The notes under the pieces were generated by a model. That model did not search any database. It was given only the letters and a program-made list of their open reading frames with translations, and had not been told where the DNA came from. The position numbers and the translations under genes were made by a program. 64,000 nucleotides of DNA, from positions 62,001 to 126,000 of the forward strand of contig NZ_JAAQPI010000009.1 in the NCBI RefSeq assembly GCF_011683955.1, given 5' to 3'. Positions 1 through 64,000 of the stretch are shown piece after piece. Each line of letters begins with the position of its first letter. Positions within the stretch are counted from its first letter, which is position 1. Source of the stretch: Pseudomaricurvus alkylphenolicus. Its GTDB lineage: Bacteria; Pseudomonadota; Gammaproteobacteria; Pseudomonadales; Cellvibrionaceae.

Positions 1-226
1 CTTCTACGAGTGAGTCGATCATGCCCAAAAAGACAGTGGTGCCATTGCCCTGGGCGATCAGATCGCCCTTGGCGTCGGTAACACCCACGGAATAATCCAG
101 GGCCTCGTAGATAATCGGACTCATGCTGGTGCGGCTCATGGCCGCAAACATTTCATCGCCAATGGCGATCAGTGAGCTTTTAATGATTTCAAGGGTATAG
201 GGGTTGTCCTGTTCGATCGCTGGCAT
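1..226 (-). CDS. hyuB: Hydantoinase/oxoprolinase B-type subunit, N-terminal part (gene runs off the window)
   Basis: The reverse strand from 226 reads through to the window edge and begins MPAIEQDNPYTLEIIKSSL, followed by DEMFAAMSRTSMSPI and a YSVGVTDAKGDLIAQG stretch. That is the typical N-terminus of HyuB / N-methylhydantoinase B, the partner of HyuA in ATP-dependent cleavage of hydantoins, 5-oxoproline or related cyclic amides. Its ATG shares one base with the hyuA stop codon (TGATG), so the two are translationally coupled in one operon. About 75 residues are visible and the rest lies outside. The true substrate cannot be read from sequence. Confidence 0.9.
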   Translation of the reverse strand, partial: MPAIEQDNPYTLEIIKSSLIAIGDEMFAAMSRTSMSPIIYEALDYSVGVTDAKGDLIAQGNGTTVFLGMIDSLVE

Positions 227-2274
227 CAGTCCTGGCCCTCAATGAGAATATGAATATTGCCATAGGCGTCCATACGCACCTGTTTATGGGGTGTGATGAC
301 GATGGTGTTGGTTGCGTCCTCGATAATTGCCGGGCCAACAAAACTCATGCCCGGTTCGAGCCTGGCCAGATCATAGATGTCGGCTTCGTGAATACCCTGG
401 TCATCGAAATCCACTTTTCGCACCGCCTTGCGGGCGTCTTCCAGGCTCGCGCCGGTGGTGGCTTTCTCAACCAGTGGTTGTTTCTCGATTTTGCCGAACA
501 CCACCACATGGTAGTTCACCAGTTCAATGGGATTATCCAGGGTAAAACAATATTCCCGCTCGTGGGCACGGTGAAATTCCTGGCAGGCCACTTTCAGGGC
601 TTGCTGGTCGATGTTGCCATCGGCCAGTGGGATTTTGATGGTGTGTTCCTGCCCCAGATAGCGCATATCGGCATAGCGTTCAACGTACATCTGTTCACGT
701 TGGATGCCCTCGTTTTCGCACTGTTGCTGTGCGGCACAGGCAATATCGTTATAGCGTGAATCCACTGTGGCGGGGTCGCATTCCTTCAGGTTTTCAACCG
801 AGGTCTGTAGAAAATCCCGACGCAGGTCACTCATCAGCATGCCCCAGGCGGAAAACACCGAGGCGTTTACAGGCACAATCACCTTCTTCACTTTCAGCTC
901 TTCGGCCAGCGCCACCGCGTGCATGGCGCCGCCGCCGCCGAATGCGATCAAGGAAAAGTCCCTCGGGTCGTATCCTCTGTTTAATGACACCAGCTTCAGC
1001 GCGTTCACCATATTGGCGTTGGCAATGCGAATAACCCCGCGGGCCACTTCCTCGTGGCTACCGCCCAGTTGTTGCGCCAGTTTATCGAAGGCGTTGTACA
1101 GTGAGTTCCAGTCCGGTTTTTGTTCGCCTCCGAGAAACAGTTCCGGGTTAATGCGACCCAGCAGCAGGTTGGCATCCGTGGTGGTGGCGTTATCGCCTCC
1201 GCGCCCATAGGCGGCCGGCCCTGGGCTGGAACCGGCAGACTGAGGTCCCACGTGCATACGGTTGCCTTCGTCGATCCAGGCGATACTGCCACCGCCATTG
1301 CCAATTTCCACCAGATCCACGACCGGGGTGCGGATAGGGTATCCGGGATTTTCCCGATCCCATTCAATTCGGTATTCGGTGGTTATCTGAGCTTTGCCTT
1401 CGTGGATCAGTGCACATTTGGCGGTGGTGCCGCCAATATCCAGGGCGATCAGGTTCTCTTCGCCAATGATCTGGCCGATTGATGCCGCCCCCAGCATGCC
1501 GCTGGCGGGCCCGGATTCCACCAGGGTAATGGGGTCTGCGAGGGTGCCTTTTACGGTTGCCACACCGCCGTTGGATTGCATGATAAAGGGGCTGGGTTTT
1601 AGACCCTTTTCGTGCAAGTGAGATTCGAGGCGACCCAAATAGCGGTTGGTGATGGGCAACACATAGGCGGAAAGAACGGTGGTGCTGGTACGCTCATATT
1701 CACGCCATTCTCGGCAGACTTCGTGGGAGGCAATAACGGCGGCCTGTGGCCAGAGCTCCAGAACACGTTGCTTGATCTGCTGCTCGTGAATCGGATTGAC
1801 GTAACCGTGCAGCAGGCATATCGCGATGGCCTCCACCTGTTCAGCGCGCAGATGCGCCACAATCTCGTCCAGTTCCTGCAGCTGCACCGGCGTGCTGACT
1901 TCGCCATCGTAACTCAGACGTTCGGTCACCTCATGACGTAAATACCTTGGCACAAAAGGCGCCGGCTTTTCAAACGCGATGTTAAACAGATCCGGCCGGT
2001 TGCCGCGGGCGATTTCCAAAACATCTCTAAAGCCTCGTGTGGTGATCAGTGCGGTCTTGGAACCTTTACGGGACAACAGGGCATTGATGACCACTGTGGT
2101 GCCGTGGGCAAAGTAATCAAACTGAGCGGCATCCAGGTCTGACTTATCAATGGCGTTGAGCACGCCCTGCTCAAAATTTGGGGGGGTTGTGTCTGCTTTT
2201 ACGGTACGAACGCCATTGGCATCCACACAAACGAGGTCGGTAAAGGTACCACCTACATCTGTTGCTACACGCAT
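226..2274 (-). CDS. hyuA: Hydantoinase/oxoprolinase A-type subunit (HyuA)
   Basis: The 682-residue protein starts MRVATDVGGTFTDLVCVD, the ASKHA-type phosphate-binding segment of the Hydant_A_N domain. A second phosphate motif, ALDIGGTTAKCAL, lies near residue 277, and a GFGGGGAMHAVAL-like segment (IAFGGGGAMHA) near residue 445. Length and domain order fit HyuA / N-methylhydantoinase / 5-oxoprolinase subunit A, which uses ATP to open a cyclic amide together with HyuB. The start is supported by a strong ribosome site (CCGGAGGAGAT) directly before the ATG. It heads a minus-strand operon with hyuB and is divergent from a TonB receptor, which suggests that uptake and cleavage of one compound are linked. 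Substrate unknown: hydantoin, N-methylhydantoin and 5-oxoproline are all possible. Confidence 0.9.
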   Translation of the reverse strand: MRVATDVGGTFTDLVCVDANGVRTVKADTTPPNFEQGVLNAIDKSDLDAAQFDYFAHGTTVVINALLSRKGSKTALITTRGFRDVLEIARGNRPDLFNIAFEKPAPFVPRYLRHEVTERLSYDGEVSTPVQLQELDEIVAHLRAEQVEAIAICLLHGYVNPIHEQQIKQRVLELWPQAAVIASHEVCREWREYERTSTTVLSAYVLPITNRYLGRLESHLHEKGLKPSPFIMQSNGGVATVKGTLADPITLVESGPASGMLGAASIGQIIGEENLIALDIGGTTAKCALIHEGKAQITTEYRIEWDRENPGYPIRTPVVDLVEIGNGGGSIAWIDEGNRMHVGPQSAGSSPGPAAYGRGGDNATTTDANLLLGRINPELFLGGEQKPDWNSLYNAFDKLAQQLGGSHEEVARGVIRIANANMVNALKLVSLNRGYDPRDFSLIAFGGGGAMHAVALAEELKVKKVIVPVNASVFSAWGMLMSDLRRDFLQTSVENLKECDPATVDSRYNDIACAAQQQCENEGIQREQMYVERYADMRYLGQEHTIKIPLADGNIDQQALKVACQEFHRAHEREYCFTLDNPIELVNYHVVVFGKIEKQPLVEKATTGASLEDARKAVRKVDFDDQGIHEADIYDLARLEPGMSFVGPAIIEDATNTIVITPHKQVRMDAYGNIHILIEGQD

Positions 2275-2332
2275 ATCTCCTCCGGAGTTACCTCTTGTTT
2301 AAAAAGCGTCGTTTTAAAAAAACGCCTGTTTA

Positions 2333-2359
2333 GTGCATTTAATTATTAATCTAAAGCAC
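2333..2359. promoter_or_regulatory. AT-rich dyad in the hyuA / TBDR divergent intergenic region
   Basis: GTGCATTTA and TAAAGCAC form an imperfect inverted repeat with an AT-rich centre, placed between the two divergent genes. It could be an operator, for example for the XRE-cupin regulator encoded 2.4 kb away, but nothing in the sequence links the two. Confidence 0.3.
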
Positions 2360-2382
2360 ATATTTAAACTGTATCAAAAAAT

Positions 2383-2412
2383 TTGACGGCAGCAAAGATT
2401 TTACTCTAGAAT
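2383..2412 (+). promoter_or_regulatory. Predicted sigma70 promoter for the TBDR gene
   Basis: TTGACG (2383-2388) and TAGAAT (2407-2412) are separated by 18 bp and lie about 90 bp before the receptor start codon. Both hexamers are close to consensus. Confidence 0.55.
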
Positions 2413-2498
2413 GAATTCCGTAGACTCAAGTGACTTAAGCTTAGATCACACACAAACCATAAAAAGACATCAGACAGATGAGAGCGGGAGAATTGATA

Positions 2499-4688
2499 AT
2501 GAAGAGAAACTTGCCTTTTAGCCGTCGCCTACTGTGCAGCGTCATTGCCTGTACCGGCTTCACCGGGATGGCTTCTGCTGAGGAGGAGGCTGCTGCCTTT
2601 ACCATTGAAGAGGTAGTGGTCACTGCGCGCAAACGCGCCGAAAGCCTGGAAGATGTACCTGTGGCGGTGTCAGCGTACACCGAGGGCATGATTGAGGACG
2701 CAGGCATTGAACGCCCGGGCGACTTTCTGGCGCTGACCCCCAATGTGACCTTTGTTGAGTCCGAGAGCGCCGGTACCAGTTTTCTTACGGTCCGTGGAGT
2801 GTCACAGGTGCGCAATGGTGAATCCCCGGTGGCGGTGGTGATCGATGGCGTTTTGATGACGGATCCAGGTCAATTCAATCAGGAGTTATTCGATATCCAG
2901 CAGATCGAGGTACTGAAAGGACCACAGGGCGCTTTATACGGTCGCAACGCCATCGGCGGCGCCATCAATATTACTACCAAGCAGGCGGCCACCGAACCGG
3001 AAGCAAAGTTGACCCTGGGGGCTGGCAACGGCAATCGCCTGAAGGGCAACTTCTCTATGAGTGCGCCGATTATTGAGGATGAGCTCTATCTGCGGCTGGC
3101 CGGCAGTTATGTGGAGCAGGATGGACATATTGACAATGAGTTCCTGAACAAAGAAGTGGACTTTTACGAAGACAAGAGCCTGCGCGCAAGGCTCACCTGG
3201 GAACCCAGCGATGAACTCAGCGTGGATGTGCGTTATGGCTACGCCGAAACCGAAGGGGGAGCGCTCAACTTTGTGGTCAACAGTGGCGATGCCGATGACA
3301 CCCGTGTACCGATTCGGGCCAATCGCCTGGGGACCAATGAACGCGAGCTGGAAAACGCCTCGATCAAAATCGATTACGAGCTGGGGTTTGCCACCCTGAC
3401 TTCAATAACCTCCTGGAATTCCCAGGAAGAGTTTTACGCGGCGGACGCCTACCCCTATGAATGTACGCCGGTATGCCCGCTAACCGCGGAAAACGCACCT
3501 GTTAATCACTTCTTTGACAGCGCTTTCGGCTTTGTATTGGACCAGGTGGTGAGTGTCTTTACCGACATCGAAACGGTCAGCCAGGAGCTGCGTCTGACCT
3601 CGTCCGCAGAAAATGACCTGCGTTGGATTGCCGGGGTCTACTTTTTGGAAACCGAACGTTTTCGCGGGTTGCCGACGGAAAACGACCTGGGCCAAGCCTA
3701 CAATCGCGATGTCTTTGACAGCTATACCGTCTCCGGAGCCGCCGATGACAATGACAATACCGCCTGGGCGGCATTTGGGCAGATGAATTACGACGTCAGT
3801 GATCAGTGGGAAGTATCCTTTGCGCTGCGTTACGATAAAGACGAACGCGAACAGCAGGACGTGGCCCCGGCGGCATTTTCCAGTACCTCCGGTTTGACGC
3901 GCAATGAAGAGTACTCTGAATTGCAGCCCAAGTTTACGCTCAAGTATCAGCCCAACGACGACTTCAATGCGTTTTTTGTGATGAGCAAAGGCTTTCGCAG
4001 CGGCGGGTTCAACCAGAACGGCGTGGCGGCGCTGGCGGCCTCTGTCGGTATTGAAGGCATCAGCGATGACTACGAAAAGGAAGTGTCACACAATGTGGAG
4101 CTGGGCTTTAAGAGTACCTGGATGGACGGTCGCATGAAGTTGAACGGTTCGCTGTTCCGCACCGATATCGAAGACCAGCACTTCTTCCAGTTTATTGGTG
4201 CCATCAATCGCCAATTGCTCAATAACATTGATGAAGTCACACTGCAGGGGCTTGAGTTCGACGCCCGCTACCTCGCCACTGAGTCACTGGATTTGTACCT
4301 GGGATTCGGAGTGACGGACAGCGAGATCGAAGACTATACCGTAACACCGGGAGACGAAGGCAACTGGGCACCTTATGTGGCCAAGACCACACTCAACCTC
4401 GGTGGTCAGTATAACTTCACCGTGAGCGATGGTATCGACGGTTTTGCCCGGCTGGATTTTGAACGACGCGGCCAGCAGTATTGGGACACCGCCAACTCCA
4501 GCGCGCGCAGTCCCATTGAGCTCATCAACCTGCGGGTAGGATTGTCTTCCGAGGAGCACGCCTGGTCAGTCACCGCCTGGGCCAAAAACCTGACGGACGA
4601 AGAATACAACGCTGAGTACGTTAATGGTGGCTTTGCAGTGATTGCACCGCCCAGGACTTATGGCTTGGACGTGACCAAGCGATTCTAG
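2499..4688 (+). CDS. TonB-dependent outer-membrane receptor
   Basis: From the ATG at 2499 the product has 729 residues. It has a signal peptide (MKRNLPFSRRLLCSVIACTG, cleaved after MASA), a TonB box-like segment (IEEVVVTARKRAESL), a plug domain and a 22-strand-type barrel ending in KRF, with the terminal Phe typical of outer-membrane proteins. An upstream in-frame ATG at 2478 would add seven residues, but GCGGGAG lies eight bases before 2499, so 2499 is preferred. The role is energy-dependent uptake of a large or scarce substrate across the outer membrane. Its divergent arrangement with hyuAB and closeness to the XRE-cupin regulator suggest an amide- or amino-acid-like substrate, but the family alone does not reveal it. 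Confidence 0.9.
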   Translation: MKRNLPFSRRLLCSVIACTGFTGMASAEEEAAAFTIEEVVVTARKRAESLEDVPVAVSAYTEGMIEDAGIERPGDFLALTPNVTFVESESAGTSFLTVRGVSQVRNGESPVAVVIDGVLMTDPGQFNQELFDIQQIEVLKGPQGALYGRNAIGGAINITTKQAATEPEAKLTLGAGNGNRLKGNFSMSAPIIEDELYLRLAGSYVEQDGHIDNEFLNKEVDFYEDKSLRARLTWEPSDELSVDVRYGYAETEGGALNFVVNSGDADDTRVPIRANRLGTNERELENASIKIDYELGFATLTSITSWNSQEEFYAADAYPYECTPVCPLTAENAPVNHFFDSAFGFVLDQVVSVFTDIETVSQELRLTSSAENDLRWIAGVYFLETERFRGLPTENDLGQAYNRDVFDSYTVSGAADDNDNTAWAAFGQMNYDVSDQWEVSFALRYDKDEREQQDVAPAAFSSTSGLTRNEEYSELQPKFTLKYQPNDDFNAFFVMSKGFRSGGFNQNGVAALAASVGIEGISDDYEKEVSHNVELGFKSTWMDGRMKLNGSLFRTDIEDQHFFQFIGAINRQLLNNIDEVTLQGLEFDARYLATESLDLYLGFGVTDSEIEDYTVTPGDEGNWAPYVAKTTLNLGGQYNFTVSDGIDGFARLDFERRGQQYWDTANSSARSPIELINLRVGLSSEEHAWSVTAWAKNLTDEEYNAEYVNGGFAVIAPPRTYGLDVTKRF

Positions 4689-4768
4689 GCAAATATTTCG
4701 CGTATATTTCAAAGGACGATTTCTCTATAATTCGGCGGAGATTTCAGATTGAGTAGTGGGAGTTCATC

Positions 4769-5332
4769 ATGGTTTTAGGGGCAAAAACAGCCAGCACCCC
4801 ACCAGTGGGGTTGATGTTGAAAAGCCGGCGCAAGGAGCTGAAGATGACGCTCCAGGACCTGGCGGAAAAGTCCGGTCTGTCAGCGCCGTTTATCTCGCAG
4901 GCGGAGCGCAACCAGACCATCCCTTCCATGGTGTCTCTGGTCAAGCTCTCCCAGGCTCTGGATGTGGACGTGAAGTACTTTATGGAAGTGCCTCACGACG
5001 ATTCCATCGTCCACCGGGCGGGAGAGCTGACAGAAGTGGAGATGGACTCTCCGGTGACCTACTACAATATGAGCTCGGATCTTACCAATCAGCAGATGGA
5101 TTCCATTCTGATGGTTATCCCTCCTGGCCACGAATTCCCCGTGGATCAGCGGGACGGTGAAGATCTGCTCTATGTTCTGGAAGGTGAACTATACGCCGAA
5201 GTGGGTGATGTGAAGACCACGCTTAAAGCGGGGGATTCCATGCACTTTAATTCCAACGTTCCCCATACGGCCGTTAATCAATCGGACAAGGACGTCAAGT
5301 TGTTGTATGTGGGAACGCCCAGCATTTTTTGA
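4769..5332 (+). CDS. XRE-family regulator with C-terminal cupin sensor domain
   Basis: The 187-residue protein has an HTH_XRE domain at about residues 15-70 (LKSRRKELKMTLQDLAEKSG, FISQAERN, IPSMVSLVKLSQAL). A cupin_2 domain follows at about 110-185 (GEDLLYVLEGEL, LKAGDSMHFNSNVPH). Such XRE-cupin proteins usually repress local catabolic operons for amines or amino acids and sense a small metabolite in the cupin barrel. A GGGAG ribosome site precedes the ATG, and a TATAAT-like -10 lies at 4726-4731. It follows the TBDR by 80 bp and precedes a small cupin gene by 23 bp. Probable targets are the hyuAB/TBDR region and the MFS gene; this is inference from position. Confidence 0.85.
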   Translation: MVLGAKTASTPPVGLMLKSRRKELKMTLQDLAEKSGLSAPFISQAERNQTIPSMVSLVKLSQALDVDVKYFMEVPHDDSIVHRAGELTEVEMDSPVTYYNMSSDLTNQQMDSILMVIPPGHEFPVDQRDGEDLLYVLEGELYAEVGDVKTTLKAGDSMHFNSNVPHTAVNQSDKDVKLLYVGTPSIF

Positions 5333-5355
5333 CCAATTTGAGGCGGTAGCAGTCA

Positions 5356-5673
5356 ATGCAGCAAATCAATATCAGCTATCCGGAAGCCAACGAAAAACTC
5401 AAAACACTGCTCACACTGAGTAAAACCCACCATAAACAACACGAGGTCGGAACCGGCTTTCTCAAAGCCGGAACCCGCATGCCGGATGCGGGAAAATCCG
5501 CGCACGCCCGCCACGAAGTGTCCATCATTGTCGATGGTATGCTAAAGACCAGCTCCGGTGGCCAGACGGTTCTTCTTCAAGCGGGGGATATTGTCTCCAT
5601 CCCCGAGTTGCAAGAGCAATCCACCGAGGTAGTGGAAGACACTCGTCTTATCTACATCTTCTTCGATAAATAA
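5356..5673 (+). CDS. Small single-domain cupin protein
   Basis: This 105-residue protein has a cupin fold pattern: HARHEVSIIVDGMLKTSSGG in the first half and LLQAGDIVSIPELQEQS in the second. The usual metal-binding set is only partly present (His residues near 52-56), so it may be a binding or stabilising protein and not an enzyme. It is co-oriented with the XRE-cupin gene 23 bp upstream and probably co-transcribed, and is convergent with the MFS gene. Function not recognised beyond the fold. Confidence 0.7.
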   Translation: MQQINISYPEANEKLKTLLTLSKTHHKQHEVGTGFLKAGTRMPDAGKSAHARHEVSIIVDGMLKTSSGGQTVLLQAGDIVSIPELQEQSTEVVEDTRLIYIFFDK

Positions 5674-5708
5674 TTTTGCAAGGTGATATCTTCTTCTGAG
5701 GGCGGAAG

Positions 5709-6905
5709 TCAGTTGCTGGCGAGGGCTTCCCCTTCTTGAGTCTCCTCTGGAGAAACGCCGGTTTCCGGAAGATAAAAGCTGCCCACAAACAAGGTGGTAC
5801 TGATAACGGCGATCAAAGCGAATGCCATTTCATAGCTACCATTGTTGACGTCCACCAACCAGCCAAACACCCACAACACCAGTGTTGCCACCAGGTAACT
5901 GACGGCGTAAAAGATACTGAAAATCACAGTAACGCGGGTGCCATTCATACCCGGCAGTTCCTGAGGTAGGGTAATCAGAGCGGCATAGGGCATAAAAATG
6001 CAAAACCCTAATACCATGGCGCTGACATTTTGAACCATGGAGTCGGCAGAAAAGCTCAAACCCAGGATTGCCAGGGTCAGGGCAACACCCGACCAGCGGA
6101 TCAGCGGAAGACGCTTGGGAAAACACTGATTGTAAATAATACCGGCCAGTGTCCCCAAAATTCCGAAGCCGATTACAGAGGTGCTTTGCGCAATACCCGC
6201 TTGTGGGTAGAACGTAAACACGCAGATGTAAAACGCCAGCAGGCCAGAAAAGGTCAGTGCATAGATCCAGACGAACGGGTCCTTGAGCCCTTCCCAATAC
6301 CCATAGTGTGGCTCTTGATTTTGAGTGGTTTTCTGCTGCGGGCTTCGGTCCTTAAAGTCCACCAGTGTCCACAGTCCGGCAAGTACCAGGCTGACAACAG
6401 AAAAAGTGGCGAGTGTGTTTTGCCAGCCACCGGTCAGAGCGTTAATGTCCTGGATTAACCAAAGTACGATACCTGTCCCCACATTGAACGCAACCGCGTT
6501 GATACCGTTGATGGTGGGCCGCTCCCTGGGGCTGAACCATTGCATCACAATGGGGTTGAAGTAGACGATCATCAACGCTCCGCCCAAGCCCATGGCAAAA
6601 CGGCTGAGCAACAGGAGTTCGTAATTGGGTGAGAAGGGCGTCAGAAAACCGAACCCGACCATAAGTGCAGACACCAAAAAGGCCCACTTAACACCGACTC
6701 GCAATGCCAGCAAAGCTGCAGTAAATGTACCGACTATTTTAGCCAAAGTCACGGCACCACTGAGCAGGCTGGCAGAAGCCATGGACTGTACATTCATGGC
6801 CTCCATAATCTCAGACATATTGGCGGTGCCGCCTACCCAGGCCATGGCGAACAGAACATAGCTCAGAAAGGCGATCGTCTCGACGTAATACTTATTGCGA
6901 ATCAC
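5709..6905 (-). CDS. MFS transporter
   Basis: About 12 hydrophobic segments and a major-facilitator pattern are visible (ANMSEIMEAMNVQSMASASL after helix 1; FAMGLGGALMIVYFNPIVMQ; WFSPRERPTINGIN between helices 4 and 5). I place the start at the GTG at 6905 (VIRNKYYVETIAF), because GGAGG lies seven bases upstream; this gives 399 residues. The upstream in-frame ATG at 6959 would add 18 polar residues unlike the family. It resembles nitrate/nitrite- or organic-acid-type MFS carriers, but substrate cannot be assigned. It is convergent with the small cupin gene and may import the compound handled by HyuAB. Confidence 0.85.
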   Translation of the reverse strand: MIRNKYYVETIAFLSYVLFAMAWVGGTANMSEIMEAMNVQSMASASLLSGAVTLAKIVGTFTAALLALRVGVKWAFLVSALMVGFGFLTPFSPNYELLLLSRFAMGLGGALMIVYFNPIVMQWFSPRERPTINGINAVAFNVGTGIVLWLIQDINALTGGWQNTLATFSVVSLVLAGLWTLVDFKDRSPQQKTTQNQEPHYGYWEGLKDPFVWIYALTFSGLLAFYICVFTFYPQAGIAQSTSVIGFGILGTLAGIIYNQCFPKRLPLIRWSGVALTLAILGLSFSADSMVQNVSAMVLGFCIFMPYAALITLPQELPGMNGTRVTVIFSIFYAVSYLVATLVLWVFGWLVDVNNGSYEMAFALIAVISTTLFVGSFYLPETGVSPEETQEGEALASN

Positions 6906-7062
6906 AAGGGTTCCTCCGAGTATGGAGTTACCATACATGACAGGTGGTTCATGTGTCAATAAGTTGCACCGGCAGCGACAATAATAAATGCTATGATGCC
7001 GACATAGGGTTCTGATAGCTTATGAGAAATAGCTTTCATTCCATTTTTTCCCGGAGGGAATT

Positions 7063-7296
7063 GTGAAAAAACTAAAGAATGAGAAAGAGCTGCTAAAAAA
7101 AGCAATCGCCGATGGCGTCGCCTACGGCGAAAAGCGCGGAGTGGTTGAATTCGAACCGACGGATTCAGCCAGTGAGAAGGTCGAATACATATACCGATTG
7201 CTGGTTCACGACAAAGTCATTCAGCCCCTGCCTGAAGATCAGGTGTCTCAGAAATCCATGCGGCATAAGCTGGCGATCTGGGCCTCTAAGCATTAG
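7063..7296 (+). CDS. Small hypothetical protein, 77 aa
   Basis: A GTG start at 7063 follows CCGGAGGGAATT, a near-perfect ribosome site. The product is charged and soluble with no signal peptide. Its N-terminal half is Lys/Glu-rich (MKKLKNEKELLKKAI) and likely helical. Its C-terminal half (EYIYRLLVHDKVIQPLPED, then a basic tail) looks like a small folded domain. The 3' end overlaps the convergent GMC oxidoreductase gene by 11 bp. I do not recognise the family. The good ribosome site and coherent amphipathic composition support a real gene. Confidence 0.6.
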   Translation: MKKLKNEKELLKKAIADGVAYGEKRGVVEFEPTDSASEKVEYIYRLLVHDKVIQPLPEDQVSQKSMRHKLAIWASKH

Positions 7297-8848
7297 CAAT
7301 ACGGTCGGCGGCTCTATCCGCGAGCGCATGCAGTGTGAAGGTCGGGTTGACGCCGCCAGATGTCGGGAATAATCCCGCCCCGGCGATAAACAGATTGGGC
7401 AGGTCGTGGGTCTGTCCATAGCTGTTGGTGACGGAGCTTCCTGAATCATTGCCCATAATGGTACCACCCATGATATGCATGGAGTTGACGCGGGAGGACC
7501 AAACCTCTTGAGCGCCTGCCGCCTCGAAGATTCGCTCACCTTGTTGTCGGGATTTCTCTGCCAGGGCCAGGCTCTCATCAGCGAAGCGGTGTGAGACCTG
7601 CGCCAGAGGCACACCATTGGAGTCAAACCGTTGAGTTGAGAGTCTTACTTTGTTGCTCGCGAGAGGCAAACCTTCGCATACGGAGGTCATGGTAGCGAGA
7701 TGACTGGAGGCCTGTTGCATAAATGCTGTCAGCTCAGAGCCGAAGAGCCCCGGACGACAATTGGCGTAACCCAACAGATCATTGGGCTTTTGCGCCTGAG
7801 CAATCAACCACTGGAAACTGCCGAAGGCCTGTTGACCGTGCCGGTTTTTTTCGTATCCGTCCTGGCAGAGCAGCTGCCCGCCGGTCGCACCCAGAAAGTT
7901 TTCGGTTTGTTCCTCAAACAGTCCGTAAATAGAAACGCTGGGATGACTCATCAGGTAGTCCCCGACCCGCCCACTGCTGTTGGCCAGCCCCTGAGGGTGA
8001 TGCTTGGTGGCTGACGCCAGAAGAAGTCTCGGATTTTGCACCGGGTTGGCTGCAAGAATCACGTTTTCGGCGATCAGTGTGCGAGTTTTTCCATCGGCCG
8101 TTACGTAATCAACTCCCGTTGCCCGCTGTCCGCTGGTGTCGGTCAAGATTCGCGTGACGCAGGATTCGTGGCGCAGCTCGGCACCGGCTTTCAGCGCCCG
8201 CGGTAAATAGACCGCCAGAGGGTTGGCGAGGGCACCTATGGGGCAACCCGCGTCACACCACCCGTCCCACAGACAACCGCCTCGCCCCCGATAGGGCTGG
8301 CTGGTGATTCCCAGAGGCACGGGCGATGTTCGCAACCCCAGCTTGTGAAAGCCCCTGGCAATGATGCGCCCCTGGGCGAAAGTTGGCACTGGCGGCAGCG
8401 GATAGGCTGCACCTTCCGGGCGCCAGTGTTCCGTCTCTGCGTCACCCGAGACGCCGACTTCCTTTTGCACAAGGTCGTAATGTTTACGAAGATCCCGATA
8501 GCGGATTGGCCAATCCAGCCCTTTACCATGATCACTGGCGACGGAAAAATCCTCCGGGTGCATTCGCGGCCAAACGGCGTAGTGGTGAGTGGCGCTGCCG
8601 CCGGTTCCACGGCCGGTATTGAAGTGATAGCCAATGGGGTGTTGACCCTCGTCTACTACCGGTTCTCCATCCCATTTGAGCTTGCGTGCCCATATTTGAG
8701 AGCTAACCAGATCGCTGCTACGACGTTGCTTACCCGCTTCCAGGATCACCACCGCTTGACCTGCCTCTGCCAGCCTGGCAGCCATCAGGCTGCCGGCGGC
8801 TCCGGAGCCGACAATAACAACATCTACTTCTTCCAACAGTTGTTGCAT
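7286..8848 (-). CDS. GMC-family FAD oxidoreductase (alcohol/sugar dehydrogenase type)
   Basis: The 520-residue protein has an N-terminal ADP-binding motif (VVIVGSGAAGSLMAARLAEA), a GMC signature region (NTGRGTGGSATHHYAVWPRM) and a C-terminal block with the catalytic His (NSMHIMGGTIMG) and partner Asn (TSGGVNPTFTLHALADRAAD). No signal peptide is visible. It probably reaches the periplasm together with the Tat-exported small subunit encoded 20 bp upstream, as in gluconate-2- or fructose-dehydrogenase complexes. Family members oxidise an alcohol or sugar carbon and pass electrons to a cytochrome. No cytochrome c subunit gene is next to it. Substrate unknown. Confidence 0.85.
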   Translation of the reverse strand: MQQLLEEVDVVIVGSGAAGSLMAARLAEAGQAVVILEAGKQRRSSDLVSSQIWARKLKWDGEPVVDEGQHPIGYHFNTGRGTGGSATHHYAVWPRMHPEDFSVASDHGKGLDWPIRYRDLRKHYDLVQKEVGVSGDAETEHWRPEGAAYPLPPVPTFAQGRIIARGFHKLGLRTSPVPLGITSQPYRGRGGCLWDGWCDAGCPIGALANPLAVYLPRALKAGAELRHESCVTRILTDTSGQRATGVDYVTADGKTRTLIAENVILAANPVQNPRLLLASATKHHPQGLANSSGRVGDYLMSHPSVSIYGLFEEQTENFLGATGGQLLCQDGYEKNRHGQQAFGSFQWLIAQAQKPNDLLGYANCRPGLFGSELTAFMQQASSHLATMTSVCEGLPLASNKVRLSTQRFDSNGVPLAQVSHRFADESLALAEKSRQQGERIFEAAGAQEVWSSRVNSMHIMGGTIMGNDSGSSVTNSYGQTHDLPNLFIAGAGLFPTSGGVNPTFTLHALADRAADRIANA

Positions 8849-8868
8849 AACTTATGCTCCGGCTCTGT

Positions 8869-9426
8869 TTACCAGTTTGTGGAAGGCTCGATATGAGCCA
8901 TATAAGGAATACTTAACGCTTCTGACCCTGCTTGCGTGCCGTAGAGAACATCACTGGCGTCTGCTCGCAGAACAAATAAAAAAAACGGGGCGGGAGGGCC
9001 TTGCCAGCCACTTGGATCTCCGCGGGTTGCCTGATTGAACAGTTCCTGTGCCTGCGTTCTTTCCAGCGCGTGGAAGTTGGCTCCAAACATTTGTTGGGCA
9101 CTCACCTCGAACCCAACCAGAGCATTAAGATAAAATTCCCGATAGGGTGCTTCAATACCCAAGTAACGAATCATCAATAGGCATTCGTCTGCGGGTCGAC
9201 TCAGTTGCTGATCAATGAAATGAACAACGCCTGCCTCCGTTGACCCTGGCAACGTCAACTCTGCTACATGGTGGAGTGTCAGCGCGTGTTTGTCTGAGAG
9301 AACCTGAAACGGAATGTTTTGGGCTCTCGCCTGTGCGGGAGTCAGCATCAGGGTTTTGTTGCCAACCACAAAAGCCAGCGAGCCCATAGCTCCCATGCGC
9401 AGAAGAGATCTTCGCGTAGAGTTCAT
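8869..9426 (-). CDS. Gluconate 2-dehydrogenase subunit 3 family protein (Tat substrate)
   Basis: This 185-residue protein opens with a twin-arginine signal (MNSTRRSLLRMGAMGSLAF). A Gluconate_2-dh3 domain follows, with LTLPGSTEAGVVHFIDQQLS, FYLNALVGFEV and a C-terminal region rich in aromatic residues (PPAPFFLFVLRADASDVLYG). Members are small partners of GMC oxidoreductases and help carry the folded flavoprotein through the Tat pathway. It lies between the TBDR (upstream, 103 bp) and the GMC gene (20 bp downstream), which indicates one operon for outer-membrane uptake and periplasmic oxidation. No strong ribosome site is visible. Confidence 0.8.
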   Translation of the reverse strand: MNSTRRSLLRMGAMGSLAFVVGNKTLMLTPAQARAQNIPFQVLSDKHALTLHHVAELTLPGSTEAGVVHFIDQQLSRPADECLLMIRYLGIEAPYREFYLNALVGFEVSAQQMFGANFHALERTQAQELFNQATRGDPSGWQGPPAPFFLFVLRADASDVLYGTQAGSEALSIPYMAHIEPSTNW

Positions 9427-9444
9427 GACAATGGTACCGGTAAA

Positions 9445-9466
9445 GGCGCCCGAATAGATAGGCGCC
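9445..9466. other. GGCGCC hairpin in front of the Tat small-subunit gene
   Basis: Two GGCGCC palindromes separated by ten bases can form a 6-7 bp stem. In the minus-strand transcript it sits about 18 nt before the small-subunit ATG, so it could limit translation or mark an mRNA processing point between the TBDR and the enzyme genes. No U-run follows, so it is not an intrinsic terminator. Confidence 0.4.
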
Positions 9467-9470
9467 TGTA

Positions 9471-9517
9471 GTAAAAACGAAAGTAAAAACGAAAGTAAAA
9501 AACGACAGCAAAAAACG
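9471..9517. repeat. Short tandem repeat, about 12-bp unit, roughly four copies
   Basis: Two exact copies of GTAAAAACGAAA are followed by two decayed ones (GTAAAAAACGAC, AGCAAAAAACGC). The repeat lies between the TBDR stop and the Tat small-subunit gene and gives a U-rich stretch in their transcript. Confidence 0.75.
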
Positions 9518-9529
9518 CTTGCTGCCCGA

Positions 9530-12004
9530 TCAGAAATTCCGACGGATGCCCACGGCTATTGAACGAGGGGCGCGATAGGACACTTCGTTACAGCCGCACA
9601 GTGTTGCCAGATCGAATCCCTGTACGCCAGCGCGTTCATCGCTGATGTTGCGAAGAGCCAGTGAGGTTTCCCAAAGTTCATCAGGACTGCTCCAGGATAG
9701 TCTCGCATTACCGATGACATAACTGTCAAATTTGTCCGCGTCGAAATTACGCAGGTTGTAGTAGAACTCATCGGAGTAGGCTACATCACCCTGTATCGCC
9801 ATGGTGCCGCCAAAAGCGTCCCATTGGTAGCGAACCAAAGCAGTGACTTGTAATTCAGGCGCGTAGGTGGGTTTCACGTCTCGGGTAATCGATGAGTTGA
9901 CGCTTAGGGGAACATCCTGAACCTCTGCGTCAAACCAGGCAGCACTGAATAATGCATCCCAGCCTTCGGCCGGTGAAGTTTGCAGCTCCAGCTCAACTCC
10001 CAGATTAGTCGCGTCATTATTGATCACTACGCCACCGACACCGGTGAACAGGAAGCTTTGATAATCTTTGTAGTCGTAGTAAAACACGGAACCGTTGAGG
10101 CGGGTAGTACCCTCAAACCATGTCGATTTAAAACCTGCCTCGTAACTGGTCAGGACTTCTTCCTCGTAGGGAATATCCGCGTTGCCGCCCGGTAGAGAAA
10201 AAAATGTTCCTGCCAGGGGCGCATTAAAGCTGCCTGCTTTAACGCCACGATTGATGCCCGCGTACAGCAGAATATCGTTTTCCAAGCGGTAATCCAGTTG
10301 TAACTTTCCAGTCCAGAAGGTATCGGAAGAATCCGTTTCCAGACTGTTCAATGTAATTCGCTCACCCTGGTGAATACGATAAGAGCTGTTGGATGCATAG
10401 AGCCCCTGAGCCATTTCGTAGTCTTTGTCTTCTCGAGTCAGGCGAGCTCCGGCAATCAGTGTCAGTTGTTCATTCAGGTCCAATTCCACTTGACCAAAAA
10501 CTGAGTAGGAGTTGGTTTCCAGTTCGGCGTCTACCGAGATATCACCACCGTCGGTGTAGTGGGGCGGAAAGGCGCCAAACACCAGCGGCAGACTGTTGAT
10601 CGGCGCTTTCAGACCATTGTCGGAGTCGTTGTCGATGTTGAGGTAAAACAGGCCGGCTACCCAACGTGTGCTTTCACTCTCACCGCTAATGCGCAGCTCC
10701 TGCGTGAAGCTGGTGGAGTCGGTGGCGGCATAGTTGGCAAGCTGGTTGACTGGCGCAGAATCTACATCAATAAACAACAGCTTTTCATAGGACTTGTAGT
10801 CCGTAATGGAAGTTAACGTGGTCGTGTCGTTGAGATCCCAGGTGACCTTTGCGTTTAAACCCCAGGTTTCCACTTCGCCATGATCATCGAAGGCAAAGTC
10901 GCTGGAAAAGCTAAAGTCGTCTCCGTCAGGGTCGAGATAGCCAAAGAAGTCTCCGCCCGCAACCGGCCGTGGCGCCACATTGGTAAAGGTGCCGGAGTCG
11001 CCCTGGTCCGAGCCAGCATCCAGCGTTGTACCCTGCACAATACTTTCGCGGGTCTCGCCGCTCGGCGTATCTATAACGTTGATGACCTCGCCGCCGTTGC
11101 CGGGCAGGTCGCTAAAGACGGCAATGGTGGATTTGGACTGATAGGGACCGGTGGATACCTCCGAGTGAGCATAATTGGCAGACACCAGCACTTCGATATC
11201 TTCGCTTGGTTGGAATAGAAAACTGAGTCGTCCGGCCAGGGTGTCATCATCCCCCAAGTCGGCGCCGGCACCTTCACCCGGTGCGTTATCCTCGCTCAAA
11301 CCAACGCTTTCGCCCCCGAAGGCGCTTTCCGGGTAGCGGTTTTTGAGGTAGGGATCTTGTCGATTGTATTTAACCGCCAGGCGCGCCGCTGTGTTTTCTG
11401 TCAGTGGACCACCGTAGGCGGCTTCTATGGTGAGCTTGTTGGCGTCGGCATCGGTATCGAACTCGCCGTAGCTGACATCCACATAACCATCGTGTTCATC
11501 CAGGCTGGGTTTGTTGGAAACGTAGTGTGCCAGTCCCCCCGTTGCGTTGCGCCCAAACAGCGTCCCCTGCGGGCCTTTGAGAATCTCTACGCGCTCGATA
11601 TCAAACACGGCAAAGGTCTGGGCCTGGGCAATGGCCAGATAACCTTCATCGAGATACACGGCATTGGGGGCTTCAATAATATCGTTAAAGTCGTTTTGGG
11701 TTACGCCTCGTATCGAGAACTGCACATTCTGACCCGCCAGGTTACCGCTGATATGCACGCCGGGTGTTACGGTGGCGATATCAAAACTCTCCTCCACGCC
11801 CAGCTTGCTGAGCTGGTCTCCGGTAAAAGAGGTGATGGCGATGCCCACATCCTGCTGACTTTGTTCTCGCTTCTGTGCGGTAACGACAACCTCCTCGAGC
11901 ACAGAGCCTGCCGCCGGCAGTGACATTAATGCCGCCAGGCCGACAGCCAGCGATAAGGGGGAGCGTGGTGGCTGGCGCCGGACGATAGTTGGTCCTATGA
12001 ACAT
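9530..12004 (-). CDS. TonB-dependent outer-membrane receptor
   Basis: The product has 824 residues: a signal-like N-terminus ending near LPAAGS, a TonB-box region (LEEVVVTAQKREQSQQDVG), a plug (about residues 50-165, with VEILKGPQGTLFGRNATGG) and a long barrel ending in RRNF. It heads a minus-strand operon with the Gluconate_2-dh3 protein and the GMC oxidoreductase, so its ligand is probably the compound, or a precursor of the compound, that those periplasmic enzymes oxidise. Receptors of this subfamily import diverse organic ligands and not only siderophores. A ribosome-like AAGAGGAA lies upstream of the ATG. Confidence 0.9.
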   Translation of the reverse strand: MFIGPTIVRRQPPRSPLSLAVGLAALMSLPAAGSVLEEVVVTAQKREQSQQDVGIAITSFTGDQLSKLGVEESFDIATVTPGVHISGNLAGQNVQFSIRGVTQNDFNDIIEAPNAVYLDEGYLAIAQAQTFAVFDIERVEILKGPQGTLFGRNATGGLAHYVSNKPSLDEHDGYVDVSYGEFDTDADANKLTIEAAYGGPLTENTAARLAVKYNRQDPYLKNRYPESAFGGESVGLSEDNAPGEGAGADLGDDDTLAGRLSFLFQPSEDIEVLVSANYAHSEVSTGPYQSKSTIAVFSDLPGNGGEVINVIDTPSGETRESIVQGTTLDAGSDQGDSGTFTNVAPRPVAGGDFFGYLDPDGDDFSFSSDFAFDDHGEVETWGLNAKVTWDLNDTTTLTSITDYKSYEKLLFIDVDSAPVNQLANYAATDSTSFTQELRISGESESTRWVAGLFYLNIDNDSDNGLKAPINSLPLVFGAFPPHYTDGGDISVDAELETNSYSVFGQVELDLNEQLTLIAGARLTREDKDYEMAQGLYASNSSYRIHQGERITLNSLETDSSDTFWTGKLQLDYRLENDILLYAGINRGVKAGSFNAPLAGTFFSLPGGNADIPYEEEVLTSYEAGFKSTWFEGTTRLNGSVFYYDYKDYQSFLFTGVGGVVINNDATNLGVELELQTSPAEGWDALFSAAWFDAEVQDVPLSVNSSITRDVKPTYAPELQVTALVRYQWDAFGGTMAIQGDVAYSDEFYYNLRNFDADKFDSYVIGNARLSWSSPDELWETSLALRNISDERAGVQGFDLATLCGCNEVSYRAPRSIAVGIRRNF

Positions 12005-12300
12005 CTCTACATTTCCTCTTGCCGTTATTTATTGTTTTACGGTGTTCTTAACCCTTTGGCCGACTACACAACTATCCAGCCATGAGTGTTGGTAAATAGA
12101 ATTACATAAATTTAATGCGTAAATCAACTATTAAAATGACCAATAAAATAAAGGAATAAGAGATATGTAGTCATCAATTTATTGTGCATAATAATGTTAA
12201 CGGCGGTCGGACCTGTGGAATCGCTCCGGATAAAGGTTGCCAAGATAACCGTTCTTGAGATTTTTTGTTTTAATATCAATAAGTTAAGAGGGGTTTGAGT

Positions 12301-12825
12301 ATGCATGACAAACACTGGCATATGGCGACCAACGAGCATGAGGTCTGCCTGACAGAGTTTGAGTTTGCACTATTGCGAGTCAACGAGGCCTTTAACCGCT
12401 GGATGGACGATTGTGCGGCCTGCAGCAGCAACGAAAATGTGAATGGTATGGATTTCGCTGTGCTCAACATCATCCATATGCACGACCGGCCCAAGGGCAT
12501 CACGGAAATCAGTCGCCTGATGAACCGTGAAGACACCTCCAATATGCAGTACTGCATCCGCAAATTGATGAAAGCCGATCTGATTGAAAAAGTAACGACG
12601 GGCGGTGTAAAAAAAGGTGCGACCTACCAGGTGACTGAGGCGGGTAAAGCCATGACCAGCCAGTACGTGTCACTGCGCAAAAACCTGCTACTCTCCCTGA
12701 CGGCACAAATTTCTAACAGTGAAGGAAAGCTCGAAGACGCCTCGCAAGTGCTGAACCTGATGTCAGGCCTGTATAACCAGGCCTCCTGCCTGGCAGCCAC
12801 TCACCGGCTTCCGAGTCATCCGTGA
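12301..12825 (+). CDS. MarR-like winged-helix transcriptional regulator
   Basis: From the ATG at 12301 the protein has 174 residues. AAGAGGGG sits seven bases upstream, which favours this ATG over a TTG six bases earlier. A winged-helix domain spans about residues 45-125: MDFAVLNIIHMHDRPKGITE, ISRLMNREDTSNMQYCIRKL as recognition region, then a wing (VTTGGVKKGATYQVTEAGKA). A short C-terminal helical region follows. It resembles MarR/HTH_27 regulators. It borders the N-methyl-compound locus, is divergent from the 9.5-12 kb TBDR operon and convergent with folD (7 bp gap), so either side could be its target. Confidence 0.8.
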   Translation: MHDKHWHMATNEHEVCLTEFEFALLRVNEAFNRWMDDCAACSSNENVNGMDFAVLNIIHMHDRPKGITEISRLMNREDTSNMQYCIRKLMKADLIEKVTTGGVKKGATYQVTEAGKAMTSQYVSLRKNLLLSLTAQISNSEGKLEDASQVLNLMSGLYNQASCLAATHRLPSHP

Positions 12826-12832
12826 GGGCGCG

Positions 12833-13711
12833 TCAAGGAATTGCTATCCCTCGCTGACTGCAGCTTGCTGTCAACGTATTCTGCAACAAACAGGCTATGG
12901 TCATGGGGCCAACACCGCCGGGCACCGGGGTGATAGCGCCGGCAACTTCCTGTGCCTCAGCGTAGTCTACGTCGCCCACCAGTTGGGTTTTTCCGGCGGC
13001 GGTGTCGATACGATTGATACCCACATCAATCACCGTCGCACCGGGTTTAATCCAATCACCTTTGATCATTTGCGGGCGGCCAACAGCGGCGACAATAATA
13101 TCCGCATCGGAACACAAGCTGCCAAGATTCTCAGTGCGGGAATGGGCAAGGGTCACTGTGCAGTTTTCCTGCAGTAGTAACAGGGCCACCGGTTTGCCAA
13201 CAATATTGGAGCGGCCAATCACCACGGCGTGCTTGCCGGACAAATCATCCCCCAAGTGTTGTTTGGCCAGGATAATACAACCCTGTGGGGTACAGGGCAC
13301 CAGGGCTGCGGTCTGCCCGTTCATTAATCGTCCGGAATTGATGGTATGAAATCCATCCACGTCTTTTTCCGGAGCGATAGTTTCAATCACCGCATTTTCG
13401 TCGATATGCGCAGGCAAGGGCAGCTGCACCAATATCCCATTTACAGCAGGATCATTATTGAGTTGATCGATTCTTGCCAAGAGTTCTGCCTGTGAGATGT
13501 CCGGGGGCATGCGATACTCCATACTCTTCATACCCACTTCCAGTGTCTGGCGTACCTTGTTACGGACATACACCTGACTGGCCGGGTCTTCACCGACCAG
13601 AATAACAGCCAACCCGGGCTGCAGGTCATATTGTTCTATAAGAACTCTTACCGAGTCCGCTATAGATTGACGCAGATTTTCCGCGGTTGATTTTCCGTCT
13701 ATAACCATCAT
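12833..13711 (-). CDS. folD: Bifunctional methylenetetrahydrofolate dehydrogenase / methenyltetrahydrofolate cyclohydrolase
   Basis: The 292-residue protein has the FolD signatures: [16 protein letters not shown] with the catalytic Lys-region, [28 protein letters not shown], the nucleotide-binding [19 protein letters not shown], and the C-terminal [18 protein letters not shown]. It converts 5,10-methylene-THF to 10-formyl-THF. It lies 48 bp downstream of an MFS gene on the same strand and near purU and a GcvT-like gene. In this setting it likely oxidises C1 units released by demethylation, with PurU finishing to formate. Whether it is the only FolD of the genome cannot be seen here. Confidence 0.95.
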
Positions 13712-13759
13712 TGTTCTCTCTCAGTTAGATGTGATTCCAAGGCGGCCTTCCGGCGTTGG

Positions 13760-14971
13760 TCAGCTGGAGCTGAGTGGTACGGCCTTGAGGTCTGAAGATC
13801 GGCGTGTCAGGTACAGCTCTGTGGCTATAAAGATAACCGTACTGATAATGGCGGTGACAGCCGCAAGAAGATAGACGTAGGCGTAGCTGCCATCAATGAT
13901 AAGATTCCCTGCAAGCGCGGGACCAATGGCGGAGCCCAGGAGCTGGCAGGCAGGTATCAGCGGAGTAAAACGCCCTCTACTGTCTCCCTCGGTAATGATC
14001 GTCATTTGAAAGGGGAGGACAAAATTCCAGGCCGCCGCATAGAAGAAAACCGCTGTCCCAAAACTCCAGGGAGTTTTACAGATGGGCAGGAGGTAAAGCG
14101 ATGCGACGCAGGCTACAGTGGCTCCAATGATAGGCCAGCAGCGACCAAAACGCGTTCCTATGGCCGATGCCAGAAACGCACCAGCGGCGCTGAGTACCAG
14201 CGTAATTCCAAAAATAGCACCCAGCTCCCCACTGGTTATTCCACCCTGGATACCGATGCGTTCGAGAAACGCCCATACGCCGGACTGGCCAATAAAATAG
14301 AGCATCATGCCCGAAATTCCCCAACAGACGGCACCGTTGGAACCGGTACCTTTTGTCACATTGGCAACTGGAAGCCGTTCGGCGCCTTTGGCATCGTTCT
14401 TCGGTAACCGCGGTATCAATAACATCGAAGCGATGGCCACTCCCGCCAGAGCGAACATGACGCCTTGAAAACCCCATTCGGGGACAACAAAAATAGGTAG
14501 CAGACAGGCGCCTATGCCTGCCAGGGTTACCTGGATACCTATGCCATAGCCAAACGATTGATCGGGATTGTCGGTATCGCCCAGGCACGTCAGCACACAG
14601 GACACGATGCTGGCATTGGTCACCCCCAACAGGAAAAATGTAACCAACAAACTGTTGTACTCGAGGTGACCGGCAATAGCATAAATGGAGGCTGAGATGA
14701 GTGTCGTGAGGAACACCACTTTGCGCCAGTCCAAGCGCCTGACCCAAAACACCGCCGATATATTGGAAAGTGTTGAACCCGCCATATAGATCGAGCCCAG
14801 ATACCCGATCTGTTTTTCGTTGAGTCCGAGGCTGTCCGCGGCAGAACCGAGGATCAATGGCAACATGTTGTAAATCAGGTAGGCAATTGCCAACAAGGTC
14901 GCCGCTGAAAAAACCGTTGAGGGTTTGTTGATCATCTCGGTGGCGGGATGGGGGCTGGAAGATTGTGTCAC
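13760..14971 (-). CDS. MFS transporter of the N-methyl-compound locus
   Basis: About 12 hydrophobic segments are present, with MFS-like loops (LGLNEKQIGYLGSIYMAGST after helix 1 and VRRLDWRKVVFLTTLIS between helices 2 and 3). I prefer the GTG at 14971 (VTQSSSPHPATEMINKPST), giving about 403 residues. Translation from the ATG at 15085 would add a 38-residue polar leader that the family lacks, though that start cannot be excluded. The gene is divergent from the enoyl-CoA hydratase operon and shares with it a 380-bp intergenic region holding a LuxR-type box. folD follows 48 bp downstream. Probable inner-membrane importer of the substrate or exporter of a product. Confidence 0.8.
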   Translation of the reverse strand: MTQSSSPHPATEMINKPSTVFSAATLLAIAYLIYNMLPLILGSAADSLGLNEKQIGYLGSIYMAGSTLSNISAVFWVRRLDWRKVVFLTTLISASIYAIAGHLEYNSLLVTFFLLGVTNASIVSCVLTCLGDTDNPDQSFGYGIGIQVTLAGIGACLLPIFVVPEWGFQGVMFALAGVAIASMLLIPRLPKNDAKGAERLPVANVTKGTGSNGAVCWGISGMMLYFIGQSGVWAFLERIGIQGGITSGELGAIFGITLVLSAAGAFLASAIGTRFGRCWPIIGATVACVASLYLLPICKTPWSFGTAVFFYAAAWNFVLPFQMTIITEGDSRGRFTPLIPACQLLGSAIGPALAGNLIIDGSYAYVYLLAAVTAIISTVIFIATELYLTRRSSDLKAVPLSSS

Positions 14972-15160
14972 TGTATTCGCTCTCGATATGAGTTCAAGGT
15001 CATGCCTGATGTTTATCTGAATACTACTGAAGTTAGATATACGTTCAATAGGCCGGAAGAGCAAAGGCGGGGAGTGGCTGCTCAAACACTCGATTATGGC
15101 CCTGGTGCCGTTAACCTAACCTATTGAAAACGTGAAGGTTTGTGGTGCGGATCTATCGTT

Positions 15161-15178
15161 ATCACCCTTTCGGGTAGG
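15161..15178 (+). promoter_or_regulatory. Degenerate LuxR-type operator (box 1)
   Basis: ATCACCCTTTCGGGTAGG matches the box before the 30.2-32.5 kb TBDR at 15 of 18 positions and the two perfect boxes (17400, 22003) at 10 of 18, including the whole left half ATCACCCT. It lies 11 bp upstream of a -35 hexamer in the MFS / enoyl-CoA hydratase divergent region, a suitable position for an activator. Confidence 0.5.
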
Positions 15179-15188
15179 GTGCAGATGA

Positions 15189-15216
15189 TTGAACGAATAT
15201 CTGATCTGGATATGAT
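15189..15216 (+). promoter_or_regulatory. Predicted sigma70 promoter of the enoyl-CoA hydratase leader
   Basis: TTGAAC (15189-15194) and TATGAT (15211-15216) are 16 bp apart and both close to consensus. The inferred transcript start is near 15222-15224. Confidence 0.6.
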
Positions 15217-15222
15217 AAAAAA

Positions 15223-15283
15223 CATCTCGCCAATCTGCTCTTGTGCCGAGGCCGGCCTACCTGTTTCGGTCTCGGTTTTTTTT
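15223..15283 (+). ncRNA. Candidate small RNA or attenuator leader
   Basis: The predicted promoter at 15189-15216 is followed, only some 25 nt after the inferred start, by a complete intrinsic terminator (stem 15246-15254 with 15267-15275, then eight T). No plus-strand gene lies upstream, so this terminator can only end a transcript born in this intergenic region. The product is either a roughly 60-nt small RNA or an attenuated leader of the enoyl-CoA hydratase operon starting at 15352. The terminator stem overlaps a 10-bp palindrome (AGGCCGGCCT) that could form a competing hairpin. No conserved RNA family was recognised. Confidence 0.45.
15246..15283 (+). terminator. Intrinsic terminator inside the 5' leader of the enoyl-CoA hydratase operon
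   Basis: CCGAGGCCG pairs with CGGTCTCGG over nine base pairs, one of them G-U, around a 12-nt loop, and eight T residues follow directly. Confidence 0.75.
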
Positions 15284-15351
15284 CACGGCGCGGTGGTTGA
15301 GAGACTTGCTTGGTGGTGAGCACGAAAAGCAAGAACGATAGGAGAGCAACG

Positions 15352-16134
15352 ATGAGTTCAGTCAGTTCTAAACTTAAAGATGGTGTTTACCGGGTAACAT
15401 TGAACCGTCCCGAGCAACGTAACGCACTGAATCTTGAAACAGTTGGTCAGCTCAGTGAATGCCTGGATGTTGTCGAAACGAATCAGGACATTCGTTGTCT
15501 GGTGATCACAGGTGCGGGCAGCGGGTTTTGCGCGGGTGCCGATGTGGCCGAATGGGCGCAAGCCGAGGCGCGCGGTGAACTTGAAACCTACGGCTGGACC
15601 GAGGCCACACATGCACTAATGGCAAAGCTGTCCGCTTTGTCGAAACCAACCGTTGCGGCGATCAATGGCTCGGCCGTAGGAGCGGGGCTCGACCTGGCTT
15701 TGAACTGTGATTTTCGATACGCGGTGGCCCACGCCAAATTTAAGCCGGGTTATACCGGTATGGCCTATTGTCCCGACGCGGGAGCCAGTTGGCATTTGCC
15801 GCGTTTGATCGGTATCGCCGCGGCCAAGCAGTTTTTGTTCTTTGATAAAGCCTGGACCGCAAACCAGGCACTGCAGGCCGGTATGGTGACCGCTGTCCTC
15901 GAAGAGGATGAATGGGAAGATGAGCTGGCCCATGTAGCACAGACTTTAGCGTCGGGGCCGACTTTCGCGTTCGGACAAACCAAGCAGCTGTTATTGCAGT
16001 CGGCGCGATCATCATTGCCTGACCACTTGGCGTTGGAGCAGCAGGCGGGTCTTTTGTGCGGGCGTACTGAGGATGCGGCAGAAGCCCTGCGTGCGATTTC
16101 GGAAAAGCGAACGCCAATTTTTATGGGGAGGTAA
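15352..16134 (+). CDS. Enoyl-CoA hydratase/isomerase (crotonase) family protein
   Basis: From the ATG at 15352 (AGGAGAGCAACG just upstream) the protein has 260 residues. An in-frame ATG at 15310 lacks a ribosome site. Crotonase features are VTLNRPEQRNALNLE, the oxyanion segment ITGAGSGFCAGADVAEW and AAINGSAVGAGLDLALNCDF; PGYTGMAYCPDAGASWHLPR precedes the C-terminal helices. In the second catalytic region an Asp (PDAG) stands where many hydratases have Glu, so hydration should not be assumed; isomerase, hydrolase or lyase activity is possible. The acyl-CoA dehydrogenase gene follows 6 bp downstream. Together they suggest beta-oxidation-like processing of a short CoA ester made by the synthetase of the next operon. 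Confidence 0.85.
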   Translation: MSSVSSKLKDGVYRVTLNRPEQRNALNLETVGQLSECLDVVETNQDIRCLVITGAGSGFCAGADVAEWAQAEARGELETYGWTEATHALMAKLSALSKPTVAAINGSAVGAGLDLALNCDFRYAVAHAKFKPGYTGMAYCPDAGASWHLPRLIGIAAAKQFLFFDKAWTANQALQAGMVTAVLEEDEWEDELAHVAQTLASGPTFAFGQTKQLLLQSARSSLPDHLALEQQAGLLCGRTEDAAEALRAISEKRTPIFMGR

Positions 16135-16140
16135 ACGATT

Positions 16141-17298
16141 ATGAATTTTGAATTAACGTCAGAACATGAAATGCTGGTCAGCTCAATTCGGGCCTTTGTG
16201 GAGCAGGAGTTGCTGCCCTATGAGGCGGAAGTGGATCACAACGATCAGGTTCCTCCGGAACTGGCGGCCCAGATTCGAAACAAGGCGTTGGAGATGGGTT
16301 TTTACGCGTTCAATATGCCCGCAGAAGTGGGTGGGGGTGGTTTGGATTATGTTTCTCAAGCCCTGATTGAACGAGAGTTATCCAAAGTGAGTTGGGCGTT
16401 GCATGTGTTTGTGGCAAGGCCTTCAAAAATTCTGATGGCCTGCCAGGGCAGCCAAATTGATGACTATCTCAAGCCCTGCGTGCGCGGTGAGAAAATTGAT
16501 TGTTTTGCGCTCACCGAACCGGATGCAGGATCGGATGCGGCGAGTATCAAAACCCGCGCTGAACGGGATGGCGATCACTTTGTCTTGAAAGGCAGCAAAC
16601 ACTTTATCAGCCACGCCGGGCATGCGGACTTTGCCATTGTCTTTGCGGTAACGGGCAACAAGGAAGTCAAAGGGCGTGTCAGAAATGAAGTCACGGCGTT
16701 TTTGGTGGACACCAACAGCAAAGGCCTGGAGATTCATCGTGGGCCCAAGTGTGTCAGTAATCGTGGCTACCATACCTACGAATTGTTTTTTGATGACTGC
16801 AGGATCTCTGCCGCCAATATCCTGGGGGAAGAAGGCAAAGGCTGGGACGTTGCCAACGACTGGTTGTCTGCAGGTCGCGTCATGGTGGCGGCCAATTGCG
16901 TGGGGCAGGCCCAGCGTGCCATGGGCGAGGCCGTGGCCTGGAGTGCAGAGCGCCAACAGTTCGGACGTGCCATTGGCAAGAATCAGGGTGTCTCTTTTAA
17001 ACTTGCCAATATGGCCACAGAGATTCGGGCCGCGGATCTGATGACCCTGTACACCGCCTGGAAAATGGATCAGGCTAGCATGACCGACGGTGATGCCGCC
17101 ATGGCGAAACTGTTTGCCAGTGAAATCCTGGGAAGAGTCGCCGATGAGGCGGTGCAGATATTTGGCGGTATGGGGTTGATGGATGAACTGCCCATTGAAC
17201 GTATCTGGCGCAATGCTCGGATTGAAAGAATTTGGGAGGGGACTTCCGAAATTCAGCGTCACATCATTTCTCGCGAATTACTAAGGCCTTTTGAATAG
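16141..17298 (+). CDS. Acyl-CoA dehydrogenase
   Basis: The 385-residue protein has the standard fold order: N-terminal helical domain, FAD/acyl-CoA-binding CFALTEPDAGSDAASIKTRA with a following FVLKGSKHFISHAGHADF, and the C-terminal domain ending in RIERIWEGTSEIQRHIISRE. The EGTSEIQR motif carries the canonical catalytic Glu, so the enzyme should be active. A GGAGG site precedes the ATG. It is co-transcribed with the crotonase 6 bp upstream and closed by a terminator at 17312. A carnitine/butyrobetaine-type or DmdC-like CoA ester is possible given the surrounding genes, but the chain cannot be deduced. Confidence 0.9.
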   Translation: MNFELTSEHEMLVSSIRAFVEQELLPYEAEVDHNDQVPPELAAQIRNKALEMGFYAFNMPAEVGGGGLDYVSQALIERELSKVSWALHVFVARPSKILMACQGSQIDDYLKPCVRGEKIDCFALTEPDAGSDAASIKTRAERDGDHFVLKGSKHFISHAGHADFAIVFAVTGNKEVKGRVRNEVTAFLVDTNSKGLEIHRGPKCVSNRGYHTYELFFDDCRISAANILGEEGKGWDVANDWLSAGRVMVAANCVGQAQRAMGEAVAWSAERQQFGRAIGKNQGVSFKLANMATEIRAADLMTLYTAWKMDQASMTDGDAAMAKLFASEILGRVADEAVQIFGGMGLMDELPIERIWRNARIERIWEGTSEIQRHIISRELLRPFE

Positions 17299-17311
17299 AG
17301 AACGGCTGTTT

Positions 17312-17334
17312 GGGGCCTGGCGGCAGGCCCCTTT
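17312..17334 (+). terminator. Intrinsic terminator after the acyl-CoA dehydrogenase
   Basis: GGGGCCTG and CAGGCCCC form an 8-bp GC-rich stem with a 4-nt loop, 13 bp after the stop codon, followed by a short T tract. Confidence 0.7.
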
Positions 17335-17399
17335 ATCCGCCCGATATTCTTTTCTACGCTCCTCTTCCCAATATCATTTCTACTCACCGTTCCGCTTCT

Positions 17400-17417
17400 A
17401 TCACCCTAAGTTGTGAT
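17400..17417 (+). promoter_or_regulatory. LuxR-type operator (box 2), identical to box 3
   Basis: ATCACCCTAAGTTGTGAT is a dyad with ATCAC/GTGAT ends. The same 18 bases occur at 22003-22020. In both places GGTAGCAT follows at the same distance, so TAGCAT or the overlapping CATAAA (17442-17447) is a likely -10. The box centre then falls roughly 42-46 bp before the transcript start, the classic position for LuxR-type activators that overlap -35. Confidence 0.8.
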
Positions 17418-17482
17418 ATACCAGATCTGCCCCTCAGGTAGCATAAACCTCAATGTTCACCTACACGCACAGAGGTTTTTCG

Positions 17483-19588
17483 ATGGCAAGTTGCGACAAA
17501 ATAAAACGCTTGTTGAACCCACAACACATCGCTTTCGTGGGCGGCAGCAATATGGCCAGTGCCGTCAAACGCTGCCGCGCCAGTGGCTTTGAAGGTGAGG
17601 TGTGGCTGGTTAACCCTAAACACAAGAGCATCGATGGCGAACGCTGTTTTGCAACGGTCAAGGACCTGCCGCAGGCGCCGGATGCCAGTTTTATCGGTGT
17701 TGGTCGTGAAGCAACCGTCAACATTGTGCGAGACTTGAATAAACAGGGTGCCGCCGGTGCTATCTGTTACGCGTCGGGCTTCTCGGAAGCGGGCGAAGAA
17801 GGGGAGGTGCTGCAACATCAATTGCTGCAAGCTGCTGGCGAAATGGCACTTATTGGTCCCAATTGCTACGGCATGTTGGATTATCTGCACGGTGCCGCGC
17901 TCTGGCCTGTCGCTCATGGGGGGACTCGGGTTGACAAGGGCGTGGCCATATTGACCCAGAGTGGCAACTTTGCCTACAACCTGTCGATGACGGATCGTTC
18001 GCTCCCTGTTTCCTATATGGTCAGTGTCGGCAATCAGGCCAGCGTGGAAGTAGCGGATCTCATCGACGCATTGTTGGATGAGCCGCGAGTCACCGCCATC
18101 GGGCTGCATCTTGAGGGGCTCAAAAACGTCGCCGGCTTTGCTGCTGCCGCCATGCGCGCACTGCAAAAAGGTGTTCCCATCATCGCTCTGAAAACCGGAC
18201 GATCTTCGATCGGCGCGGAATTGGCTTTAAGCCACACCAGCTCCCTGGCAGGCTCCGACGAACTCTATGACAGCTTGTTCGACCGCGTGGGAGTCATTCG
18301 AGTGAGCGGACCGGTGAGTTTTGTAGAAACCTTAAAGGTACTGGCACAGGGCAAACTGCCACAGGGGAACAAGGTGGCCGCACTGGCCTGTTCCGGTGGT
18401 GACGCCGGTTTGATTGCTGATTACTGCGAGAGCAATCAGCTGGCGTTGCCTCCCTTGCAGGCGGAACAGACTCGGACCCTGACGCAACTGTTGCCGGATT
18501 TTGCCAATGTTGCCAACCCTCTGGACTTTACCACCGCGATTTGGGGAGACGAAAACGCACTGAACGCCTGTGCGGACGCCATGTTGGCGGGTGACTGCGA
18601 TGCGGGTTTTCTGGTGCTGGATTATCCGGCGGAGCAAACCGGAGAGCGTGCTGAATGCGACCTGATGGCCCGGGTTTTTCAGCGTGCCTTGGAGAAAAGG
18701 GGAATCCCCGGGGCAGTGGCGTCAGTTTTTCCGGAGCTTTTGCCCTCTTCGGCGCGAGAGATGTTGCACCAACTGGGAATCCCTGCCCTGCAGGGCGTCG
18801 AGGAGGGTTTAGCGGCTATGGGACGTGCGGTTCAGTATGTCCGTCGCCGCCGGGCGTTACTGTCTCTGGGTAAATCCTCGAAGCTGCTGCCAATAGCGGC
18901 TCCCTCTTTGACGCAGGAGGCTCAGTTGATGGACGAATGGCAGAGCAAAAAGACGCTGGCTGCGTATGGTTTGCCAGTGCCTCAGGGTCAATTGGTGCAT
19001 CACTCCGAAGCCGTTGCAGCTGCGGAACTGATGGCGTACCCGGTGGTGGTAAAAGTGGTCAGCAGCGAATTGCCGCATAAAACCGAAGCCGGCGCTGTTT
19101 CCCTGAACTTGTCGTCTGCGGATGCTGTCGCTGCCGCCGTGGAGGAGATGGTGACCAACGTTAAACTTAGCGCTCCCCACGTAGACACCGAACGAGTTCT
19201 GGTAGAAAAAATGTCGCAGCCGCCGGTGGCGGAACTGATTGTGGGAGTGAAACGCGAGCCCGGTTTTGGCCTGGCCCTGGTTATCGGCTCGGGGGGGATC
19301 CTGGTGGAGCTGCTGCAGGACAGTGTCAATCTGCTGTTGCCGACAACAGAGGCGGAAATTACAGCAAGCCTTGAACGGTTGAAAGTATACAAGGTCATGT
19401 CGGGTTTTCGCGGAAAACCGGCTGGCGATATTCAGGCAACGGTCGCGGCCATCATGGCGGTGGCCAATTACGCGGTGGACAACGCTGAACACCTCGCCGA
19501 GTTGGACGTCAATCCGTTATTGGTATTGCCCGAGGGGGAGGGTGCCGTGGCGGTGGACGCATTGATCAGAACGACTGCAGAGATGTAA
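17483..19588 (+). CDS. ADP-forming acyl-CoA synthetase, fused alpha-beta (acetate--CoA ligase family)
   Basis: From the ATG at 17483 (AGAGG seven bases upstream; the ATG at 17453 would nearly coincide with the inferred transcript start) the protein has 701 residues. Order of domains: CoA-binding Rossmann (KRLLNPQHIAFVGGSNMASA), succinyl-CoA-ligase-like flavodoxin domain with the phospho-His motif ALSHTSSLAGS, and a C-terminal ATP-grasp domain (PVVVKVVSSELPHKTEAGAV; VVAELIVGVKREPGFG-like segment PVAELIVGVKREPGFGLAL; LDVNPLLVLPEG). It would form an acyl-CoA from a carboxylate with ATP to ADP. It starts the operon with the aminotransferase and LuxR regulator and carries a perfect operator. The likely role is to activate the deaminated or demethylated carboxylate for the dehydrogenase and crotonase. 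Confidence 0.88.
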   Translation: MASCDKIKRLLNPQHIAFVGGSNMASAVKRCRASGFEGEVWLVNPKHKSIDGERCFATVKDLPQAPDASFIGVGREATVNIVRDLNKQGAAGAICYASGFSEAGEEGEVLQHQLLQAAGEMALIGPNCYGMLDYLHGAALWPVAHGGTRVDKGVAILTQSGNFAYNLSMTDRSLPVSYMVSVGNQASVEVADLIDALLDEPRVTAIGLHLEGLKNVAGFAAAAMRALQKGVPIIALKTGRSSIGAELALSHTSSLAGSDELYDSLFDRVGVIRVSGPVSFVETLKVLAQGKLPQGNKVAALACSGGDAGLIADYCESNQLALPPLQAEQTRTLTQLLPDFANVANPLDFTTAIWGDENALNACADAMLAGDCDAGFLVLDYPAEQTGERAECDLMARVFQRALEKRGIPGAVASVFPELLPSSAREMLHQLGIPALQGVEEGLAAMGRAVQYVRRRRALLSLGKSSKLLPIAAPSLTQEAQLMDEWQSKKTLAAYGLPVPQGQLVHHSEAVAAAELMAYPVVVKVVSSELPHKTEAGAVSLNLSSADAVAAAVEEMVTNVKLSAPHVDTERVLVEKMSQPPVAELIVGVKREPGFGLALVIGSGGILVELLQDSVNLLLPTTEAEITASLERLKVYKVMSGFRGKPAGDIQATVAAIMAVANYAVDNAEHLAELDVNPLLVLPEGEGAVAVDALIRTTAEM

Positions 19589-19598
19589 GGAGAGAAGT

Positions 19599-21014
19599 AT
19601 GACTGAGAGAGATATGGCGCAATTTGAGCAATACAATACCAGCGATCTATGGCAAAAAGACCGGGACCACCACCTGCATCCCTGGCAGCACTTTGACTCC
19701 TTCCGGGAAGCGGGAGCCACAGTCATGGTGCAAGGTGATGGCTGTTACGTCTACGATTCAGATGGCGGCCGCTACTTTGACGGCATTGGCGGTATGTGGT
19801 GTGTCAATATTGGTTATGGTCGCGAAGAAATGGTGGAGGTGATCGCTGAGCAAACCCGCCGTCTGCCCTATTTTAATCCCTTTGTGGATACCACCAATGC
19901 CCCGGCGGCGGAGTTGGCTTCGAAGCTGGCGCAGTGGGCGCCGGGTTCGCTAAACCACGTCTTTTTCAGTTGTGGGGGATCAACAGCCAACGACACCGCG
20001 TTCCGTCTGATCCAATTTTATCAGTCCTGCCGTGGCAAACCGCAAAAGCAACACATTATTGCCCGTGAAGACAGCTATCATGGCAGCACCTACGTGGCCA
20101 TGTCTATTGGTGGCAAAGCGGCGGACCATGTTCCCGAGTTCAGTTATATCACCGACACCATACATCATGTATCCAGCCCCAATAGCTATCGCCGCCCCGA
20201 GGGTGCCAGCGAAAGTGAGTTTTGCGATCACTTGATCTCCGAGTTGGAAAACAAAATATTGTCCATCGGGCCCGAAAAGGTCGCCGCCTTTTTCGCAGAA
20301 CCGATTATGGGTTCCGGCGGTGTGATTGTACCGCCGGCCGGTTACCATCGTCGTACCTGGGAGCTGTGTAAACAATACGATGTGCTCTACGTTTCCGATG
20401 AAGTGGTGACGGCTTTTGGTCGCCTGGGTCATATGTTCGCTTCCGAGGAGGTCTTTGGTATCCAGCCGGATATCATCACCTGCGCCAAGGGCTTGTCTTC
20501 CGGGTATTTGCCTTTAGGCGCTACAATATACTCTGACGAAATTCACCAGGTTATCGATGAGGCGGGCGAGAACCGCAGTTTTGCTCATGGCTTCACCTAT
20601 TCGGCACACCCGGTTTGTTGTGCGGCGGCGTTAAAGAATATGGAGATACTTGAGAGGGACAACATCCTGGGGCAGGTTCAGGAGGTCGGGCCTTACTTTG
20701 AACAGCAACTGCGGAGTCTAATGGATCTTGAAATCGTTGGTGACGTCCGCGGCCACCAATTTATGATGTGTGTGGAAAACGTGGCCAACAAGGAAACCAA
20801 AGCGCTGCTGTCGGACGAAATTGACGTCGGCAAGCGTATTACGCAGCACTGTGAGTCGATGGGGCTGCTGGTGCGTCCCATCGGCCATCTTAATGTCTTG
20901 TCCCCTCCGTTGACAATGACGCGGGAGCAGGTGGATTTTGTCGTTGAGGTCCTGCGGAGCAGTATCAAAAAGACCATGGATGACTTGGTAAAAGAGGGGC
21001 TGTGGAAGGGTTGA
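19599..21014 (+). CDS. Class III (omega-amino acid type) PLP aminotransferase
   Basis: The 471-residue protein begins 10 bp after the synthetase with a clean GGAG site. It has the class III layout: FDGIGGMWCVNIGYG near residue 61, SCGGSTANDTAFRL near 124, the PLP-contact YVSDEVVTAFGRLGHMF (Asp267), and the Schiff-base lysine in ITCAKGLSSGY (Lys297). Relatives are beta-alanine, putrescine and taurine:pyruvate aminotransferases that remove a terminal amino group. In this locus it would act after N-demethylation exposes a primary amine and yield a semialdehyde or keto acid. No aldehyde dehydrogenase is encoded close by, so the next oxidation must be supplied elsewhere. Confidence 0.9.
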   Translation: MTERDMAQFEQYNTSDLWQKDRDHHLHPWQHFDSFREAGATVMVQGDGCYVYDSDGGRYFDGIGGMWCVNIGYGREEMVEVIAEQTRRLPYFNPFVDTTNAPAAELASKLAQWAPGSLNHVFFSCGGSTANDTAFRLIQFYQSCRGKPQKQHIIAREDSYHGSTYVAMSIGGKAADHVPEFSYITDTIHHVSSPNSYRRPEGASESEFCDHLISELENKILSIGPEKVAAFFAEPIMGSGGVIVPPAGYHRRTWELCKQYDVLYVSDEVVTAFGRLGHMFASEEVFGIQPDIITCAKGLSSGYLPLGATIYSDEIHQVIDEAGENRSFAHGFTYSAHPVCCAAALKNMEILERDNILGQVQEVGPYFEQQLRSLMDLEIVGDVRGHQFMMCVENVANKETKALLSDEIDVGKRITQHCESMGLLVRPIGHLNVLSPPLTMTREQVDFVVEVLRSSIKKTMDDLVKEGLWKG

Positions 21015-21111
21015 ACATCAATGGCTTAAATGCCATAGTTGGACCAGCTCTGTTGGTATCCTTGGGTGCACGAAAGGTTCCGCATACCGATCAGGCGTTT
21101 AATCAGTTGGG

Positions 21112-21987
21112 ATGTTCGATGAATTAACAAACGGTGTGTTGATGCCAGTTCCAGACATAACCTTCGCCCAATGGAACCAGGCTCTTGTCGGGATCCTGGA
21201 TGAAGAGGATCGCAACCAAGGACTCAAACAACTGATCGGCGCCCTTGAGGCGCTGGTCAGGGTTTCGGCGACGACCTTTATTGTTTTCCCCCAGGGGGAG
21301 CGGCCGTTTGTTCCCTACCATACTCTGCGCCCCCATGAAGACCCGGCGGTTCAAATCGACCCCTATCTCAATGGCTCCTATCTGCTCGATCCCTACTATC
21401 GCACAGCGATGGATCAAGGCAGCAGCGGCGTGTATACACTGAAGGATGTGGCGCCCCACGGTTTCAAGCAATCGGAATTTTACCAGCAGTACTATGGCCG
21501 CACCGGCTATAGTGATGAAGCCTGTTTTATGATTCATGAAGGGGACCAATGTCTGTATATACTCTCTCTGGGGCGCACGCTTGAAGAGCCGCGCTTTAAA
21601 TCGGCCGATAAAGAAATGTTGGAAGCGGTCTATCCGTTTGTGGCGCGTGAGTTGCATCGGTGGCACCAGCAGGAAATGGAGAGTTCTCCCAACCAGATGT
21701 TGCACAGTCATCTGGAACGTGCCCTGGAGAATTTTGGTACCTCGCTGCTGACGCAGCGTGAGTGTGACGTTGTGCACCTGATGCTGCGGGGGCATTCTTC
21801 AAAGTCGGCGGCACTTAGGCTGCAGATCAGTCTGGACACGGTCAAACATCACCGCAAGAACATCTATACCAAGCTCGATATCGCCAGCCAAATCGAACTG
21901 TTTCATCTGTTTATGAACGCGCTCAGCAATGCCAGCCCCGGCGATCCCCCCGATCCTCTGGAAGCCTATCTAAGTCCGGCCAGGTAG
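21112..21987 (+). CDS. LuxR-type transcriptional regulator, likely controller of the N-methyl-compound locus
   Basis: The 291-residue protein has a C-terminal GerE/LuxR HTH (LTQRECDVVHLMLRGHSSKS, ISLDTVKHHRKNIYTKLDIA) at about residues 215-275. Its N-terminal ligand or GAF-like domain of about 200 residues has no receiver Asp pattern, so it is a one-component regulator. The segment DPYYRTAMDQGSSGVYTL is typical of LuxR proteins found next to amino-acid and amine catabolic genes. It lies 97 bp after the aminotransferase and just before box 3. The start may be this ATG or the one at 21142. I infer that it binds the ATCAC-N8-GTGAT boxes found across 15-33 kb. Confidence 0.85.
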   Translation: MFDELTNGVLMPVPDITFAQWNQALVGILDEEDRNQGLKQLIGALEALVRVSATTFIVFPQGERPFVPYHTLRPHEDPAVQIDPYLNGSYLLDPYYRTAMDQGSSGVYTLKDVAPHGFKQSEFYQQYYGRTGYSDEACFMIHEGDQCLYILSLGRTLEEPRFKSADKEMLEAVYPFVARELHRWHQQEMESSPNQMLHSHLERALENFGTSLLTQRECDVVHLMLRGHSSKSAALRLQISLDTVKHHRKNIYTKLDIASQIELFHLFMNALSNASPGDPPDPLEAYLSPAR

Positions 21988-22002
21988 TCATTTCGCCGTC
22001 TG

Positions 22003-22020
22003 ATCACCCTAAGTTGTGAT
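22003..22020 (+). promoter_or_regulatory. LuxR-type operator (box 3), identical to box 2
   Basis: ATCACCCTAAGTTGTGAT lies 15 bp after the luxR-type stop codon. GGTAGCAT (22041-22047) follows at the same spacing as at box 2, with CATTAT (22045-22050) as a -10 candidate. Apart from these blocks the two promoters differ, so the shared parts look selected and not merely duplicated. Confidence 0.8.
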
Positions 22021-22079
22021 TTACCCATTTTGGGGCTTCGGTAGCATTATCGTATCTGATGTTACCCAGGTATAACCCA

Positions 22080-24155
22080 ATGGCTACTGAATCCCGTTAC
22101 GATATTCTGTTTGAACCGGTGCAGATCGGTCCGGTCACCGCACCCAACCGTTTCTACCAGGTCCCCCATTGCAACGGCATGGGGCACGAGTTCCCCCGCT
22201 CGCTGGCAACTATGCGCGGCATCAAAGCCGAAGGCGGCTGGGGCGTGGTTTGTACCGAGATGATGGAGTTGCATCATACCAGTGATGTCTCCCCCGGGGT
22301 CGAAGGGCGCCTGTGGGACGACATGGATATTCCGGCACTGCAATTGATGACCGAGGCCGTGCACGAACACGGCTCCCTGGCGGGTATCGAACTGGCCTAT
22401 AGCGGATACTCCGGTGCCAATCTTTACAGCCGGGTTGCGCCGCTGGCGCCGAGTCATATCAGTTGCAGTACCTACGGTAACGCACCGGTCCAGGCGCGTG
22501 CCATGACCAAGAAAGACATTCGACAGTTGCGCCAATGGTATCGTGAGGCTGCACTGCGCTCTAAACGTGCCGGCTTCGACATTGTCTATGTTTACGCGGG
22601 TCACGCCCTGACGATACTGATGCACTTTTTGTCAAGGCGCCACAATCAGCGCACCGACGAATATGGGGGCAGCCTGGAAAATCGGGTTCGGTTGTTCCGT
22701 GAAGTCATTGAAGAAACCAAAGAGGCGGTGGGGGACACCTGTGCCGTGGCAGTGCGATTTGCGGTGGATGAACTGCTGGGTGGCAATGGTATTACAGCCG
22801 CCGAAGAGGGACGTGATGTTGTCGAGATGCTGGCGGACCTGCCGGATCTCTGGGATGTGAATATCGCCGACTGGAGTCACGATTCGGCCACGTCGCGATT
22901 TGAGAAAGAAGGGTACCAGGAACCCTATATTAATTTTGTCAAGGAAGTCACCAGCAAACCGGTTGTCGGTGTGGGTCGCTTCACTTCCGCAGACGCCATG
23001 GTATCGCTGGTTCGTCGTGGTGTTGTTGATCTGGTGGGTGCCGCACGGCCATCCATCGCAGATCCATTTCTACCCAACAAAATACGAGAAGGGCGTTTTG
23101 ACGATATTCGCGAATGCATTGGCTGCAATATCTGTGTCAGCGCCGATCAATTGTCGGTGCCTATCAGATGTACGCAAAACCCCACCATGGGAGAAGAATG
23201 GCGCAGAGACTGGCACCCGGAATCCATTGCCCCTCGGCACGCGGATGAAACCGTGCTTGTGGTCGGTGCGGGTCCAGCGGGGCTGGAATTTACCCAGTCC
23301 ATGGGTAAGCGGGGCTATAACGTTATTCTTGCGGAGGCGACCAAGGAACTGGGCGGCCGCGTGTTGCGGGAGTCACAGCTGCCGGGGCTGAGTGAATGGG
23401 TGCGAGTGGCGGACTACCGGCAGATGTACATCAATCAAGCGCCCAATATAGAAGTGTATCGGGACAGTCGTCTCAGCGCTGAGGATATTCTTTCGTTTGG
23501 TATTTCCAATGTATTTATGGCCACTGGTGCCCATTGGCGCAGAGATGGAGTCGGGCGCGCCAGTCGCCAGCCCATCGAAGGCTTGTCACAGTCTCGCATT
23601 TATACACCAGACGACATTATGGCAGAAACCGCCGTGCAGGGTCGGGTGGTGATCTACGATGACGATCACTATTACATGGGCGGCGTTATTGCAGAGAAAC
23701 TGGTTAAGTTGGGCCTGGAGGTCGCGCTGGTGACTCCTGCTGCAGAAGTTTCGTCCTGGACACACAACACGCTGGAACAATTCAAAATTCAATCGCGGTT
23801 GTTGGAAATGGGTGTGAGCATCTATTGCCAACAGAACCTTGTCCGTGTTGAACGTGATTACGTTGAACTCGGTTGTGTCTATACCGGTAAATCCCAGCAG
23901 TTGGCTTGCGACAGCCTGGTGTTGGTGACAGAACGCCTGCCCAATGACAGTGTCTACCAGGAATTGCTGGCGAATCCCGAGGCTGTAAAAGAAAGCGGTA
24001 TAGATCATTTGCAGTCTCTTGGCGACTGCCTGGCTCCAGGCATCATTGCTCAGGCGGTGTTTTCGGGACATCAGGCAGCTCGGGAATTCGGTGAACCCCA
24101 TCGGGATGGAACTCCCTTCAAGCGTGAGATTACCGATCTCATTATTCGCGCCTAA
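22080..24155 (+). CDS. Trimethylamine/dimethylglycine dehydrogenase-like FMN, 4Fe-4S oxidoreductase
   Basis: I take the ATG at 22080 (691 residues); the ATG at 22059 nearly coincides with the inferred transcript start. An old-yellow-enzyme-type FMN barrel (about 1-340) is followed by a 4Fe-4S site with Cys346, Cys349, Cys352 and Cys364 (ECIGCNIC...RCTQNP) and by NAD/FAD-like domains (VLVVGAGPAGLEFTQS). The active-site pair Tyr172-x-x-His175 (VYAGH) and DLWDVNIADW match the Tyr-x-x-His and Asp of trimethylamine dehydrogenase; numbers for that family are from memory. DgcA of dimethylglycine catabolism is the same type. It would oxidise an N-methyl to formaldehyde plus a secondary amine. It shares an operon with purU and a GcvT-like gene and carries a perfect operator. 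Neither DgcB nor ETF genes are near, so the electron acceptor is unknown. Confidence 0.9.
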   Translation: MATESRYDILFEPVQIGPVTAPNRFYQVPHCNGMGHEFPRSLATMRGIKAEGGWGVVCTEMMELHHTSDVSPGVEGRLWDDMDIPALQLMTEAVHEHGSLAGIELAYSGYSGANLYSRVAPLAPSHISCSTYGNAPVQARAMTKKDIRQLRQWYREAALRSKRAGFDIVYVYAGHALTILMHFLSRRHNQRTDEYGGSLENRVRLFREVIEETKEAVGDTCAVAVRFAVDELLGGNGITAAEEGRDVVEMLADLPDLWDVNIADWSHDSATSRFEKEGYQEPYINFVKEVTSKPVVGVGRFTSADAMVSLVRRGVVDLVGAARPSIADPFLPNKIREGRFDDIRECIGCNICVSADQLSVPIRCTQNPTMGEEWRRDWHPESIAPRHADETVLVVGAGPAGLEFTQSMGKRGYNVILAEATKELGGRVLRESQLPGLSEWVRVADYRQMYINQAPNIEVYRDSRLSAEDILSFGISNVFMATGAHWRRDGVGRASRQPIEGLSQSRIYTPDDIMAETAVQGRVVIYDDDHYYMGGVIAEKLVKLGLEVALVTPAAEVSSWTHNTLEQFKIQSRLLEMGVSIYCQQNLVRVERDYVELGCVYTGKSQQLACDSLVLVTERLPNDSVYQELLANPEAVKESGIDHLQSLGDCLAPGIIAQAVFSGHQAAREFGEPHRDGTPFKREITDLIIRA

Positions 24156-24188
24156 ATATATTCGTTGAAAAACAATTTGGAGAGAACT

Positions 24189-25049
24189 ATGAACAGCAAC
24201 ATTGTGTTGAGGTTTAGCTGTGCAGATCAACCGGGTATTGTTGCAGAGGTGGCCGGCTTTTTTGCCGATCTAGGCTTCAATATTGAGGAATCGACTCAGT
24301 TCGAAGATCGTCAGACAGGACGATTCTTTATGCGCACCGAATTCTGTGCCGATCGCACCCAGGAATTATCATTATCCGATCTGAACCAGCGGTTTGCACC
24401 TCTAGGTGATAAATACAGCATGACCTGGGATATCCAGCCGCAGGATTACAAACCCCGTGTGGTGATTGCCGTATCCCAGTGGGGGCACTGTTTAAACGGC
24501 CTGCTGGACGGCTGGAAACAAGGCACCTTGCCGATCGATATTGTTGCGGTGGTGTCGAATCATCAAGTCATGCGGGACCTGACCGAATGGTACGGGGTTC
24601 CCTTTCACTATCTGCCCATTACCAAAGAAACCAAACCCCAGCAGGAGGAGCAGATCCTGCAAGTGATGAACGACTGTCAGGCTGACCTGCTGGTGCTCGC
24701 CCGATATATGCAGATTCTGTCCGACGATATGTGCCGTCGTCTGGAGGGACGCGCGATCAATATTCATCACTCTTTCCTGCCGGGATTCAAAGGCGCCAAA
24801 CCCTATCACCAGGCCCACGATCGAGGGGTGAAATTAATTGGCGCCAGCGCCCACTATGTCACGGCGGATCTGGATGAAGGACCGCTCATCGAGCAAGACG
24901 TTCAACGGGTGTCGCACGCGAACTCTCCCCAGGAATTGGTGGAAATAGGTCGCGACACCGAAAACCTGGTACTGCGACGGGCCGTTAAGTGGCATGCAGA
25001 GCAGCGGGTACTGCTCAACGGTGACAAAACGGTTGTTTTTAAGCGATAG
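24189..25049 (+). CDS. purU: Formyltetrahydrofolate deformylase
   Basis: From the ATG at 24189 (GGAGAGAACT upstream) the protein has 287 residues. An N-terminal ACT domain (VLRFSCADQPGIVAEVAGFF) precedes the formyltransferase-fold domain. Catalytic residues fit PurU: Asn191 and His193 in NIHHSFLPGF, and Asp229 in DLDEGPLIEQD. It hydrolyses 10-formyl-THF to formate and THF. Between the FMN demethylase-like gene and the GcvT-like gene, its role is clearly to recycle THF and release C1 carbon from demethylation, with FolD as the preceding step. Glycine-betaine degraders also keep a catabolic purU beside their demethylases. Confidence 0.95.
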   Translation: MNSNIVLRFSCADQPGIVAEVAGFFADLGFNIEESTQFEDRQTGRFFMRTEFCADRTQELSLSDLNQRFAPLGDKYSMTWDIQPQDYKPRVVIAVSQWGHCLNGLLDGWKQGTLPIDIVAVVSNHQVMRDLTEWYGVPFHYLPITKETKPQQEEQILQVMNDCQADLLVLARYMQILSDDMCRRLEGRAINIHHSFLPGFKGAKPYHQAHDRGVKLIGASAHYVTADLDEGPLIEQDVQRVSHANSPQELVEIGRDTENLVLRRAVKWHAEQRVLLNGDKTVVFKR

Positions 25050-25088
25050 ATATCCAAATCACTATCTCAATGACAATAAGGAGTACGC

Positions 25089-26234
25089 ATGTCTGAAGAA
25101 ATGTTGGACACCCCTTTTAATCCGCTACAACGCCAATACAATGACAAGGTCGAATTTGGTCCTTGGGGGGCTTATAAAAGCCCCAACGTGATGTCTGATG
25201 TCAAGCGGGAAAACCTGGCGGTGCGTAATAACGCTATCGTGTTTGACATGACACCGGTCAACAAGTACGCCATTCATGGGCCGGATGCCTGCCGTTTTCT
25301 CAATTACCTGACGACCCGACAAATGGATATCGAACCCGGGCGTGTCACCTACACCTGTTGGTGTAACCCCAACGGCAAGATCATTGATGACGGCACGGTA
25401 TTCCGCGTCAGCGAAAACGAATACCGCCTTTATCCGGCGGCGAACCAGACGGCCTATCTTCAGCAGGTGGCCGGAGACTTCGATGTTGAGGTGACTGATG
25501 TCACCCATGATTCAGCGGTCTTGTCAGTGCAGGGCCCCAAGTCCTTTGCCTTGCTAAAGGAAATGGGCATTGAGGGGTTGGAAACCCTAAAGCCGTTTCG
25601 CTTTGCCGATTTTACATTGGGCTCTGAAGAGCTGCGTATTTCCCGCACCGGATTTTCCGGTGACCTGGGTTACGAGCTGTGGATGCAAAAAGACCAGTCA
25701 GAAACCTTGTGGAATGCCCTGATTAGCGTCGGTGTCGAACCCATGGGCATGGAGGCGCTTTTGACGATGCGACTGGAAGCCGCTTTGATTCTGCCCGATG
25801 AAGGCTTTGAGCTGGAAGGCGCTTCCTACGACGGTAACAGCGATTCCGAGATGTCCCGATCGCCGTTTGAAGTGGACATGGCCTGGTTGATCAATTGGGA
25901 GAAGGGTGACTTTATTGGCCGCGATGCCCTGGCATCAGAAAAAACAGCTGGATCAAAATTCCGCTTGATCGGTCTGGAACTGGAAGGCACTCTCGCCTCT
26001 GAATTTGGGGCAACTGTCCTTGATATGCAGGGGCAATCGCTGGGTCTGGTGACGTCTGGTTGCTATTCAGAAGCCTTACAGCGCAATATCGCCTTGGCTT
26101 CGGTTACGGATAACTTCGGTGATGTTGGTCAACATTGCCAAGTGGTTATCGGAGAGACTACGGTGACCGCCACCGTGGTCCAGCGGCCTTTCTTTAATGA
26201 CCCACGCCGGAATGCAATACCGCCGCAACTGTAA
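25089..26234 (+). CDS. GcvT-like aminomethyltransferase / THF-dependent demethylase
   Basis: The 381-residue protein has the GCV_T fold: VFDMTPVNKYAIHGPDACRF, GKIIDDGTVFRV (the conserved Asp of T-protein), VLSVQGPKSFALL, ISRTGFSGDLGYELWM, and a GCV_T_C domain (KFRLIGLELEG). No FAD domain is fused, unlike dimethylglycine and sarcosine dehydrogenases, so it resembles stand-alone THF-dependent demethylases of the DmdA/GcvT group. No glycine-cleavage P or H genes are nearby, which argues against a housekeeping gcvT. It likely moves a methyl or methylene group from an N-methylated intermediate to THF, feeding FolD and PurU. AAGGAG precedes the ATG and a bidirectional terminator follows. Confidence 0.85.
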   Translation: MSEEMLDTPFNPLQRQYNDKVEFGPWGAYKSPNVMSDVKRENLAVRNNAIVFDMTPVNKYAIHGPDACRFLNYLTTRQMDIEPGRVTYTCWCNPNGKIIDDGTVFRVSENEYRLYPAANQTAYLQQVAGDFDVEVTDVTHDSAVLSVQGPKSFALLKEMGIEGLETLKPFRFADFTLGSEELRISRTGFSGDLGYELWMQKDQSETLWNALISVGVEPMGMEALLTMRLEAALILPDEGFELEGASYDGNSDSEMSRSPFEVDMAWLINWEKGDFIGRDALASEKTAGSKFRLIGLELEGTLASEFGATVLDMQGQSLGLVTSGCYSEALQRNIALASVTDNFGDVGQHCQVVIGETTVTATVVQRPFFNDPRRNAIPPQL

Positions 26235-26252
26235 ATCTCGCCAAAAAGGCAC

Positions 26253-26288
26253 AAAAAAAGCAGCCAGTGAATCACTGGCTGCTTTTTT
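26253..26288. terminator. Bidirectional intrinsic terminator between convergent genes
   Basis: A run of seven A, an 11-bp arm GCAGCCAGTGA with its exact complement, and six T form a symmetric hairpin. It serves both the GcvT-like gene (+) and the cupin gene (-). Confidence 0.9.
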
Positions 26289-26308
26289 GCGTAGCTGTTC
26301 GATATTAC

Positions 26309-26656
26309 CTACTCAATAATGGTATACACCTTACGCACCGTTTCAGTGACCTCGCTGGTGCCTTTCCAGCCGCGGGGAAAAGCAAAACTGTCGCCCGCCT
26401 TGAGCACGGTGACCTCGCCCTTGTCATCGGTCAGTGTCCAGATACCTTTGATCAGATGGCAGAACTCCATTACCCCAAGGTCAAGTTTCAATTTGCCGGG
26501 TTCACACTCCCAGGTCCCCATGGTTGTACCCTGGCCATCGTCAAAGAACTGGTTATAACTTTGCTTCGGCAGTGGGCCGATGGGTTCGCCGAAGGAAGGA
26601 CATTCGGCCAGATCGGTAAGGGCAAGCGGTTGTTTTTGTACAGAGAGGGCTGTCAT
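26309..26656 (-). CDS. Cupin-domain protein (DUF861-like)
   Basis: I start at the ATG at 26656 (MTALSVQKQPLALTDLAECP), giving 115 residues with an AGGA site upstream. A longer in-frame reading from 26815 crosses a terminator hairpin and has non-protein-like composition. The single cupin domain includes GVMEFCHLIKGIWTLTDDKG and VLKAGDSFAFPRGWKGTSEV, a pattern seen in small cupins beside amine and ureide catabolic genes. It may bind or process a metabolite. It is last in the Rieske / FAD-enzyme / cupin series and is separated from them by a terminator-like hairpin and a repeat element. Confidence 0.75.
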   Translation of the reverse strand: MTALSVQKQPLALTDLAECPSFGEPIGPLPKQSYNQFFDDGQGTTMGTWECEPGKLKLDLGVMEFCHLIKGIWTLTDDKGEVTVLKAGDSFAFPRGWKGTSEVTETVRKVYTIIE

Positions 26657-26681
26657 AGTGATGGTTCCTAATAAGAATTGT

Positions 26682-26710
26682 AAAAAACGGCAGCAGCAGA
26701 GGTCTCCTGC
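26682..26710 (-). terminator. Intrinsic terminator just before the cupin gene
   Basis: On the minus strand ACGGCAG and CTGCCGT form a 7-bp stem with a 10-nt loop followed by a run of T (26687-26682 read as T). It lies only about 26 nt before the cupin ATG, so it ends most transcripts from the FAD-enzyme gene and leaves the cupin gene dependent on readthrough. Confidence 0.65.
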
Positions 26711-26759
26711 CGTGGGATATTTAGCTAGTGTCCATCTGGAAACACTGTTTGGGCCAGGT

Positions 26760-26871
26760 GTAGGGTGGATTAGCCAAAGGCGTAATCCACCAATTACCGG
26801 TAAAGTGCCAGACAAAAGGTGGATTCCAAAAGTAGGCGCTTTAGGCGACGCCTTTGGCTAATCCACCCTAC
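26760..26871. repeat. MITE/REP-like inverted repeat element, 112 bp
   Basis: Perfect 23-bp terminal inverted repeats (GTAGGGTGGATTAGCCAAAG plus GCG, and its complement) flank a core that itself holds a second dyad (AATCCACC / GGTGGATT). The GTAGGGTGGATTA end is a sequence seen at the ends of many dispersed, non-coding repeats in proteobacteria. There is no open reading frame inside. The RNA would fold into a long stem in the 3' region of the FAD-enzyme transcript. Confidence 0.85.
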
Positions 26872-26908
26872 AATTCAGACTTGAGCAGTGTTTCCGCACG
26901 GGAAGTAG

Positions 26909-28522
26909 CTAGGCCACCCGGTGCCAGCGGAAATCCTTCAGGATCTCTTTGGCGGCATTGTGCCCGGGGCAACCGGTAACGCCGCCGCCAGGATGTGCTC
27001 CGGCGCCGCAGAGGTAAAGATTGGCAACTGGCATGCGATAGTTGGCATAACCGGCAGTGGGGCGCATGGCAAAGGTCTGGTCCATATGCAAACAGCCGTG
27101 GAAGATATCACCGCCCACCAGTCCAAAGTCGCGTTCCAGATCCAGTGGTGTCAGCACCATGCGGCCAAGAATAATGTCTTTGAGGTTGGGGGCGTACTGG
27201 GCCACGGTATCGATAATCTGATCCGCAACCTGTTCCTTAATGTCGTCCCAGTTCTGCCCTTCCGGTAACTCCGGGTTAAAGTGCTGGCAGAACATGCTCA
27301 TAACATGTTGGCCTTTGGGCGCCAGTGAGTCATCGTAAAGCGAGGGAATAAACATCTCTACCATGGGCGCTTTCGACCAACCCGTAGCGATCGCTTCGCT
27401 ATAGGCGGTTTCGGCATAGGCTTTTGACGGGCTCAGCAGGATACTGCCGCGCAAAAACGGTTCGCGGTCTTGCTCTTTTTCCAGGCAGGAGAAATCGGGA
27501 AGCCCTGATAACGCAAGATTCATACGCAGGCTGCCGGAGCGGCATCGGTAGTTGCTCATTTCACGGCTGAAACTCGCCGGTACATGTTGGCTGTCCACCA
27601 GCTTATTGAACAGCAATTTGGGGTTGGTATTGGCAGCGACCACGCGCGCATGGATTTCGCGACCGTCCTGTAAACGCACCCCCCGGGCAACACCGTTTTT
27701 GATGATGACATCAGCTACGGGGGCATTGACTTCAATATCCACACCGTGTGCTTCTGCGGACTTGGCCATGGCCTGAGTGATCGAGCCCATGCCGCCCTGT
27801 GCATGGCCCCAGGCGCCCTTGATACCGTTGACTTCACCAAACATATGGTGGAGCAATACATAGGCGGAGCCGGGAGCGTAAATGCTTTGCATATTGCCCA
27901 CCAGTGCCACGTAAACCCAGGCGCCGCTGAGGGTTTCACCATCTATCCATTCGGCCAGGTAATCCGCAACGCTCATGGTGAAGAGCTTGATGGTTTCCCG
28001 TTGAAGTTCCGGGCTGAGCTTACGAACGCGATTGGCGATTTTACCGGCACGGAAGGCGTCCATCAGCCCTCCGCCAACATTGGGCGGGGTTTCCAGTACC
28101 AGATCGCGCAATACATCGGCAACCTGCTCCAGCACAACCTCCATGGCGTGGAAGCCTTCAGCGTCTTTTTGGCAATAGCGCGCAATCTGCCGGGCGTTGC
28201 GTTCTTCATCCTTGGTCAGGTGTATAAACTTGTTGTCGTGGCCAAGCGTCAAGGAAGAGTAATCCCGGGTGGTGATATTGAGCCCGTATCTATTAAGCTC
28301 CAGATCGCTGACGATCTTGGGGTTTAAAAGGCTCACCGTGTAGGAACAAATCGAGTTTCGAAAACCGGGATGAAACTCCTCGGTAACAGCGGCACCGCCA
28401 ACGATATGACGTTGCTCAACAACCTTGACGGACAGGCCTGAACGGGCCAGATAACCTGCGCAGGTCAGTCCGTTGTGACCGGCGCCGACAATGACAACGT
28501 CGTATTCCGACATCTTGCTCAT
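26909..28522 (-). CDS. FAD-dependent oxidoreductase, phytoene-desaturase/PYROXD2-like
   Basis: The start is the ATG at 28522 (AGGAGAATAAC upstream), giving 537 residues; an upstream in-frame extension to 28612 lacks a ribosome site. The N-terminus has a dinucleotide-binding motif (YDVVIVGAGHNGLTCAGYLA, then VVEQRHIVGGAAVTEEFHPG). The C-terminus has the flavin-binding GAGAHPGGGVTGCPGHNAAK. This family includes carotenoid desaturases and poorly known amine or alkyl oxidoreductases. There are no carotenoid genes here, and the gene lies downstream of the Rieske oxygenase in one operon, so oxidation of an N-methylated or cyclic amine intermediate is more likely. Exact reaction unknown. Confidence 0.8.
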   Translation of the reverse strand: MSKMSEYDVVIVGAGHNGLTCAGYLARSGLSVKVVEQRHIVGGAAVTEEFHPGFRNSICSYTVSLLNPKIVSDLELNRYGLNITTRDYSSLTLGHDNKFIHLTKDEERNARQIARYCQKDAEGFHAMEVVLEQVADVLRDLVLETPPNVGGGLMDAFRAGKIANRVRKLSPELQRETIKLFTMSVADYLAEWIDGETLSGAWVYVALVGNMQSIYAPGSAYVLLHHMFGEVNGIKGAWGHAQGGMGSITQAMAKSAEAHGVDIEVNAPVADVIIKNGVARGVRLQDGREIHARVVAANTNPKLLFNKLVDSQHVPASFSREMSNYRCRSGSLRMNLALSGLPDFSCLEKEQDREPFLRGSILLSPSKAYAETAYSEAIATGWSKAPMVEMFIPSLYDDSLAPKGQHVMSMFCQHFNPELPEGQNWDDIKEQVADQIIDTVAQYAPNLKDIILGRMVLTPLDLERDFGLVGGDIFHGCLHMDQTFAMRPTAGYANYRMPVANLYLCGAGAHPGGGVTGCPGHNAAKEILKDFRWHRVA

Positions 28523-28630
28523 GTTATTCTCCTGAGTGGTTATCCCCGGGATTGGGGATAACACACATTTACTGTATAGCGATGGGCGTCTGACAAGACG
28601 GAAAAATCGCATTTTATCCTTTTCGTGTTT

Positions 28631-28655
28631 TGAAAAAGTCAGGAAGACTTTTTCA
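28631..28655 (-). other. Hairpin between Rieske and FAD-enzyme genes
   Basis: TGAAAAAGTC and GACTTTTTCA form a 10-bp perfect stem with a 5-nt loop just after the Rieske stop codon. The stem is AT-rich and carries its own T tract, so it could act as a weak terminator or an mRNA-stability element that lowers FAD-enzyme output relative to the oxygenase. Confidence 0.55.
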
Positions 28656-28663
28656 ATAACCTG

Positions 28664-29977
28664 CTAAATGGAGAAGATAGCTTCCCCGGTATAGTCATCC
28701 GGATTGATATTGAGTTTGCTGGTAGGGCGCTCCGCGGCGGACAGCATCTTGAGGTAGTGACGAATAAACGTCTCGCAGTTACCTTCCAGTTTGCTGTAGG
28801 GGCCCGGGCGATAGCGGTCTGAAAGTACACCTTTCTGGTTATCGATGATGATTTTGGCATCCTGTTCCGTGGTCACTTCCCACAACCAGGCGACGCGATC
28901 GGGCTCGTAGTCGACCCCTTCCTCAGCATCCTTGTGGACCAGATAGGTGATGGTGACATCGCTCTCCAGGGTATCCAGTGGCGTAAAGCGCAGCAGTGCC
29001 ACGTAGTCGTCGGAAACCAGCAAGTAGAGGTTTTCCCCGAAGGCGAAAAAGGCATCGCCACCGTCGTAATCCGTGAGATCCCCCAGCAACTTCTTGCACG
29101 CCGGGCCGCCGTCCTGAGTGGTGGAAACGGCGTTGTCTTTGATCACCTGGCGCGAGACTCGCAGGGATTGGTCCGGGCAGGGTGGCTCAAAGTAACCGAC
29201 TTTCCGGCCCTGCGCCTTGGCTTTCTCCAGCCAGCGGTTGTACATGACACGGTACTTTTCCATTCCCTCTTCGGTGCCGTCGCCATCGTAAGTCACGTGG
29301 CCCATGGTCGAGCAATACTCCGGGTGGGAGGGGCGGCAGTGGTAACACTCCAGAAAGTTCTCCACCACCAGTTTCCAGTTGGCGGGGGTGGGGAAATGCC
29401 GCACGGTTGCAATCTTGGTGTCGGCGAGTTTATAGGGGGCTATCCAGGGGAGGTAGTTGTCAGCGATATAGTCAAAATCCGGTGCCTCTTCTTCCTTGCC
29501 AAGATAGATAAAAATCAGTCCCTCAAACACACGCACCTGACAGGAATGCAGGCTGTAGTCGTTGGGGTCAAAGCCATCGGGCATCTGGCGGGCATTGGCC
29601 AGGCGACCGTCCAGCTCAAAGGACCAGGCGTGATAGGGACAGGTCAGGCGGCGCTTTCGACCTTGCTTCTCCAGGCACAGACGAGAGCCTCTGTGCCGAC
29701 AGACATTGAAGTGTGCATGGATTTTATCCTCGTCACCGCGGGTGATAATAATCTCTTCACCGGCGATAGTGAACAGGAAGAAATCGCCACGATTTGGAAT
29801 ACGGCTGACATGATCCACGAATTGCCACTGCCGAAAAATAACCCGCTCCTTGTCCAATTGAAAAAACTCGGGACTGGTATAGAAGGGCTGTTCGAGGGTA
29901 AATCCGGGCTGCTGGCGGTCGATGAATCCCTCAACGTCATGAGTAAGATCTAGTTGACGGGCGTCAATCTTTTGCAT
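28664..29977 (-). CDS. Rieske non-haem iron oxygenase, glycine-betaine/stachydrine demethylase-like
   Basis: The 437-residue protein has a Rieske centre with Cys93-x-His95 (VCRHRGSRLC) and Cys113-x2-His116 (TCPYHAWSF). A catalytic domain contains ANWKLVVENFLECYHCRPSH, with Glu210, His213 and His218 in the mononuclear-iron region. Length and motifs fit the GbcA / Stc2 / CntA group, which removes a methyl from quaternary ammonium compounds as formaldehyde. AAGGAG precedes the ATG. The reductase partner (GbcB/CntB type) is not in the window and must be supplied elsewhere. Upstream are two tandem LuxR-type boxes. The next gene downstream is the FAD oxidoreductase. I infer that it performs the first demethylation of the imported quaternary amine. 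Confidence 0.9.
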   Translation of the reverse strand: MQKIDARQLDLTHDVEGFIDRQQPGFTLEQPFYTSPEFFQLDKERVIFRQWQFVDHVSRIPNRGDFFLFTIAGEEIIITRGDEDKIHAHFNVCRHRGSRLCLEKQGRKRRLTCPYHAWSFELDGRLANARQMPDGFDPNDYSLHSCQVRVFEGLIFIYLGKEEEAPDFDYIADNYLPWIAPYKLADTKIATVRHFPTPANWKLVVENFLECYHCRPSHPEYCSTMGHVTYDGDGTEEGMEKYRVMYNRWLEKAKAQGRKVGYFEPPCPDQSLRVSRQVIKDNAVSTTQDGGPACKKLLGDLTDYDGGDAFFAFGENLYLLVSDDYVALLRFTPLDTLESDVTITYLVHKDAEEGVDYEPDRVAWLWEVTTEQDAKIIIDNQKGVLSDRYRPGPYSKLEGNCETFIRHYLKMLSAAERPTSKLNINPDDYTGEAIFSI

Positions 29978-30049
29978 GGGATTCTCCTTGCTGTTACTTA
30001 AGCTGCTTGCTTCTTATCCAGGTGCCCTTAATAGCGCCTGGGACAAATC

Positions 30050-30066
30050 CCCCCGGTAATCGGGGG
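30050..30066 (-). other. GC-rich hairpin in the Rieske 5' leader
   Basis: CCCCCG and CGGGGG pair around GTAAT, about 75 nt before the Rieske start codon and downstream of the predicted promoter. No U-run follows, so it is not a terminator. It could affect leader stability. Confidence 0.35.
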
Positions 30067-30103
30067 TACATTAGAACTATGTCAAAGTGGTATTGTCGCC
30101 ACC

Positions 30104-30137
30104 ACTACCCTTTGGTGTGACTACACTGGGGTGTGAT
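30104..30137. promoter_or_regulatory. Two tandem degenerate LuxR-type operators (boxes 4a and 4b)
   Basis: ACTACCCTTTGGTGTGAC (30104-30121) and ACTACACTGGGGTGTGAT (30120-30137) each match the perfect box at 12 of 18 positions and form a 16-bp direct repeat with 13 identities. They lie about 130 bp before the Rieske start. On the minus strand CATAGT (30081-30076) lies at nearly the same spacing as the -10 candidates at boxes 2, 3 and 5. Confidence 0.55.
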
Positions 30138-30198
30138 TCCGCTGGAGCAGTGGCGGTCAGTTAAGCCAATATGTTAAATACTAGCCAAAACGGAGAGC

Positions 30199-32469
30199 TC
30201 AGAACTCATAGTGCAAATCAATTCCGAGAGTGCGTCCCGGGATGATATTGCCGATGATGTTTGCTGGAATAAAGCCGGTCTCTGGTGTGAACGATTGGCT
30301 ATAAGCGTATTCGTCAAACAAATTGTCAACGAAGGCGGAAATTCGCCAATTATCGTCCGAACGATAGCCGATGCGCAGGTTGGTCAGCTCATAATCTCCG
30401 CCCATTCTGGGGCCGCCACTGGAGTCGTTGTTGGTCAGAAACTCGTCCGTATAAGCGTAGGAGACCGTGGTAAAGAGTTCTCCGTTCCAGCCGGGAACAG
30501 GGTGTGCGTAATTCACCACCGTAGAGAATGTCCATTCCGGTGTGAACTGATTTGGCTCTCCCACCTGTCCTGGTGACGATGAGAATTTCTTGATTTCCGA
30601 GTCGATGTAGGAGAAGTTCAGAAAAATGTCCCAGTGGTCATTAGGAACAAACCGAAAATCCGCTTCCAGCCCTCTGCCTTCCAATTCCTCCACGGTATCC
30701 AGCACAAAAGCGGCGCCCCGTGACACCAGTACCTGTAAATCATTAAAGCGATAGAAATAAGCGGCAATGTTGGCCTGCAGGGTCTGATCGAACCAGTAGG
30801 ACTTCAAACCAATTTCGAAGCTGTCATTGGTTTCCGGATCACCGGATGCAGGGGTTGCGCCTTCGGCGCTGGCATCCAGGGTTCCTTGATAGATATTGGC
30901 TTGCAAAACCTCCTCGGCGACACCCTCGATAGATACCGAGTCGAAGGCACCTGACTTCCATCCCTGTGCCCAGGCGAAGTAAGTGGTGACCGAGTCGGCG
31001 ACCTCATAGTCAATCGCTATGCGCAGGGAAACATCGTCCCAGTCCTTATCGCCAACAATGGGTGAGGATGTATGGTAGCCATAGACAAAACAGGAGCAAC
31101 CGGTGGACCAGTCGCCCGGAGGATTAAGCAGCCCGGGGTCGGGGACATATTGCGAAAATTTCTTGTCATCGAAACTGTAACGCGCGCCGCCCGTCAGGTT
31201 GATTCGCTCAGTCAATTCATAGGTGATGTCGGCGAAAACCGACCAACCTGAATACTCACCCTCAAAGAAACCGACTTCTCGGGTGGGCATGTCATAGTAG
31301 ACAGTGTCGGCAAAAGGCTGAGAGAGGTCGAGAAAATAACCCAGAGAACCGGTCAACTCCTCACGATAGTAGCTGCCACCCAAGACCACGGAGAGGCCGG
31401 ATTCACTCTCGTAATTGACCCGAATCTCTTGTTGAAACAACTCGACATCCTGAGTCTGGGTATAGGGTGAAGCCACAATCGTCAGGTCAGTTCCATCGAA
31501 GTCCTCGGCGTAGTCGTATTTCGCCTCCCTATAGCTGGTGATGGAGGTCAAGGTCGTCTGATCGCTCAATTCAAATTTCAGAGTGCCGGACATTTCCTGC
31601 AAGCGCGAATTGGACTTGAGCTCGCGGTCGGATAAGTCCGAGATGATGTCGAATTCACCCAATGGGGCAGAGAACCCGGAGGCCGCCGCAGCGAGTTCCG
31701 ATTGTGGCCCGGTGAGCTGGTAGATATTGGGAGCTTCTTTACGGTCTTCGTAATTCAGGTATAACATTCCCTCCCAGTCATCGCCGTGATATAGGGCGGT
31801 CAAGCGGCCGGCCTTGATATCGTTTTCACCCACATCCTGTCCGTCGGCGAGATTATGGAGAAATCCGTCCTCGTCCTGGGTGTGGAATCCGGCCCGAATG
31901 GCAAAGCGATCATTGATCGGGACATTCAGTACGCCCGTGGCCTGGACTCGATTTCGGCTGCCGACTCCCAGGTCAATATAACCGCCCAATTCGTGGCTGG
32001 GCTTTTCCGTCTGAATGCTGTAGGCGCCGGCAATGGTACTGCGTCCAAACAATGTGCCCAGCGGCCCTTTGATCACTTCCACCTGTGCCACATCATAGAG
32101 CGAAATCGCCTGGGCACCGTTGCGCCCCTGGTAGACGCCATTCACAAAGACACCTATCTGCGGGTCAAAACCTGACGAGAACTGGGGTGAGCCCACTCCG
32201 CGGACAGACGTTTTCTCTGTAAACGGGTAGTTTGGCGTAGAGCTGACACCGGGAACAAACAGGAAGATGTCAGTCACATCATCCATGTTGAGGTTGTCCA
32301 TGGTTTCTCCGTCCATGGCACTGACGGAAATGGGAACGTCCTGCAGACTTTGTTCACGTTGCTGCGCGGTGACGATTATTTCCTCAATTTGCGCGAAAGA
32401 ACTCAGCGGTACGGTAGAAATGGCGATGGCGAGAAGGTGCTTGGCGAATCTATTACACGGTTTGTTCAT
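30199..32469 (-). CDS. TonB-dependent outer-membrane receptor of the N-methyl-compound locus
   Basis: From the ATG at 32469 (CCGGAGAAAATC upstream) the product has 756 residues. A signal peptide ends near VPLSSFA, then come the TonB-box area (IEEIIVTAQQREQSLQDVP), a plug with VEVIKGPLGTLFGRSTIAG, and a barrel ending HYEF with terminal Phe. The in-frame ATG nine codons earlier has no ribosome site. A LuxR-type box stands 92 bp before the start in the gene's own orientation, so the receptor belongs to the same regulon as the demethylases. The likely job is outer-membrane uptake of the locus substrate, which implies a molecule that does not pass easily through general porins. Confidence 0.9.
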   Translation of the reverse strand: MNKPCNRFAKHLLAIAISTVPLSSFAQIEEIIVTAQQREQSLQDVPISVSAMDGETMDNLNMDDVTDIFLFVPGVSSTPNYPFTEKTSVRGVGSPQFSSGFDPQIGVFVNGVYQGRNGAQAISLYDVAQVEVIKGPLGTLFGRSTIAGAYSIQTEKPSHELGGYIDLGVGSRNRVQATGVLNVPINDRFAIRAGFHTQDEDGFLHNLADGQDVGENDIKAGRLTALYHGDDWEGMLYLNYEDRKEAPNIYQLTGPQSELAAAASGFSAPLGEFDIISDLSDRELKSNSRLQEMSGTLKFELSDQTTLTSITSYREAKYDYAEDFDGTDLTIVASPYTQTQDVELFQQEIRVNYESESGLSVVLGGSYYREELTGSLGYFLDLSQPFADTVYYDMPTREVGFFEGEYSGWSVFADITYELTERINLTGGARYSFDDKKFSQYVPDPGLLNPPGDWSTGCSCFVYGYHTSSPIVGDKDWDDVSLRIAIDYEVADSVTTYFAWAQGWKSGAFDSVSIEGVAEEVLQANIYQGTLDASAEGATPASGDPETNDSFEIGLKSYWFDQTLQANIAAYFYRFNDLQVLVSRGAAFVLDTVEELEGRGLEADFRFVPNDHWDIFLNFSYIDSEIKKFSSSPGQVGEPNQFTPEWTFSTVVNYAHPVPGWNGELFTTVSYAYTDEFLTNNDSSGGPRMGGDYELTNLRIGYRSDDNWRISAFVDNLFDEYAYSQSFTPETGFIPANIIGNIIPGRTLGIDLHYEF

Positions 32470-32560
32470 GATTTTCTCCGGTCTGGGGGCTTCCATTGCG
32501 GTTGCTTAGTTATTGTGCTTATGGTGTCGACAACTATCGCAACCATTGAGGAAATCGAGT

Positions 32561-32578
32561 ACTACCCCATAGGGTGAT
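32561..32578 (-). promoter_or_regulatory. LuxR-type operator (box 5) before the TBDR
   Basis: Read on the minus strand, ATCACCCTATGGGGTAGT keeps 13 of 18 positions of the perfect box, including ATCACCCTA. GATAGT (32538-32533) follows at nearly the spacing seen at the other boxes and is a -10 candidate. Confidence 0.6.
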
Positions 32579-32725
32579 TACCGGGGAGTGGGTCATGAAC
32601 GTCCGGCACTTGACCTACGCCTTCGGAATATCTATTTGCGCATTTTGAATGCACCTTACCAGATGTATGAGGTTAGTATGAAACCCTAGAGAATAGAGCT
32701 ACCTCCGGGGGAACCAGGACAAAAG

Positions 32726-33664
32726 ATGAACACCTTCATTACCTTGGCGACAGTGGTTATCGCTGTTCTTGCAGTGGCATACATTTTTTTCCCCAAGCCA
32801 ATCATTGCCATGACCACATCGTTGATACGCCACCAGAGTAGACTCACATCTCACACTATGATCGTGGATGGGGAGCAGTGGCATTATCTGGAGGGGGGGC
32901 CGAAAGATGCTGAACTGATGGTGTTGGTCCATGGATTTGGCGCTGACAAGGACAACTGGACCCTATATGCCCGTTACTTTACCCATAAGTACCGGGTCAT
33001 CGCGCCGGACCTTCCCGGCTTCGGTGACAGCTGTTGGAAAACGCAAAGGGACTATAGCGCGGCCTCACAAACGGCGCGGCTGCATCGTTTTCTGCAGGCC
33101 AAAGGGCTCGACAAGTACCATATGGCGGGCAATTCTATGGGGGGTTATATCACGCTCACCTACGCTCTCAAGTATCCACAAAACCTGATGACCATCGCCT
33201 TGTTTAACAGCGCGGGGGTTAAAGGCGAACATCGTTGTGAACTTGACCATGCAATACAGGCCGGAAAGAACCTGTTTGAGGTATCCTCTTTGGAGGACTT
33301 TGATCGCTTGTTATCTCTTGTGGCGCACAAACCTATCAAGATTCCCAATGTATTTCGTCGTGTCAAGTATCAGGAGCTGATTGAGCGTCAGCCTCATTTG
33401 AATGGCGTTTTCTGGTCCGTGATGTCCGAGATCGAACAACAGCCACTAAATGACAAGCTACCCCGTGTGGGAGTACCCTGTCTGATTGTCTGGGGGCGCC
33501 ACGACAGACTTATCGATGTGAGTTGTGTGGATGTACTGTCCGACTCCATCGACAACAGTAGCAGCGTTATCCTGGAGGATGTGGGCCACGTCCCTATGCT
33601 GGAATGTCCGCAGGACGTGGCACAGCATCATATCCGTTATATTGAATCCGCCACCCCAGTTTAA
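32726..33664 (+). CDS. Alpha/beta hydrolase, membrane-anchored
   Basis: The 312-residue protein has an N-terminal hydrophobic segment (TLATVVIAVLAVAYIFFPKP), probably a membrane anchor. An alpha/beta-hydrolase fold follows: VLVHGFGADKDNW, the nucleophile elbow AGNSMGGYITL (Ser), VIWGRHDRLIDVS with the acid, and GHVPMLECPQDVA with the catalytic His. AGGACAAAAG precedes the ATG. It is convergent with a second lipase-like gene at the end of the lipid operon, so an esterase or lipase acting on acyl lipids is plausible. Many such proteins have broad or unknown substrates. Confidence 0.85.
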   Translation: MNTFITLATVVIAVLAVAYIFFPKPIIAMTTSLIRHQSRLTSHTMIVDGEQWHYLEGGPKDAELMVLVHGFGADKDNWTLYARYFTHKYRVIAPDLPGFGDSCWKTQRDYSAASQTARLHRFLQAKGLDKYHMAGNSMGGYITLTYALKYPQNLMTIALFNSAGVKGEHRCELDHAIQAGKNLFEVSSLEDFDRLLSLVAHKPIKIPNVFRRVKYQELIERQPHLNGVFWSVMSEIEQQPLNDKLPRVGVPCLIVWGRHDRLIDVSCVDVLSDSIDNSSSVILEDVGHVPMLECPQDVAQHHIRYIESATPV

Positions 33665-33675
33665 TGAGATAAAGC

Positions 33676-34620
33676 CTATGCAAAATGAGGCGATAGTGCA
33701 TTATGCAGCCACGTCAAGAGATTATCGGTCACTTCATCTCGATTGATTTCATTGAGCATTTCATGACGCCCGCCGGGATAAAAATCGTGCGCTATGTGTT
33801 CAATGCCCGCAGCGGCGTAGTGATCGATTAAAGTAAAAAGCGCGCTGAGGTTTCCATTGACGGGATCTTTATCTCCGGCAAACAGATAGACAGGCAGCTG
33901 CTTGGGGATTTGTTCAAATTCAGTAATCGCTCTGGGAATACGGTTATGCCTGAGCATATCCAGCCAGGCGCCGATACTAAGATCAATACCGCAAAGAGGG
34001 TCATCGCTGTAGGCCTGAACTTCGTGACTGTCCCGACTTAGCCAATCATGGTGGCTGCGCGCGTTTTCAATACTGTCAGCAAATCCGCCCTTCAAGACAT
34101 CGCCCATGGTACGGCAGGGTGCTTCTCTGCCTTCCTTGTTCAGTTCGGCCTGAATGGTGGGTATAAATTCATCAAACCCCTCCACCAGGGTGGAGCCACT
34201 GAGAGCAACGGCCTCGATGCTGTCGCCGTAGAGTGCCATATACTGCTGCGTCATCAACGAGCCCATACTGTGTCCCAGCATGGCGATGGGCAGGTTTGGG
34301 TAGGATTCACCAACGATTTGATTCAGTTGATGCAAATCGTCCACCGCCAGATTCCAGCCATTGGCGCTGGCAAATACGCCAAGGCCGCTGTCTCGCGCGG
34401 TGAGTCCATGGCCGCGCAGGTCGGGAGCAAAGACGCCATATCCGTTTTCCAGCAAGGTCTGCGCGAGCCGTCGATAACGCCGGGCGTGCTCTGCGGCACC
34501 ATGTACGATGATCACTATCGCTTTCGGCGCCTTCGCTTTCCAGCGATGAGTCGTTATCCTGAGTCCATCTTTAGCAAGAAAGGAGAAGGAACTATGAACG
34601 TTGGAATCGTTCAGAGCCAT
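33676..34620 (-). CDS. Monoacylglycerol-lipase-like serine hydrolase (Hydrolase_4)
   Basis: The 314-residue protein has the lysophospholipase/monoglyceride lipase pattern: IVHGAAEHARRYRRLAQTLL, FAPDLRGHGLTARDSGLG, the nucleophile motif MLGHSMGSLMTQQY, FAGDKDPVNG with the acid, and FYPGGRHEMLNEINRDEV with the His. Its start overlaps the end of the WS/DGAT gene by 10 bp, so the two are translationally coupled. It is last in an operon that makes phosphatidate and neutral lipids. A role in removing acyl chains from mono- or diacylglycerols, balancing the synthases upstream, fits both family and context. Confidence 0.88.
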   Translation of the reverse strand: MALNDSNVHSSFSFLAKDGLRITTHRWKAKAPKAIVIIVHGAAEHARRYRRLAQTLLENGYGVFAPDLRGHGLTARDSGLGVFASANGWNLAVDDLHQLNQIVGESYPNLPIAMLGHSMGSLMTQQYMALYGDSIEAVALSGSTLVEGFDEFIPTIQAELNKEGREAPCRTMGDVLKGGFADSIENARSHHDWLSRDSHEVQAYSDDPLCGIDLSIGAWLDMLRHNRIPRAITEFEQIPKQLPVYLFAGDKDPVNGNLSALFTLIDHYAAAGIEHIAHDFYPGGRHEMLNEINRDEVTDNLLTWLHNALSPHFA

Positions 34621-36062
34621 TGGCCTTTTTCCTTTTCGCTATGCTCCGGGTCGGCCAGAAACATTAACTCTGTGTACGCTGCCCTGAGACATTCCACCAA
34701 ACGTTCACTGTCAGGCAACAGCTCCCTGCTGGAGGTAATGGTAAAGCTGATGCGTCCGTTATAACTCAAAACACCAATAAAGAGCCCCATTCCATCGCTC
34801 AAGGGCGCTATAGCCAGGTTACCGGCAATACGCGCTCCATTCATATAGCGTTGCTCCTGATCACCAGGGACATTGGAGATAAACACATTACAGGCGCTGC
34901 CAAATTTGGTTTTGACTGCCAGCTTGGCGGCGGCGAGCTGGGTGGGCGAGGCGACATTGCGCGTAATATCGGCCATCAGTCTCACCGACGTACCACTCCT
35001 GGCTTCCTTGCTGTCTGCGGTTGACCGGACAATGGCCCGCAATCGGCGCAGGGGATCGGAAATATTCGTATGTATGGGGGTGGTCATGGCACTCAGATTG
35101 TTGCCGGGATCTTCACCCGTCGACACCTGGCTGGCACCAGGGCGCCGGTTTATGGGAACCCAGGCGATTAGCGAGTCATCCGGCAGGTCATTGTGGTGTT
35201 GTAGATAGCGTCTCAGTCCGCCACTGCAAACGGCCAATACCACATCGTTGATTTTGGCCTTATCGACCAACTTGCTGATGCTCTTGAAATCATTCAGTGA
35301 GAAGCTGGTGGCATCCACTGTCTTGTTGGGTGAGACTGTGCCAGAAAAACGCGTCTCGGGAACGGTCGATTTGCCACTGGCGATGGCGCCCAGCGTTTCC
35401 CGGGCAGCGCGGCGTATTAGCGGAGCAGAGCACAATAATACGTCGGTCACTCGAATAGGGGCAACCAGGTTGTTGGATAGGGCGCGTTTGATCATGTCTC
35501 CGACCCCTGGTGCCTTGTGTGTTGACCGTGTTTCGGCTGAGGGCTCCACTACCCGGGTACCCAACGCGTCTGAATCCTGAAGGGCCGCCAGGAATTTGAT
35601 CACCGATGCACCGTCAACGGCAACATGATGGATCTTAGTGGCAATGGCATAGCTGTTGGCAGGCAGACCGTCAATCTTGTCCAGTCCCTCAATAATATTC
35701 ATTTCCCATGGGGGTCTGCGCATATCCAGCGCACTGGAGTGGTATCGTGATATTTCCAGGCAGAACTGCTGCCAGTCACCGGGGGCTGCCAGTTGACTGC
35801 GCCGCAAATGGTTATCAATATCGAAGTGCTCATCGTCCACCCAGTAGGGATAATCCAACTCCAACGGAACGTGATGTAGTCGCCGGGTAAATAAGGCAGA
35901 AGTGTCCTGACGACTTTTAATATGAGCGGCTATGTCGTCGAACGTTACCTTGCCCTGCGGCGCAGTCGTGGGATCAAACAGTGAAACCAGCGTGGCATGC
36001 GTCAGATTGTTGGGCGATTCCATATAGAGAAATTGCGCATCCTGTGGGCTAATTTGTTGCAT
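34611..36062 (-). CDS. Wax ester synthase / diacylglycerol acyltransferase (WS/DGAT)
   Basis: The 483-residue protein carries the acyltransferase motif HHxxxDG (His145-His146...Asp150 in KIHHVAVDGASV), the N-terminal MQQISPQDAQFLYMESPNNL typical of the family and a C-terminal DUF1298 region with NVFISNVPGDQEQRYMNGAR. Such enzymes join an acyl-CoA to a fatty alcohol or diacylglycerol, giving wax esters or triacylglycerol in inclusion bodies. It lies 6 bp after plsB and overlaps the lipase gene. Substrate preference for wax or triacylglycerol cannot be told from sequence. Confidence 0.92.
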   Translation of the reverse strand: MQQISPQDAQFLYMESPNNLTHATLVSLFDPTTAPQGKVTFDDIAAHIKSRQDTSALFTRRLHHVPLELDYPYWVDDEHFDIDNHLRRSQLAAPGDWQQFCLEISRYHSSALDMRRPPWEMNIIEGLDKIDGLPANSYAIATKIHHVAVDGASVIKFLAALQDSDALGTRVVEPSAETRSTHKAPGVGDMIKRALSNNLVAPIRVTDVLLCSAPLIRRAARETLGAIASGKSTVPETRFSGTVSPNKTVDATSFSLNDFKSISKLVDKAKINDVVLAVCSGGLRRYLQHHNDLPDDSLIAWVPINRRPGASQVSTGEDPGNNLSAMTTPIHTNISDPLRRLRAIVRSTADSKEARSGTSVRLMADITRNVASPTQLAAAKLAVKTKFGSACNVFISNVPGDQEQRYMNGARIAGNLAIAPLSDGMGLFIGVLSYNGRISFTITSSRELLPDSERLVECLRAAYTELMFLADPEHSEKEKGQWL

Positions 36063-36068
36063 GATTGA

Positions 36069-38408
36069 CTAATTCCTAAATTGAGCGTCTCTGTAAGCAT
36101 TGGCAATGACTTGGCTTGTCTCAAGGCGCAGCGCTAATTCTTGAAGCCTTCGGGCGATGCGTCTGCGTGGCTGCTCAGCCTCCTTATGGTTGGAACCCGT
36201 GAGTCCCATATTCGTTAACAGCCTAAAACAGTTTTGAAACAATATCTTTCCGATAGAGGCGTTGCTGCTGATGCGCCTTTGCAGATAGGCTTGGCGACCG
36301 TGCTTGAGGGCAGCCGCGATGATTACTTTTTCTTCAAGCGGACGCTCAGTAGGTTGTTGAACGATCAGGTCGGCTACGATTTTATAGGCCTCTACATACT
36401 GCAGCAGCACGGTGTGACCCACCAGTGGCTGCAGGGCGTCCAACAACTGCTGGCGGCATGCCTTGTCCCCCCGTAGCAGGGATTTCCATTGCGGGTGAGT
36501 GTTATCCAGCTCCTGGATGATCTCCTGGCGAAATTCCGTACTGGGAGAGTAGAAGAATTCAAACTTGAACAGATCCCGCAGTTGATCGACTTCTTCCCAA
36601 AATTCCTGTTCCAGCCCGTCGCCCGCTGCATCGCAGGTTTTGAGCAGTGCCAGTTCTATGATCGCCTTGTTCACGAAAAAGTGAATAATAGTGTTGCGGT
36701 AGTAGCTGGCGACTCGATGTTGCTCCGGAGTGATGCCATAAACCTCGTCAGGGCCTTCATCATATTTGGCAATAAGCTTCTCCGCCAGCATATGATCGAG
36801 CAGCTGACGCAGATGGGAGATGTTGTCGATATCAAGGTCGCTGGAAAGCCGAATATTTCGATCCTTTGCCCAGTTAATCAACAAAAGCAGTTCTCTCTTG
36901 AGCTCAGCTTTGGTCAGTGCTCTCGGTGTCGCCCCCAGTAGAGAGAAAGTTAATAGCGCCGGCAGAGTGATTGGCGTTACTCTGTTGGCTTCCACCGCCA
37001 CCTGGAAGGCAATTTTGTGCAGAGCGGGGCGGTCATCGGGCTGAGGGGCCTTGGCTAAAACGACGGGGTCACCGACATCCATATACACTCGACCCATGGG
37101 CTTGCGCAATCCGCGGATGTAACCGAGATACCAGCGCAGAGACTCCGGTTTCTTTATTCTCCCTGCCTGCTCCAGGGAATATTCTTCGACGTCGTGAATC
37201 AGATCGAAGGAGATGGAAATTGGAACGATATGGATGTTTTCAGCTTCAGTGGTGTGACAGGCATCGAGCACGTATTTGAGCAGACCATACCGCGGTGGCA
37301 TTAACTTTCCCAGTCGTGAGCGGGTACCTTCGAACGCCCAGGACAGCGGAAAGCGCTTTTCCATTAAATAACCGATGTAATGACGCAGTGTGAGCTTGTA
37401 GAGTTCATTGTCCTGAAAAGAGCGGCGAATAAAAATACCACCGGCGCGCCGCAGCAGGAATCCAAAGCCCGCGAAATTCATGTTAGCGCCACCAAAAACG
37501 TGGCATAAAGGAAAGTCGTTATCGTAAAGAACCTTGGGTAACACCGCGCCGTCGAGGTAGGTTTTGTGGGTAAATAACAGTATCGAAGGGTGCTGACGTA
37601 CCACTGTACGCAGCTGTTCTATAGCCGCGGGATCAACAACCAAGTCTCTTTCGTAACCCAGTTTCAGAAGAAAATTGTTGAAACGGGAAAAAACATCCAA
37701 ATAAAACCGACTGGGAAGTGAGATCATCTCCTTCATATAGATCCTGGCTTTTTTCCAGGTCTCATTCAAGGAAGTCTGATCGCGCTCCGCGATTTTTTCC
37801 AAGGCGGCTTTGTAAGCCGGGCTTTCACTAAGGCTCGCCATAATAAAACGGGGAACCTTATAGCGCCCCCCTTGCAGTCGGCGCTCAGCGATATCCAGTG
37901 CTAATCCACCTTGCCGGGCAACAAAGCCGGCGAAGGCATCCGGCGTTTGTTTCGGGTTGCTCTGCAGGCGATATTTGTACTGCTCCGCCAGGTTGTGAAT
38001 GGTCTCGGGTTCGCCGGCAATGCAACAAACTCTTTCAGGAAAGCGCCGCAAAATATAACGCGCTGTCAAAGCACCCGGCCGTCTTGGGTTGCCAAGCAAC
38101 AGGTGGTGCAAACGTGGCCCAGAGCCAATAAAATCGGGTGATGGAAGCCACACCACACGCAGGGGAGTGATGACCGCATCGTCTCCAGAACCGAGCAACG
38201 TTTCAAGCGCGGTTAGCTGTGAACTTTTTGGCTCTTCTTCAAGATTCCACCTGAGAAAATGTGTGCCCTTTTCGCTGTGCTGGTGCGGAGCCTGCTGCTG
38301 TAACCACTCACGTAGAAGCTTCTCTTCCAGAGAGTTGGCGGCATCGAGAATATAGACGGCGGGTCTGTTACTGCAGGAATGGGGCAGGGGATTGTGAGCT
38401 GAAGTCAT
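36069..38408 (-). CDS. plsB: Glycerol-3-phosphate acyltransferase, PlsB type
   Basis: The 779-residue protein has the four acyltransferase blocks in order: His281-x4-Asp286 (LFTHKTYLDGAVL), GGIFIRRSFQD, AFEGTRSRLGKLMPPRYGLL and IHIVPISISFD. Length agrees with PlsB. It transfers an acyl chain to sn-1 of glycerol-3-phosphate, the first step of phospholipid and triacylglycerol synthesis. The first block has HKTYLD and not the usual HRSHMD, which marks a divergent, perhaps accessory, PlsB. The start codon overlaps the HAD-PlsC stop (ATGA), and WS/DGAT follows after 6 bp, so it probably supplies storage-lipid synthesis. Confidence 0.9.
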   Translation of the reverse strand: MTSAHNPLPHSCSNRPAVYILDAANSLEEKLLREWLQQQAPHQHSEKGTHFLRWNLEEEPKSSQLTALETLLGSGDDAVITPLRVVWLPSPDFIGSGPRLHHLLLGNPRRPGALTARYILRRFPERVCCIAGEPETIHNLAEQYKYRLQSNPKQTPDAFAGFVARQGGLALDIAERRLQGGRYKVPRFIMASLSESPAYKAALEKIAERDQTSLNETWKKARIYMKEMISLPSRFYLDVFSRFNNFLLKLGYERDLVVDPAAIEQLRTVVRQHPSILLFTHKTYLDGAVLPKVLYDNDFPLCHVFGGANMNFAGFGFLLRRAGGIFIRRSFQDNELYKLTLRHYIGYLMEKRFPLSWAFEGTRSRLGKLMPPRYGLLKYVLDACHTTEAENIHIVPISISFDLIHDVEEYSLEQAGRIKKPESLRWYLGYIRGLRKPMGRVYMDVGDPVVLAKAPQPDDRPALHKIAFQVAVEANRVTPITLPALLTFSLLGATPRALTKAELKRELLLLINWAKDRNIRLSSDLDIDNISHLRQLLDHMLAEKLIAKYDEGPDEVYGITPEQHRVASYYRNTIIHFFVNKAIIELALLKTCDAAGDGLEQEFWEEVDQLRDLFKFEFFYSPSTEFRQEIIQELDNTHPQWKSLLRGDKACRQQLLDALQPLVGHTVLLQYVEAYKIVADLIVQQPTERPLEEKVIIAAALKHGRQAYLQRRISSNASIGKILFQNCFRLLTNMGLTGSNHKEAEQPRRRIARRLQELALRLETSQVIANAYRDAQFRN

Positions 38409-39862
38409 TGATTTACCTCGGGTGCTTCTGAGGGTGATACCTGACCAAGAGCCGCCTGCATCATACGGCGAACATCAGCAACATGTTTATTGACTGTGGC
38501 AGCACGCCAGGAAGAGGTGTCAATGGGTGGCAATATGTCGACTCTAACCGTGGCGGCTCGATAAATGAAATCCCCTTTGGGCGCCACATCAATGGCATTG
38601 TGAATAACGATAGGCACCATGGGTACCCCCGCCTGCATGGCCAGGTGAAAGGGCCCCTTTTTGAAGGGAGCGAGTGCGGTTGATACCGTGCGTGTGCCCT
38701 CGGGGGCGACTACGACGGATTTACCGCCCTTTTTCATCATGTCTACCAGGGGCTGCATGGCTTCAATGGCGCTGGCGGAGTTGGCACGATCAATGGTCAC
38801 CACGCCTCCCATTTCCAAAATCTTGCCAATAACGGGCAGTTTCCTGATTTCCTGTTTGCCAATCGCGGAGATGTCTCGACGCAACAGTTTGGTGATAATC
38901 ACCAGGTCTGCTTTACTCTGATGATTGAAGACAAATACCGCTGGCCGCTGTGACCAGAGGTGTTGCTCGCCGGTGACTTCCAGGTCCATACCGATTAAAG
39001 CACTGGCTGTGTCGCCGAACAGCGACAGAGAAAAATTCTGGGCTTTGGTGCGCGAACCAGTCAATGCCCAAACGGGCATTCCTGCGGCAAAGCTGGAAAC
39101 CATACTGCCGGTTACCGCCATGGAACGGACCAGGCGGTTCAGGGAGGGACGGCCGCGGCTGTCGAAACTGGCACAGTCCCATCCGCGGGAGTTAGCGATG
39201 GCGCTGAGTTTCTTATTGGGGTTCAGTGGTTGAGGGTGGCCGACGTGATCGAGCAATTGCAGGTCATCGTGACTGTCGGAATAAAAAAAGCTCTGATCGA
39301 GTTTGGCCCCGGTTGCAGAGGCGAGATTTTGAGCCGCCACTACCTTGCCTTCACCGAAACAAAGAGGTCGCTCGACACCTCCTGTAAACTGCCCGTTTTC
39401 AATTTCAAACCGACTGCAAAGAACATGCTCGATACCCAATTCTTCTGCCGCCTGCGTTACCTGATAGCGTGTTGCCGAACTGATAACGGCAAGGGTGTGC
39501 CCCTTGGCTCTATGGGCATCAATCAGAGTTCTGGCTTCCGGGTAGATCAGTCGCGCAATATGGTGGTGATACATGTGCTCGCCGATATCAATATACGTCT
39601 GTTCACTGACACCTTTCATCGAGCGGGCACTGACCAACATCAGTCCGGAAAAACCCAAACTGCCGCGACTAAAGGAGACCATCGCCGCGAGTAAATCTTT
39701 TAGACCCTGAGGGGATAGTTGGCCACGTTTTACCTGTTCTCGCACAAACGCTGTCGCCGACCAACCGGCGATAATCGTGCCGTCAAAGTCAAAAATTGCG
39801 GCGACCTGGGGGCCGCACTCGGTCTGGTCAATATTTTTCAGCAGTTGTTTGAGCGCGGCCAA
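38405..39862 (-). CDS. HAD-IB phosphatase fused to 1-acylglycerol-3-phosphate acyltransferase (PlsC)
   Basis: Starts at a TTG (39862) with AGGAG nine bases upstream; 485 residues. The N-terminal HAD domain has FDFDGTIIAGWSA (Asp25, Asp27), VISSATRYQVTQAAEELG and FYSDSHDDLQLLDHVG, the phosphoserine-phosphatase-like set. The C-terminal PlsC domain (from about 290) has FNHQSKADLVI (His-x4-Asp), GGVVTIDRANS, and VVAPEGTRTVST. The fusion could combine lysophosphatidate acylation with phosphatidate dephosphorylation and so deliver diacylglycerol. It is the first gene of the lipid operon. Similar fusions are known in Actinobacteria and marine Gammaproteobacteria. Confidence 0.9.
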   Translation of the reverse strand: MAALKQLLKNIDQTECGPQVAAIFDFDGTIIAGWSATAFVREQVKRGQLSPQGLKDLLAAMVSFSRGSLGFSGLMLVSARSMKGVSEQTYIDIGEHMYHHHIARLIYPEARTLIDAHRAKGHTLAVISSATRYQVTQAAEELGIEHVLCSRFEIENGQFTGGVERPLCFGEGKVVAAQNLASATGAKLDQSFFYSDSHDDLQLLDHVGHPQPLNPNKKLSAIANSRGWDCASFDSRGRPSLNRLVRSMAVTGSMVSSFAAGMPVWALTGSRTKAQNFSLSLFGDTASALIGMDLEVTGEQHLWSQRPAVFVFNHQSKADLVIITKLLRRDISAIGKQEIRKLPVIGKILEMGGVVTIDRANSASAIEAMQPLVDMMKKGGKSVVVAPEGTRTVSTALAPFKKGPFHLAMQAGVPMVPIVIHNAIDVAPKGDFIYRAATVRVDILPPIDTSSWRAATVNKHVADVRRMMQAALGQVSPSEAPEVNQ

Positions 39863-39888
39863 AGGTATTATCTCCTATTGTCCCTGAT

Positions 39889-39923
39889 CTCAAGTTTGGT
39901 TCGATCGTCAAACACTGCTTGAG
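39889..39923. promoter_or_regulatory. Dyad upstream of the lipid operon
   Basis: CTCAAG/CTTGAG and the inner TTTG/CAAA form an interrupted inverted repeat 27 bp before the HAD-PlsC start. A second weaker dyad (TATCTCCAT / ATGGATA) lies at 39949-39970. Either may be an operator. The remainder of the 346-bp gap 39863-40208 holds the promoter of the next receptor and no credible gene. Confidence 0.35.
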
Positions 39924-40143
39924 ATGGGGCTGGTGGGTTATAGGATTATCTCCATTCTGAAGATGGATAGTAGTGGTGTTGCGTCGAGGGAGTGCTTTCT
40001 TGCGCGGAATGAATGCAATCTTGTTCAGACAAACTTCAACATCTGTTCTTTCTCCTCAGAAAAACCTGTCCGAGTTACCGCGTGAAGTCTGGATGGGCTT
40101 TTTCAAGGTTATACCGTCCTCCAGCAAGGCGTGGAATTTCCGC

Positions 40144-40171
40144 TTGGCAGCTGGTGGCGTTGGGCTATACT
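40144..40171 (+). promoter_or_regulatory. Predicted sigma70 promoter of the 40-42.8 kb TBDR
   Basis: TTGGCA (40144-40149) and TATACT (40166-40171) are 16 bp apart. The inferred transcript start near 40178 rules out translation from the in-frame ATG at 40131. Confidence 0.6.
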
Positions 40172-40208
40172 TATAGAAAAGCCCTGTCATAAGAACTGTC
40201 CTCACTCC

Positions 40209-42833
40209 ATGAATCGACCCCAAATCTTTTCCATTACCCATTACCTTGCTCCTATAGCTGGTGTTATTTTAGGCTGTATACTTACTCCCAGCTTTGCCGA
40301 TACCACCCCGGACACTGAAGATCTGCTGAATCTATCTATGGAAGAGCTAATGGACATGGATGTCATCGTCACCATTGGCACCCGTGCTGAGGGCCGCTCT
40401 GCCGGTAATCTGCCTGTGCCGGTGGATGTGATACCCATAGCGGCCATGGCTGGTACGGGACATACAGAAGTTGGGCGGATGCTGCAGATACTGGCGCCGT
40501 CGTTCAATTTTTCCTCGTCCAGTATCAGTGACGGTACCGATGCACTGCGACCGGCCACCTTGCGGGGTCTGGGGCCGGATCAGACGCTGGTTCTTATTAA
40601 CGGTAAACGTCGCCATCAGGCGTCGCTGCTGCACATCAATACCTCGGTAGGGCGTGGTACTGCGGGTGTGGATATGAACAGTATTCCGGCGGCGGCCATA
40701 GAACGGATAGAGGTTCTTCGCGATGGCGCCGCTGCCCAGTATGGCTCGGATGCCATTGCCGGTGTGATTAATGTGGTTCTTAAAGATGACAATAAAGCCG
40801 GGGTGCTGAGTACTTCCTACGGCGAATATAAGGAGGGAGACGGCACCACCACCAACGTGGATTTAAGCAAAGGCTTTGCGCTGGGACGCGAAGGATTTCT
40901 CCATGCTGCCTTGAATTACCGTGACAGAGGCAGGACCGACCGTAGCGGGCGTCAAGGTGTTTGCGTTTATGGGGGCTGTAGTGACAGTGATGGCGATGGT
41001 TTTGAAGAGGTCGGTGATAGCCGGGAAATTGACTTCGACCGCGATTTGTTTCGCATCGGCGATGCCGACTCGGAACAATGGGCGTTTGTACTCAATGCCC
41101 AGATGGACGTAGGAGCAGGGGAACTCTATGGCTTTGTGACTTACTCAGAGCGAGACAACCAGTCCGGTGCTTTTTATCGCAATCCCAGTTCGGGCTTTTC
41201 CGCCGCGCTGCAAGACGGTGACAATGTTATCCCCGATGGCTTTTTGCCCCTGATCAATTCCCGTATTAAAGACAGGTCCATCAATCTGGGTTATCGGGTT
41301 GACCTGGGTAAGGGCAAAAAGCTGGATCTGTCCTACACCTATGGCAAGAATACCATCGATTATGTTGTAGCAAATTCCATCAATTATTCATTCGTCAACG
41401 AGTTGAGATTCGGTCGGGGCCTCAGTGATACAGACATACGCAACAGCATCCCCAGGCGCGCCAAGGCCTATGGCCTGGAGTTGGGCTTGCAGACCCTAAA
41501 TCTGGACTGGACACACACCGGTGCTGATCTGGGGATCGCTGCCGGCCTGGAATACCGAATCGACGACTACCGCGTTCGTCCCGGTGAGGCCTATGCGTAC
41601 CGTGATTTTGATACCGATCTCGACAACGACGGTGCCTCACTCTACCCGCAAGATGCCGAAGCTGGAATACAGGGATTTCCAGGAATAGGGCCGGCATCAG
41701 CCGTGGATGAAGACCGATACGTGGTGTCTGCCTATATGGATATGGAACACCAGTGGGGCGAATCTTTATTGGTCAGTGCCGCACTGCGCTATGACGACTA
41801 CCAGGACTTTGGCGACAGCGCCAATTTCAAACTGGGTGCCAATCTGGCGGTCAGCAGCGAGGTGCGTCTGCGGGCTGCTGTGAATACCGGCTTTCGGGCG
41901 CCGTCCATGCAGCAGCAGTATTTTAACAACGTCGGCACTCAGTTTGTGACCAACCCTGACGATCCTTCGGGAGCGCAGATCCCTGTGCAGGTGGGTACCT
42001 TTCGCAATGACAGCGGACTGGCCCGATTATTGGGCATTCCTCAGTTACAGGAAGAGGAGTCCATCAATCTGAGCGTGGGTTTGGTCTATACGCCCACTGA
42101 ATCCATAAGTGTGACTCTGGATTATTATGCGATTGATATTGATGATCGGATTGTGATCAGCAACCGTCTGGATACCGACAGTGATCCCAGCGGCAGCCTG
42201 GGAGAAGCTCTGCAGACTGCTGGCGCGGGGGCAGCACAATTTTTCCTCAATGGCGCCAATACCGAGACACGCGGTGTAGATTTGGTGATGACCTACCAGG
42301 ATATCCGCCTGGGCGGAGGACGATTGGATTTGACACTGGCGGCGAATAAAACCGAGACCGAGGTGGCTGACCTTTATACCTCTGCAGGTGGCAGTTTGTC
42401 GCAGCTGGATCCGACTGTGGTATTCAGCGCGCAAGATATCTCTATTATCGAGGAGTGGCAGCCGCAAGACCGGGTCAGTTTGACGGCGGCGTACCAGCGG
42501 CAGAACTGGCGCGTCAACCTGTTGCTAAACCGCTTTGGTGAATACACTGTGTCGGACGGTGGGCGTCAGACCTACGGCGCAAAGCTGTTGACGGATATCA
42601 ATGTCAGTTACCAGTTCAACAACGGCTTTAGCGTTAGCCTGGGTGGAGTCAATATCTTCGATAAGCTGCCAGACCGAAACCGGATCGGCAACAGCCGCGG
42701 TGGTGCTCTGGAAACGGCTGTCGGAGGGGAGCAGATTGTAAACAGCCCCGGTGTGTTCACATACTCCCGGCGGTCGGCGCCTTTTGGTTTTAACGGGGCC
42801 TATTGGTACGGTAAATTGTCGTATCGTTTTTAG
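40209..42833 (+). CDS. TonB-dependent outer-membrane receptor
   Basis: From the ATG at 40209 the product has 874 residues. A signal peptide ends near TPSFA. It is followed by the DLLNLSMEELMDMDVIV segment common at the N-terminus of one TBDR group, then the plug (VPVDVIPIAAMAGTGHTEVG; IERIEVLRDGAAAQYGSDAI) and a barrel ending YRF. The ribosome site is weak. It differs in sequence type from the other four receptors here (INGKRRHQASLLHIN, RRAKAYGLEL), so it probably belongs to another specificity group. It precedes an AraC gene and two acyl-CoA dehydrogenases, which suggests a lipid-, steroid- or acid-like ligand. No ligand can be named. Confidence 0.9.
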   Translation: MNRPQIFSITHYLAPIAGVILGCILTPSFADTTPDTEDLLNLSMEELMDMDVIVTIGTRAEGRSAGNLPVPVDVIPIAAMAGTGHTEVGRMLQILAPSFNFSSSSISDGTDALRPATLRGLGPDQTLVLINGKRRHQASLLHINTSVGRGTAGVDMNSIPAAAIERIEVLRDGAAAQYGSDAIAGVINVVLKDDNKAGVLSTSYGEYKEGDGTTTNVDLSKGFALGREGFLHAALNYRDRGRTDRSGRQGVCVYGGCSDSDGDGFEEVGDSREIDFDRDLFRIGDADSEQWAFVLNAQMDVGAGELYGFVTYSERDNQSGAFYRNPSSGFSAALQDGDNVIPDGFLPLINSRIKDRSINLGYRVDLGKGKKLDLSYTYGKNTIDYVVANSINYSFVNELRFGRGLSDTDIRNSIPRRAKAYGLELGLQTLNLDWTHTGADLGIAAGLEYRIDDYRVRPGEAYAYRDFDTDLDNDGASLYPQDAEAGIQGFPGIGPASAVDEDRYVVSAYMDMEHQWGESLLVSAALRYDDYQDFGDSANFKLGANLAVSSEVRLRAAVNTGFRAPSMQQQYFNNVGTQFVTNPDDPSGAQIPVQVGTFRNDSGLARLLGIPQLQEEESINLSVGLVYTPTESISVTLDYYAIDIDDRIVISNRLDTDSDPSGSLGEALQTAGAGAAQFFLNGANTETRGVDLVMTYQDIRLGGGRLDLTLAANKTETEVADLYTSAGGSLSQLDPTVVFSAQDISIIEEWQPQDRVSLTAAYQRQNWRVNLLLNRFGEYTVSDGGRQTYGAKLLTDINVSYQFNNGFSVSLGGVNIFDKLPDRNRIGNSRGGALETAVGGEQIVNSPGVFTYSRRSAPFGFNGAYWYGKLSYRF

Positions 42834-42941
42834 AGCTGTCTTTCAGATGGTCAAAAAAGCGGGTAGTGGGTTTGATGGCCCGGCACAAAGTCGCTATTGT
42901 TTGTAGATCGACGTTTAATAGCGGTTCAAACCCGATAAACC

Positions 42942-43985
42942 ATGAGCGGTATTGACTCAGACAAGACAGCCTCTTCAATAGCAGCCCCTGGAAAAACCGT
43001 GTCAGCCCGGATCGCCAGAGTATTTCTGCAGCTGGCCGATGATCTGGGTGTAGACCGCGATCAACTGTTCTCCAGCGCGGATATCGACCCGATCTGGCTG
43101 GAAAACCCGGATGTCTTTATCCCGGTAGAGACGCTTTATAATCTCACCAAGCAACTGGCCAAGCTCGCCGACAGCGAGGATATCGGTTTGTGGGCCGGCC
43201 GCGCCAGCTTTCTGAATCAGACCAATCTATTGATGTATCTCTCGGCCATCTGTAGCCACTTTCGTCAATGGCTGAATATGATGCCCAGTACTCTAGAAGC
43301 GGCGGGAGATATTGGCGAAACCGTCGTGGTGAGAGAGGGCGATATGCTCCGCAGCGAGTGGCGGCCTCTGGTGCCGGTGCAAGACAGCGGTCGTTATATC
43401 ACTGATATGATGTTGAGCTTGTGCCAATCCCTGCTTAACTCGGTCTGCTATCGGCCAGTCCCGGTGCCGACGGTTTATTTTAGCTACCCGGAGCCCTCTG
43501 ATACGACGGTCCATCGTCAAATCTTTAGCGGGCAACTGGAGTTCGGTCAATCGTTTAGCGGTCTGTTTTATCCGGCGGCGGCATTGGAATACCCGATTAT
43601 CAAGGTATGGGATGAGAAATCCCCGCTGAGTAAGGACAATCTGCTGAGCGTCATCGAAAAGGGCAGTGGGGATGGTTTTATGCGCCGGCTGCGGCGTTGC
43701 ATCGTCAGGGCGTTGCCTTCTGGCGAGATGACCATCGATACCATCGCCAAAGAGTTGGCAATATCCCGCCGCACGCTGCAGCGGCGGTTGTCTGATCGCG
43801 ATGAGGTGTTTGCCAATGTGGTGCAGGAACTGCGCTCGGCCATGGCAGTACGTTTATTGAGCGATCAGAAGATCCCCATTACCGAGATCGCTTTTCTGCT
43901 CGGTTACGTCAATACCTCCTCCTTCTCAACGGCCTTTAAGGGTTGGCACGGCTGCTCACCCCGGGACTTTGCCGGGCAGGTTTGA
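42942..43985 (+). CDS. AraC-family regulator with N-terminal Arabinose_bd-type domain
   Basis: The 347-residue protein has an N-terminal sensing domain (FLQLADDLGVDRDQLFSSAD, FIPVETLYNLTKQLAKLADS). A C-terminal double HTH covers about residues 250-345 (MTIDTIAKELAISRRTLQRR; ITEIAFLLGYVNTSSFSTAF; GCSPRDF). This subclass commonly activates fatty-acid, steroid or aromatic degradation genes. It is followed on the same strand by two acyl-CoA dehydrogenase genes, and the intervening region has a TGGCACC direct repeat suited to an AraC dimer. The TBDR gene upstream may be a second target. Confidence 0.9.
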   Translation: MSGIDSDKTASSIAAPGKTVSARIARVFLQLADDLGVDRDQLFSSADIDPIWLENPDVFIPVETLYNLTKQLAKLADSEDIGLWAGRASFLNQTNLLMYLSAICSHFRQWLNMMPSTLEAAGDIGETVVVREGDMLRSEWRPLVPVQDSGRYITDMMLSLCQSLLNSVCYRPVPVPTVYFSYPEPSDTTVHRQIFSGQLEFGQSFSGLFYPAAALEYPIIKVWDEKSPLSKDNLLSVIEKGSGDGFMRRLRRCIVRALPSGEMTIDTIAKELAISRRTLQRRLSDRDEVFANVVQELRSAMAVRLLSDQKIPITEIAFLLGYVNTSSFSTAFKGWHGCSPRDFAGQV

Positions 43986-44002
43986 TGCCCATCAGATCAC
44001 TC

Positions 44003-44030
44003 TGGCACCAAATGTAAACCGTTTGGCACC
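44003..44030 (+). promoter_or_regulatory. TGGCACC direct repeat, likely AraC-type binding site
   Basis: Two TGGCACC heptamers (44003-44009 and 44024-44030) are spaced 21 bp apart, two helical turns, about 150 bp before the acyl-CoA dehydrogenase start and right after the AraC gene. Directly repeated half-sites at this spacing are the usual form for AraC dimers. Confidence 0.55.
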
Positions 44031-44178
44031 GTTTCCAAAGCGGCCTGTTCAGTAGCTTCATATTATCTGTGGAACGGGTTACCACTATTTCAATTCCAAC
44101 TCGTAGCAGCCCGCTCCGAGGGCGACATGGGCTTAAGCAAATGCTATTTAAAGAGCAGATGATGATTTGAGGTTAAGC

Positions 44179-45381
44179 ATGAATACCGACGCAGATACTT
44201 TAACGGCGTTCCGACAGGAGGTGATTGCCTGGCTGGCGGACAATATTCCTGAAGATCCCGGCTTTCTGTTGCCATTGACCTTTATGGAAGTGGGAACCGA
44301 GGAACAACTGGAATTCCTTATTGCCTGGCAGCGCAAGGTCTACGACGCCGGTTATTTGGGCATGGCCTGGCCGGAGGCCTACGGCGGTCGCGGTATGCCA
44401 CAGGTCTATCAGGATATCGTCGACGAAGAACTGATGAACCACAAAGCGCCGATTATCTTTAATACCATCGGCCTGGGGTGGGCCGGGCCACTGATTTTGC
44501 AGTTGGGTACCGAGGCCGAGAAACAGAAGTACATAAAAGGTATTCTGACCGGCGATGATATCTGGTGCCAGGGCTTCTCTGAGCCGGATCACGGTTCTGA
44601 TCTCGGCAATGCACAGACCCGCGCTGTGCGTGACGGCGATGACTATGTGATTAACGGCAGTAAGATCTGGACTACCCACGGCACCTATGCCAAATATATG
44701 ATTCTGCTGGCGCGCACCAACCCTGAAGCCCAGAGCAAGTACGCGGGGCTGTCTTTCTTTCTCTCGCCGATGGACGTGCCGGGCATTTCCACATCGCCGA
44801 TTCGCAAGATCACCGGCGAGTACGGTTTTGCGCAAACGTTCTTTGACGATGCCCGAATACCGGCGAATTGCCTGATGGGCAATGAGGGCGATGGCTGGAA
44901 ACTGGCCATGCAAACCTTGCAGTACGAGCGCAGTGTGGATGGTGGCCAGGCGAGTACCTACAAGATTACTTCGATGACCAGTGCCGATCTGATCGAAACC
45001 TGCCGCACGATCCAGCGCGACGGCAAGCCCTTGTTAGATGATCCCATCGTTCAGGATCAGTTGGTGCAGTTCATTATGGAGGAGCGAAACCTGTTACTGA
45101 ATCAAAAGCGCAGTAGCATTCAGGATCTGTGTACCGACTATCCACTCTCTCTCATGTTGTCCGGCAAGCTTGAGGCCACGGAGCTGTTCCGGCGTATGCG
45201 ACAGTATGCGGTGAGTTTGCAGGGGGCCAAAGGTGGGCTCTATATCCACGATAACGATGCCCTGGATGGCGGTATCTGGCAGCACGCCTATTTTAATAAC
45301 TTCTCGGCCACCATTGGTGGCGGCACCAGCCAGGTTCAAACCAATATCATTGCTGAGCATGCGCTCGGTCTGCCGAAGTAA
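44179..45381 (+). CDS. Acyl-CoA dehydrogenase, first of a pair
   Basis: I use the ATG at 44179 (TTGAGG before it), giving 400 residues. The FAD/acyl-CoA site appears as CQGFSEPDHGSDLGNAQTRA and DYVINGSKIWTTHGTYAKYM. At the C-terminus, where most members have (Y)EGTSEIQ, it reads TIGGGTSQVQTNIIAEHALG, so the canonical catalytic Glu is replaced by Gly. That pattern occurs in dehydrogenases of steroid and branched-chain degradation, which often work as heteromers or use another base. The second dehydrogenase gene follows 11 bp downstream. Substrate unknown. Confidence 0.88.
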   Translation: MNTDADTLTAFRQEVIAWLADNIPEDPGFLLPLTFMEVGTEEQLEFLIAWQRKVYDAGYLGMAWPEAYGGRGMPQVYQDIVDEELMNHKAPIIFNTIGLGWAGPLILQLGTEAEKQKYIKGILTGDDIWCQGFSEPDHGSDLGNAQTRAVRDGDDYVINGSKIWTTHGTYAKYMILLARTNPEAQSKYAGLSFFLSPMDVPGISTSPIRKITGEYGFAQTFFDDARIPANCLMGNEGDGWKLAMQTLQYERSVDGGQASTYKITSMTSADLIETCRTIQRDGKPLLDDPIVQDQLVQFIMEERNLLLNQKRSSIQDLCTDYPLSLMLSGKLEATELFRRMRQYAVSLQGAKGGLYIHDNDALDGGIWQHAYFNNFSATIGGGTSQVQTNIIAEHALGLPK

Positions 45382-45392
45382 GGGGAGTCATC

Positions 45393-46547
45393 ATGAATTT
45401 CGGTCAACAAGCGAGAAATCATAAAGTCGACAGCCTCAACTTCAGCGAAGAGCAGAAGATGATTCTGGAAAGCGCTCGCAGCTTTTGTGAGGACACTTCA
45501 TCTATTGAGCAGGTCAGGGAGTTACTGGACTCTTCTCGGGGATATGAAGAGAGCGTCTGGGCGCAGTTGGTAGAACTCGGTTGGACGGGTATCGCCGTAC
45601 CCGAGCGTTTTGGAGGCTCTGAGCTGGGCATCGAGACGGTGGTGCCCATTGTGGAAAGTATGGGGCGAAGTTTGTCCGCGACGCCTTTTATCTCCTGTAC
45701 TTTGTCGGCACAAATATTGTTGCAAGCGGGCAGCACTGATCAGCAGCAGCGCTGGTTACCGAGAATAGTGGAAGGGCAGATTGCCACCGTAGCTTTATTG
45801 GATAATGAAGATTGGGGGGCATTCAGTACTACCCAGGAACTCAATGATGAGTTGGTCTTAAAGGGAGAGAAATGGTTTGTGGACGATGCCGTGAGCGCGG
45901 AGCTGTTTATCGTCCTCACTCAATATCAGGGCAATGCCCGTTTTGTGATGGTGACGCGCAATCAATTGGAGGAGGGCGCCGTACAAGCTCACGCATTAAT
46001 CGATGAAACCAAGCGCTCCGCACGAGTGGATTTTACCGGCGTGTCTGTATCAGCAGAAGCTATTCTGGTGGCGGAAGATACCTCGGAGATATTGAATGAT
46101 ATCAAATTGATTGGTGCATTGCTGACGGCGGCGGAAGCGGTGGGCGCAACATCCTCCTGCCTGAACCTGATGGTTGAGTATCTGAATACCCGTAAGCAGT
46201 TCGGCAAATTGATTGGCTCCTATCAGGCCTTAAAACACCCCTGTGTGGATATTCTCACTAAACTGGAAGGTGCGCGCTCCCAGGTCTACCACGCGGCAAC
46301 GCTGTTTGAAGAGGGCCAGGGAAAGATGGATCGCGACCTCGAAGTCGCCTGCCGTATGGCCAAGGCGTCGGCCAATGACGCACTGCTAATGGCAGGGGAC
46401 CGGGCCGTGCAGTTTCATGGTGGTATGGGTTTTACCTACGAATGCGATGCGCAGTTGTATATTCGGCGAGCGCAGTGGAGTCAGCAGCAGTTTGGCGAAT
46501 CCGCGCATCACCGCAAGCGCCTGGCGCCCTTGTTGTTGAGTTTATAA
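45393..46547 (+). CDS. Acyl-CoA dehydrogenase-like protein, second of a pair
   Basis: The 384-residue protein has the dehydrogenase fold but weak active-site motifs. There is no clear EP(D)AGSD segment in the middle domain (LLDNEDWGAFSTTQELNDEL instead). The C-terminal region reads AVQFHGGMGFTYECDAQLYI, retaining the QxxGGxG part but no EGTSEIQ tail. Such divergent partners form alpha2beta2 tetramers with a second dehydrogenase in steroid-type degradation. It is 11 bp downstream of its partner and almost certainly in one complex or pathway with it. A stand-alone enzyme is the alternative. Confidence 0.82.
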   Translation: MNFGQQARNHKVDSLNFSEEQKMILESARSFCEDTSSIEQVRELLDSSRGYEESVWAQLVELGWTGIAVPERFGGSELGIETVVPIVESMGRSLSATPFISCTLSAQILLQAGSTDQQQRWLPRIVEGQIATVALLDNEDWGAFSTTQELNDELVLKGEKWFVDDAVSAELFIVLTQYQGNARFVMVTRNQLEEGAVQAHALIDETKRSARVDFTGVSVSAEAILVAEDTSEILNDIKLIGALLTAAEAVGATSSCLNLMVEYLNTRKQFGKLIGSYQALKHPCVDILTKLEGARSQVYHAATLFEEGQGKMDRDLEVACRMAKASANDALLMAGDRAVQFHGGMGFTYECDAQLYIRRAQWSQQQFGESAHHRKRLAPLLLSL

Positions 46548-46721
46548 GCGGGTGCCGGGCTGATTCAGTGCTCATGGCGCTATCTGCTTTCAAGACCACT
46601 AGTCTATATAAATATTGAACATTGATGGTTGGGAGGTAAACTACAGTATTAACCCCATTAGCGGCAGGTTTATCTAGGAGGGCCGCTACTGTGGGGCTCA
46701 GCATACACCAGGAGGGGAGTC

Positions 46722-48251
46722 ATGGAGAATCTACAGCAGCTTGCCCAGGCGGTTATTCAATGGACCGCATTAACCCTGCTGTTCCTGTTCGGCATAGGAA
46801 TTCTCATCCTGGTTGCGTTGTATCTGATCGACAAGACCCAGACCAAACAAACCATACGTCGCAATTACCCAGTTGTCGGAAGGTTTCGCTACGCGTTTGA
46901 ACACCTGGGTGAGTTCTTTCGCCAGTACTTCTTTGCCATGGATCGGGAGGAGTTACCCTTTAACCGTGCTGAACGTTCGTGGGTGTACCGGGCCGCAAAA
47001 CAGGTCGACACGACGATCGCATTCGGTTCCACTCGGTCACTGACGTTGGAAGGCGAACCGATTTTTCTCAATAGCGCGTTTCCAACTCTCGAGGACGATG
47101 TGGTCGAGCCGAGACCTGTTACCATTGGCGAAGGTGTCTGCATTAAGCCTTATTCGACCAAGTCGCTGCTTAACATTTCCGGGATGAGCTTTGGCGCTAT
47201 CTCCAAGCCCGCGGTGCTTGCACTGTCCCACGGTGCCCGCCAGGCCGGAAACTGGCTGAACACCGGGGAGGGTGGCTTATCTCCGTACCATCTGCGGGGA
47301 GGGTGCGATCTTGTTTACCAGATAGGTACGGCCAAGTACGGTGTTCGAAACTCCGAGGGTAAGCTGTGCGATGCAAAACTCAAGGAAATTGCCTCCCATG
47401 AGCAAGTGCGGATGTTTGAAATCAAGATGAGCCAGGGCGCCAAGCCGGGTAAAGGTGGCATTCTGCCAGGCGCGAAGGTCACAGAGGAAATCGCAGAGAT
47501 ACGTGGTATAGCGGTGGGTCAGGATTCGATCAGTCCCAATCGGCATGAGGAAGTTCGCTCTGTGGATGATCTACTGGACATGATCAACCGGATTCGAAGC
47601 GTAACCGGCAAGCCAGTGGGATTTAAGATGGTCGTGGGACAGCTGGAGTTCTTCGACGATTTGTTTAAAGCCATTCACGCCAGGGGCATTGACCAAGCGC
47701 CGGATTTTATCACCATCGACAGCGCCGATGGCGGCACCGGCGCGGCACCTCAGCCACTGATGGACTATATGGGTATGACACTGCGCGAAAGCTTACCGCT
47801 TGTTGTCGACCTGCTACACGAATACGGTTTGCGTGAGCGGATTAAAGTTATCGCTTCAGGCAAACTGATTACCCCCGGCAAGGTAGCCTGGGCAATCAGT
47901 GCAGGGGCGGATTTTTGTACATCCGCACGCGGGTTTATGTTCGCGTTGGGCTGTATTCAAGCACTACAGTGCAACAAGAATACCTGTCCCACGGGGATTA
48001 CGACTCACAAGAAGGAGCTTCAACGTGGGCTGGTGCTCGAAGATAAAACCGCCCGCGTGGCGGCTTATGCCAAGAAGATTAACTACGGCGTTGGCCTCAT
48101 TGCACATTCCTGTGGTGTGTCGCAACCCCGTGAATTGCAGCGGTGTCATGTTCGTGTTGTCGAGACCGGTGGCTTTTCTCGTTCGATGGCAGAGCAGTTT
48201 CCTGTGCCGGAGACCAAAACCGAATACATCAAACTGCGGCAAGCTGACTAG
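46722..48251 (+). CDS. Membrane-anchored FMN-binding glutamate-synthase-like protein
   Basis: The 509-residue protein has an N-terminal membrane segment (LTLLFLFGIGILILVALYLI). A Glu_synthase FMN barrel follows: FLNSAFPTLEDDVVEPRPVT, SGMSFGAISKPAVLALSHGA, NTGEGGLSPYH, ITIDSADGGTGAAPQP. The 3Fe-4S ligands of glutamate synthases are kept as Cys-x5-Cys-x4-Cys (CIQALQCNKNTCPTG). It lacks the glutaminase and alpha-subunit domains. Family members are mostly of unknown function; N-methylglutamate synthase large subunits are the same type, but no MgsA or MgsB partner is adjacent. AGGAGGGGAGTC before the ATG is an excellent ribosome site. It appears to be a single-gene unit. Confidence 0.85.
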   Translation: MENLQQLAQAVIQWTALTLLFLFGIGILILVALYLIDKTQTKQTIRRNYPVVGRFRYAFEHLGEFFRQYFFAMDREELPFNRAERSWVYRAAKQVDTTIAFGSTRSLTLEGEPIFLNSAFPTLEDDVVEPRPVTIGEGVCIKPYSTKSLLNISGMSFGAISKPAVLALSHGARQAGNWLNTGEGGLSPYHLRGGCDLVYQIGTAKYGVRNSEGKLCDAKLKEIASHEQVRMFEIKMSQGAKPGKGGILPGAKVTEEIAEIRGIAVGQDSISPNRHEEVRSVDDLLDMINRIRSVTGKPVGFKMVVGQLEFFDDLFKAIHARGIDQAPDFITIDSADGGTGAAPQPLMDYMGMTLRESLPLVVDLLHEYGLRERIKVIASGKLITPGKVAWAISAGADFCTSARGFMFALGCIQALQCNKNTCPTGITTHKKELQRGLVLEDKTARVAAYAKKINYGVGLIAHSCGVSQPRELQRCHVRVVETGGFSRSMAEQFPVPETKTEYIKLRQAD

Positions 48252-48278
48252 CTTCCGCCACATACTCCCCCTCAGCAC

Positions 48279-48319
48279 TTGGCCAAAGTGGCCACATCTT
48301 GGCCAACCATCTCATAGTT
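48279..48319 (+). promoter_or_regulatory. AraC-type triple TGGCCA site (copy X)
   Basis: TGGCCA occurs at 48280, 48289 and 48300, spaced 9 and 11 bp, followed by CTCATAGTT. The same elements with the same spacing lie at 52638, 52647 (AGGCCA) and 52658, again followed by CTCATAGTT. TAATCT at 48338-48343 is a possible -10. The site lies about 140 bp before the first gene of the molybdenum hydroxylase operon. Confidence 0.65.
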
Positions 48320-48457
48320 TGGTCCAGCGATCCCCTTTAATCTAACGTCTGTCTCCTGTTTCAACTCAATGGGAGCATGACCAAACGGACCAGGAGTATC
48401 CCTCCGCCGGTTTAGCCAACACGTCAGGTTGTTATCCAAACATAGAAGTGATTTATC

Positions 48458-48892
48458 ATGATTAAGCAGTTTTTCGCCTACAGTTTTTGCATCACTAATG
48501 CCATCATCTTTATCATCGTTGGTATTGAAGTCGCCAATGTCACTGTCGAGCAAGCCGCTCTTGAAGGGATGACCCAACGGGTTTACGCGTCCATCAGTTA
48601 TGTAGACTACATGATGACAGCCACTTGGATCGTTCTGGCGATAGCGATTATGCAAGGACGCAGAGATCTGTTTCTGGGCACCGCCTGGTTCTACCTGGGG
48701 CTTATCGTGTGTGACGCCGTGATTAGTCACTTTATGTCCGTCGAAGCAAATGATCCCACGTTTACGCCTATGCTTCTGTCATTGATGGTTATGCAATCCA
48801 TATTTCTATACTGGGCCATTGGTCGCTTTTCTACAGCGCCAAACTCTTCCGACGCGGGTGCGGTTGGTAAAGTACAGCTAAGCGGTAGGTAA
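48458..48892 (+). CDS. Small four-helix membrane protein
   Basis: The 144-residue protein has about four hydrophobic segments (FCITNAIIFIIVGIEVANV; MTATWIVLAIAIMQG; LFLGTAWFYLGLIVCDAVIS; MLLSLMVMQSIFLYWAIGRF) and a short polar C-terminus. I do not recognise the family. It is 2 bp ahead of the 2Fe-2S subunit gene and downstream of the AraC-type site, so it is first in the molybdenum hydroxylase operon. It may anchor the complex or pass its electrons to quinone, but no haem or quinone motif is clear. Confidence 0.7.
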   Translation: MIKQFFAYSFCITNAIIFIIVGIEVANVTVEQAALEGMTQRVYASISYVDYMMTATWIVLAIAIMQGRRDLFLGTAWFYLGLIVCDAVISHFMSVEANDPTFTPMLLSLMVMQSIFLYWAIGRFSTAPNSSDAGAVGKVQLSGR

Positions 48893-48894
48893 CC

Positions 48895-49428
48895 ATGATC
48901 AGCTTTCAACTCAATGGCGAAGATGTCAGTGTCGATATTCCAGCCGACACACCGCTTCTGTGGGTTATTCGGGATTACTTCAAGCTCAAGGGGTCCAAGT
49001 TCGGTTGCGGCAAGGGACTCTGTGGTGCCTGTTCCATGCACCTGGATGGTGATTCGGTGCGTACTTGCATACATCCTGTATCAGCCGTTAGCGGTAAGTC
49101 TGTCAAAACCATCGAAGGTTTAGGATCTGCTGATAACCTCCATCCTCTGCAACAGGCCTGGATAGACAACAATGCTCCCCAGTGTGGTTACTGTCAGTCC
49201 GGTCAATTAATGAGTGCCAGTGCGCTATTGGCCAAAAACCTCAGCCCCTCGGAAGAAGAGATCGACAACGCCATGAAAGGCCATATCTGTCGCTGCGGCA
49301 CTTATCCTCGGATTAAAAAAGCGATAACAGAAACCGCCAAGGCTCTCAACAGCACTGCCAGTAGACCCGTAGGCTACTACTTGCCCACAGAGAACAATGT
49401 GCAGGAAGATAAGGGAGAAAGTCCATGA
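48895..49428 (+). CDS. 2Fe-2S subunit of a molybdenum hydroxylase (IorA/xanthine-dehydrogenase type)
   Basis: The 177-residue protein holds a plant-type 2Fe-2S site (Cys38, Cys43, Cys46, Cys58 in FGCGKGLCGACSMHL and VRTCIHP). A second, four-helix-bundle 2Fe-2S site follows (Cys97, Cys100, Cys132, Cys134 in QCGYCQSGQ and HICRCGTYPRI). This is the standard small subunit of isoquinoline 1-oxidoreductase-like enzymes, which hydroxylate N-heterocycles or oxidise aldehydes and pass electrons onward. The stop overlaps the large-subunit start by 4 bp, indicating coupled synthesis. All eight cysteines are present, so this subunit looks intact although its partner is broken. Confidence 0.92.
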   Translation: MISFQLNGEDVSVDIPADTPLLWVIRDYFKLKGSKFGCGKGLCGACSMHLDGDSVRTCIHPVSAVSGKSVKTIEGLGSADNLHPLQQAWIDNNAPQCGYCQSGQLMSASALLAKNLSPSEEEIDNAMKGHICRCGTYPRIKKAITETAKALNSTASRPVGYYLPTENNVQEDKGESP

Positions 49429-51480
49429 GCCAGTTGACTCCGAGCCGGCGCAACTTTCTGAAGCTGTTGGGTTTTACCGGAGGTGGTCTGGTTTTGGGCG
49501 TCCCTTTGGTGGCAGGGTGTGCTGCATCGACGCGAGACCACAACTCCAAAGACAAGGGGTTTACCCCCAGTTCTTTTTTGCAAATTACCGAAGACAACGA
49601 GATTCACTTCTATTTGCCACAGGATGAAATGGGGCAGGGGATCTACACCGGATTAACCACGCTGGTGGCCGAAGAGCTGGAGGTGAATCCGGAGCAGATT
49701 CAGGTCCATTTCGCCCCTCCCCATAAGGATTTTAGAAATCTAACTCTGGAAATGCAGCTCACCGGTGGCAGTAACAGTATCAGCGCCTGGTTTCGTCCAC
49801 TGCGCCAGTCCGCAGCCAACGCCCGCGAGTTGATACGCAATGCCGCGGCTCAACAGCTCAATGCCCCAGTCACGCAATTACAACTGCAGGAAGGCCAAGT
49901 CAGTTGGCGGGGTAAAAAGCATCCCTACGGTGACTTTGCTGCATTGGCCGGTACACTGCCGGTCGTGGAAGACGCGCCCATCAAGAAAAACGGTGACTTT
50001 AGACACATCGGTAAAAGCCGTCCCCGTTTGGATGGGATTGCCAAATCTACCGGAACGGCCGTTTTTGGTATCGATATAGATATCCCAAACCTGTATCGCG
50101 CGGTGGTGGTACGCTCCCCGGTCCATGGCGGCATCCCCAAACAGTTCTTCCGAGGAAGTCTACCTCGATTTCAAATCTGCGCTTGATACCGAGGAGGGCG
50201 ATAAGGCGGAGAAAATCGGCGATGGCGCCCAAGCTCTGGGCCGCGCGGACAAACAGATTGAAGCCGATTACCGGGCCCCCTACCTTGCGCATGCCACCAT
50301 GGAGCCCATGAACTGCACCGTCCGCATTGATCAGGATCGCTGTGACCTGTGGGTGGGTAACCAGGCGCCGGAAATGGTTCGCGACGTCGCCGCTTACTAT
50401 GCCGAAGTTCATCAGGATAAGGTGCAGGTTCATTCGACCTTCCTGGGTGGCGGCTTTGGCCGGCGCGTATCATTGGATTATGTGGCTGAAGCCGTGAGTA
50501 TCGCCAAAGCAAGTGGCCTGGCCGTTCAAGTGGTATGGAGCCGCGAGGATGATATTCGTCATGATTATTATCGCCCCGCCTCCATGGCGCGATTCAAAGC
50601 CGCTCTGGACGAGCAGGGTAGAATCGAGAGCTGGTTTGTCAAGCGCGCAGGGCCCAACATTATGCCTTACATGATCGACGACGTTTTCGACACCATGGTT
50701 CCCGGTTTTGTACCTGACGGACTTGCCGACTGGATGAGCAAGCGCGGTTATGGTCTATATGATGGCATACTGCTGGATCACGCCAGTGTTGAAGGGCTGT
50801 TTGAAGATTACGACATACCCAATAAGGAAGTACGCCATATCACCCGGGATCCAGGATTGCGTACGGGCTATTGGCGCAGTGTTGGCCATTCTTTTGGTGG
50901 TTTCTGTAAGGAGAGTTTTATGGATGAACTGGCCCTGGCAGCCGACCGGGATCCGGTAGAGATGCGCCTCCTGCATTCACAGTCTGATCCGAATCTGCAT
51001 CAGGTGATTGAGGTAGCCGCCGAAAAATCCAACTGGGGGCAGCCCTTGCCGACCAACCACTTTCACGGCATTGCCGCCCATACCTCCTTTAACAGCAGTG
51101 TGGCGCAAGTGGCGGAGATCTCCATCGAGCGTAATCAGATCAAAGTACATAAGGTCACCTGTGTGGTGAACTGCGGCACCGCCATTAACCCTGATAATGT
51201 TCGTGCACAGATGGAAAGCGGCATTATCTTTGGCATCAGCGCCGCTCTGTTTGGTGTAATCACCTTGCACAACGGTCAGGTAGAGCAGAGCAACTTCCAC
51301 GATTATCCGATGGTGCGCATGGATGACAGTCCGCAGATCGAAGTGCATATCATTGAGAGTGACGAAGATCCTACTGGCGTCGGGGAACCGGGTGTGCCAC
51401 CCATTGCTGCGGCTATCGGTAATGCTGTCTACGCAGCCACCGGCAAGCGGCTGCGGCAATTGCCGTTGAAGCTGAGCTGA
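49425..51480 (+). pseudogene. Molybdenum hydroxylase large subunit (IorB-like), disrupted by out-of-frame deletion
   Basis: Two overlapping frames encode one protein. 49425-50186 gives a Tat/lipoprotein start (SRRNFLKLLGF, VAGC) and the first MoCoBD domain up to VVVRSPVHGG. The next frame (open from 50125 to 51480) resumes at SSSEEVYLDFKSAL and keeps YLAHATMEPMNC, FLGGGFGRRV and the catalytic-Glu motif GVGEPGVPPIAAAIG. Between the two halves roughly 50-60 residues normal for the family (the segment around GVAVVA) are missing, and the frame shifts by one. The total, about 685 codons, is short of the usual 730-750. The second frame has no ribosome site. Likely a recent inactivating deletion; an assembly error is the alternative. 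Confidence 0.8.
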
Positions 51481-51513
51481 TTGGTGTCGCTACCGTGTCA
51501 GTATCAGACTAAC

Positions 51514-52554
51514 TCAGGGCTGATGTTTTTGACGATATTGTGTCGGCGTCAACCCGGACCACTTTTTAAAGGTCGACTGAAAACTGGAGCGATCGGCGTA
51601 GCCGATTTCGTCGGCCACCTGTTCAACACTTAAGGCGGACTGCAACAGGTAGTCCGCCGCCAACTGCATCCGTACCCGTGTGTAGAGTTCGCGAAACGTT
51701 GTGCCTTCTTCCTGCAATCGACGTCTGAGTGATCGATAGCTGGTCTTTAACCCTGAGGCCACGGTTTCCGGGGTTAAGGTTTCGCCAGGGTTTTCCACCA
51801 GATAGCGGCACACCCGCTCCGCCATGCCTCCCTTATTTCTCAACGCGTTCAGAGCCGTTTCACATTGCTGTCGGCTCAGTGCGGCTACCTCGGCGTCGGA
51901 GAATTCTAATGGCAAGCCCAGTAGTGAGGCGGGCAGAAGATACTCATTATGAGCACAGTCATATTCCACCGAACAACCAACGCTGCTTTCAATCACGCTA
52001 TTATAGCTGGGTTGCGCGCAGTTCATGCGGACATGAATGAAGTTGGCTTTTCTATTCAAATTTGATTCGATAATAGAGCACCATTCACCCAGCAAATACT
52101 CAGTATAATATTGCTGTACCTTGGGATCAGTATAGCGTGCTACTGTGGAGGTAATGGTCACAAACTCGCCCTGGAGGCTCATGCTCTCTTGTGCACTGTC
52201 TTCATTTCCCAGGAGTTGTTGAAACCGAAAGTAGGTTTCCAGGGAGTCACGCGCGGTTTTACAACTCAGATAGGCGTACCCCAGTATGCCATGGTCAGCC
52301 ATCGAGATCCGGCGGCCGGCCTTAAAGCCAAAGGCCGGAATCTTTATGTCACTTAGGGCACACTCAAACATCCGCTCCACCGCGTCGGCGGGGACTTCCG
52401 TTGCATTACCCGCCAGGGCAGGCACGGGCACACCGGCCTCCTGCGCGTAGGCGCTCAGGTCCACGCCATGTTCCAGTGCAACCTGTTGCGCATGATAAAG
52501 CTCAATAGCTGGAATGGAATTTGGGGCGGTAACAATACCAAAGCCTGCAAGCAT
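51514..52554 (-). CDS. AraC-family regulator, probable controller of the flanking operons
   Basis: The 346-residue protein has an N-terminal Arabinose_bd-type domain (AIELYHAQQVALEHGVDLSA; MADHGILGYAYLSCKTARDS). A C-terminal AraC double HTH follows (LTPETVASGLKTSYRSLRRR; VEQVADEIGYADRSSFQSTF; KWSGLTPTQYRQ). It is convergent with the molybdenum hydroxylase operon and divergent from the TBDR at 52797. A triple TGGCCA site occurs once in its own divergent promoter region (52637) and once before the hydroxylase operon (48279). I infer that it controls both. Confidence 0.9.
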   Translation of the reverse strand: MLAGFGIVTAPNSIPAIELYHAQQVALEHGVDLSAYAQEAGVPVPALAGNATEVPADAVERMFECALSDIKIPAFGFKAGRRISMADHGILGYAYLSCKTARDSLETYFRFQQLLGNEDSAQESMSLQGEFVTITSTVARYTDPKVQQYYTEYLLGEWCSIIESNLNRKANFIHVRMNCAQPSYNSVIESSVGCSVEYDCAHNEYLLPASLLGLPLEFSDAEVAALSRQQCETALNALRNKGGMAERVCRYLVENPGETLTPETVASGLKTSYRSLRRRLQEEGTTFRELYTRVRMQLAADYLLQSALSVEQVADEIGYADRSSFQSTFKKWSGLTPTQYRQKHQP

Positions 52555-52636
52555 ATTTTCAGTGGATCTGTCTGTTAATCGGTATCAAGGCAATGCTTGT
52601 ATCCTGGCACAGGTGGCGCCAATAGAAAAGTGGACA

Positions 52637-52677
52637 TTGGCCAATGAGGCCACAATCTGGCCATCTACCTCATAGTT
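52637..52677 (+). promoter_or_regulatory. AraC-type triple TGGCCA site (copy Y)
   Basis: TTGGCCAATGAGGCCACA then TGGCCA (52658) and CTCATAGTT, matching copy X at 48279 in elements and in the 9- and 11-bp spacing. TATAAC at 52694-52699 is a -10 candidate. It stands about 120 bp before the TBDR start and in the divergent region of the AraC gene. Confidence 0.65.
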
Positions 52678-52796
52678 CAGATTAGCCGCTCACTATAACC
52701 TTGGCTTCTGTCGCCAATCGATAACAAGCAGCGGAACAGGCTGCTAAATAACAGGCGCAGGTACTTCAGTTATAACAATGAGAGGGAGTCAGATCC

Positions 52797-55148
52797 ATGA
52801 AATACTACAGTAATCCACGCGCCAATAGACTGGCGAAGGAAATCTCAGCCCTTACGAAAGTCGCGGGCAGCGCAGCTGCTTTAGCAATTTTCATTCCAGT
52901 ATGCGCAAACGCACAAGAAGGATGGGCGATAGAGGAGATAGTGGTCACCGCTCAAAGGCGCACTGAAAATATCAACGACGTGGGAATCACCGTAAATGCT
53001 TTCAGCGGCGAACAGATGAAGGAGCTGGGTATCAAAACCGCGACGGACATGGCTCAGCACACCCCCGGCATGACACTGACTGAAGCGGCCCCCAATGGAA
53101 TACCTGTGTACACCCTTCGTGGCATGGGGTTTGATGACTACAGCGCGGGCTCCAACTCGACAGTTGGCGTGTATGTCAACCAGGTGGCTCTGCCTTATCC
53201 GGTCATGACCAGCGGCCAGATGTTCGACATAGAGCGCATCGAGGTGCTCAAGGGCGCCCAGGGCGATCTCTACGGGCGCAACAGTACCGGTGGCGCCATT
53301 AATTTTATCTCTAACAAGCCCGCCGAGTACTTCGGTGCCGGCTTTAGCCTGGACTATGGTCGCTACGATTATGCCAAAGTGGATGGCTATATTACTGGTG
53401 CTCTCAATGACGCGGTGCAGGGTCGATTTGCATTCACCACCACCCGGCAGGACGAAGGCATCCAAAAACATCTGGTAACGGGTGAAAGGCTGGGCAAACA
53501 GGATAAATCCGCTGCAAGGGCCTTGCTTAATTGGAATGTCAGCGAAAACCTTAGTGTGCTGGCTGATTTTCACATCGCCCAGGACGACTCCGATCATTGG
53601 GCGCAACAGGCCTACAAAGTCGTCGATGTTTCCGGAGGAACGCTGACACCGGTTAATCCTGCGGAACTCAACCCCAGCAGCCCTCGCGATGCAGCCTGGG
53701 ACCTCAAACCGCAGAAAGACCAGGACAGCAGCGGTGGGTCGATCACCGTCGACTGGGCTCTAAACGACGTACTGAGCCTGACCTCCATCAGCGCTTATGA
53801 TCAGTTCGAACGCGACGATACCAGCGACTGGGACGGTACCAGCCTTGAGGATTTCAATATTCGCAACGTCACAGAGATTGACAGCTACAGCCAGGAGTTG
53901 CGCCTGAGTGCGAATGGTGATCGCTACAGCTGGATCGCAGGCCTTTATCTTTCCAGCGATACCGTCGATGAGGCCTATCACGCCTGGTTGAGTGATTCTG
54001 GCGCGAGTTTAGGGGTTTTCGGGGAGGTCGAAAGCCGCTACCAGCAGGAAACCGATACGCGCGCATTATTCGGGCATGCCGAGTTGGAGTTGAACGAGCA
54101 GTGGCATCTGTCCGTGGGAACCCGTTACACCCATGAAAAACGCAGCTGGCAGGGCTGCACCTACGACGTTGATGGAGGGGTGGCCGTACTCTATGAATTT
54201 CAAGGCATACGCAAGTTTGGAAATGCGCCATTTGAGCTGGGCGACTGCTCAACCATCGACAGTGCCAATGGCAATTTTAATCTGCAAACCGGCTATCTGG
54301 AGGTGGATAACACCCCTTTTAAGAATGAGATGGTGACTGAGAATGTCTCCGCCAAGATAACCCTCGACTATGCGGCCAGTGAAGATATCCTGATTTACGC
54401 TACGCTCGGCACGGGCTTTAAGTCGGGTGGTTACAACGGCGCGCTGGCCAACGATATTGCGCAGCTCGCCCCCTATCAGGAGGAAGAAACCACAGCTCTG
54501 GAACTGGGCGTCAAAGCGACTCTGCTCAACAACACTATGCAGCTGAACGGAGCTCTCTTCCACTATGACTACCGCGACAAGCAAGTGGTGGGGTCAGTCG
54601 ACACCTTTCTTGGCCCGCTGACCACCACCGTAAACGTTCCCCGTTCCGAAATCGAAGGGGCGGAACTGGAGTTGCAATGGCGGCCACTGGCGGGGTTGGA
54701 TTTGAAACTGGGCGTAGCCTACCTGGACACCCTGGTAAAAGAATATGACTCCCTGAGCTCGGTATTCACCAGCATTACCAACGCCAAGGGCGCCGAATTG
54801 CCCAACACGGCGCAGTGGCAGTACAACGGTCTTATCGGTTACGAATTTGCGATTACGGATGGAATGCTTATTCGTATGGTCACCAACTTTAGCTATTCCG
54901 ACAGCTACTACAACCATCTGGAAGGCTCATTGGGCAAGGTGGATGAGTGGCATGTGGAAGACTACTGGCTGGTCAACGCTCGCCTGGCACTGGCCGCCGA
55001 AGACGGCAGCTGGGAGGTGGCCCTCTGGAGCCGCAATCTCGAGGACAAACATTACTACGTCAGCAGCAGCTTCGGCACCGACACCATTAACCGACCCGCC
55101 GGGCCCGGCAATACTTACGGTATTAATTTCAGTTACCACTGGATGTAA
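52797..55148 (+). CDS. TonB-dependent outer-membrane receptor
   Basis: The 783-residue product has a long N-terminal region with a signal segment (AGSAAALAIFIPVCANAQ), then IEEIVVTAQRRTENINDVG, a plug with IEVLKGAQGDLYGRNSTGGA and a barrel. It ends FSYHWM, so the very last residue is Met and not the usual Phe; the penultimate Trp may still serve the assembly signal. GGGAG precedes the ATG. It starts an operon with a Tat-exported FAD enzyme, a lipoprotein and a membrane protein, and an AraC-type site lies upstream. Likely imports the substrate of that FAD enzyme or of the molybdenum hydroxylase. Confidence 0.9.
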   Translation: MKYYSNPRANRLAKEISALTKVAGSAAALAIFIPVCANAQEGWAIEEIVVTAQRRTENINDVGITVNAFSGEQMKELGIKTATDMAQHTPGMTLTEAAPNGIPVYTLRGMGFDDYSAGSNSTVGVYVNQVALPYPVMTSGQMFDIERIEVLKGAQGDLYGRNSTGGAINFISNKPAEYFGAGFSLDYGRYDYAKVDGYITGALNDAVQGRFAFTTTRQDEGIQKHLVTGERLGKQDKSAARALLNWNVSENLSVLADFHIAQDDSDHWAQQAYKVVDVSGGTLTPVNPAELNPSSPRDAAWDLKPQKDQDSSGGSITVDWALNDVLSLTSISAYDQFERDDTSDWDGTSLEDFNIRNVTEIDSYSQELRLSANGDRYSWIAGLYLSSDTVDEAYHAWLSDSGASLGVFGEVESRYQQETDTRALFGHAELELNEQWHLSVGTRYTHEKRSWQGCTYDVDGGVAVLYEFQGIRKFGNAPFELGDCSTIDSANGNFNLQTGYLEVDNTPFKNEMVTENVSAKITLDYAASEDILIYATLGTGFKSGGYNGALANDIAQLAPYQEEETTALELGVKATLLNNTMQLNGALFHYDYRDKQVVGSVDTFLGPLTTTVNVPRSEIEGAELELQWRPLAGLDLKLGVAYLDTLVKEYDSLSSVFTSITNAKGAELPNTAQWQYNGLIGYEFAITDGMLIRMVTNFSYSDSYYNHLEGSLGKVDEWHVEDYWLVNARLALAAEDGSWEVALWSRNLEDKHYYVSSSFGTDTINRPAGPGNTYGINFSYHWM

Positions 55149-55167
55149 TTAAAACAGGAAGCTTCGC

Positions 55168-57123
55168 ATGGGTAAGAATATCACTCGGCGCGATTTGCTG
55201 AACGGAATGGCACTTTCGTTGGCAGGAGCGACGATCGCCTCAAAGACAGTGCTGGCAGACACCATTACTCACGCTAACCGCAGCACAATTAAGGGAAATG
55301 CGGCAGGTGGTCAGCAGTGTTTGCCTGACGACTATTACCCACCGTTGAAAAACGGGATTCGCGGCAGCCACAAGGGTTCGTTTGAAGTGGCGCACGACCT
55401 GGCCTGGCGGGGCAATCGCCCCCGGCAGTACGAAGATAGTGGCGAAGAGTACGACCTGGTGGTGGTAGGAGCAGGGATCAGCGGCCTGGCGGCCGCCTAT
55501 TTTTATCAAAAGCATTCCGGCGGCAATCAGAAAATTCTGCTACTGGACAATCACGATGATTTTGGTGGTCATGCCAAGCGCAATGAGTTTCACTCCCAGG
55601 GCAATATGCTACTTGGTTTTGGCGGCAGCCAGAACCTCGAGCATTCTGATAACTACAGCGTTGTTTCTCGCGAGCTGCTTGAAGAGCTGGGGGTTGATTT
55701 CGAAAAACTGAGGCAGGCGATGGATCCGGAGTTTGCTCTGGCGAAGATGGACAAACCTATCGGCATGTTTTTGGAAACCGATACCAGTGCCAACATTGTA
55801 GCGGGTGAGTGGTTTTCTGCCGGGCTGGGGTTTGGAGATTATAAAAGCCTACTCAAAAAACTGGATCTTCCGGAAGACGAAACAACACGTCTGATGAGCT
55901 TTTATGGCGGCGACAAAGATTATCTCGACGGACTGTCGCTCACTGAAAAACTTGAGTACATCAAAACCACCGCCTACAACGATTATCTCAAGGATAAAGT
56001 TGGATTAACCAACCAGGCTTTGGCGTTATTTGATACATTTTTACGCGCCAATTATGCCGTTGGTGGTGACTGCCTATCGGTGACGGAGGCCTTGATGAGC
56101 GGAGCTCCGGGTTTACGGTCCTTAGGCTGGCTGGGTCATTTGGGTGTAAAGCTGACTGTCGACCCCAAGAATTTATATGAAGCAAAATATTTCCCCGATG
56201 GCAATGCCAGTATTGCCAGACTCTTGGTAAGAAAGCTAATCCCTGGAGTCGCGTCGGGCAATGATATGTTCGACATAGCTACGGCAAAATTCGATTACAA
56301 AAAGCTGGATCAGCCCGATAGTTTGGTCAAACTAAGGCTAAACAGTACGGCCGTGCATGTGCAGAACTTATCGGATAACCAAGTTGCTGTTTCCTATGTT
56401 GATAAATCCAATGGCAAAGAGGGTGGAGCTGCGCAGAGAAACATCACAGTAAAAGCCAAACGCTGCATTTTGGCCTGTTACAACGGTATTATCCCGCACC
56501 TGTGCCCTGAGCTTCCTGAATCGCAAAAAGAGAATCTCAAATACGGCGTAAAATGCCCATTGGTTTACGTAAATGTACTGTTACGTGACGGTGCTGTGAT
56601 CAACAAAGCCGGTGCAAAAATGTTCAATTGCCCCGACAGTCACTATGACTGGGTGGCGACGGCGCCGTTGACCGCTATAGGTGACTACAGCGCGAAGGTG
56701 GTCGACGGTCAGCCTGCAGTACTGTTTATGAGCAAAACCCCACCGCCGCAGCGAGACGGCGATAATCCACAACAGACAGCCAGAGATCTCCTACGACTCG
56801 GCCGTTACAAGCTGTATACCACGCCTTTTTCGGAATACGAGGCCAATGTCAGGCAGCAACTCAATGCCATGTTTGGCCCTTACGGGTTCGATGCCGATCG
56901 AGACATTGAGGCCATCACCGTTAACCGCTGGTCACACGGCTATGCCTATCAATATATGGACCTGTTTGACCCCGAGTGGCCAGCGGGCGAGGCACCCCAC
57001 GAACTGGGCCGCAAACCTTTCGGTAACATAACCATTGCCAACTCAGATTCGGAGGCCTACGCCTATGTCGATGGCGCCATTGACGCCGCGTGGCGTGCCG
57101 TCAAAGAGCAACTGCTGAAGTAG
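55168..57123 (+). CDS. Tat-exported FAD-dependent amine oxidoreductase, spermidine-dehydrogenase-like
   Basis: The 651-residue protein opens with a twin-arginine signal (MGKNITRRDLLNGMALSLAG). Its FAD-binding motif is DLVVVGAGISGLAAAYFYQK near residue 95, followed by LLLDNHDDFGGHAKRNEF. The C-terminal flavin region is INVNRWSHGYAYQYMDL-like (TVNRWSHGYAYQYMD) with ITIANSDSEAYAYVDGAIDA. Length and layout resemble periplasmic spermidine dehydrogenase (SpdH), which cleaves polyamines, but the substrate may differ. It lies 19 bp after the TBDR. Secretion agrees with oxidation of an imported amine in the periplasm. Confidence 0.78.
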   Translation: MGKNITRRDLLNGMALSLAGATIASKTVLADTITHANRSTIKGNAAGGQQCLPDDYYPPLKNGIRGSHKGSFEVAHDLAWRGNRPRQYEDSGEEYDLVVVGAGISGLAAAYFYQKHSGGNQKILLLDNHDDFGGHAKRNEFHSQGNMLLGFGGSQNLEHSDNYSVVSRELLEELGVDFEKLRQAMDPEFALAKMDKPIGMFLETDTSANIVAGEWFSAGLGFGDYKSLLKKLDLPEDETTRLMSFYGGDKDYLDGLSLTEKLEYIKTTAYNDYLKDKVGLTNQALALFDTFLRANYAVGGDCLSVTEALMSGAPGLRSLGWLGHLGVKLTVDPKNLYEAKYFPDGNASIARLLVRKLIPGVASGNDMFDIATAKFDYKKLDQPDSLVKLRLNSTAVHVQNLSDNQVAVSYVDKSNGKEGGAAQRNITVKAKRCILACYNGIIPHLCPELPESQKENLKYGVKCPLVYVNVLLRDGAVINKAGAKMFNCPDSHYDWVATAPLTAIGDYSAKVVDGQPAVLFMSKTPPPQRDGDNPQQTARDLLRLGRYKLYTTPFSEYEANVRQQLNAMFGPYGFDADRDIEAITVNRWSHGYAYQYMDLFDPEWPAGEAPHELGRKPFGNITIANSDSEAYAYVDGAIDAAWRAVKEQLLK

Positions 57124-57156
57124 TACCACCCGGACTGAGCACAATTTGGAAACAAT

Positions 57157-57759
57157 ATGATGAAGAAACTTACGAAACTCTTTGCTCTCCTTATAGCAAC
57201 CACCAGTTTAGTTGCTTGTTCTGCCAACGCCATCAACGGTAAAGAAGATATGAATGTAGACGTTATTGACACAGAATCCAGACGTGAATTTATCGATTTA
57301 CTCGACTACGAGCTCCAGAATCGTGCCTTTGCGTTGAAACTTATGGAAGCGGCGGTAGAAAAAGGAAGTGGTAATGAGGCATTGCCTTTCCTCAAAGCCT
57401 ACTTGGCGTTGGAGAAACTCAATCAACGGCATTTCGCCTCTGTTGCAAAAGAGTACAACCTGGATATGAAACCCCGTTGGTGGACGCGTACACGTACTAC
57501 TCTGGCACTGTTGGGTACCGCATTGTTACCGGAAACATCGTTGAAGTCAGTACATAAAGCGACCGTAAAATATGTTGCTCAACTTCAGAGGCTTGAGAGC
57601 CTGTCAGCAGAGCAGCACAAGCGGTTCTTTCGCTACGTGGTAGCCCAGGAGCAGGCACAAGCCGATGCCGTTGGTCTGGTACTGGCAGGCGATATGGAAC
57701 AGGGTGCAAGCCTGCTAAACGATTTTGTTCAGGAATATCAGAATCATACGTTTAACTAA
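57157..57759 (+). CDS. Putative lipoprotein of unknown function
   Basis: The 200-residue protein has a lipoprotein signal (MMKKLTKLFALLIATTSLVA then Cys in the LVAC lipobox). The mature part is mostly helical (DLLDYELQNRAFALKLMEAA; GNEALPFLKAYLALEKLNQR; HKRFFRYVVAQEQAQADAVG) and might form a helical bundle. No family recognised. It is 33 bp after the FAD enzyme gene and may serve as its membrane-associated partner. Confidence 0.7.
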   Translation: MMKKLTKLFALLIATTSLVACSANAINGKEDMNVDVIDTESRREFIDLLDYELQNRAFALKLMEAAVEKGSGNEALPFLKAYLALEKLNQRHFASVAKEYNLDMKPRWWTRTRTTLALLGTALLPETSLKSVHKATVKYVAQLQRLESLSAEQHKRFFRYVVAQEQAQADAVGLVLAGDMEQGASLLNDFVQEYQNHTFN

Positions 57760-57778
57760 ACATCGAGAGGTATAGGAG

Positions 57779-58192
57779 ATGCTTGAGGCATTGAACATTC
57801 TTCGCTGGATATTTGGTTCCTATTATTTGCTGGTGGGCATAGCCGTTGCCTTGTCATTGCTGGGGGTCATTCCAGGCGCTGACAGGATTGATTTTGGCAA
57901 GGGCATCAATGATTTTATTGCGGCCCTGGAAAGAACAGGATTCGCACTGGGTGCGCTGGCGGTAACCTACACGGTAGCGGGCGCTCTGATTCTAAGCCAC
58001 AAAACCGCCCATCTGGGCATCGTGATACTCGCCCCTGCAGTGGTTATGATTTTCCTGACGCATCTGTTTGTAGAAGAAGGCGCACCGGTTTGGGGGTCGT
58101 TACATATGGCGATATTGATGGCGCTGGCTTGGCAATATCGGCATGGATATGCATCGCTGTTTGACTTTAATGGCACAGCCGCCATGGGCTAG
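57779..58192 (+). CDS. Small four-helix inner-membrane protein
   Basis: The 137-residue protein has about four hydrophobic segments (FGSYYLLVGIAVALSLLGVI; LGALAVTYTVAGALILSH; LGIVILAPAVVMIFLTHLFV; LHMAILMALAWQYRHG). It begins 19 bp after the lipoprotein gene with AGAGGTATAGGAG upstream. It resembles DoxX-like or small quinone-linked membrane proteins in size and topology only. As the last gene of the operon it could link the periplasmic FAD enzyme to the respiratory chain; this is inference. Confidence 0.65.
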   Translation: MLEALNILRWIFGSYYLLVGIAVALSLLGVIPGADRIDFGKGINDFIAALERTGFALGALAVTYTVAGALILSHKTAHLGIVILAPAVVMIFLTHLFVEEGAPVWGSLHMAILMALAWQYRHGYASLFDFNGTAAMG

Positions 58193-58319
58193 GCTAATAC
58201 GGGGGATGTACCCTTGTCATGCCGATGTTCTTCATGGTAACCGTTTTGTGTCGGCGATTGGTCAGATTGCTGGGCGGTGAAGGAGAGTCCTGTACTCGCT
58301 GAACGCGAGAATTGGTGCC

Positions 58320-60827
58320 TCAATGCCCCTCACATTGCAAATCCGCCGTAGCAACCTGGCCTGGCACAATCTGCACCCGGCTGATACTCAGACCCAGCTC
58401 GCCCTCCGTCATTAAAACAAATGGCGTGTCTACACGCTTGAGATTCAGTCCCGCTTCAGTGAAACAACGCAGGTCGATATTGAGCCGCCGCCATCCCCAG
58501 GTGGCCTGTCGAACTAACCAATCCGTGATCTCGACTCTTGCTGAGCAGGGATAACCGCAATCGATGCGCGCAACTACCGGAGCCGTTGGAGCGCTTTCCA
58601 CTTTTACATCGATACTGAGTACTGCATCTCGGTTCTCAAAGGGCGACAAATCGTGTGGCGTTTTGTCCTGCAAGTGGATCTGAGCTGCTCTCTCGCCGCT
58701 CCAAACCAGGCTGCGGGCATCCCCTTGGCGCACTCTGCGAGTGGTGGTTGCGACCAAATTGGCTTTCACTTCGCTGACCACCCGTTCGCCGTCGACAAGC
58801 ACTTGCCAGTTATGCTCATTGCCCAGGTAGAGTTTCCAGGGGGCGATCGGTTGTCCGTCAAACAACATCAGGGGCTGCTCACCTATCTTCAGTACCTGTG
58901 TTTCTATTTCTGCCAAGCGTTCCGGCAGTGTGTCCTGTTCACCATAGCGCAGCCCATAGCCCACCGGAAAAAGTGTCTCCCGTGTCTTGCCGCCGGGCCA
59001 GCTGAACGGCAGGCGCCCTTGCAGATCGTGGTTGATGTTGCCATCGGGGCGGCGAAATATCACATCGGTAACTCCGGCTCCTTCTGAGCCTGGCAGCCAA
59101 GCCGCGATAAACGCGTCTGAGGCATTCAGCTCTTTGTTGACTAACCGTGGCCGACCGGACAGAAAAATGGACACCACCGGTATTCCCCGGTTTTTTAAAC
59201 GGCGCAACAGTTTGACATCCCGATGGGTGCTGGCCTGGTAGCTCAGATCGTCCAGATCCCCGAGAAACTCCGCGTAGGGGTCCTCCCCAAACACGACTAT
59301 GGCGACATCGGGTTTGCGCGAAAACTCGCCCTCTTCGCTTAAAACCGCCTGTCCACCCGCTGCCGTCACCAAGGTGTTAATCGCCTGGTAAATGGAGGTG
59401 GCACCTGGAAAATCGTCGTTGGTATTATCGTTGCCCTGCCAGCTCAGGCTCCAACCACCGCTTTGTTTAGCAATAGTGTTGGCGCCGTCACCCGCCACCA
59501 AGACCCGTTGCCTGGGGGCCAGCGGTAGTAACTGGTCCCGGTTTTTCAGTAACACCAACGATTGCCGTACGGCGTCGCGGGCCAGAGACCGGTGAGCACT
59601 GCTGCCAATCTCGTTCAGCGGTGGCAGGGCGGGTCCATCAAAAAGACCTGCCCGCAGTTTCACTCGCAGGATTCGCCTGACGGCGTCATTAATACGCGAT
59701 AGCTGAATTTCGCCGGCCTGAACCTGCTCCACAGTATTGTGCAGCAAGTCTCGCCAATCCGTGGGGGCCATCAGCATATCGATACCGGCGTTGATGGCAG
59801 CGGCGCAGCGGCTGGCGCTGCAACCCTGAACATCACTGTGGCCGTTCCAGTCCCCAACCACCAAACCGCCAAAACCCAGGCGCCCCTTTAATACCTCGGT
59901 CAACAGATAGCGATGTGTGTGCAATTTGCGATCCTGCCAGCTGCTCAGCGACACCATCACCACCTGAACACCGGCCTGCAGCGCCGCGACATAGGGAGGC
60001 AAGTCCCACTGGCGCAGTCGTGTTTCGTCCCCGCTGTAATTGCCGCGGTCGCGACCACCCTCAGTACCGCCGTCACCCAGGAAATGCTTGGCGGTTGCCA
60101 ACATTTGAACCTGATCAGCATACACGGGTCCCTTTTGGACCCCTTGCAGGCCCAACACAGCCGCTTTGGCGCTGGTGGCCACCCATTGGGGATCGGCACC
60201 AAATGATTCGAAGGTACGGCCCCAGCGCAGGTCGCGAACCACCGACACGGTAGGGGCAAAGGTCCAGTGAATACCGGTCGCAAGCACTTCTTTGCGGGTG
60301 GCCTCGGCAATGTCTTTGATCAATGCCGGATTACCGGTGGCTCCCAGGGCGACATTGTGCGGGAACAGGGTAGCGCCCAAGACGCCGTTGTGACCATGAA
60401 CGGCGTCAGTGCCCCAAAGTACGGGAATAGCCACGCCACCTTTGTCGGTATTTAAAGAGGCCTCCCGATAGGCTTGCGCCAGTGACCGCCAGGCAGCTGG
60501 CGAGGCCCTCTTGTCTTGCCCCGGGGAGGAACCACCGCCGTTCAAAACCGCCCCCAGACGGTAGCGTTTGACCTCCTCAGGAGTTGCCGATTTGATTTCG
60601 GCCATGATCATCTGCGCCACTTTGTCCCTCAGCGTCATTTTTGACATCAGCTGATCAATGGCTTGTTCCAGTGTGGGGTCGCGGGGGAAATGTGGAGACA
60701 GCCGTGGCCACTTGTTTAGATTGGCGTTTGGATCACGGCTGATTTGCCCTGAACAGGACAGCAGCGCGGTCAATATGAGCAGCAACAGGGCTTTATAGAT
60801 ACCTCGCCAATGAGTGTGTTTTGCCAT
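58320..60827 (-). CDS. Glycoside hydrolase family 3 beta-glucosidase/exo-glucanase, lipoprotein
   Basis: The 835-residue protein has a lipoprotein signal (LLLLILTALLSC). The GH3 N-terminal barrel has VLWGTDAVHGHNGVLGATLF, KHFLGDGGTEGGRDRG and the nucleophile Asp in GGLVVGDWNGHSDVQG (near residue 325). The GH3 C-terminal domain follows (LVLLKNRDQLLPLAPRQRVL, VVFGEDPYAEFLGDL), then an ExoP-type galactose-binding-like domain (IGEQPLMLFDGQPIAPWKLY). This order matches marine exo-1,3/1,4-beta-glucanases. It probably acts outside or in the periplasm, releasing glucose from beta-glucans such as laminarin or cello-oligosaccharides. No other polysaccharide genes are adjacent. Confidence 0.92.
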   Translation of the reverse strand: MAKHTHWRGIYKALLLLILTALLSCSGQISRDPNANLNKWPRLSPHFPRDPTLEQAIDQLMSKMTLRDKVAQMIMAEIKSATPEEVKRYRLGAVLNGGGSSPGQDKRASPAAWRSLAQAYREASLNTDKGGVAIPVLWGTDAVHGHNGVLGATLFPHNVALGATGNPALIKDIAEATRKEVLATGIHWTFAPTVSVVRDLRWGRTFESFGADPQWVATSAKAAVLGLQGVQKGPVYADQVQMLATAKHFLGDGGTEGGRDRGNYSGDETRLRQWDLPPYVAALQAGVQVVMVSLSSWQDRKLHTHRYLLTEVLKGRLGFGGLVVGDWNGHSDVQGCSASRCAAAINAGIDMLMAPTDWRDLLHNTVEQVQAGEIQLSRINDAVRRILRVKLRAGLFDGPALPPLNEIGSSAHRSLARDAVRQSLVLLKNRDQLLPLAPRQRVLVAGDGANTIAKQSGGWSLSWQGNDNTNDDFPGATSIYQAINTLVTAAGGQAVLSEEGEFSRKPDVAIVVFGEDPYAEFLGDLDDLSYQASTHRDVKLLRRLKNRGIPVVSIFLSGRPRLVNKELNASDAFIAAWLPGSEGAGVTDVIFRRPDGNINHDLQGRLPFSWPGGKTRETLFPVGYGLRYGEQDTLPERLAEIETQVLKIGEQPLMLFDGQPIAPWKLYLGNEHNWQVLVDGERVVSEVKANLVATTTRRVRQGDARSLVWSGERAAQIHLQDKTPHDLSPFENRDAVLSIDVKVESAPTAPVVARIDCGYPCSARVEITDWLVRQATWGWRRLNIDLRCFTEAGLNLKRVDTPFVLMTEGELGLSISRVQIVPGQVATADLQCEGH

Positions 60828-60893
60828 GTGGGGGTCGAAAGTTTGCCAGGGACTCCAAGAATACTAGTAGAAAAAGGAGTCACCAGCTGCTGT

Positions 60894-61700
60894 TTATTCC
60901 CACTTGGGCGCACGTTTTTCCAGAAACGCCGTAATGCCTTCTTTGGCATCCGGACTCTGTAAACAGGCATCCAGTTGCTCGCGCAGAAAGGGAAGAGCGC
61001 TGTCAAAGTCCATGGCGTCCTGTTGGACATAGGCCGCCAGCCCCATGCTCATGGAGCCAGGGGCCAGACTGGCCAGCTCGGTTGCCAGGCTGGCGACGTG
61101 ATCCTGTAAAGAGTCCGCTGGTACAGCCTCGTTAATCAGTCCCCATTTTTCGGCCTTGTCGGTAGAAATGGCATTACCGCGCATCACAAAATCGAGGGCT
61201 GCCCGCTGGGGCATAACCCGGAACAATCCGCCCATGACCATAAAGGGCCAGATGCCGCGTTTGATTTCCGGTGCGGAGAACTTTACGCCCTCGGCGGCAA
61301 TTGCATGGGTCACATTGCAGAGGAACAGCAGGGCTCCGGCAAACAGGTTGCCCTGCACACAGGCTATAGACGGTTTATTGAGATGACGAATTCGCAGGGC
61401 GATATCGTCGGTGCCGCCGCGAACGGGTACCGTGGATGTGGTTTCACTGGCCTTACCGCTCATCATGGACAGGTCGCCGCCGGCGCAGAAGACATCGCCA
61501 TTGGCTGCCAGTACCACCACGCGAATATCTCTTTCCTGTTTGGCGTAATCCAGGGCGTAGATGATCTCAGCCGCCATGGCGGCGTTAATGGCGTTTTTAC
61601 GCTCCGGGCGGTTGAGGCGGATGGTGAGGATATGGTCTTTGATGTCGATTTCAACGGCTTCGAAGATCAAGCCTTCCAGAGATAGTTTTTCTGCAGTCAT
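60894..61700 (-). CDS. Enoyl-CoA hydratase/isomerase family protein of an Atu-like operon
   Basis: The 268-residue crotonase has ILTIRLNRPERKNAINAAMA, the oxyanion segment LAANGDVFCAGGDLSMMSG and CVQGNLFAGALLFLCNVTHA. The second region (FSAPEIKRGIWPFMVMGGLF) has the E-x-x-x-G pattern. It follows the AtuA-like gene by 24 bp. In acyclic-terpene utilisation AtuE hydrates isohexenylglutaconyl-CoA; this protein may be the equivalent, or serve a leucine/isovalerate-type branch. It carries 3' no further gene on its strand before the GH3 gene. Confidence 0.85.
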   Translation of the reverse strand: MTAEKLSLEGLIFEAVEIDIKDHILTIRLNRPERKNAINAAMAAEIIYALDYAKQERDIRVVVLAANGDVFCAGGDLSMMSGKASETTSTVPVRGGTDDIALRIRHLNKPSIACVQGNLFAGALLFLCNVTHAIAAEGVKFSAPEIKRGIWPFMVMGGLFRVMPQRAALDFVMRGNAISTDKAEKWGLINEAVPADSLQDHVASLATELASLAPGSMSMGLAAYVQQDAMDFDSALPFLREQLDACLQSPDAKEGITAFLEKRAPKWE

Positions 61701-61724
61701 TGTTTGTCTCTCATTCTTCTCTTT

Positions 61725-63515
61725 TCAGCCCAGGTTCAAATGTTCCGTCAAAGCAACAGGTACCTCGATAACCTTGGCTCTGAGGTATTCCCCCATGGAT
61801 TTTGCCTGTGGGTCCATCCGTACTGAAGACGCCACACCTTCACCCAGAATGCCTTTGATAAAGAAATTCAAAGATTGGATATTGGCCAGCTCAAAGCGTT
61901 CAATATCCAAGTCGGCTGTTTCCGGCATCAGTGCTTTTAATCGATCAACCGTCAGAAACTCATGCAGGAAGCCATAGGCGTCATCGCTGGTCGCCCATAC
62001 CCCCACATTGGCACAGCCGCCTTTATCGCCGGAGCGGGTACCGAATAAGCGCCCGAATGGAATGCTGATAGTTTCTCCAGTTGGAGCAGCAGACACGGCG
62101 GCCGGTACCACTTCATGGTTAACAGGTTCCAAATCCAGTTGGCTGGTTGGTGTTACTTCGATCACCTGTTCGTCAATGTGTACGCGCTCGGTGATGTATC
62201 GGCTATCCACCAGCGTCGGCCAGTAAACCAGGAAGCTCTCACCATTTCCGATGGGGTTCATGGGACCAAAGCCCGGAATATTGGCCAGGGCGATTTCAAT
62301 CATTTTGGCACTAAACAGGCGGCCAACCAGATCCTTGTCCTGGGATTTGGCGACGATTCTCAAGCGGGCAAAGGCTTCTTCATTGCATTGCGGGTTTTCT
62401 TTGTCGCTGCGAATCAATTCGATCGATACGTCGTCAAACTGTTCTTTACCACCGATGTTCTTGAAAAAGGTTTCAGTCAAAACATTAGCCTTGGCTTCCA
62501 CATCCAGGCCGGCGATCAGGATTTCAAAACCGTTGCGAAAGCCCCCCAGGGTATTGATGCACACCTTATGCGTTGGTGGTGGGCAGGAGCCTTTACAGCC
62601 GCTGACGTACACGCGATCATCGCCGGTCTGCTCAATACTCAAGGTGTCAAAGTGGCCAATCACATCCGGGTTTTTGTAGGCCGGATCACCGATTTCGTAC
62701 AACAGCTGTGATTTAACCGTGCCCACAGAAACCAGACCGCCTGTACCGGGGTGTTTGGTTATGGTGAAATTGCCGTTGGCCTCAATTTCGGCAATGGGGT
62801 AGCCGGGGTTGTCGAAGCTGGGCACCTCCTGAAAGAACGCGTAGTTGCCGCCGGTGGCCTGCTGGCCACACTCGATCACATGACCGGCGGCCAGTGCACC
62901 TGCCAAGGCATCGTAATCGGTGCGCTGCCAGTTGAACTTCCAGGCTGCGGGGCCGATGACCACTGCGGCATCGGTCACGCGAGGGCAGATAACCACATCG
63001 GCGCCCTGGTCGAGGGCTTCCTTGATGCCCCAGGCGCCCAAATAGGCATTGGCCGTCAGCAGTGTGTTTTGGCTGTCGGCCAGCCTGGCGCCGGTATCCA
63101 TATTGCTAAAGGTTTCACCTTCGCCCTGTAACTCTTGCATACGAGGAACCAGATCGTCACCATCGATATAGGCGACCTTGACGTCGAGGTTCAGCTCACT
63201 GGCAATTACCTTTACGGCGTCGGCCATGGACGCAGGGTTGAGACCGCCGGCGTTGCTGACGATTTTGATGTTCTTTTCGATACAGGGCTGCAGCACCTGT
63301 TTAACCTGCTTTAGAAACGTACCTACGTAGCCCCCACTATTGTCGCCTTGAGAGCTTCGCTTCATTTTCTGGCCATACAGAATAGCCATGGTCAGCTCGG
63401 CGAGATAGTCACCGGTCAGCACATCAATGGGGCCACCTTCAACCATTTCCTTTGCCGCCGATAGCTTGTCGCCGTAAAAACCGCTGCAGTTGGCAATTTT
63501 GATGACATCAGTCAT
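61725..63515 (-). CDS. AtuA-like acyclic terpene utilisation protein (DUF1446)
   Basis: I start at the ATG at 63515 (AGAGGAAAGCA upstream), which overlaps the stop of the biotin-carboxylase gene; 596 residues. Family features are IANCSGFYGDKLSAAKEMVE, DVLTGDYLAELTMAILYGQ, the NAGGLNP segment, VVICPRVTDAAVVIGPAAW and a C-terminal GTRSGDKGGCANVGVWAT. AtuA-family proteins occur with geranyl-CoA or methylcrotonyl-CoA-type carboxylases; the exact reaction is not established. Placement between a biotin-carrying carboxylase subunit and an enoyl-CoA hydratase supports a branched-chain or terpenoid acyl-CoA pathway. Confidence 0.88.
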   Translation of the reverse strand: MTDVIKIANCSGFYGDKLSAAKEMVEGGPIDVLTGDYLAELTMAILYGQKMKRSSQGDNSGGYVGTFLKQVKQVLQPCIEKNIKIVSNAGGLNPASMADAVKVIASELNLDVKVAYIDGDDLVPRMQELQGEGETFSNMDTGARLADSQNTLLTANAYLGAWGIKEALDQGADVVICPRVTDAAVVIGPAAWKFNWQRTDYDALAGALAAGHVIECGQQATGGNYAFFQEVPSFDNPGYPIAEIEANGNFTITKHPGTGGLVSVGTVKSQLLYEIGDPAYKNPDVIGHFDTLSIEQTGDDRVYVSGCKGSCPPPTHKVCINTLGGFRNGFEILIAGLDVEAKANVLTETFFKNIGGKEQFDDVSIELIRSDKENPQCNEEAFARLRIVAKSQDKDLVGRLFSAKMIEIALANIPGFGPMNPIGNGESFLVYWPTLVDSRYITERVHIDEQVIEVTPTSQLDLEPVNHEVVPAAVSAAPTGETISIPFGRLFGTRSGDKGGCANVGVWATSDDAYGFLHEFLTVDRLKALMPETADLDIERFELANIQSLNFFIKGILGEGVASSVRMDPQAKSMGEYLRAKVIEVPVALTEHLNLG

Positions 63516-64000
63516 TGCTTTCCTCTCCGTCAACGCTGACCAGCAGCTGTTTGGATTTCACCTGCTGACCCGCTTCACAACTGATGGCGGACACGGTACC
63601 GCTAATGCCCGCTTTAAGGGGGTGCTCCATCTTCATAGCCTCCAGTATCACCAGGGTCTGGCCGGCTTCCACGGCGTCTCCCTCGTTTACCAGGACTTCG
63701 ACAATGGCGCCGTCCATGGTTGCCTTGATCTGTCCGCTGCCGGCGCCACCGGCCGCAGCCGCGGGCTGGTGGGTAACGTCTTCGAGAATAAAGTGACCAG
63801 TGCCGTCATCCAGGTACAGTGTTTTATTGTCGAAGGCGAAGTGCAGGGTCTCGCGCACGCCATTTTCGATATAGACACAGCGATTGTCGTCCAGGGAAAC
63901 AAATTGCAGCGCCATGCTTTCTTGTTCAGAAGAGGGTTCTCCAACCGAAATCACGAAATGATCATCGCTTTCACTCAGGTTAATCAGGTTGGACTGCCCG
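63508..64000 (-). CDS. Acyl-CoA carboxylase alpha subunit, C-terminal part with biotin carrier domain (runs off the window)
   Basis: The frame is open to the window edge and lacks a start, so this is the C-terminal 164 residues of a longer protein. A biotinyl domain is clear: GGAGSGQIKATMDGAIVEVL, then EAMKMEH with the Lys that carries biotin, and KAGISGTVSAISCEAGQQVK. Together with AtuA and the enoyl-CoA hydratase downstream it fits a geranyl-, methylcrotonyl- or related acyl-CoA carboxylase (AtuF type). It overlaps the AtuA-like gene by 8 bp. The biotin carboxylase domain would lie outside. Confidence 0.9.
   Translation of the reverse strand, partial: GQSNLINLSESDDHFVISVGEPSSEQESMALQFVSLDDNRCVYIENGVRETLHFAFDNKTLYLDDGTGHFILEDVTHQPAAAAGGAGSGQIKATMDGAIVEVLVNEGDAVEAGQTLVILEAMKMEHPLKAGISGTVSAISCEAGQQVKSKQLLVSVDGEESND

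Follow-up and report, generated by a model that had tools for sequence, protein, structure and literature searches.

A candidate accessory catabolic locus for a short-chain N-methylated amine in Pseudomaricurvus alkylphenolicus

The window analysed here is a stretch of 64,000 nucleotides from Pseudomaricurvus alkylphenolicus (assembly GCF_011683955.1, contig NZ_JAAQPI010000009.1, positions 62,001 to 126,000 of the forward strand), in which the locus occupies positions 12301-32578. The following genes were recognised from the window open reading frames (ORFs) and family profiles, and from FolD to the TonB-dependent receptor all are intact (C11 denotes a paralogous cluster in the same genome):

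12295-12825, + strand: winged-helix (HTH_27) regulator at the locus edge, membership uncertain (HTH_27, 44.7 bits)
12833-13711, - strand: FolD, methylene-tetrahydrofolate (THF) dehydrogenase/cyclohydrolase (NF010785, 462.4 bits, above the cut-off of 396)
13760-15085, - strand: MFS transporter (family match; C11 copy 49% identical)
15310-16134, + strand: crotonase-family enzyme (ECH; family match; C11 copy 61% identical), different from the CaiD type of carnitine loci
16141-17298, + strand: acyl-CoA dehydrogenase (ACAD; 52-60% identical to carnitine-linked ACADs, 82% to the C11 copy)
17453-19588, + strand: ADP-forming CoA ligase/synthetase (ACD) in one chain (67% identical to the C11 copy, 33-48% to carnitine-linked relatives)
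19599-21014, + strand: class-III aminotransferase (AT3) of the PRK07036 family (753.1 bits, above the cut-off of 618)
21112-21987, + strand: LuxR-type regulator inside the + strand run (family match)
22059-24155, + strand: FMN/4Fe-4S amine dehydrogenase of the histamine dehydrogenase/TMADH family (family match; Met68, Trp272, Asp363)
24165-25049, + strand: PurU, formyl-THF deformylase (TIGR00655, 327.8 bits, above the cut-off of 285.95)
25089-26234, + strand: GcvT-like protein (aminomethyltransferase fold), stand-alone and from a distinct subfamily (family matches)
26309-26815, - strand: cupin (EutQ-like, Cupin_3; family match), overlapping a doubtful + strand ORF at 26267-26671
26909-28612, - strand: CrtO/phytoene-desaturase-like FAD oxidoreductase (family match)
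28664-29977, - strand: Rieske non-haem iron oxygenase of Group V with Cys-X-X-Cys (ECYHC; family match and motif)
30199-32496, - strand: TonB-dependent receptor (TBDR; family match)

The preliminary description had named the Rieske oxygenase, FMN enzyme, GcvT-like protein, FolD, PurU, aminotransferase, CoA genes, TBDR and MFS carrier, and all of these proved to be intact, approximately where it had placed them and with strong family matches; its FMN enzyme at 22080-24155 is the same gene, the start of which lies at 22059. It had omitted the CrtO-like oxidoreductase at 26909-28612, the commonest partner of the GcvT-like protein elsewhere. The short gaps between the eight + strand genes from 15310 to 26234 (6, 154, 10, 97, 71, 9 and 39 bases) are consistent with a single transcription unit. 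No family profile matches the 134-amino-acid + strand ORF at 26267-26671, and the cupin is encoded on the opposite strand. A Pfam scan of 39 of the 46 window ORFs of at least 90 amino acids showed neither an aldehyde dehydrogenase nor a Rieske reductase, and a polyamine-type ABC transporter is absent from the window. Further TBDR and ACAD genes are present elsewhere in the window. The C11 cluster repeats the set ECH-ACAD-ACD-MFS-TBDR and in addition holds a Rieske oxygenase and an FMN enzyme.

The FMN enzyme had been called TMADH/DgcA-like; it belongs to the TMADH family, but the nearest solved structures are those of histamine dehydrogenase (839 and 821 bits, against 555 bits for TMADH). The alignment with 6de6 (839 bits) spans residues 10-694 and includes the motifs PHCNG and CIGCNIC, which we take to hold the FMN-linked cysteine and the 4Fe-4S cysteines, and thus places the protein in the histamine dehydrogenase/TMADH family. 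Position 68 is Met, where histamine dehydrogenase has Gln and TMADH has Tyr, and after the 4Fe-4S cysteines an Asp is found where TMADH has Trp. If, as we assume, Gln/Trp/Asp is the active-site set of histamine dehydrogenase and Tyr/Trp/Trp the aromatic bowl of TMADH, the combination Met68/Trp272/Asp363 identifies the protein as neither of these enzymes proper. At E<=1e-50 the enzyme was detected in 3 of 143 other genomes of the family, two of the three hits being only 28% identical, and in none of the five genomes of the same genus. Among its best 80 relatives, AT3 (at least 40% identical) was located near 8, a Rieske gene near 3 and polyamine-type ABC parts near 21, and GcvT, CrtO, ACD, ACAD, PurU and FolD were beside none at the cut-offs used.

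The Rieske protein contains CRHRG...CPYH and, by the iron site, a Cys-X-X-Cys, NWKLVVENFLECYHC, that aligns with ECYHC of Stc2, which assigns it to Group V; this motif has been reported for some members of the group (PMC10952381). Its best family model is that of the glycine betaine monooxygenase GbcA (NF058607), but with 325.5 bits against a cut-off of 670 it was rejected as GbcA itself. It thus shares Group V membership and Cys-X-X-Cys with the stachydrine and glycine betaine demethylases Stc2 and GbcA and the carnitine monooxygenase CntA, and differs from them in missing the GbcA cut-off and in scoring 264 bits to 3vca, presumably Stc2, and 141 bits to CntA (6y8j). Ordinary glycine betaine/sarcosine demethylation of the Gbc-Dgc-Sox type would explain this best model and the C1 genes at the locus; it is nevertheless improbable, since the cut-off is missed, sarcosine-oxidase-alpha-like genes exist separately in the genome (L003 and L004, 31% and 41% identical to a plasmid copy, L004 adjoining a PurU-like gene), and the aminotransferase, ACD, ACAD and ECH would be left unexplained.

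The GcvT-like protein was rejected both as GcvT of the glycine cleavage system (PRK00389, 248.5 bits, cut-off 300; TIGR00528, 193.6 bits, cut-off 235.85) and as DmdA (NF009133, 119.1 bits, cut-off 410), the GcvT and TMAO demethylase models being nearer than DmdA; the 39 scanned ORFs, of 46 in the window, include neither gcvP nor gcvH. Likewise, the CrtO-like protein is not a CrtO beta-carotene ketolase (NF045689, 282 bits, cut-off 1000). The GcvT subfamily occurs in 15 genomes other than its own (10 of 377 plus 5 of 368); seven of the ten from the phylum survey belong to one family (five to one genus), so that those ten are not independent. A CrtO-like gene adjoins it in all 15, AT3 is nearby in 12 (7 at 47% identity or more, 5 at 25-28%), polyamine-type ABC parts in 11 and a Rieske gene in 10; a rough control of 15 carnitine-type ACD places, genome G298 left out, gave an aminotransferase at 1, Rieske at 0, CrtO at 0, GcvT at 1 and polyamine-type ABC at 4. 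The FMN enzyme lies beside the subfamily in 1 of the 15 genomes, and FolD and PurU in none. We propose from this association that the CrtO-like FAD oxidoreductase is the partner of the GcvT-like protein; the window gene is single and 35-38% identical to the first member of a twin CrtO pair found elsewhere.

The ACD survey comprised 20 places from 18 of 368 non-own genomes. At 16 of them the fetched stretch also contained a 52-60% identical ACAD, and each of these 16 had one or more of carnitinyl-CoA dehydratase, carnitine 3-dehydrogenase/HCDH and BKACE, none of which was found at the four places without the ACAD (ACD 30-36% identical). Annotated carnitine genes adjoin ACD-ACAD in R. etli, R. 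sophoriradicis, P. marina and R. pomeroyi. In the ACAD tree, the window and C11 proteins group together (99/99) beside, not inside, 21 carnitine-linked ACADs, the fork of which (91/84) is below the tool's 95/80 star, and the other ACADs included are far off. The window pair resembles the gamma-butyrobetaine/carnitine type, and it is this closeness to a pair with carnitine genes at 16 of 16 ACAD-linked places that lends support to the earlier guess of a butyrobetaine-like compound. BcoAB of S. meliloti is a gamma-butyrobetaine:CoA ligase and a possible relative of the window ACD. Compared with the module that leads from gamma-butyrobetaine to carnitine in rhizobial carnitine clusters, the ADP-forming-type ligase beside such an ACAD is shared, but carnitinyl-CoA dehydratase (CaiD), carnitine dehydrogenase and BKACE were found neither near the window locus nor in the C11 stretch, and the crotonase is of another type, so that the substrate of the window and C11 pairs may differ from that of the carnitine-linked pairs. 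The window does contain a CaiD-like match (29%), at 60.9 kb.

Catabolism of DMSP, with ACD as a DddX-like ATP-dependent DMSP lyase, ACAD as acryloyl-CoA reductase and the GcvT-like protein as DmdA, could be read from the second-best solved relative of ACD (DMSP lyase 7cm9, 242 bits, an overall similarity), from acryloyl-CoA reductase as best NCBIfam match of ACAD and from the match of the GcvT-like protein to a DMSP demethylase model. We consider it highly improbable, because the scores are below the cut-offs (DmdA 119 against 410, AcrC 301 against 640), GcvT and TMAO demethylase are nearer matches for the GcvT-like protein than DmdA, carnitine genes accompany the ACD relatives, and no role is left for the Rieske oxygenase, FMN enzyme and aminotransferase.

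The solved relatives of AT3 comprise, by name, both 4-aminobutyrate transaminase and putrescine aminotransferase chains, so that sequence alone does not decide its substrate; the neighbourhoods of some relatives suggest a putrescine/omega-amine type. The P. marina copy belongs to the same model (PRK07036, 651.1 bits, cut-off 618). Among seven hand-picked neighbourhoods, one AT3 relative lies between agmatine deiminase genes and adjoins N-carbamoylputrescine amidase, Rieske and FMN-enzyme relatives accompany agmatinase and polyamine-type ABC genes in Leisingera and agmatinase in Yoonia, Salipiger has polyamine-type ABC and aldehyde dehydrogenase genes only, and three of the seven hold no clear agmatine/putrescine gene. 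LuxR relatives (34-38% identical) occur on four plasmids, adjoining an AT3 relative, at most 4 kb from one, or adjoining agmatinase. Since some AT3, LuxR and Rieske relatives are found by agmatine/putrescine genes, a diamine is suggested as substrate rather than a plain betaine. Gamma-butyrobetaine or another betaine might itself be the substrate, either channelled into ACD-ACAD or stripped of its methyl groups one by one to give GABA, which AT3 would deaminate; the tie of ACD-ACAD to carnitine genes, the Group V motif, the 4-aminobutyrate transaminases among the relatives of AT3 and the pAO1 precedent of N-methyl-GABA with folD/purU point that way. We find this doubtful in view of the agmatine/putrescine genes and polyamine-type transporters beside some AT3, LuxR, Rieske and FMN-enzyme relatives.

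Two modules recur outside this genome, namely ACD-ACAD, and GcvT with CrtO, often together with aminotransferase, Rieske and polyamine-type ABC genes. Carnitine-type ACD-ACAD is present in only 2 of the 15 GcvT-subfamily genomes (G298 and G811, of different classes), and in both the two modules are joined in one locus; three further genomes have a distant pair (35-37% and 27-29% identical). Parasedimentitalea marina carries the modules on two separate plasmids, with AT3 (51% identical), FMN enzyme (51%), GcvT (36%), CrtO (35 and 32%) and Rieske (38%) within about 11 kb of pW43C. The combination, previously taken as unusual, is thus not unique, and the expected conservation of the neighbourhood fails among near relatives, where the FMN enzyme is rare, while its modules recur across the phylum. 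The gene set is probably accessory and acquired. Two or three independent operons (a CoA operon, an amine operon and a Rieske-TBDR unit) that are neighbours by accident would agree with units on both strands, with near relatives lacking the full set, with other locus genes missing near most of the best 80 FMN-enzyme relatives and with the additional TBDR and ACAD genes of the window, but appear unlikely, given that the CoA genes, AT3, FMN enzyme, PurU and GcvT form a single + strand run, that G298 and G811 also join the modules, and that C11 repeats much the same genes.

Our preferred reading, to which we give about an even chance (0.5), is that these genes form an accessory set for the catabolism of an N-methylated amine with a short chain, most likely C4, and that an N-methylated putrescine-type diamine fits best as substrate. 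The earlier interpretation is supported in part: a catabolic role for the locus in the use of N-methylated amines, with C1 genes linked to THF and with a CoA branch, agrees with what was found, as does the recurrence of gene modules outside this genome. In the scheme that we infer, including substrate, order of steps and co-regulation, the TonB receptor and MFS carrier would import the compound, and the Rieske oxygenase, judged from its Group V features, would remove one methyl group from a quaternary nitrogen as formaldehyde. The histamine-dehydrogenase-like FMN/4Fe-4S enzyme and the CrtO-like FAD enzyme would oxidise the remaining N-methyl or amine carbons, the GcvT-like protein would transfer the resulting methylene unit to tetrahydrofolate, and FolD and PurU, firmly assigned to their families, would convert 5,10-methylene-THF to formate. 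AT3 would turn the primary amine end into an aldehyde, an aldehyde dehydrogenase encoded elsewhere would yield the acid, and ACD, ACAD and crotonase would carry out CoA activation, desaturation and hydration. The oxidised form of methylated putrescine would be gamma-butyrobetaine or a less methylated 4-aminobutyrate.

Parts of this scheme have precedents in nicotine degradation. The N-methylaminobutyrate oxidase of pAO1 is THF-linked, and the bond cut by Pno sits in a 4-carbon N-methylamino chain. In the nicotine cluster of pAO1, the gene for gamma-N-methylaminobutyrate oxidase has folD and purU as companions (PMC10494377), and Pno, which stands at 48% to histamine dehydrogenase, frees methylamine from 6-hydroxypseudooxynicotine (PMC5500553). 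The window shares N-methylamine oxidation with FolD and PurU nearby with pAO1, and an FMN/4Fe-4S enzyme of the histamine dehydrogenase family with Pno of A. tumefaciens S33, where putrescine/spermidine ABC genes lie alongside; it differs in that no nicotine-specific genes were seen, the GcvT-like and FAD proteins are separate, and the Rieske oxygenase, aminotransferase and CoA branch are extra. The plasmid-borne clusters of Parasedimentitalea, Rhizobium SL42, Shinella, Ensifer and Fuscovulum, in which GcvT, twin CrtO, aminotransferase, Rieske and polyamine-type ABC genes stand together, share these clustered gene families with the window, but have ABC transporters instead of TBDR/MFS and twin instead of single CrtO; FolD and PurU were not seen beside them, and a histamine-dehydrogenase-type FMN enzyme (51%) occurs only in Parasedimentitalea.

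Methylated amines and betaines form an important pool of nitrogen, above all in the sea, and to our knowledge little has been learned of the catabolic genes for methylated compounds other than glycine betaine, choline, carnitine and TMA. More tentatively, the locus may represent an aerobic route, previously undescribed, for methylated polyamines, be they N-methylated putrescines or others. N-methyl groups would be stripped off or oxidised into folate by the Rieske, histamine-dehydrogenase-like and CrtO/GcvT enzymes, and a transaminase of the putrescine type would feed a CoA route of the gamma-butyrobetaine type; versions of this pathway with an ABC transporter or a TBDR may be spread among proteobacteria of sea and soil. 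The module of GcvT, twin CrtO, Rieske and transaminase is a target for finding degraders of methylated polyamines or butyrobetaine-type compounds, and it offers a candidate function for CrtO-like oxidoreductases and stand-alone GcvT-like proteins, which now bear generic or misleading names.

The source genome, Pseudomaricurvus alkylphenolicus, comprises 8.9 Mb in 70 contigs, with the window at G000:C70:62001-126000. All open reading frames named in the preliminary description are present, long and intact, and their families were confirmed by Pfam and NCBIfam. Its inventory had overlooked two genes, however:

26309-26815, minus strand, cupin, adjoining the CrtO-like and Rieske genes
26909-28612, minus strand, CrtO-like FAD oxidoreductase, adjoining the Rieske gene

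On the plus strand, eight genes lie head to tail from 15310 to 26234, separated by 6 to 154 bases: crotonase, acyl-CoA dehydrogenase (ACAD), ADP-forming acyl-CoA synthetase (ACD), class-III aminotransferase, LuxR, FMN/4Fe-4S amine dehydrogenase (FMN enzyme), PurU and GcvT-like protein. Curated NCBIfam cut-offs were passed by FolD, PurU and the aminotransferase. ACD, ACAD, FMN enzyme, GcvT-like and Rieske proteins showed strong family matches and reached no NCBIfam cut-off among the models listed, as did the crotonase and the CrtO-like protein among the best 25 of 72 and the best 25 of 66 models, respectively; since these cut-offs were unreached, the seven proteins were given no NCBIfam function. 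A 134-amino-acid ORF (26267-26671) had no family match and was dropped; it is probably not a gene. In Rhizobium and Shinella a small ORF follows GcvT, for which the window offers no convincing equivalent.

Elsewhere, the window carries a tight minus-strand lipid block at 33676-39862 (alpha/beta hydrolase, wax ester/DGAT synthase, glycerol-3-phosphate acyltransferase and HAD-acyltransferase) and, at 49425-51480, two overlapping ORFs with oddly split molybdopterin-binding domains (MoCoBD_2, then MoCoBD_1 and MoCoBD_2), which are either short subunits or a rearranged gene. Besides the TonB-dependent receptor at 30199, four more are encoded in the 64 kb (2478-4688, 9530-12004, 40131-42833 and 52797-55148), and a hydantoinase A family protein (226-2274) and an AtuA (acyclic terpene utilisation) family protein (61725-63533) lie near the edges.

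The search for the ACD in 369 genomes of the class (368 without the source genome) found relatives in 18 other genomes at 20 places, all of whose flanks were read, many of them ending at contig ends. An ACAD 52-60% identical to that of the window was present in the same stretch at 16 of the 20, directly adjoining the ACD in 15, and each of these 16 places carried at least one of a CaiD-like dehydratase, a carnitine 3-dehydrogenase/HCDH and BKACE; none of the three was found in the flanks of the other four. The same CoA module (ACD and ACAD) is accompanied by carnitine 3-dehydrogenase and carnitinyl-CoA dehydratase on plasmids of R. etli and R. sophoriradicis, by carnitinyl-CoA dehydratase on those of P. 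marina and R. pomeroyi, and by a crotonase, HCDH and BKACE on an Aminobacter plasmid. In a tree of 30 ACADs, the window protein and a second copy from the same genome (contig C11) group together (99/99) beside 21 carnitine-linked ACADs, whose fork (91/84) is below the tool's 95/80 star; the other ACADs are distant, on long branches. From this linkage and the tree placement, the most likely substrate of the CoA branch is gamma-butyrobetaine or a close analogue. One study uses S. meliloti BcoAB as a gamma-butyrobetaine:CoA ligase (PMC8364193), cited here for that activity. Two observations count against this reading, however: genes for CaiD, carnitine dehydrogenase and BKACE are missing next to both own ACD-ACAD copies, and the crotonases of both copies (61% identical to each other) are of a type other than that of the carnitine loci. 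A plasmid search at E<=1e-60 gave no relative of the window crotonase. BKACE gave six matches in the source genome, one of them partial, and only the one on C55 has an HCDH-like neighbour (35%) within flanks of about 1.5 kb.

The second copy belongs to a cluster at G000:C11, 455000-494800 (L096, 455000-474900; L100, 474901-494800), which repeats the crotonase (61%), ACAD (82%), ACD (67%), MFS carrier (49%) and TonB-dependent receptor (24%) of the window and carries another Rieske protein (32%), another FMN enzyme (55%), a sulfotransferase, two aldehyde dehydrogenases and an aminotransferase from a different subgroup (PRK07481). Moreover, its TPP decarboxylase passes the 5-guanidino-2-oxopentanoate decarboxylase cut-off (722 vs 500 bits). 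The cluster is likely a second methylated-amine or guanidino-compound locus of this genome, and it appears to offer another way to reach the same acid level, starting from an alpha-amino acid and not from an amine.

A GcvT search with one sequence as query (E<=1e-80) detected, apart from the source genome, G310 only. A profile of the subfamily built from six rows found more, namely 10 non-own genomes among 377 in the phylum sample (seven belonging to one family, including five of a single genus) and 5 among 368 in the class sample. CrtO-like genes lie beside the GcvT gene in all 15 of these genomes (flanks of 3.4 to 49.8 kb), and a class-III aminotransferase (12/15; seven at 47% or more, five of another subgroup at 25-28%), polyamine-type ABC parts (11/15) and a Rieske gene (10/15) are often nearby. 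ACD and ACAD occur at five places, of which G298 and G811 alone have the carnitine type; the FMN enzyme occurs at one, and FolD or PurU at none of the 15 within these flanks. The carnitine-type ACD places apart from G298 served as a rough control (15 places, 5.5 to 47 kb): they had one aminotransferase, no Rieske or CrtO gene, one GcvT (32%) and two FMN enzymes (53% and 25%), and four of them had polyamine-type ABC parts, which makes the ABC link the least specific. GcvT, twin CrtO, aminotransferase, Rieske and polyamine-type ABC genes stand together on five plasmids, in P. marina pW43C with the FMN enzyme as well. The putative demethylation module and the carnitine-type CoA module are joined in one locus in G298, of the same class as the source by its kinship label, and in G811, of another class of the phylum. 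The GcvT-like match of G298 (L172, G298:C5:106254-107393) contains one TGA.

The nearest solved structures of the FMN enzyme are histamine dehydrogenase (6de6, 839 bits; 3k30, 821 bits), followed by the unnamed FMN protein 6l6j (748 bits) and TMADH (555 bits), and the PHCNG and CIGCNIC motifs are kept. At the three positions that we take to form the bowl, it has Met68, Trp272 and Asp363; Glu/Trp/Asp was found in 72 of the 88 relatives examined and Met/Trp/Asp in only two others (L016 and L017), where the other testable cluster genes are not shared, save for one crotonase match (30%). Since the best 80 of 589 relatives have little of the window neighbourhood in common, the FMN enzyme is a poor marker of cluster conservation, GcvT and ACD being far better. 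Four members of the family (57, 61, 54 and 30%) occur within 18.6 kb at one locus (L037), which also encodes a polyamine-type ABC transporter and an aminotransferase. The ACD, an ADP-forming ligase made as one chain, lies at similar distances from 4-hydroxybutyrate:CoA ligase (253 bits) and DMSP lyase (242 bits). In the GcvT-like protein, D100-D101 is invariant in all six aligned subfamily members, and an Asp at this place presumably has a catalytic role. The nearest solved relative of the Rieske protein is 3vca (264 bits), which we take to be Stc2, and ECYHC is at the same place in both. A Cys-X-X-Cys beside the iron is described as a feature that only some Group V enzymes, oxidisers of quaternary ammonium compounds, possess (PMC10952381).

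As substrate we prefer an N-methylated putrescine-type diamine, with a probability of roughly one half, to a plain betaine, which we consider about half as likely. A C4 chain with an amine is suggested by four lines: the carnitine/gamma-butyrobetaine linkage, the pAO1 cluster, Pno, and agmatine or putrescine genes among the neighbours. In the nicotine cluster of pAO1, folD and purU accompany a gamma-N-methylaminobutyrate oxidase gene (PMC10494377). Pno, a histamine-dehydrogenase relative, frees methylamine from 6-hydroxypseudooxynicotine, and its cluster also carries putrescine/spermidine ABC genes (PMC5500553). Seven neighbourhoods were picked by hand among the matches listed, from 25 aminotransferase and 155 Rieske records. 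Near some of the aminotransferase, LuxR and Rieske relatives, Phyllobacterium has agmatine deiminases and N-carbamoylputrescine amidase together with a polyamine-type ABC transporter; Leisingera has agmatinase with polyamine-type ABC genes, FMN enzyme (56%) and Rieske; and Yoonia has agmatinase with FMN enzyme (47%), Rieske, an aminotransferase and a FAD protein, part of which is GcvT-like. Salipiger has only polyamine-type ABC genes and aldehyde dehydrogenase. Around the aminotransferase relatives of Sulfitobacter THAF37 and Roseovarius W115, and around the Rieske relative of Mesorhizobium, the genes are mixed, with no clear agmatine or putrescine gene. The Roseovarius neighbours include a 'class II histone deacetylase', which we assume may be an acetylpolyamine amidohydrolase. 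In a SAR324 locus (L014), aminotransferase, FMN enzyme (67%), polyamine-type SBP/ABC and Rieske genes lie side by side, and solved relatives of the aminotransferase are named for both putrescine and 4-aminobutyrate. A DMSP route is disfavoured by NCBIfam cut-offs and neighbour genes, and a plain glycine-betaine route is likewise disfavoured.

The enzymes are of known kinds, and we recognised no description of the whole gene set in the literature searched. Near relatives lack the set, an outcome that the preliminary description had named as speaking against its proposal, but the modules recur elsewhere. Its absence from near relatives suggests that the set was probably acquired. The locus is real and consists of modules that recur; their combination here, in a genome of large size, is unusual.
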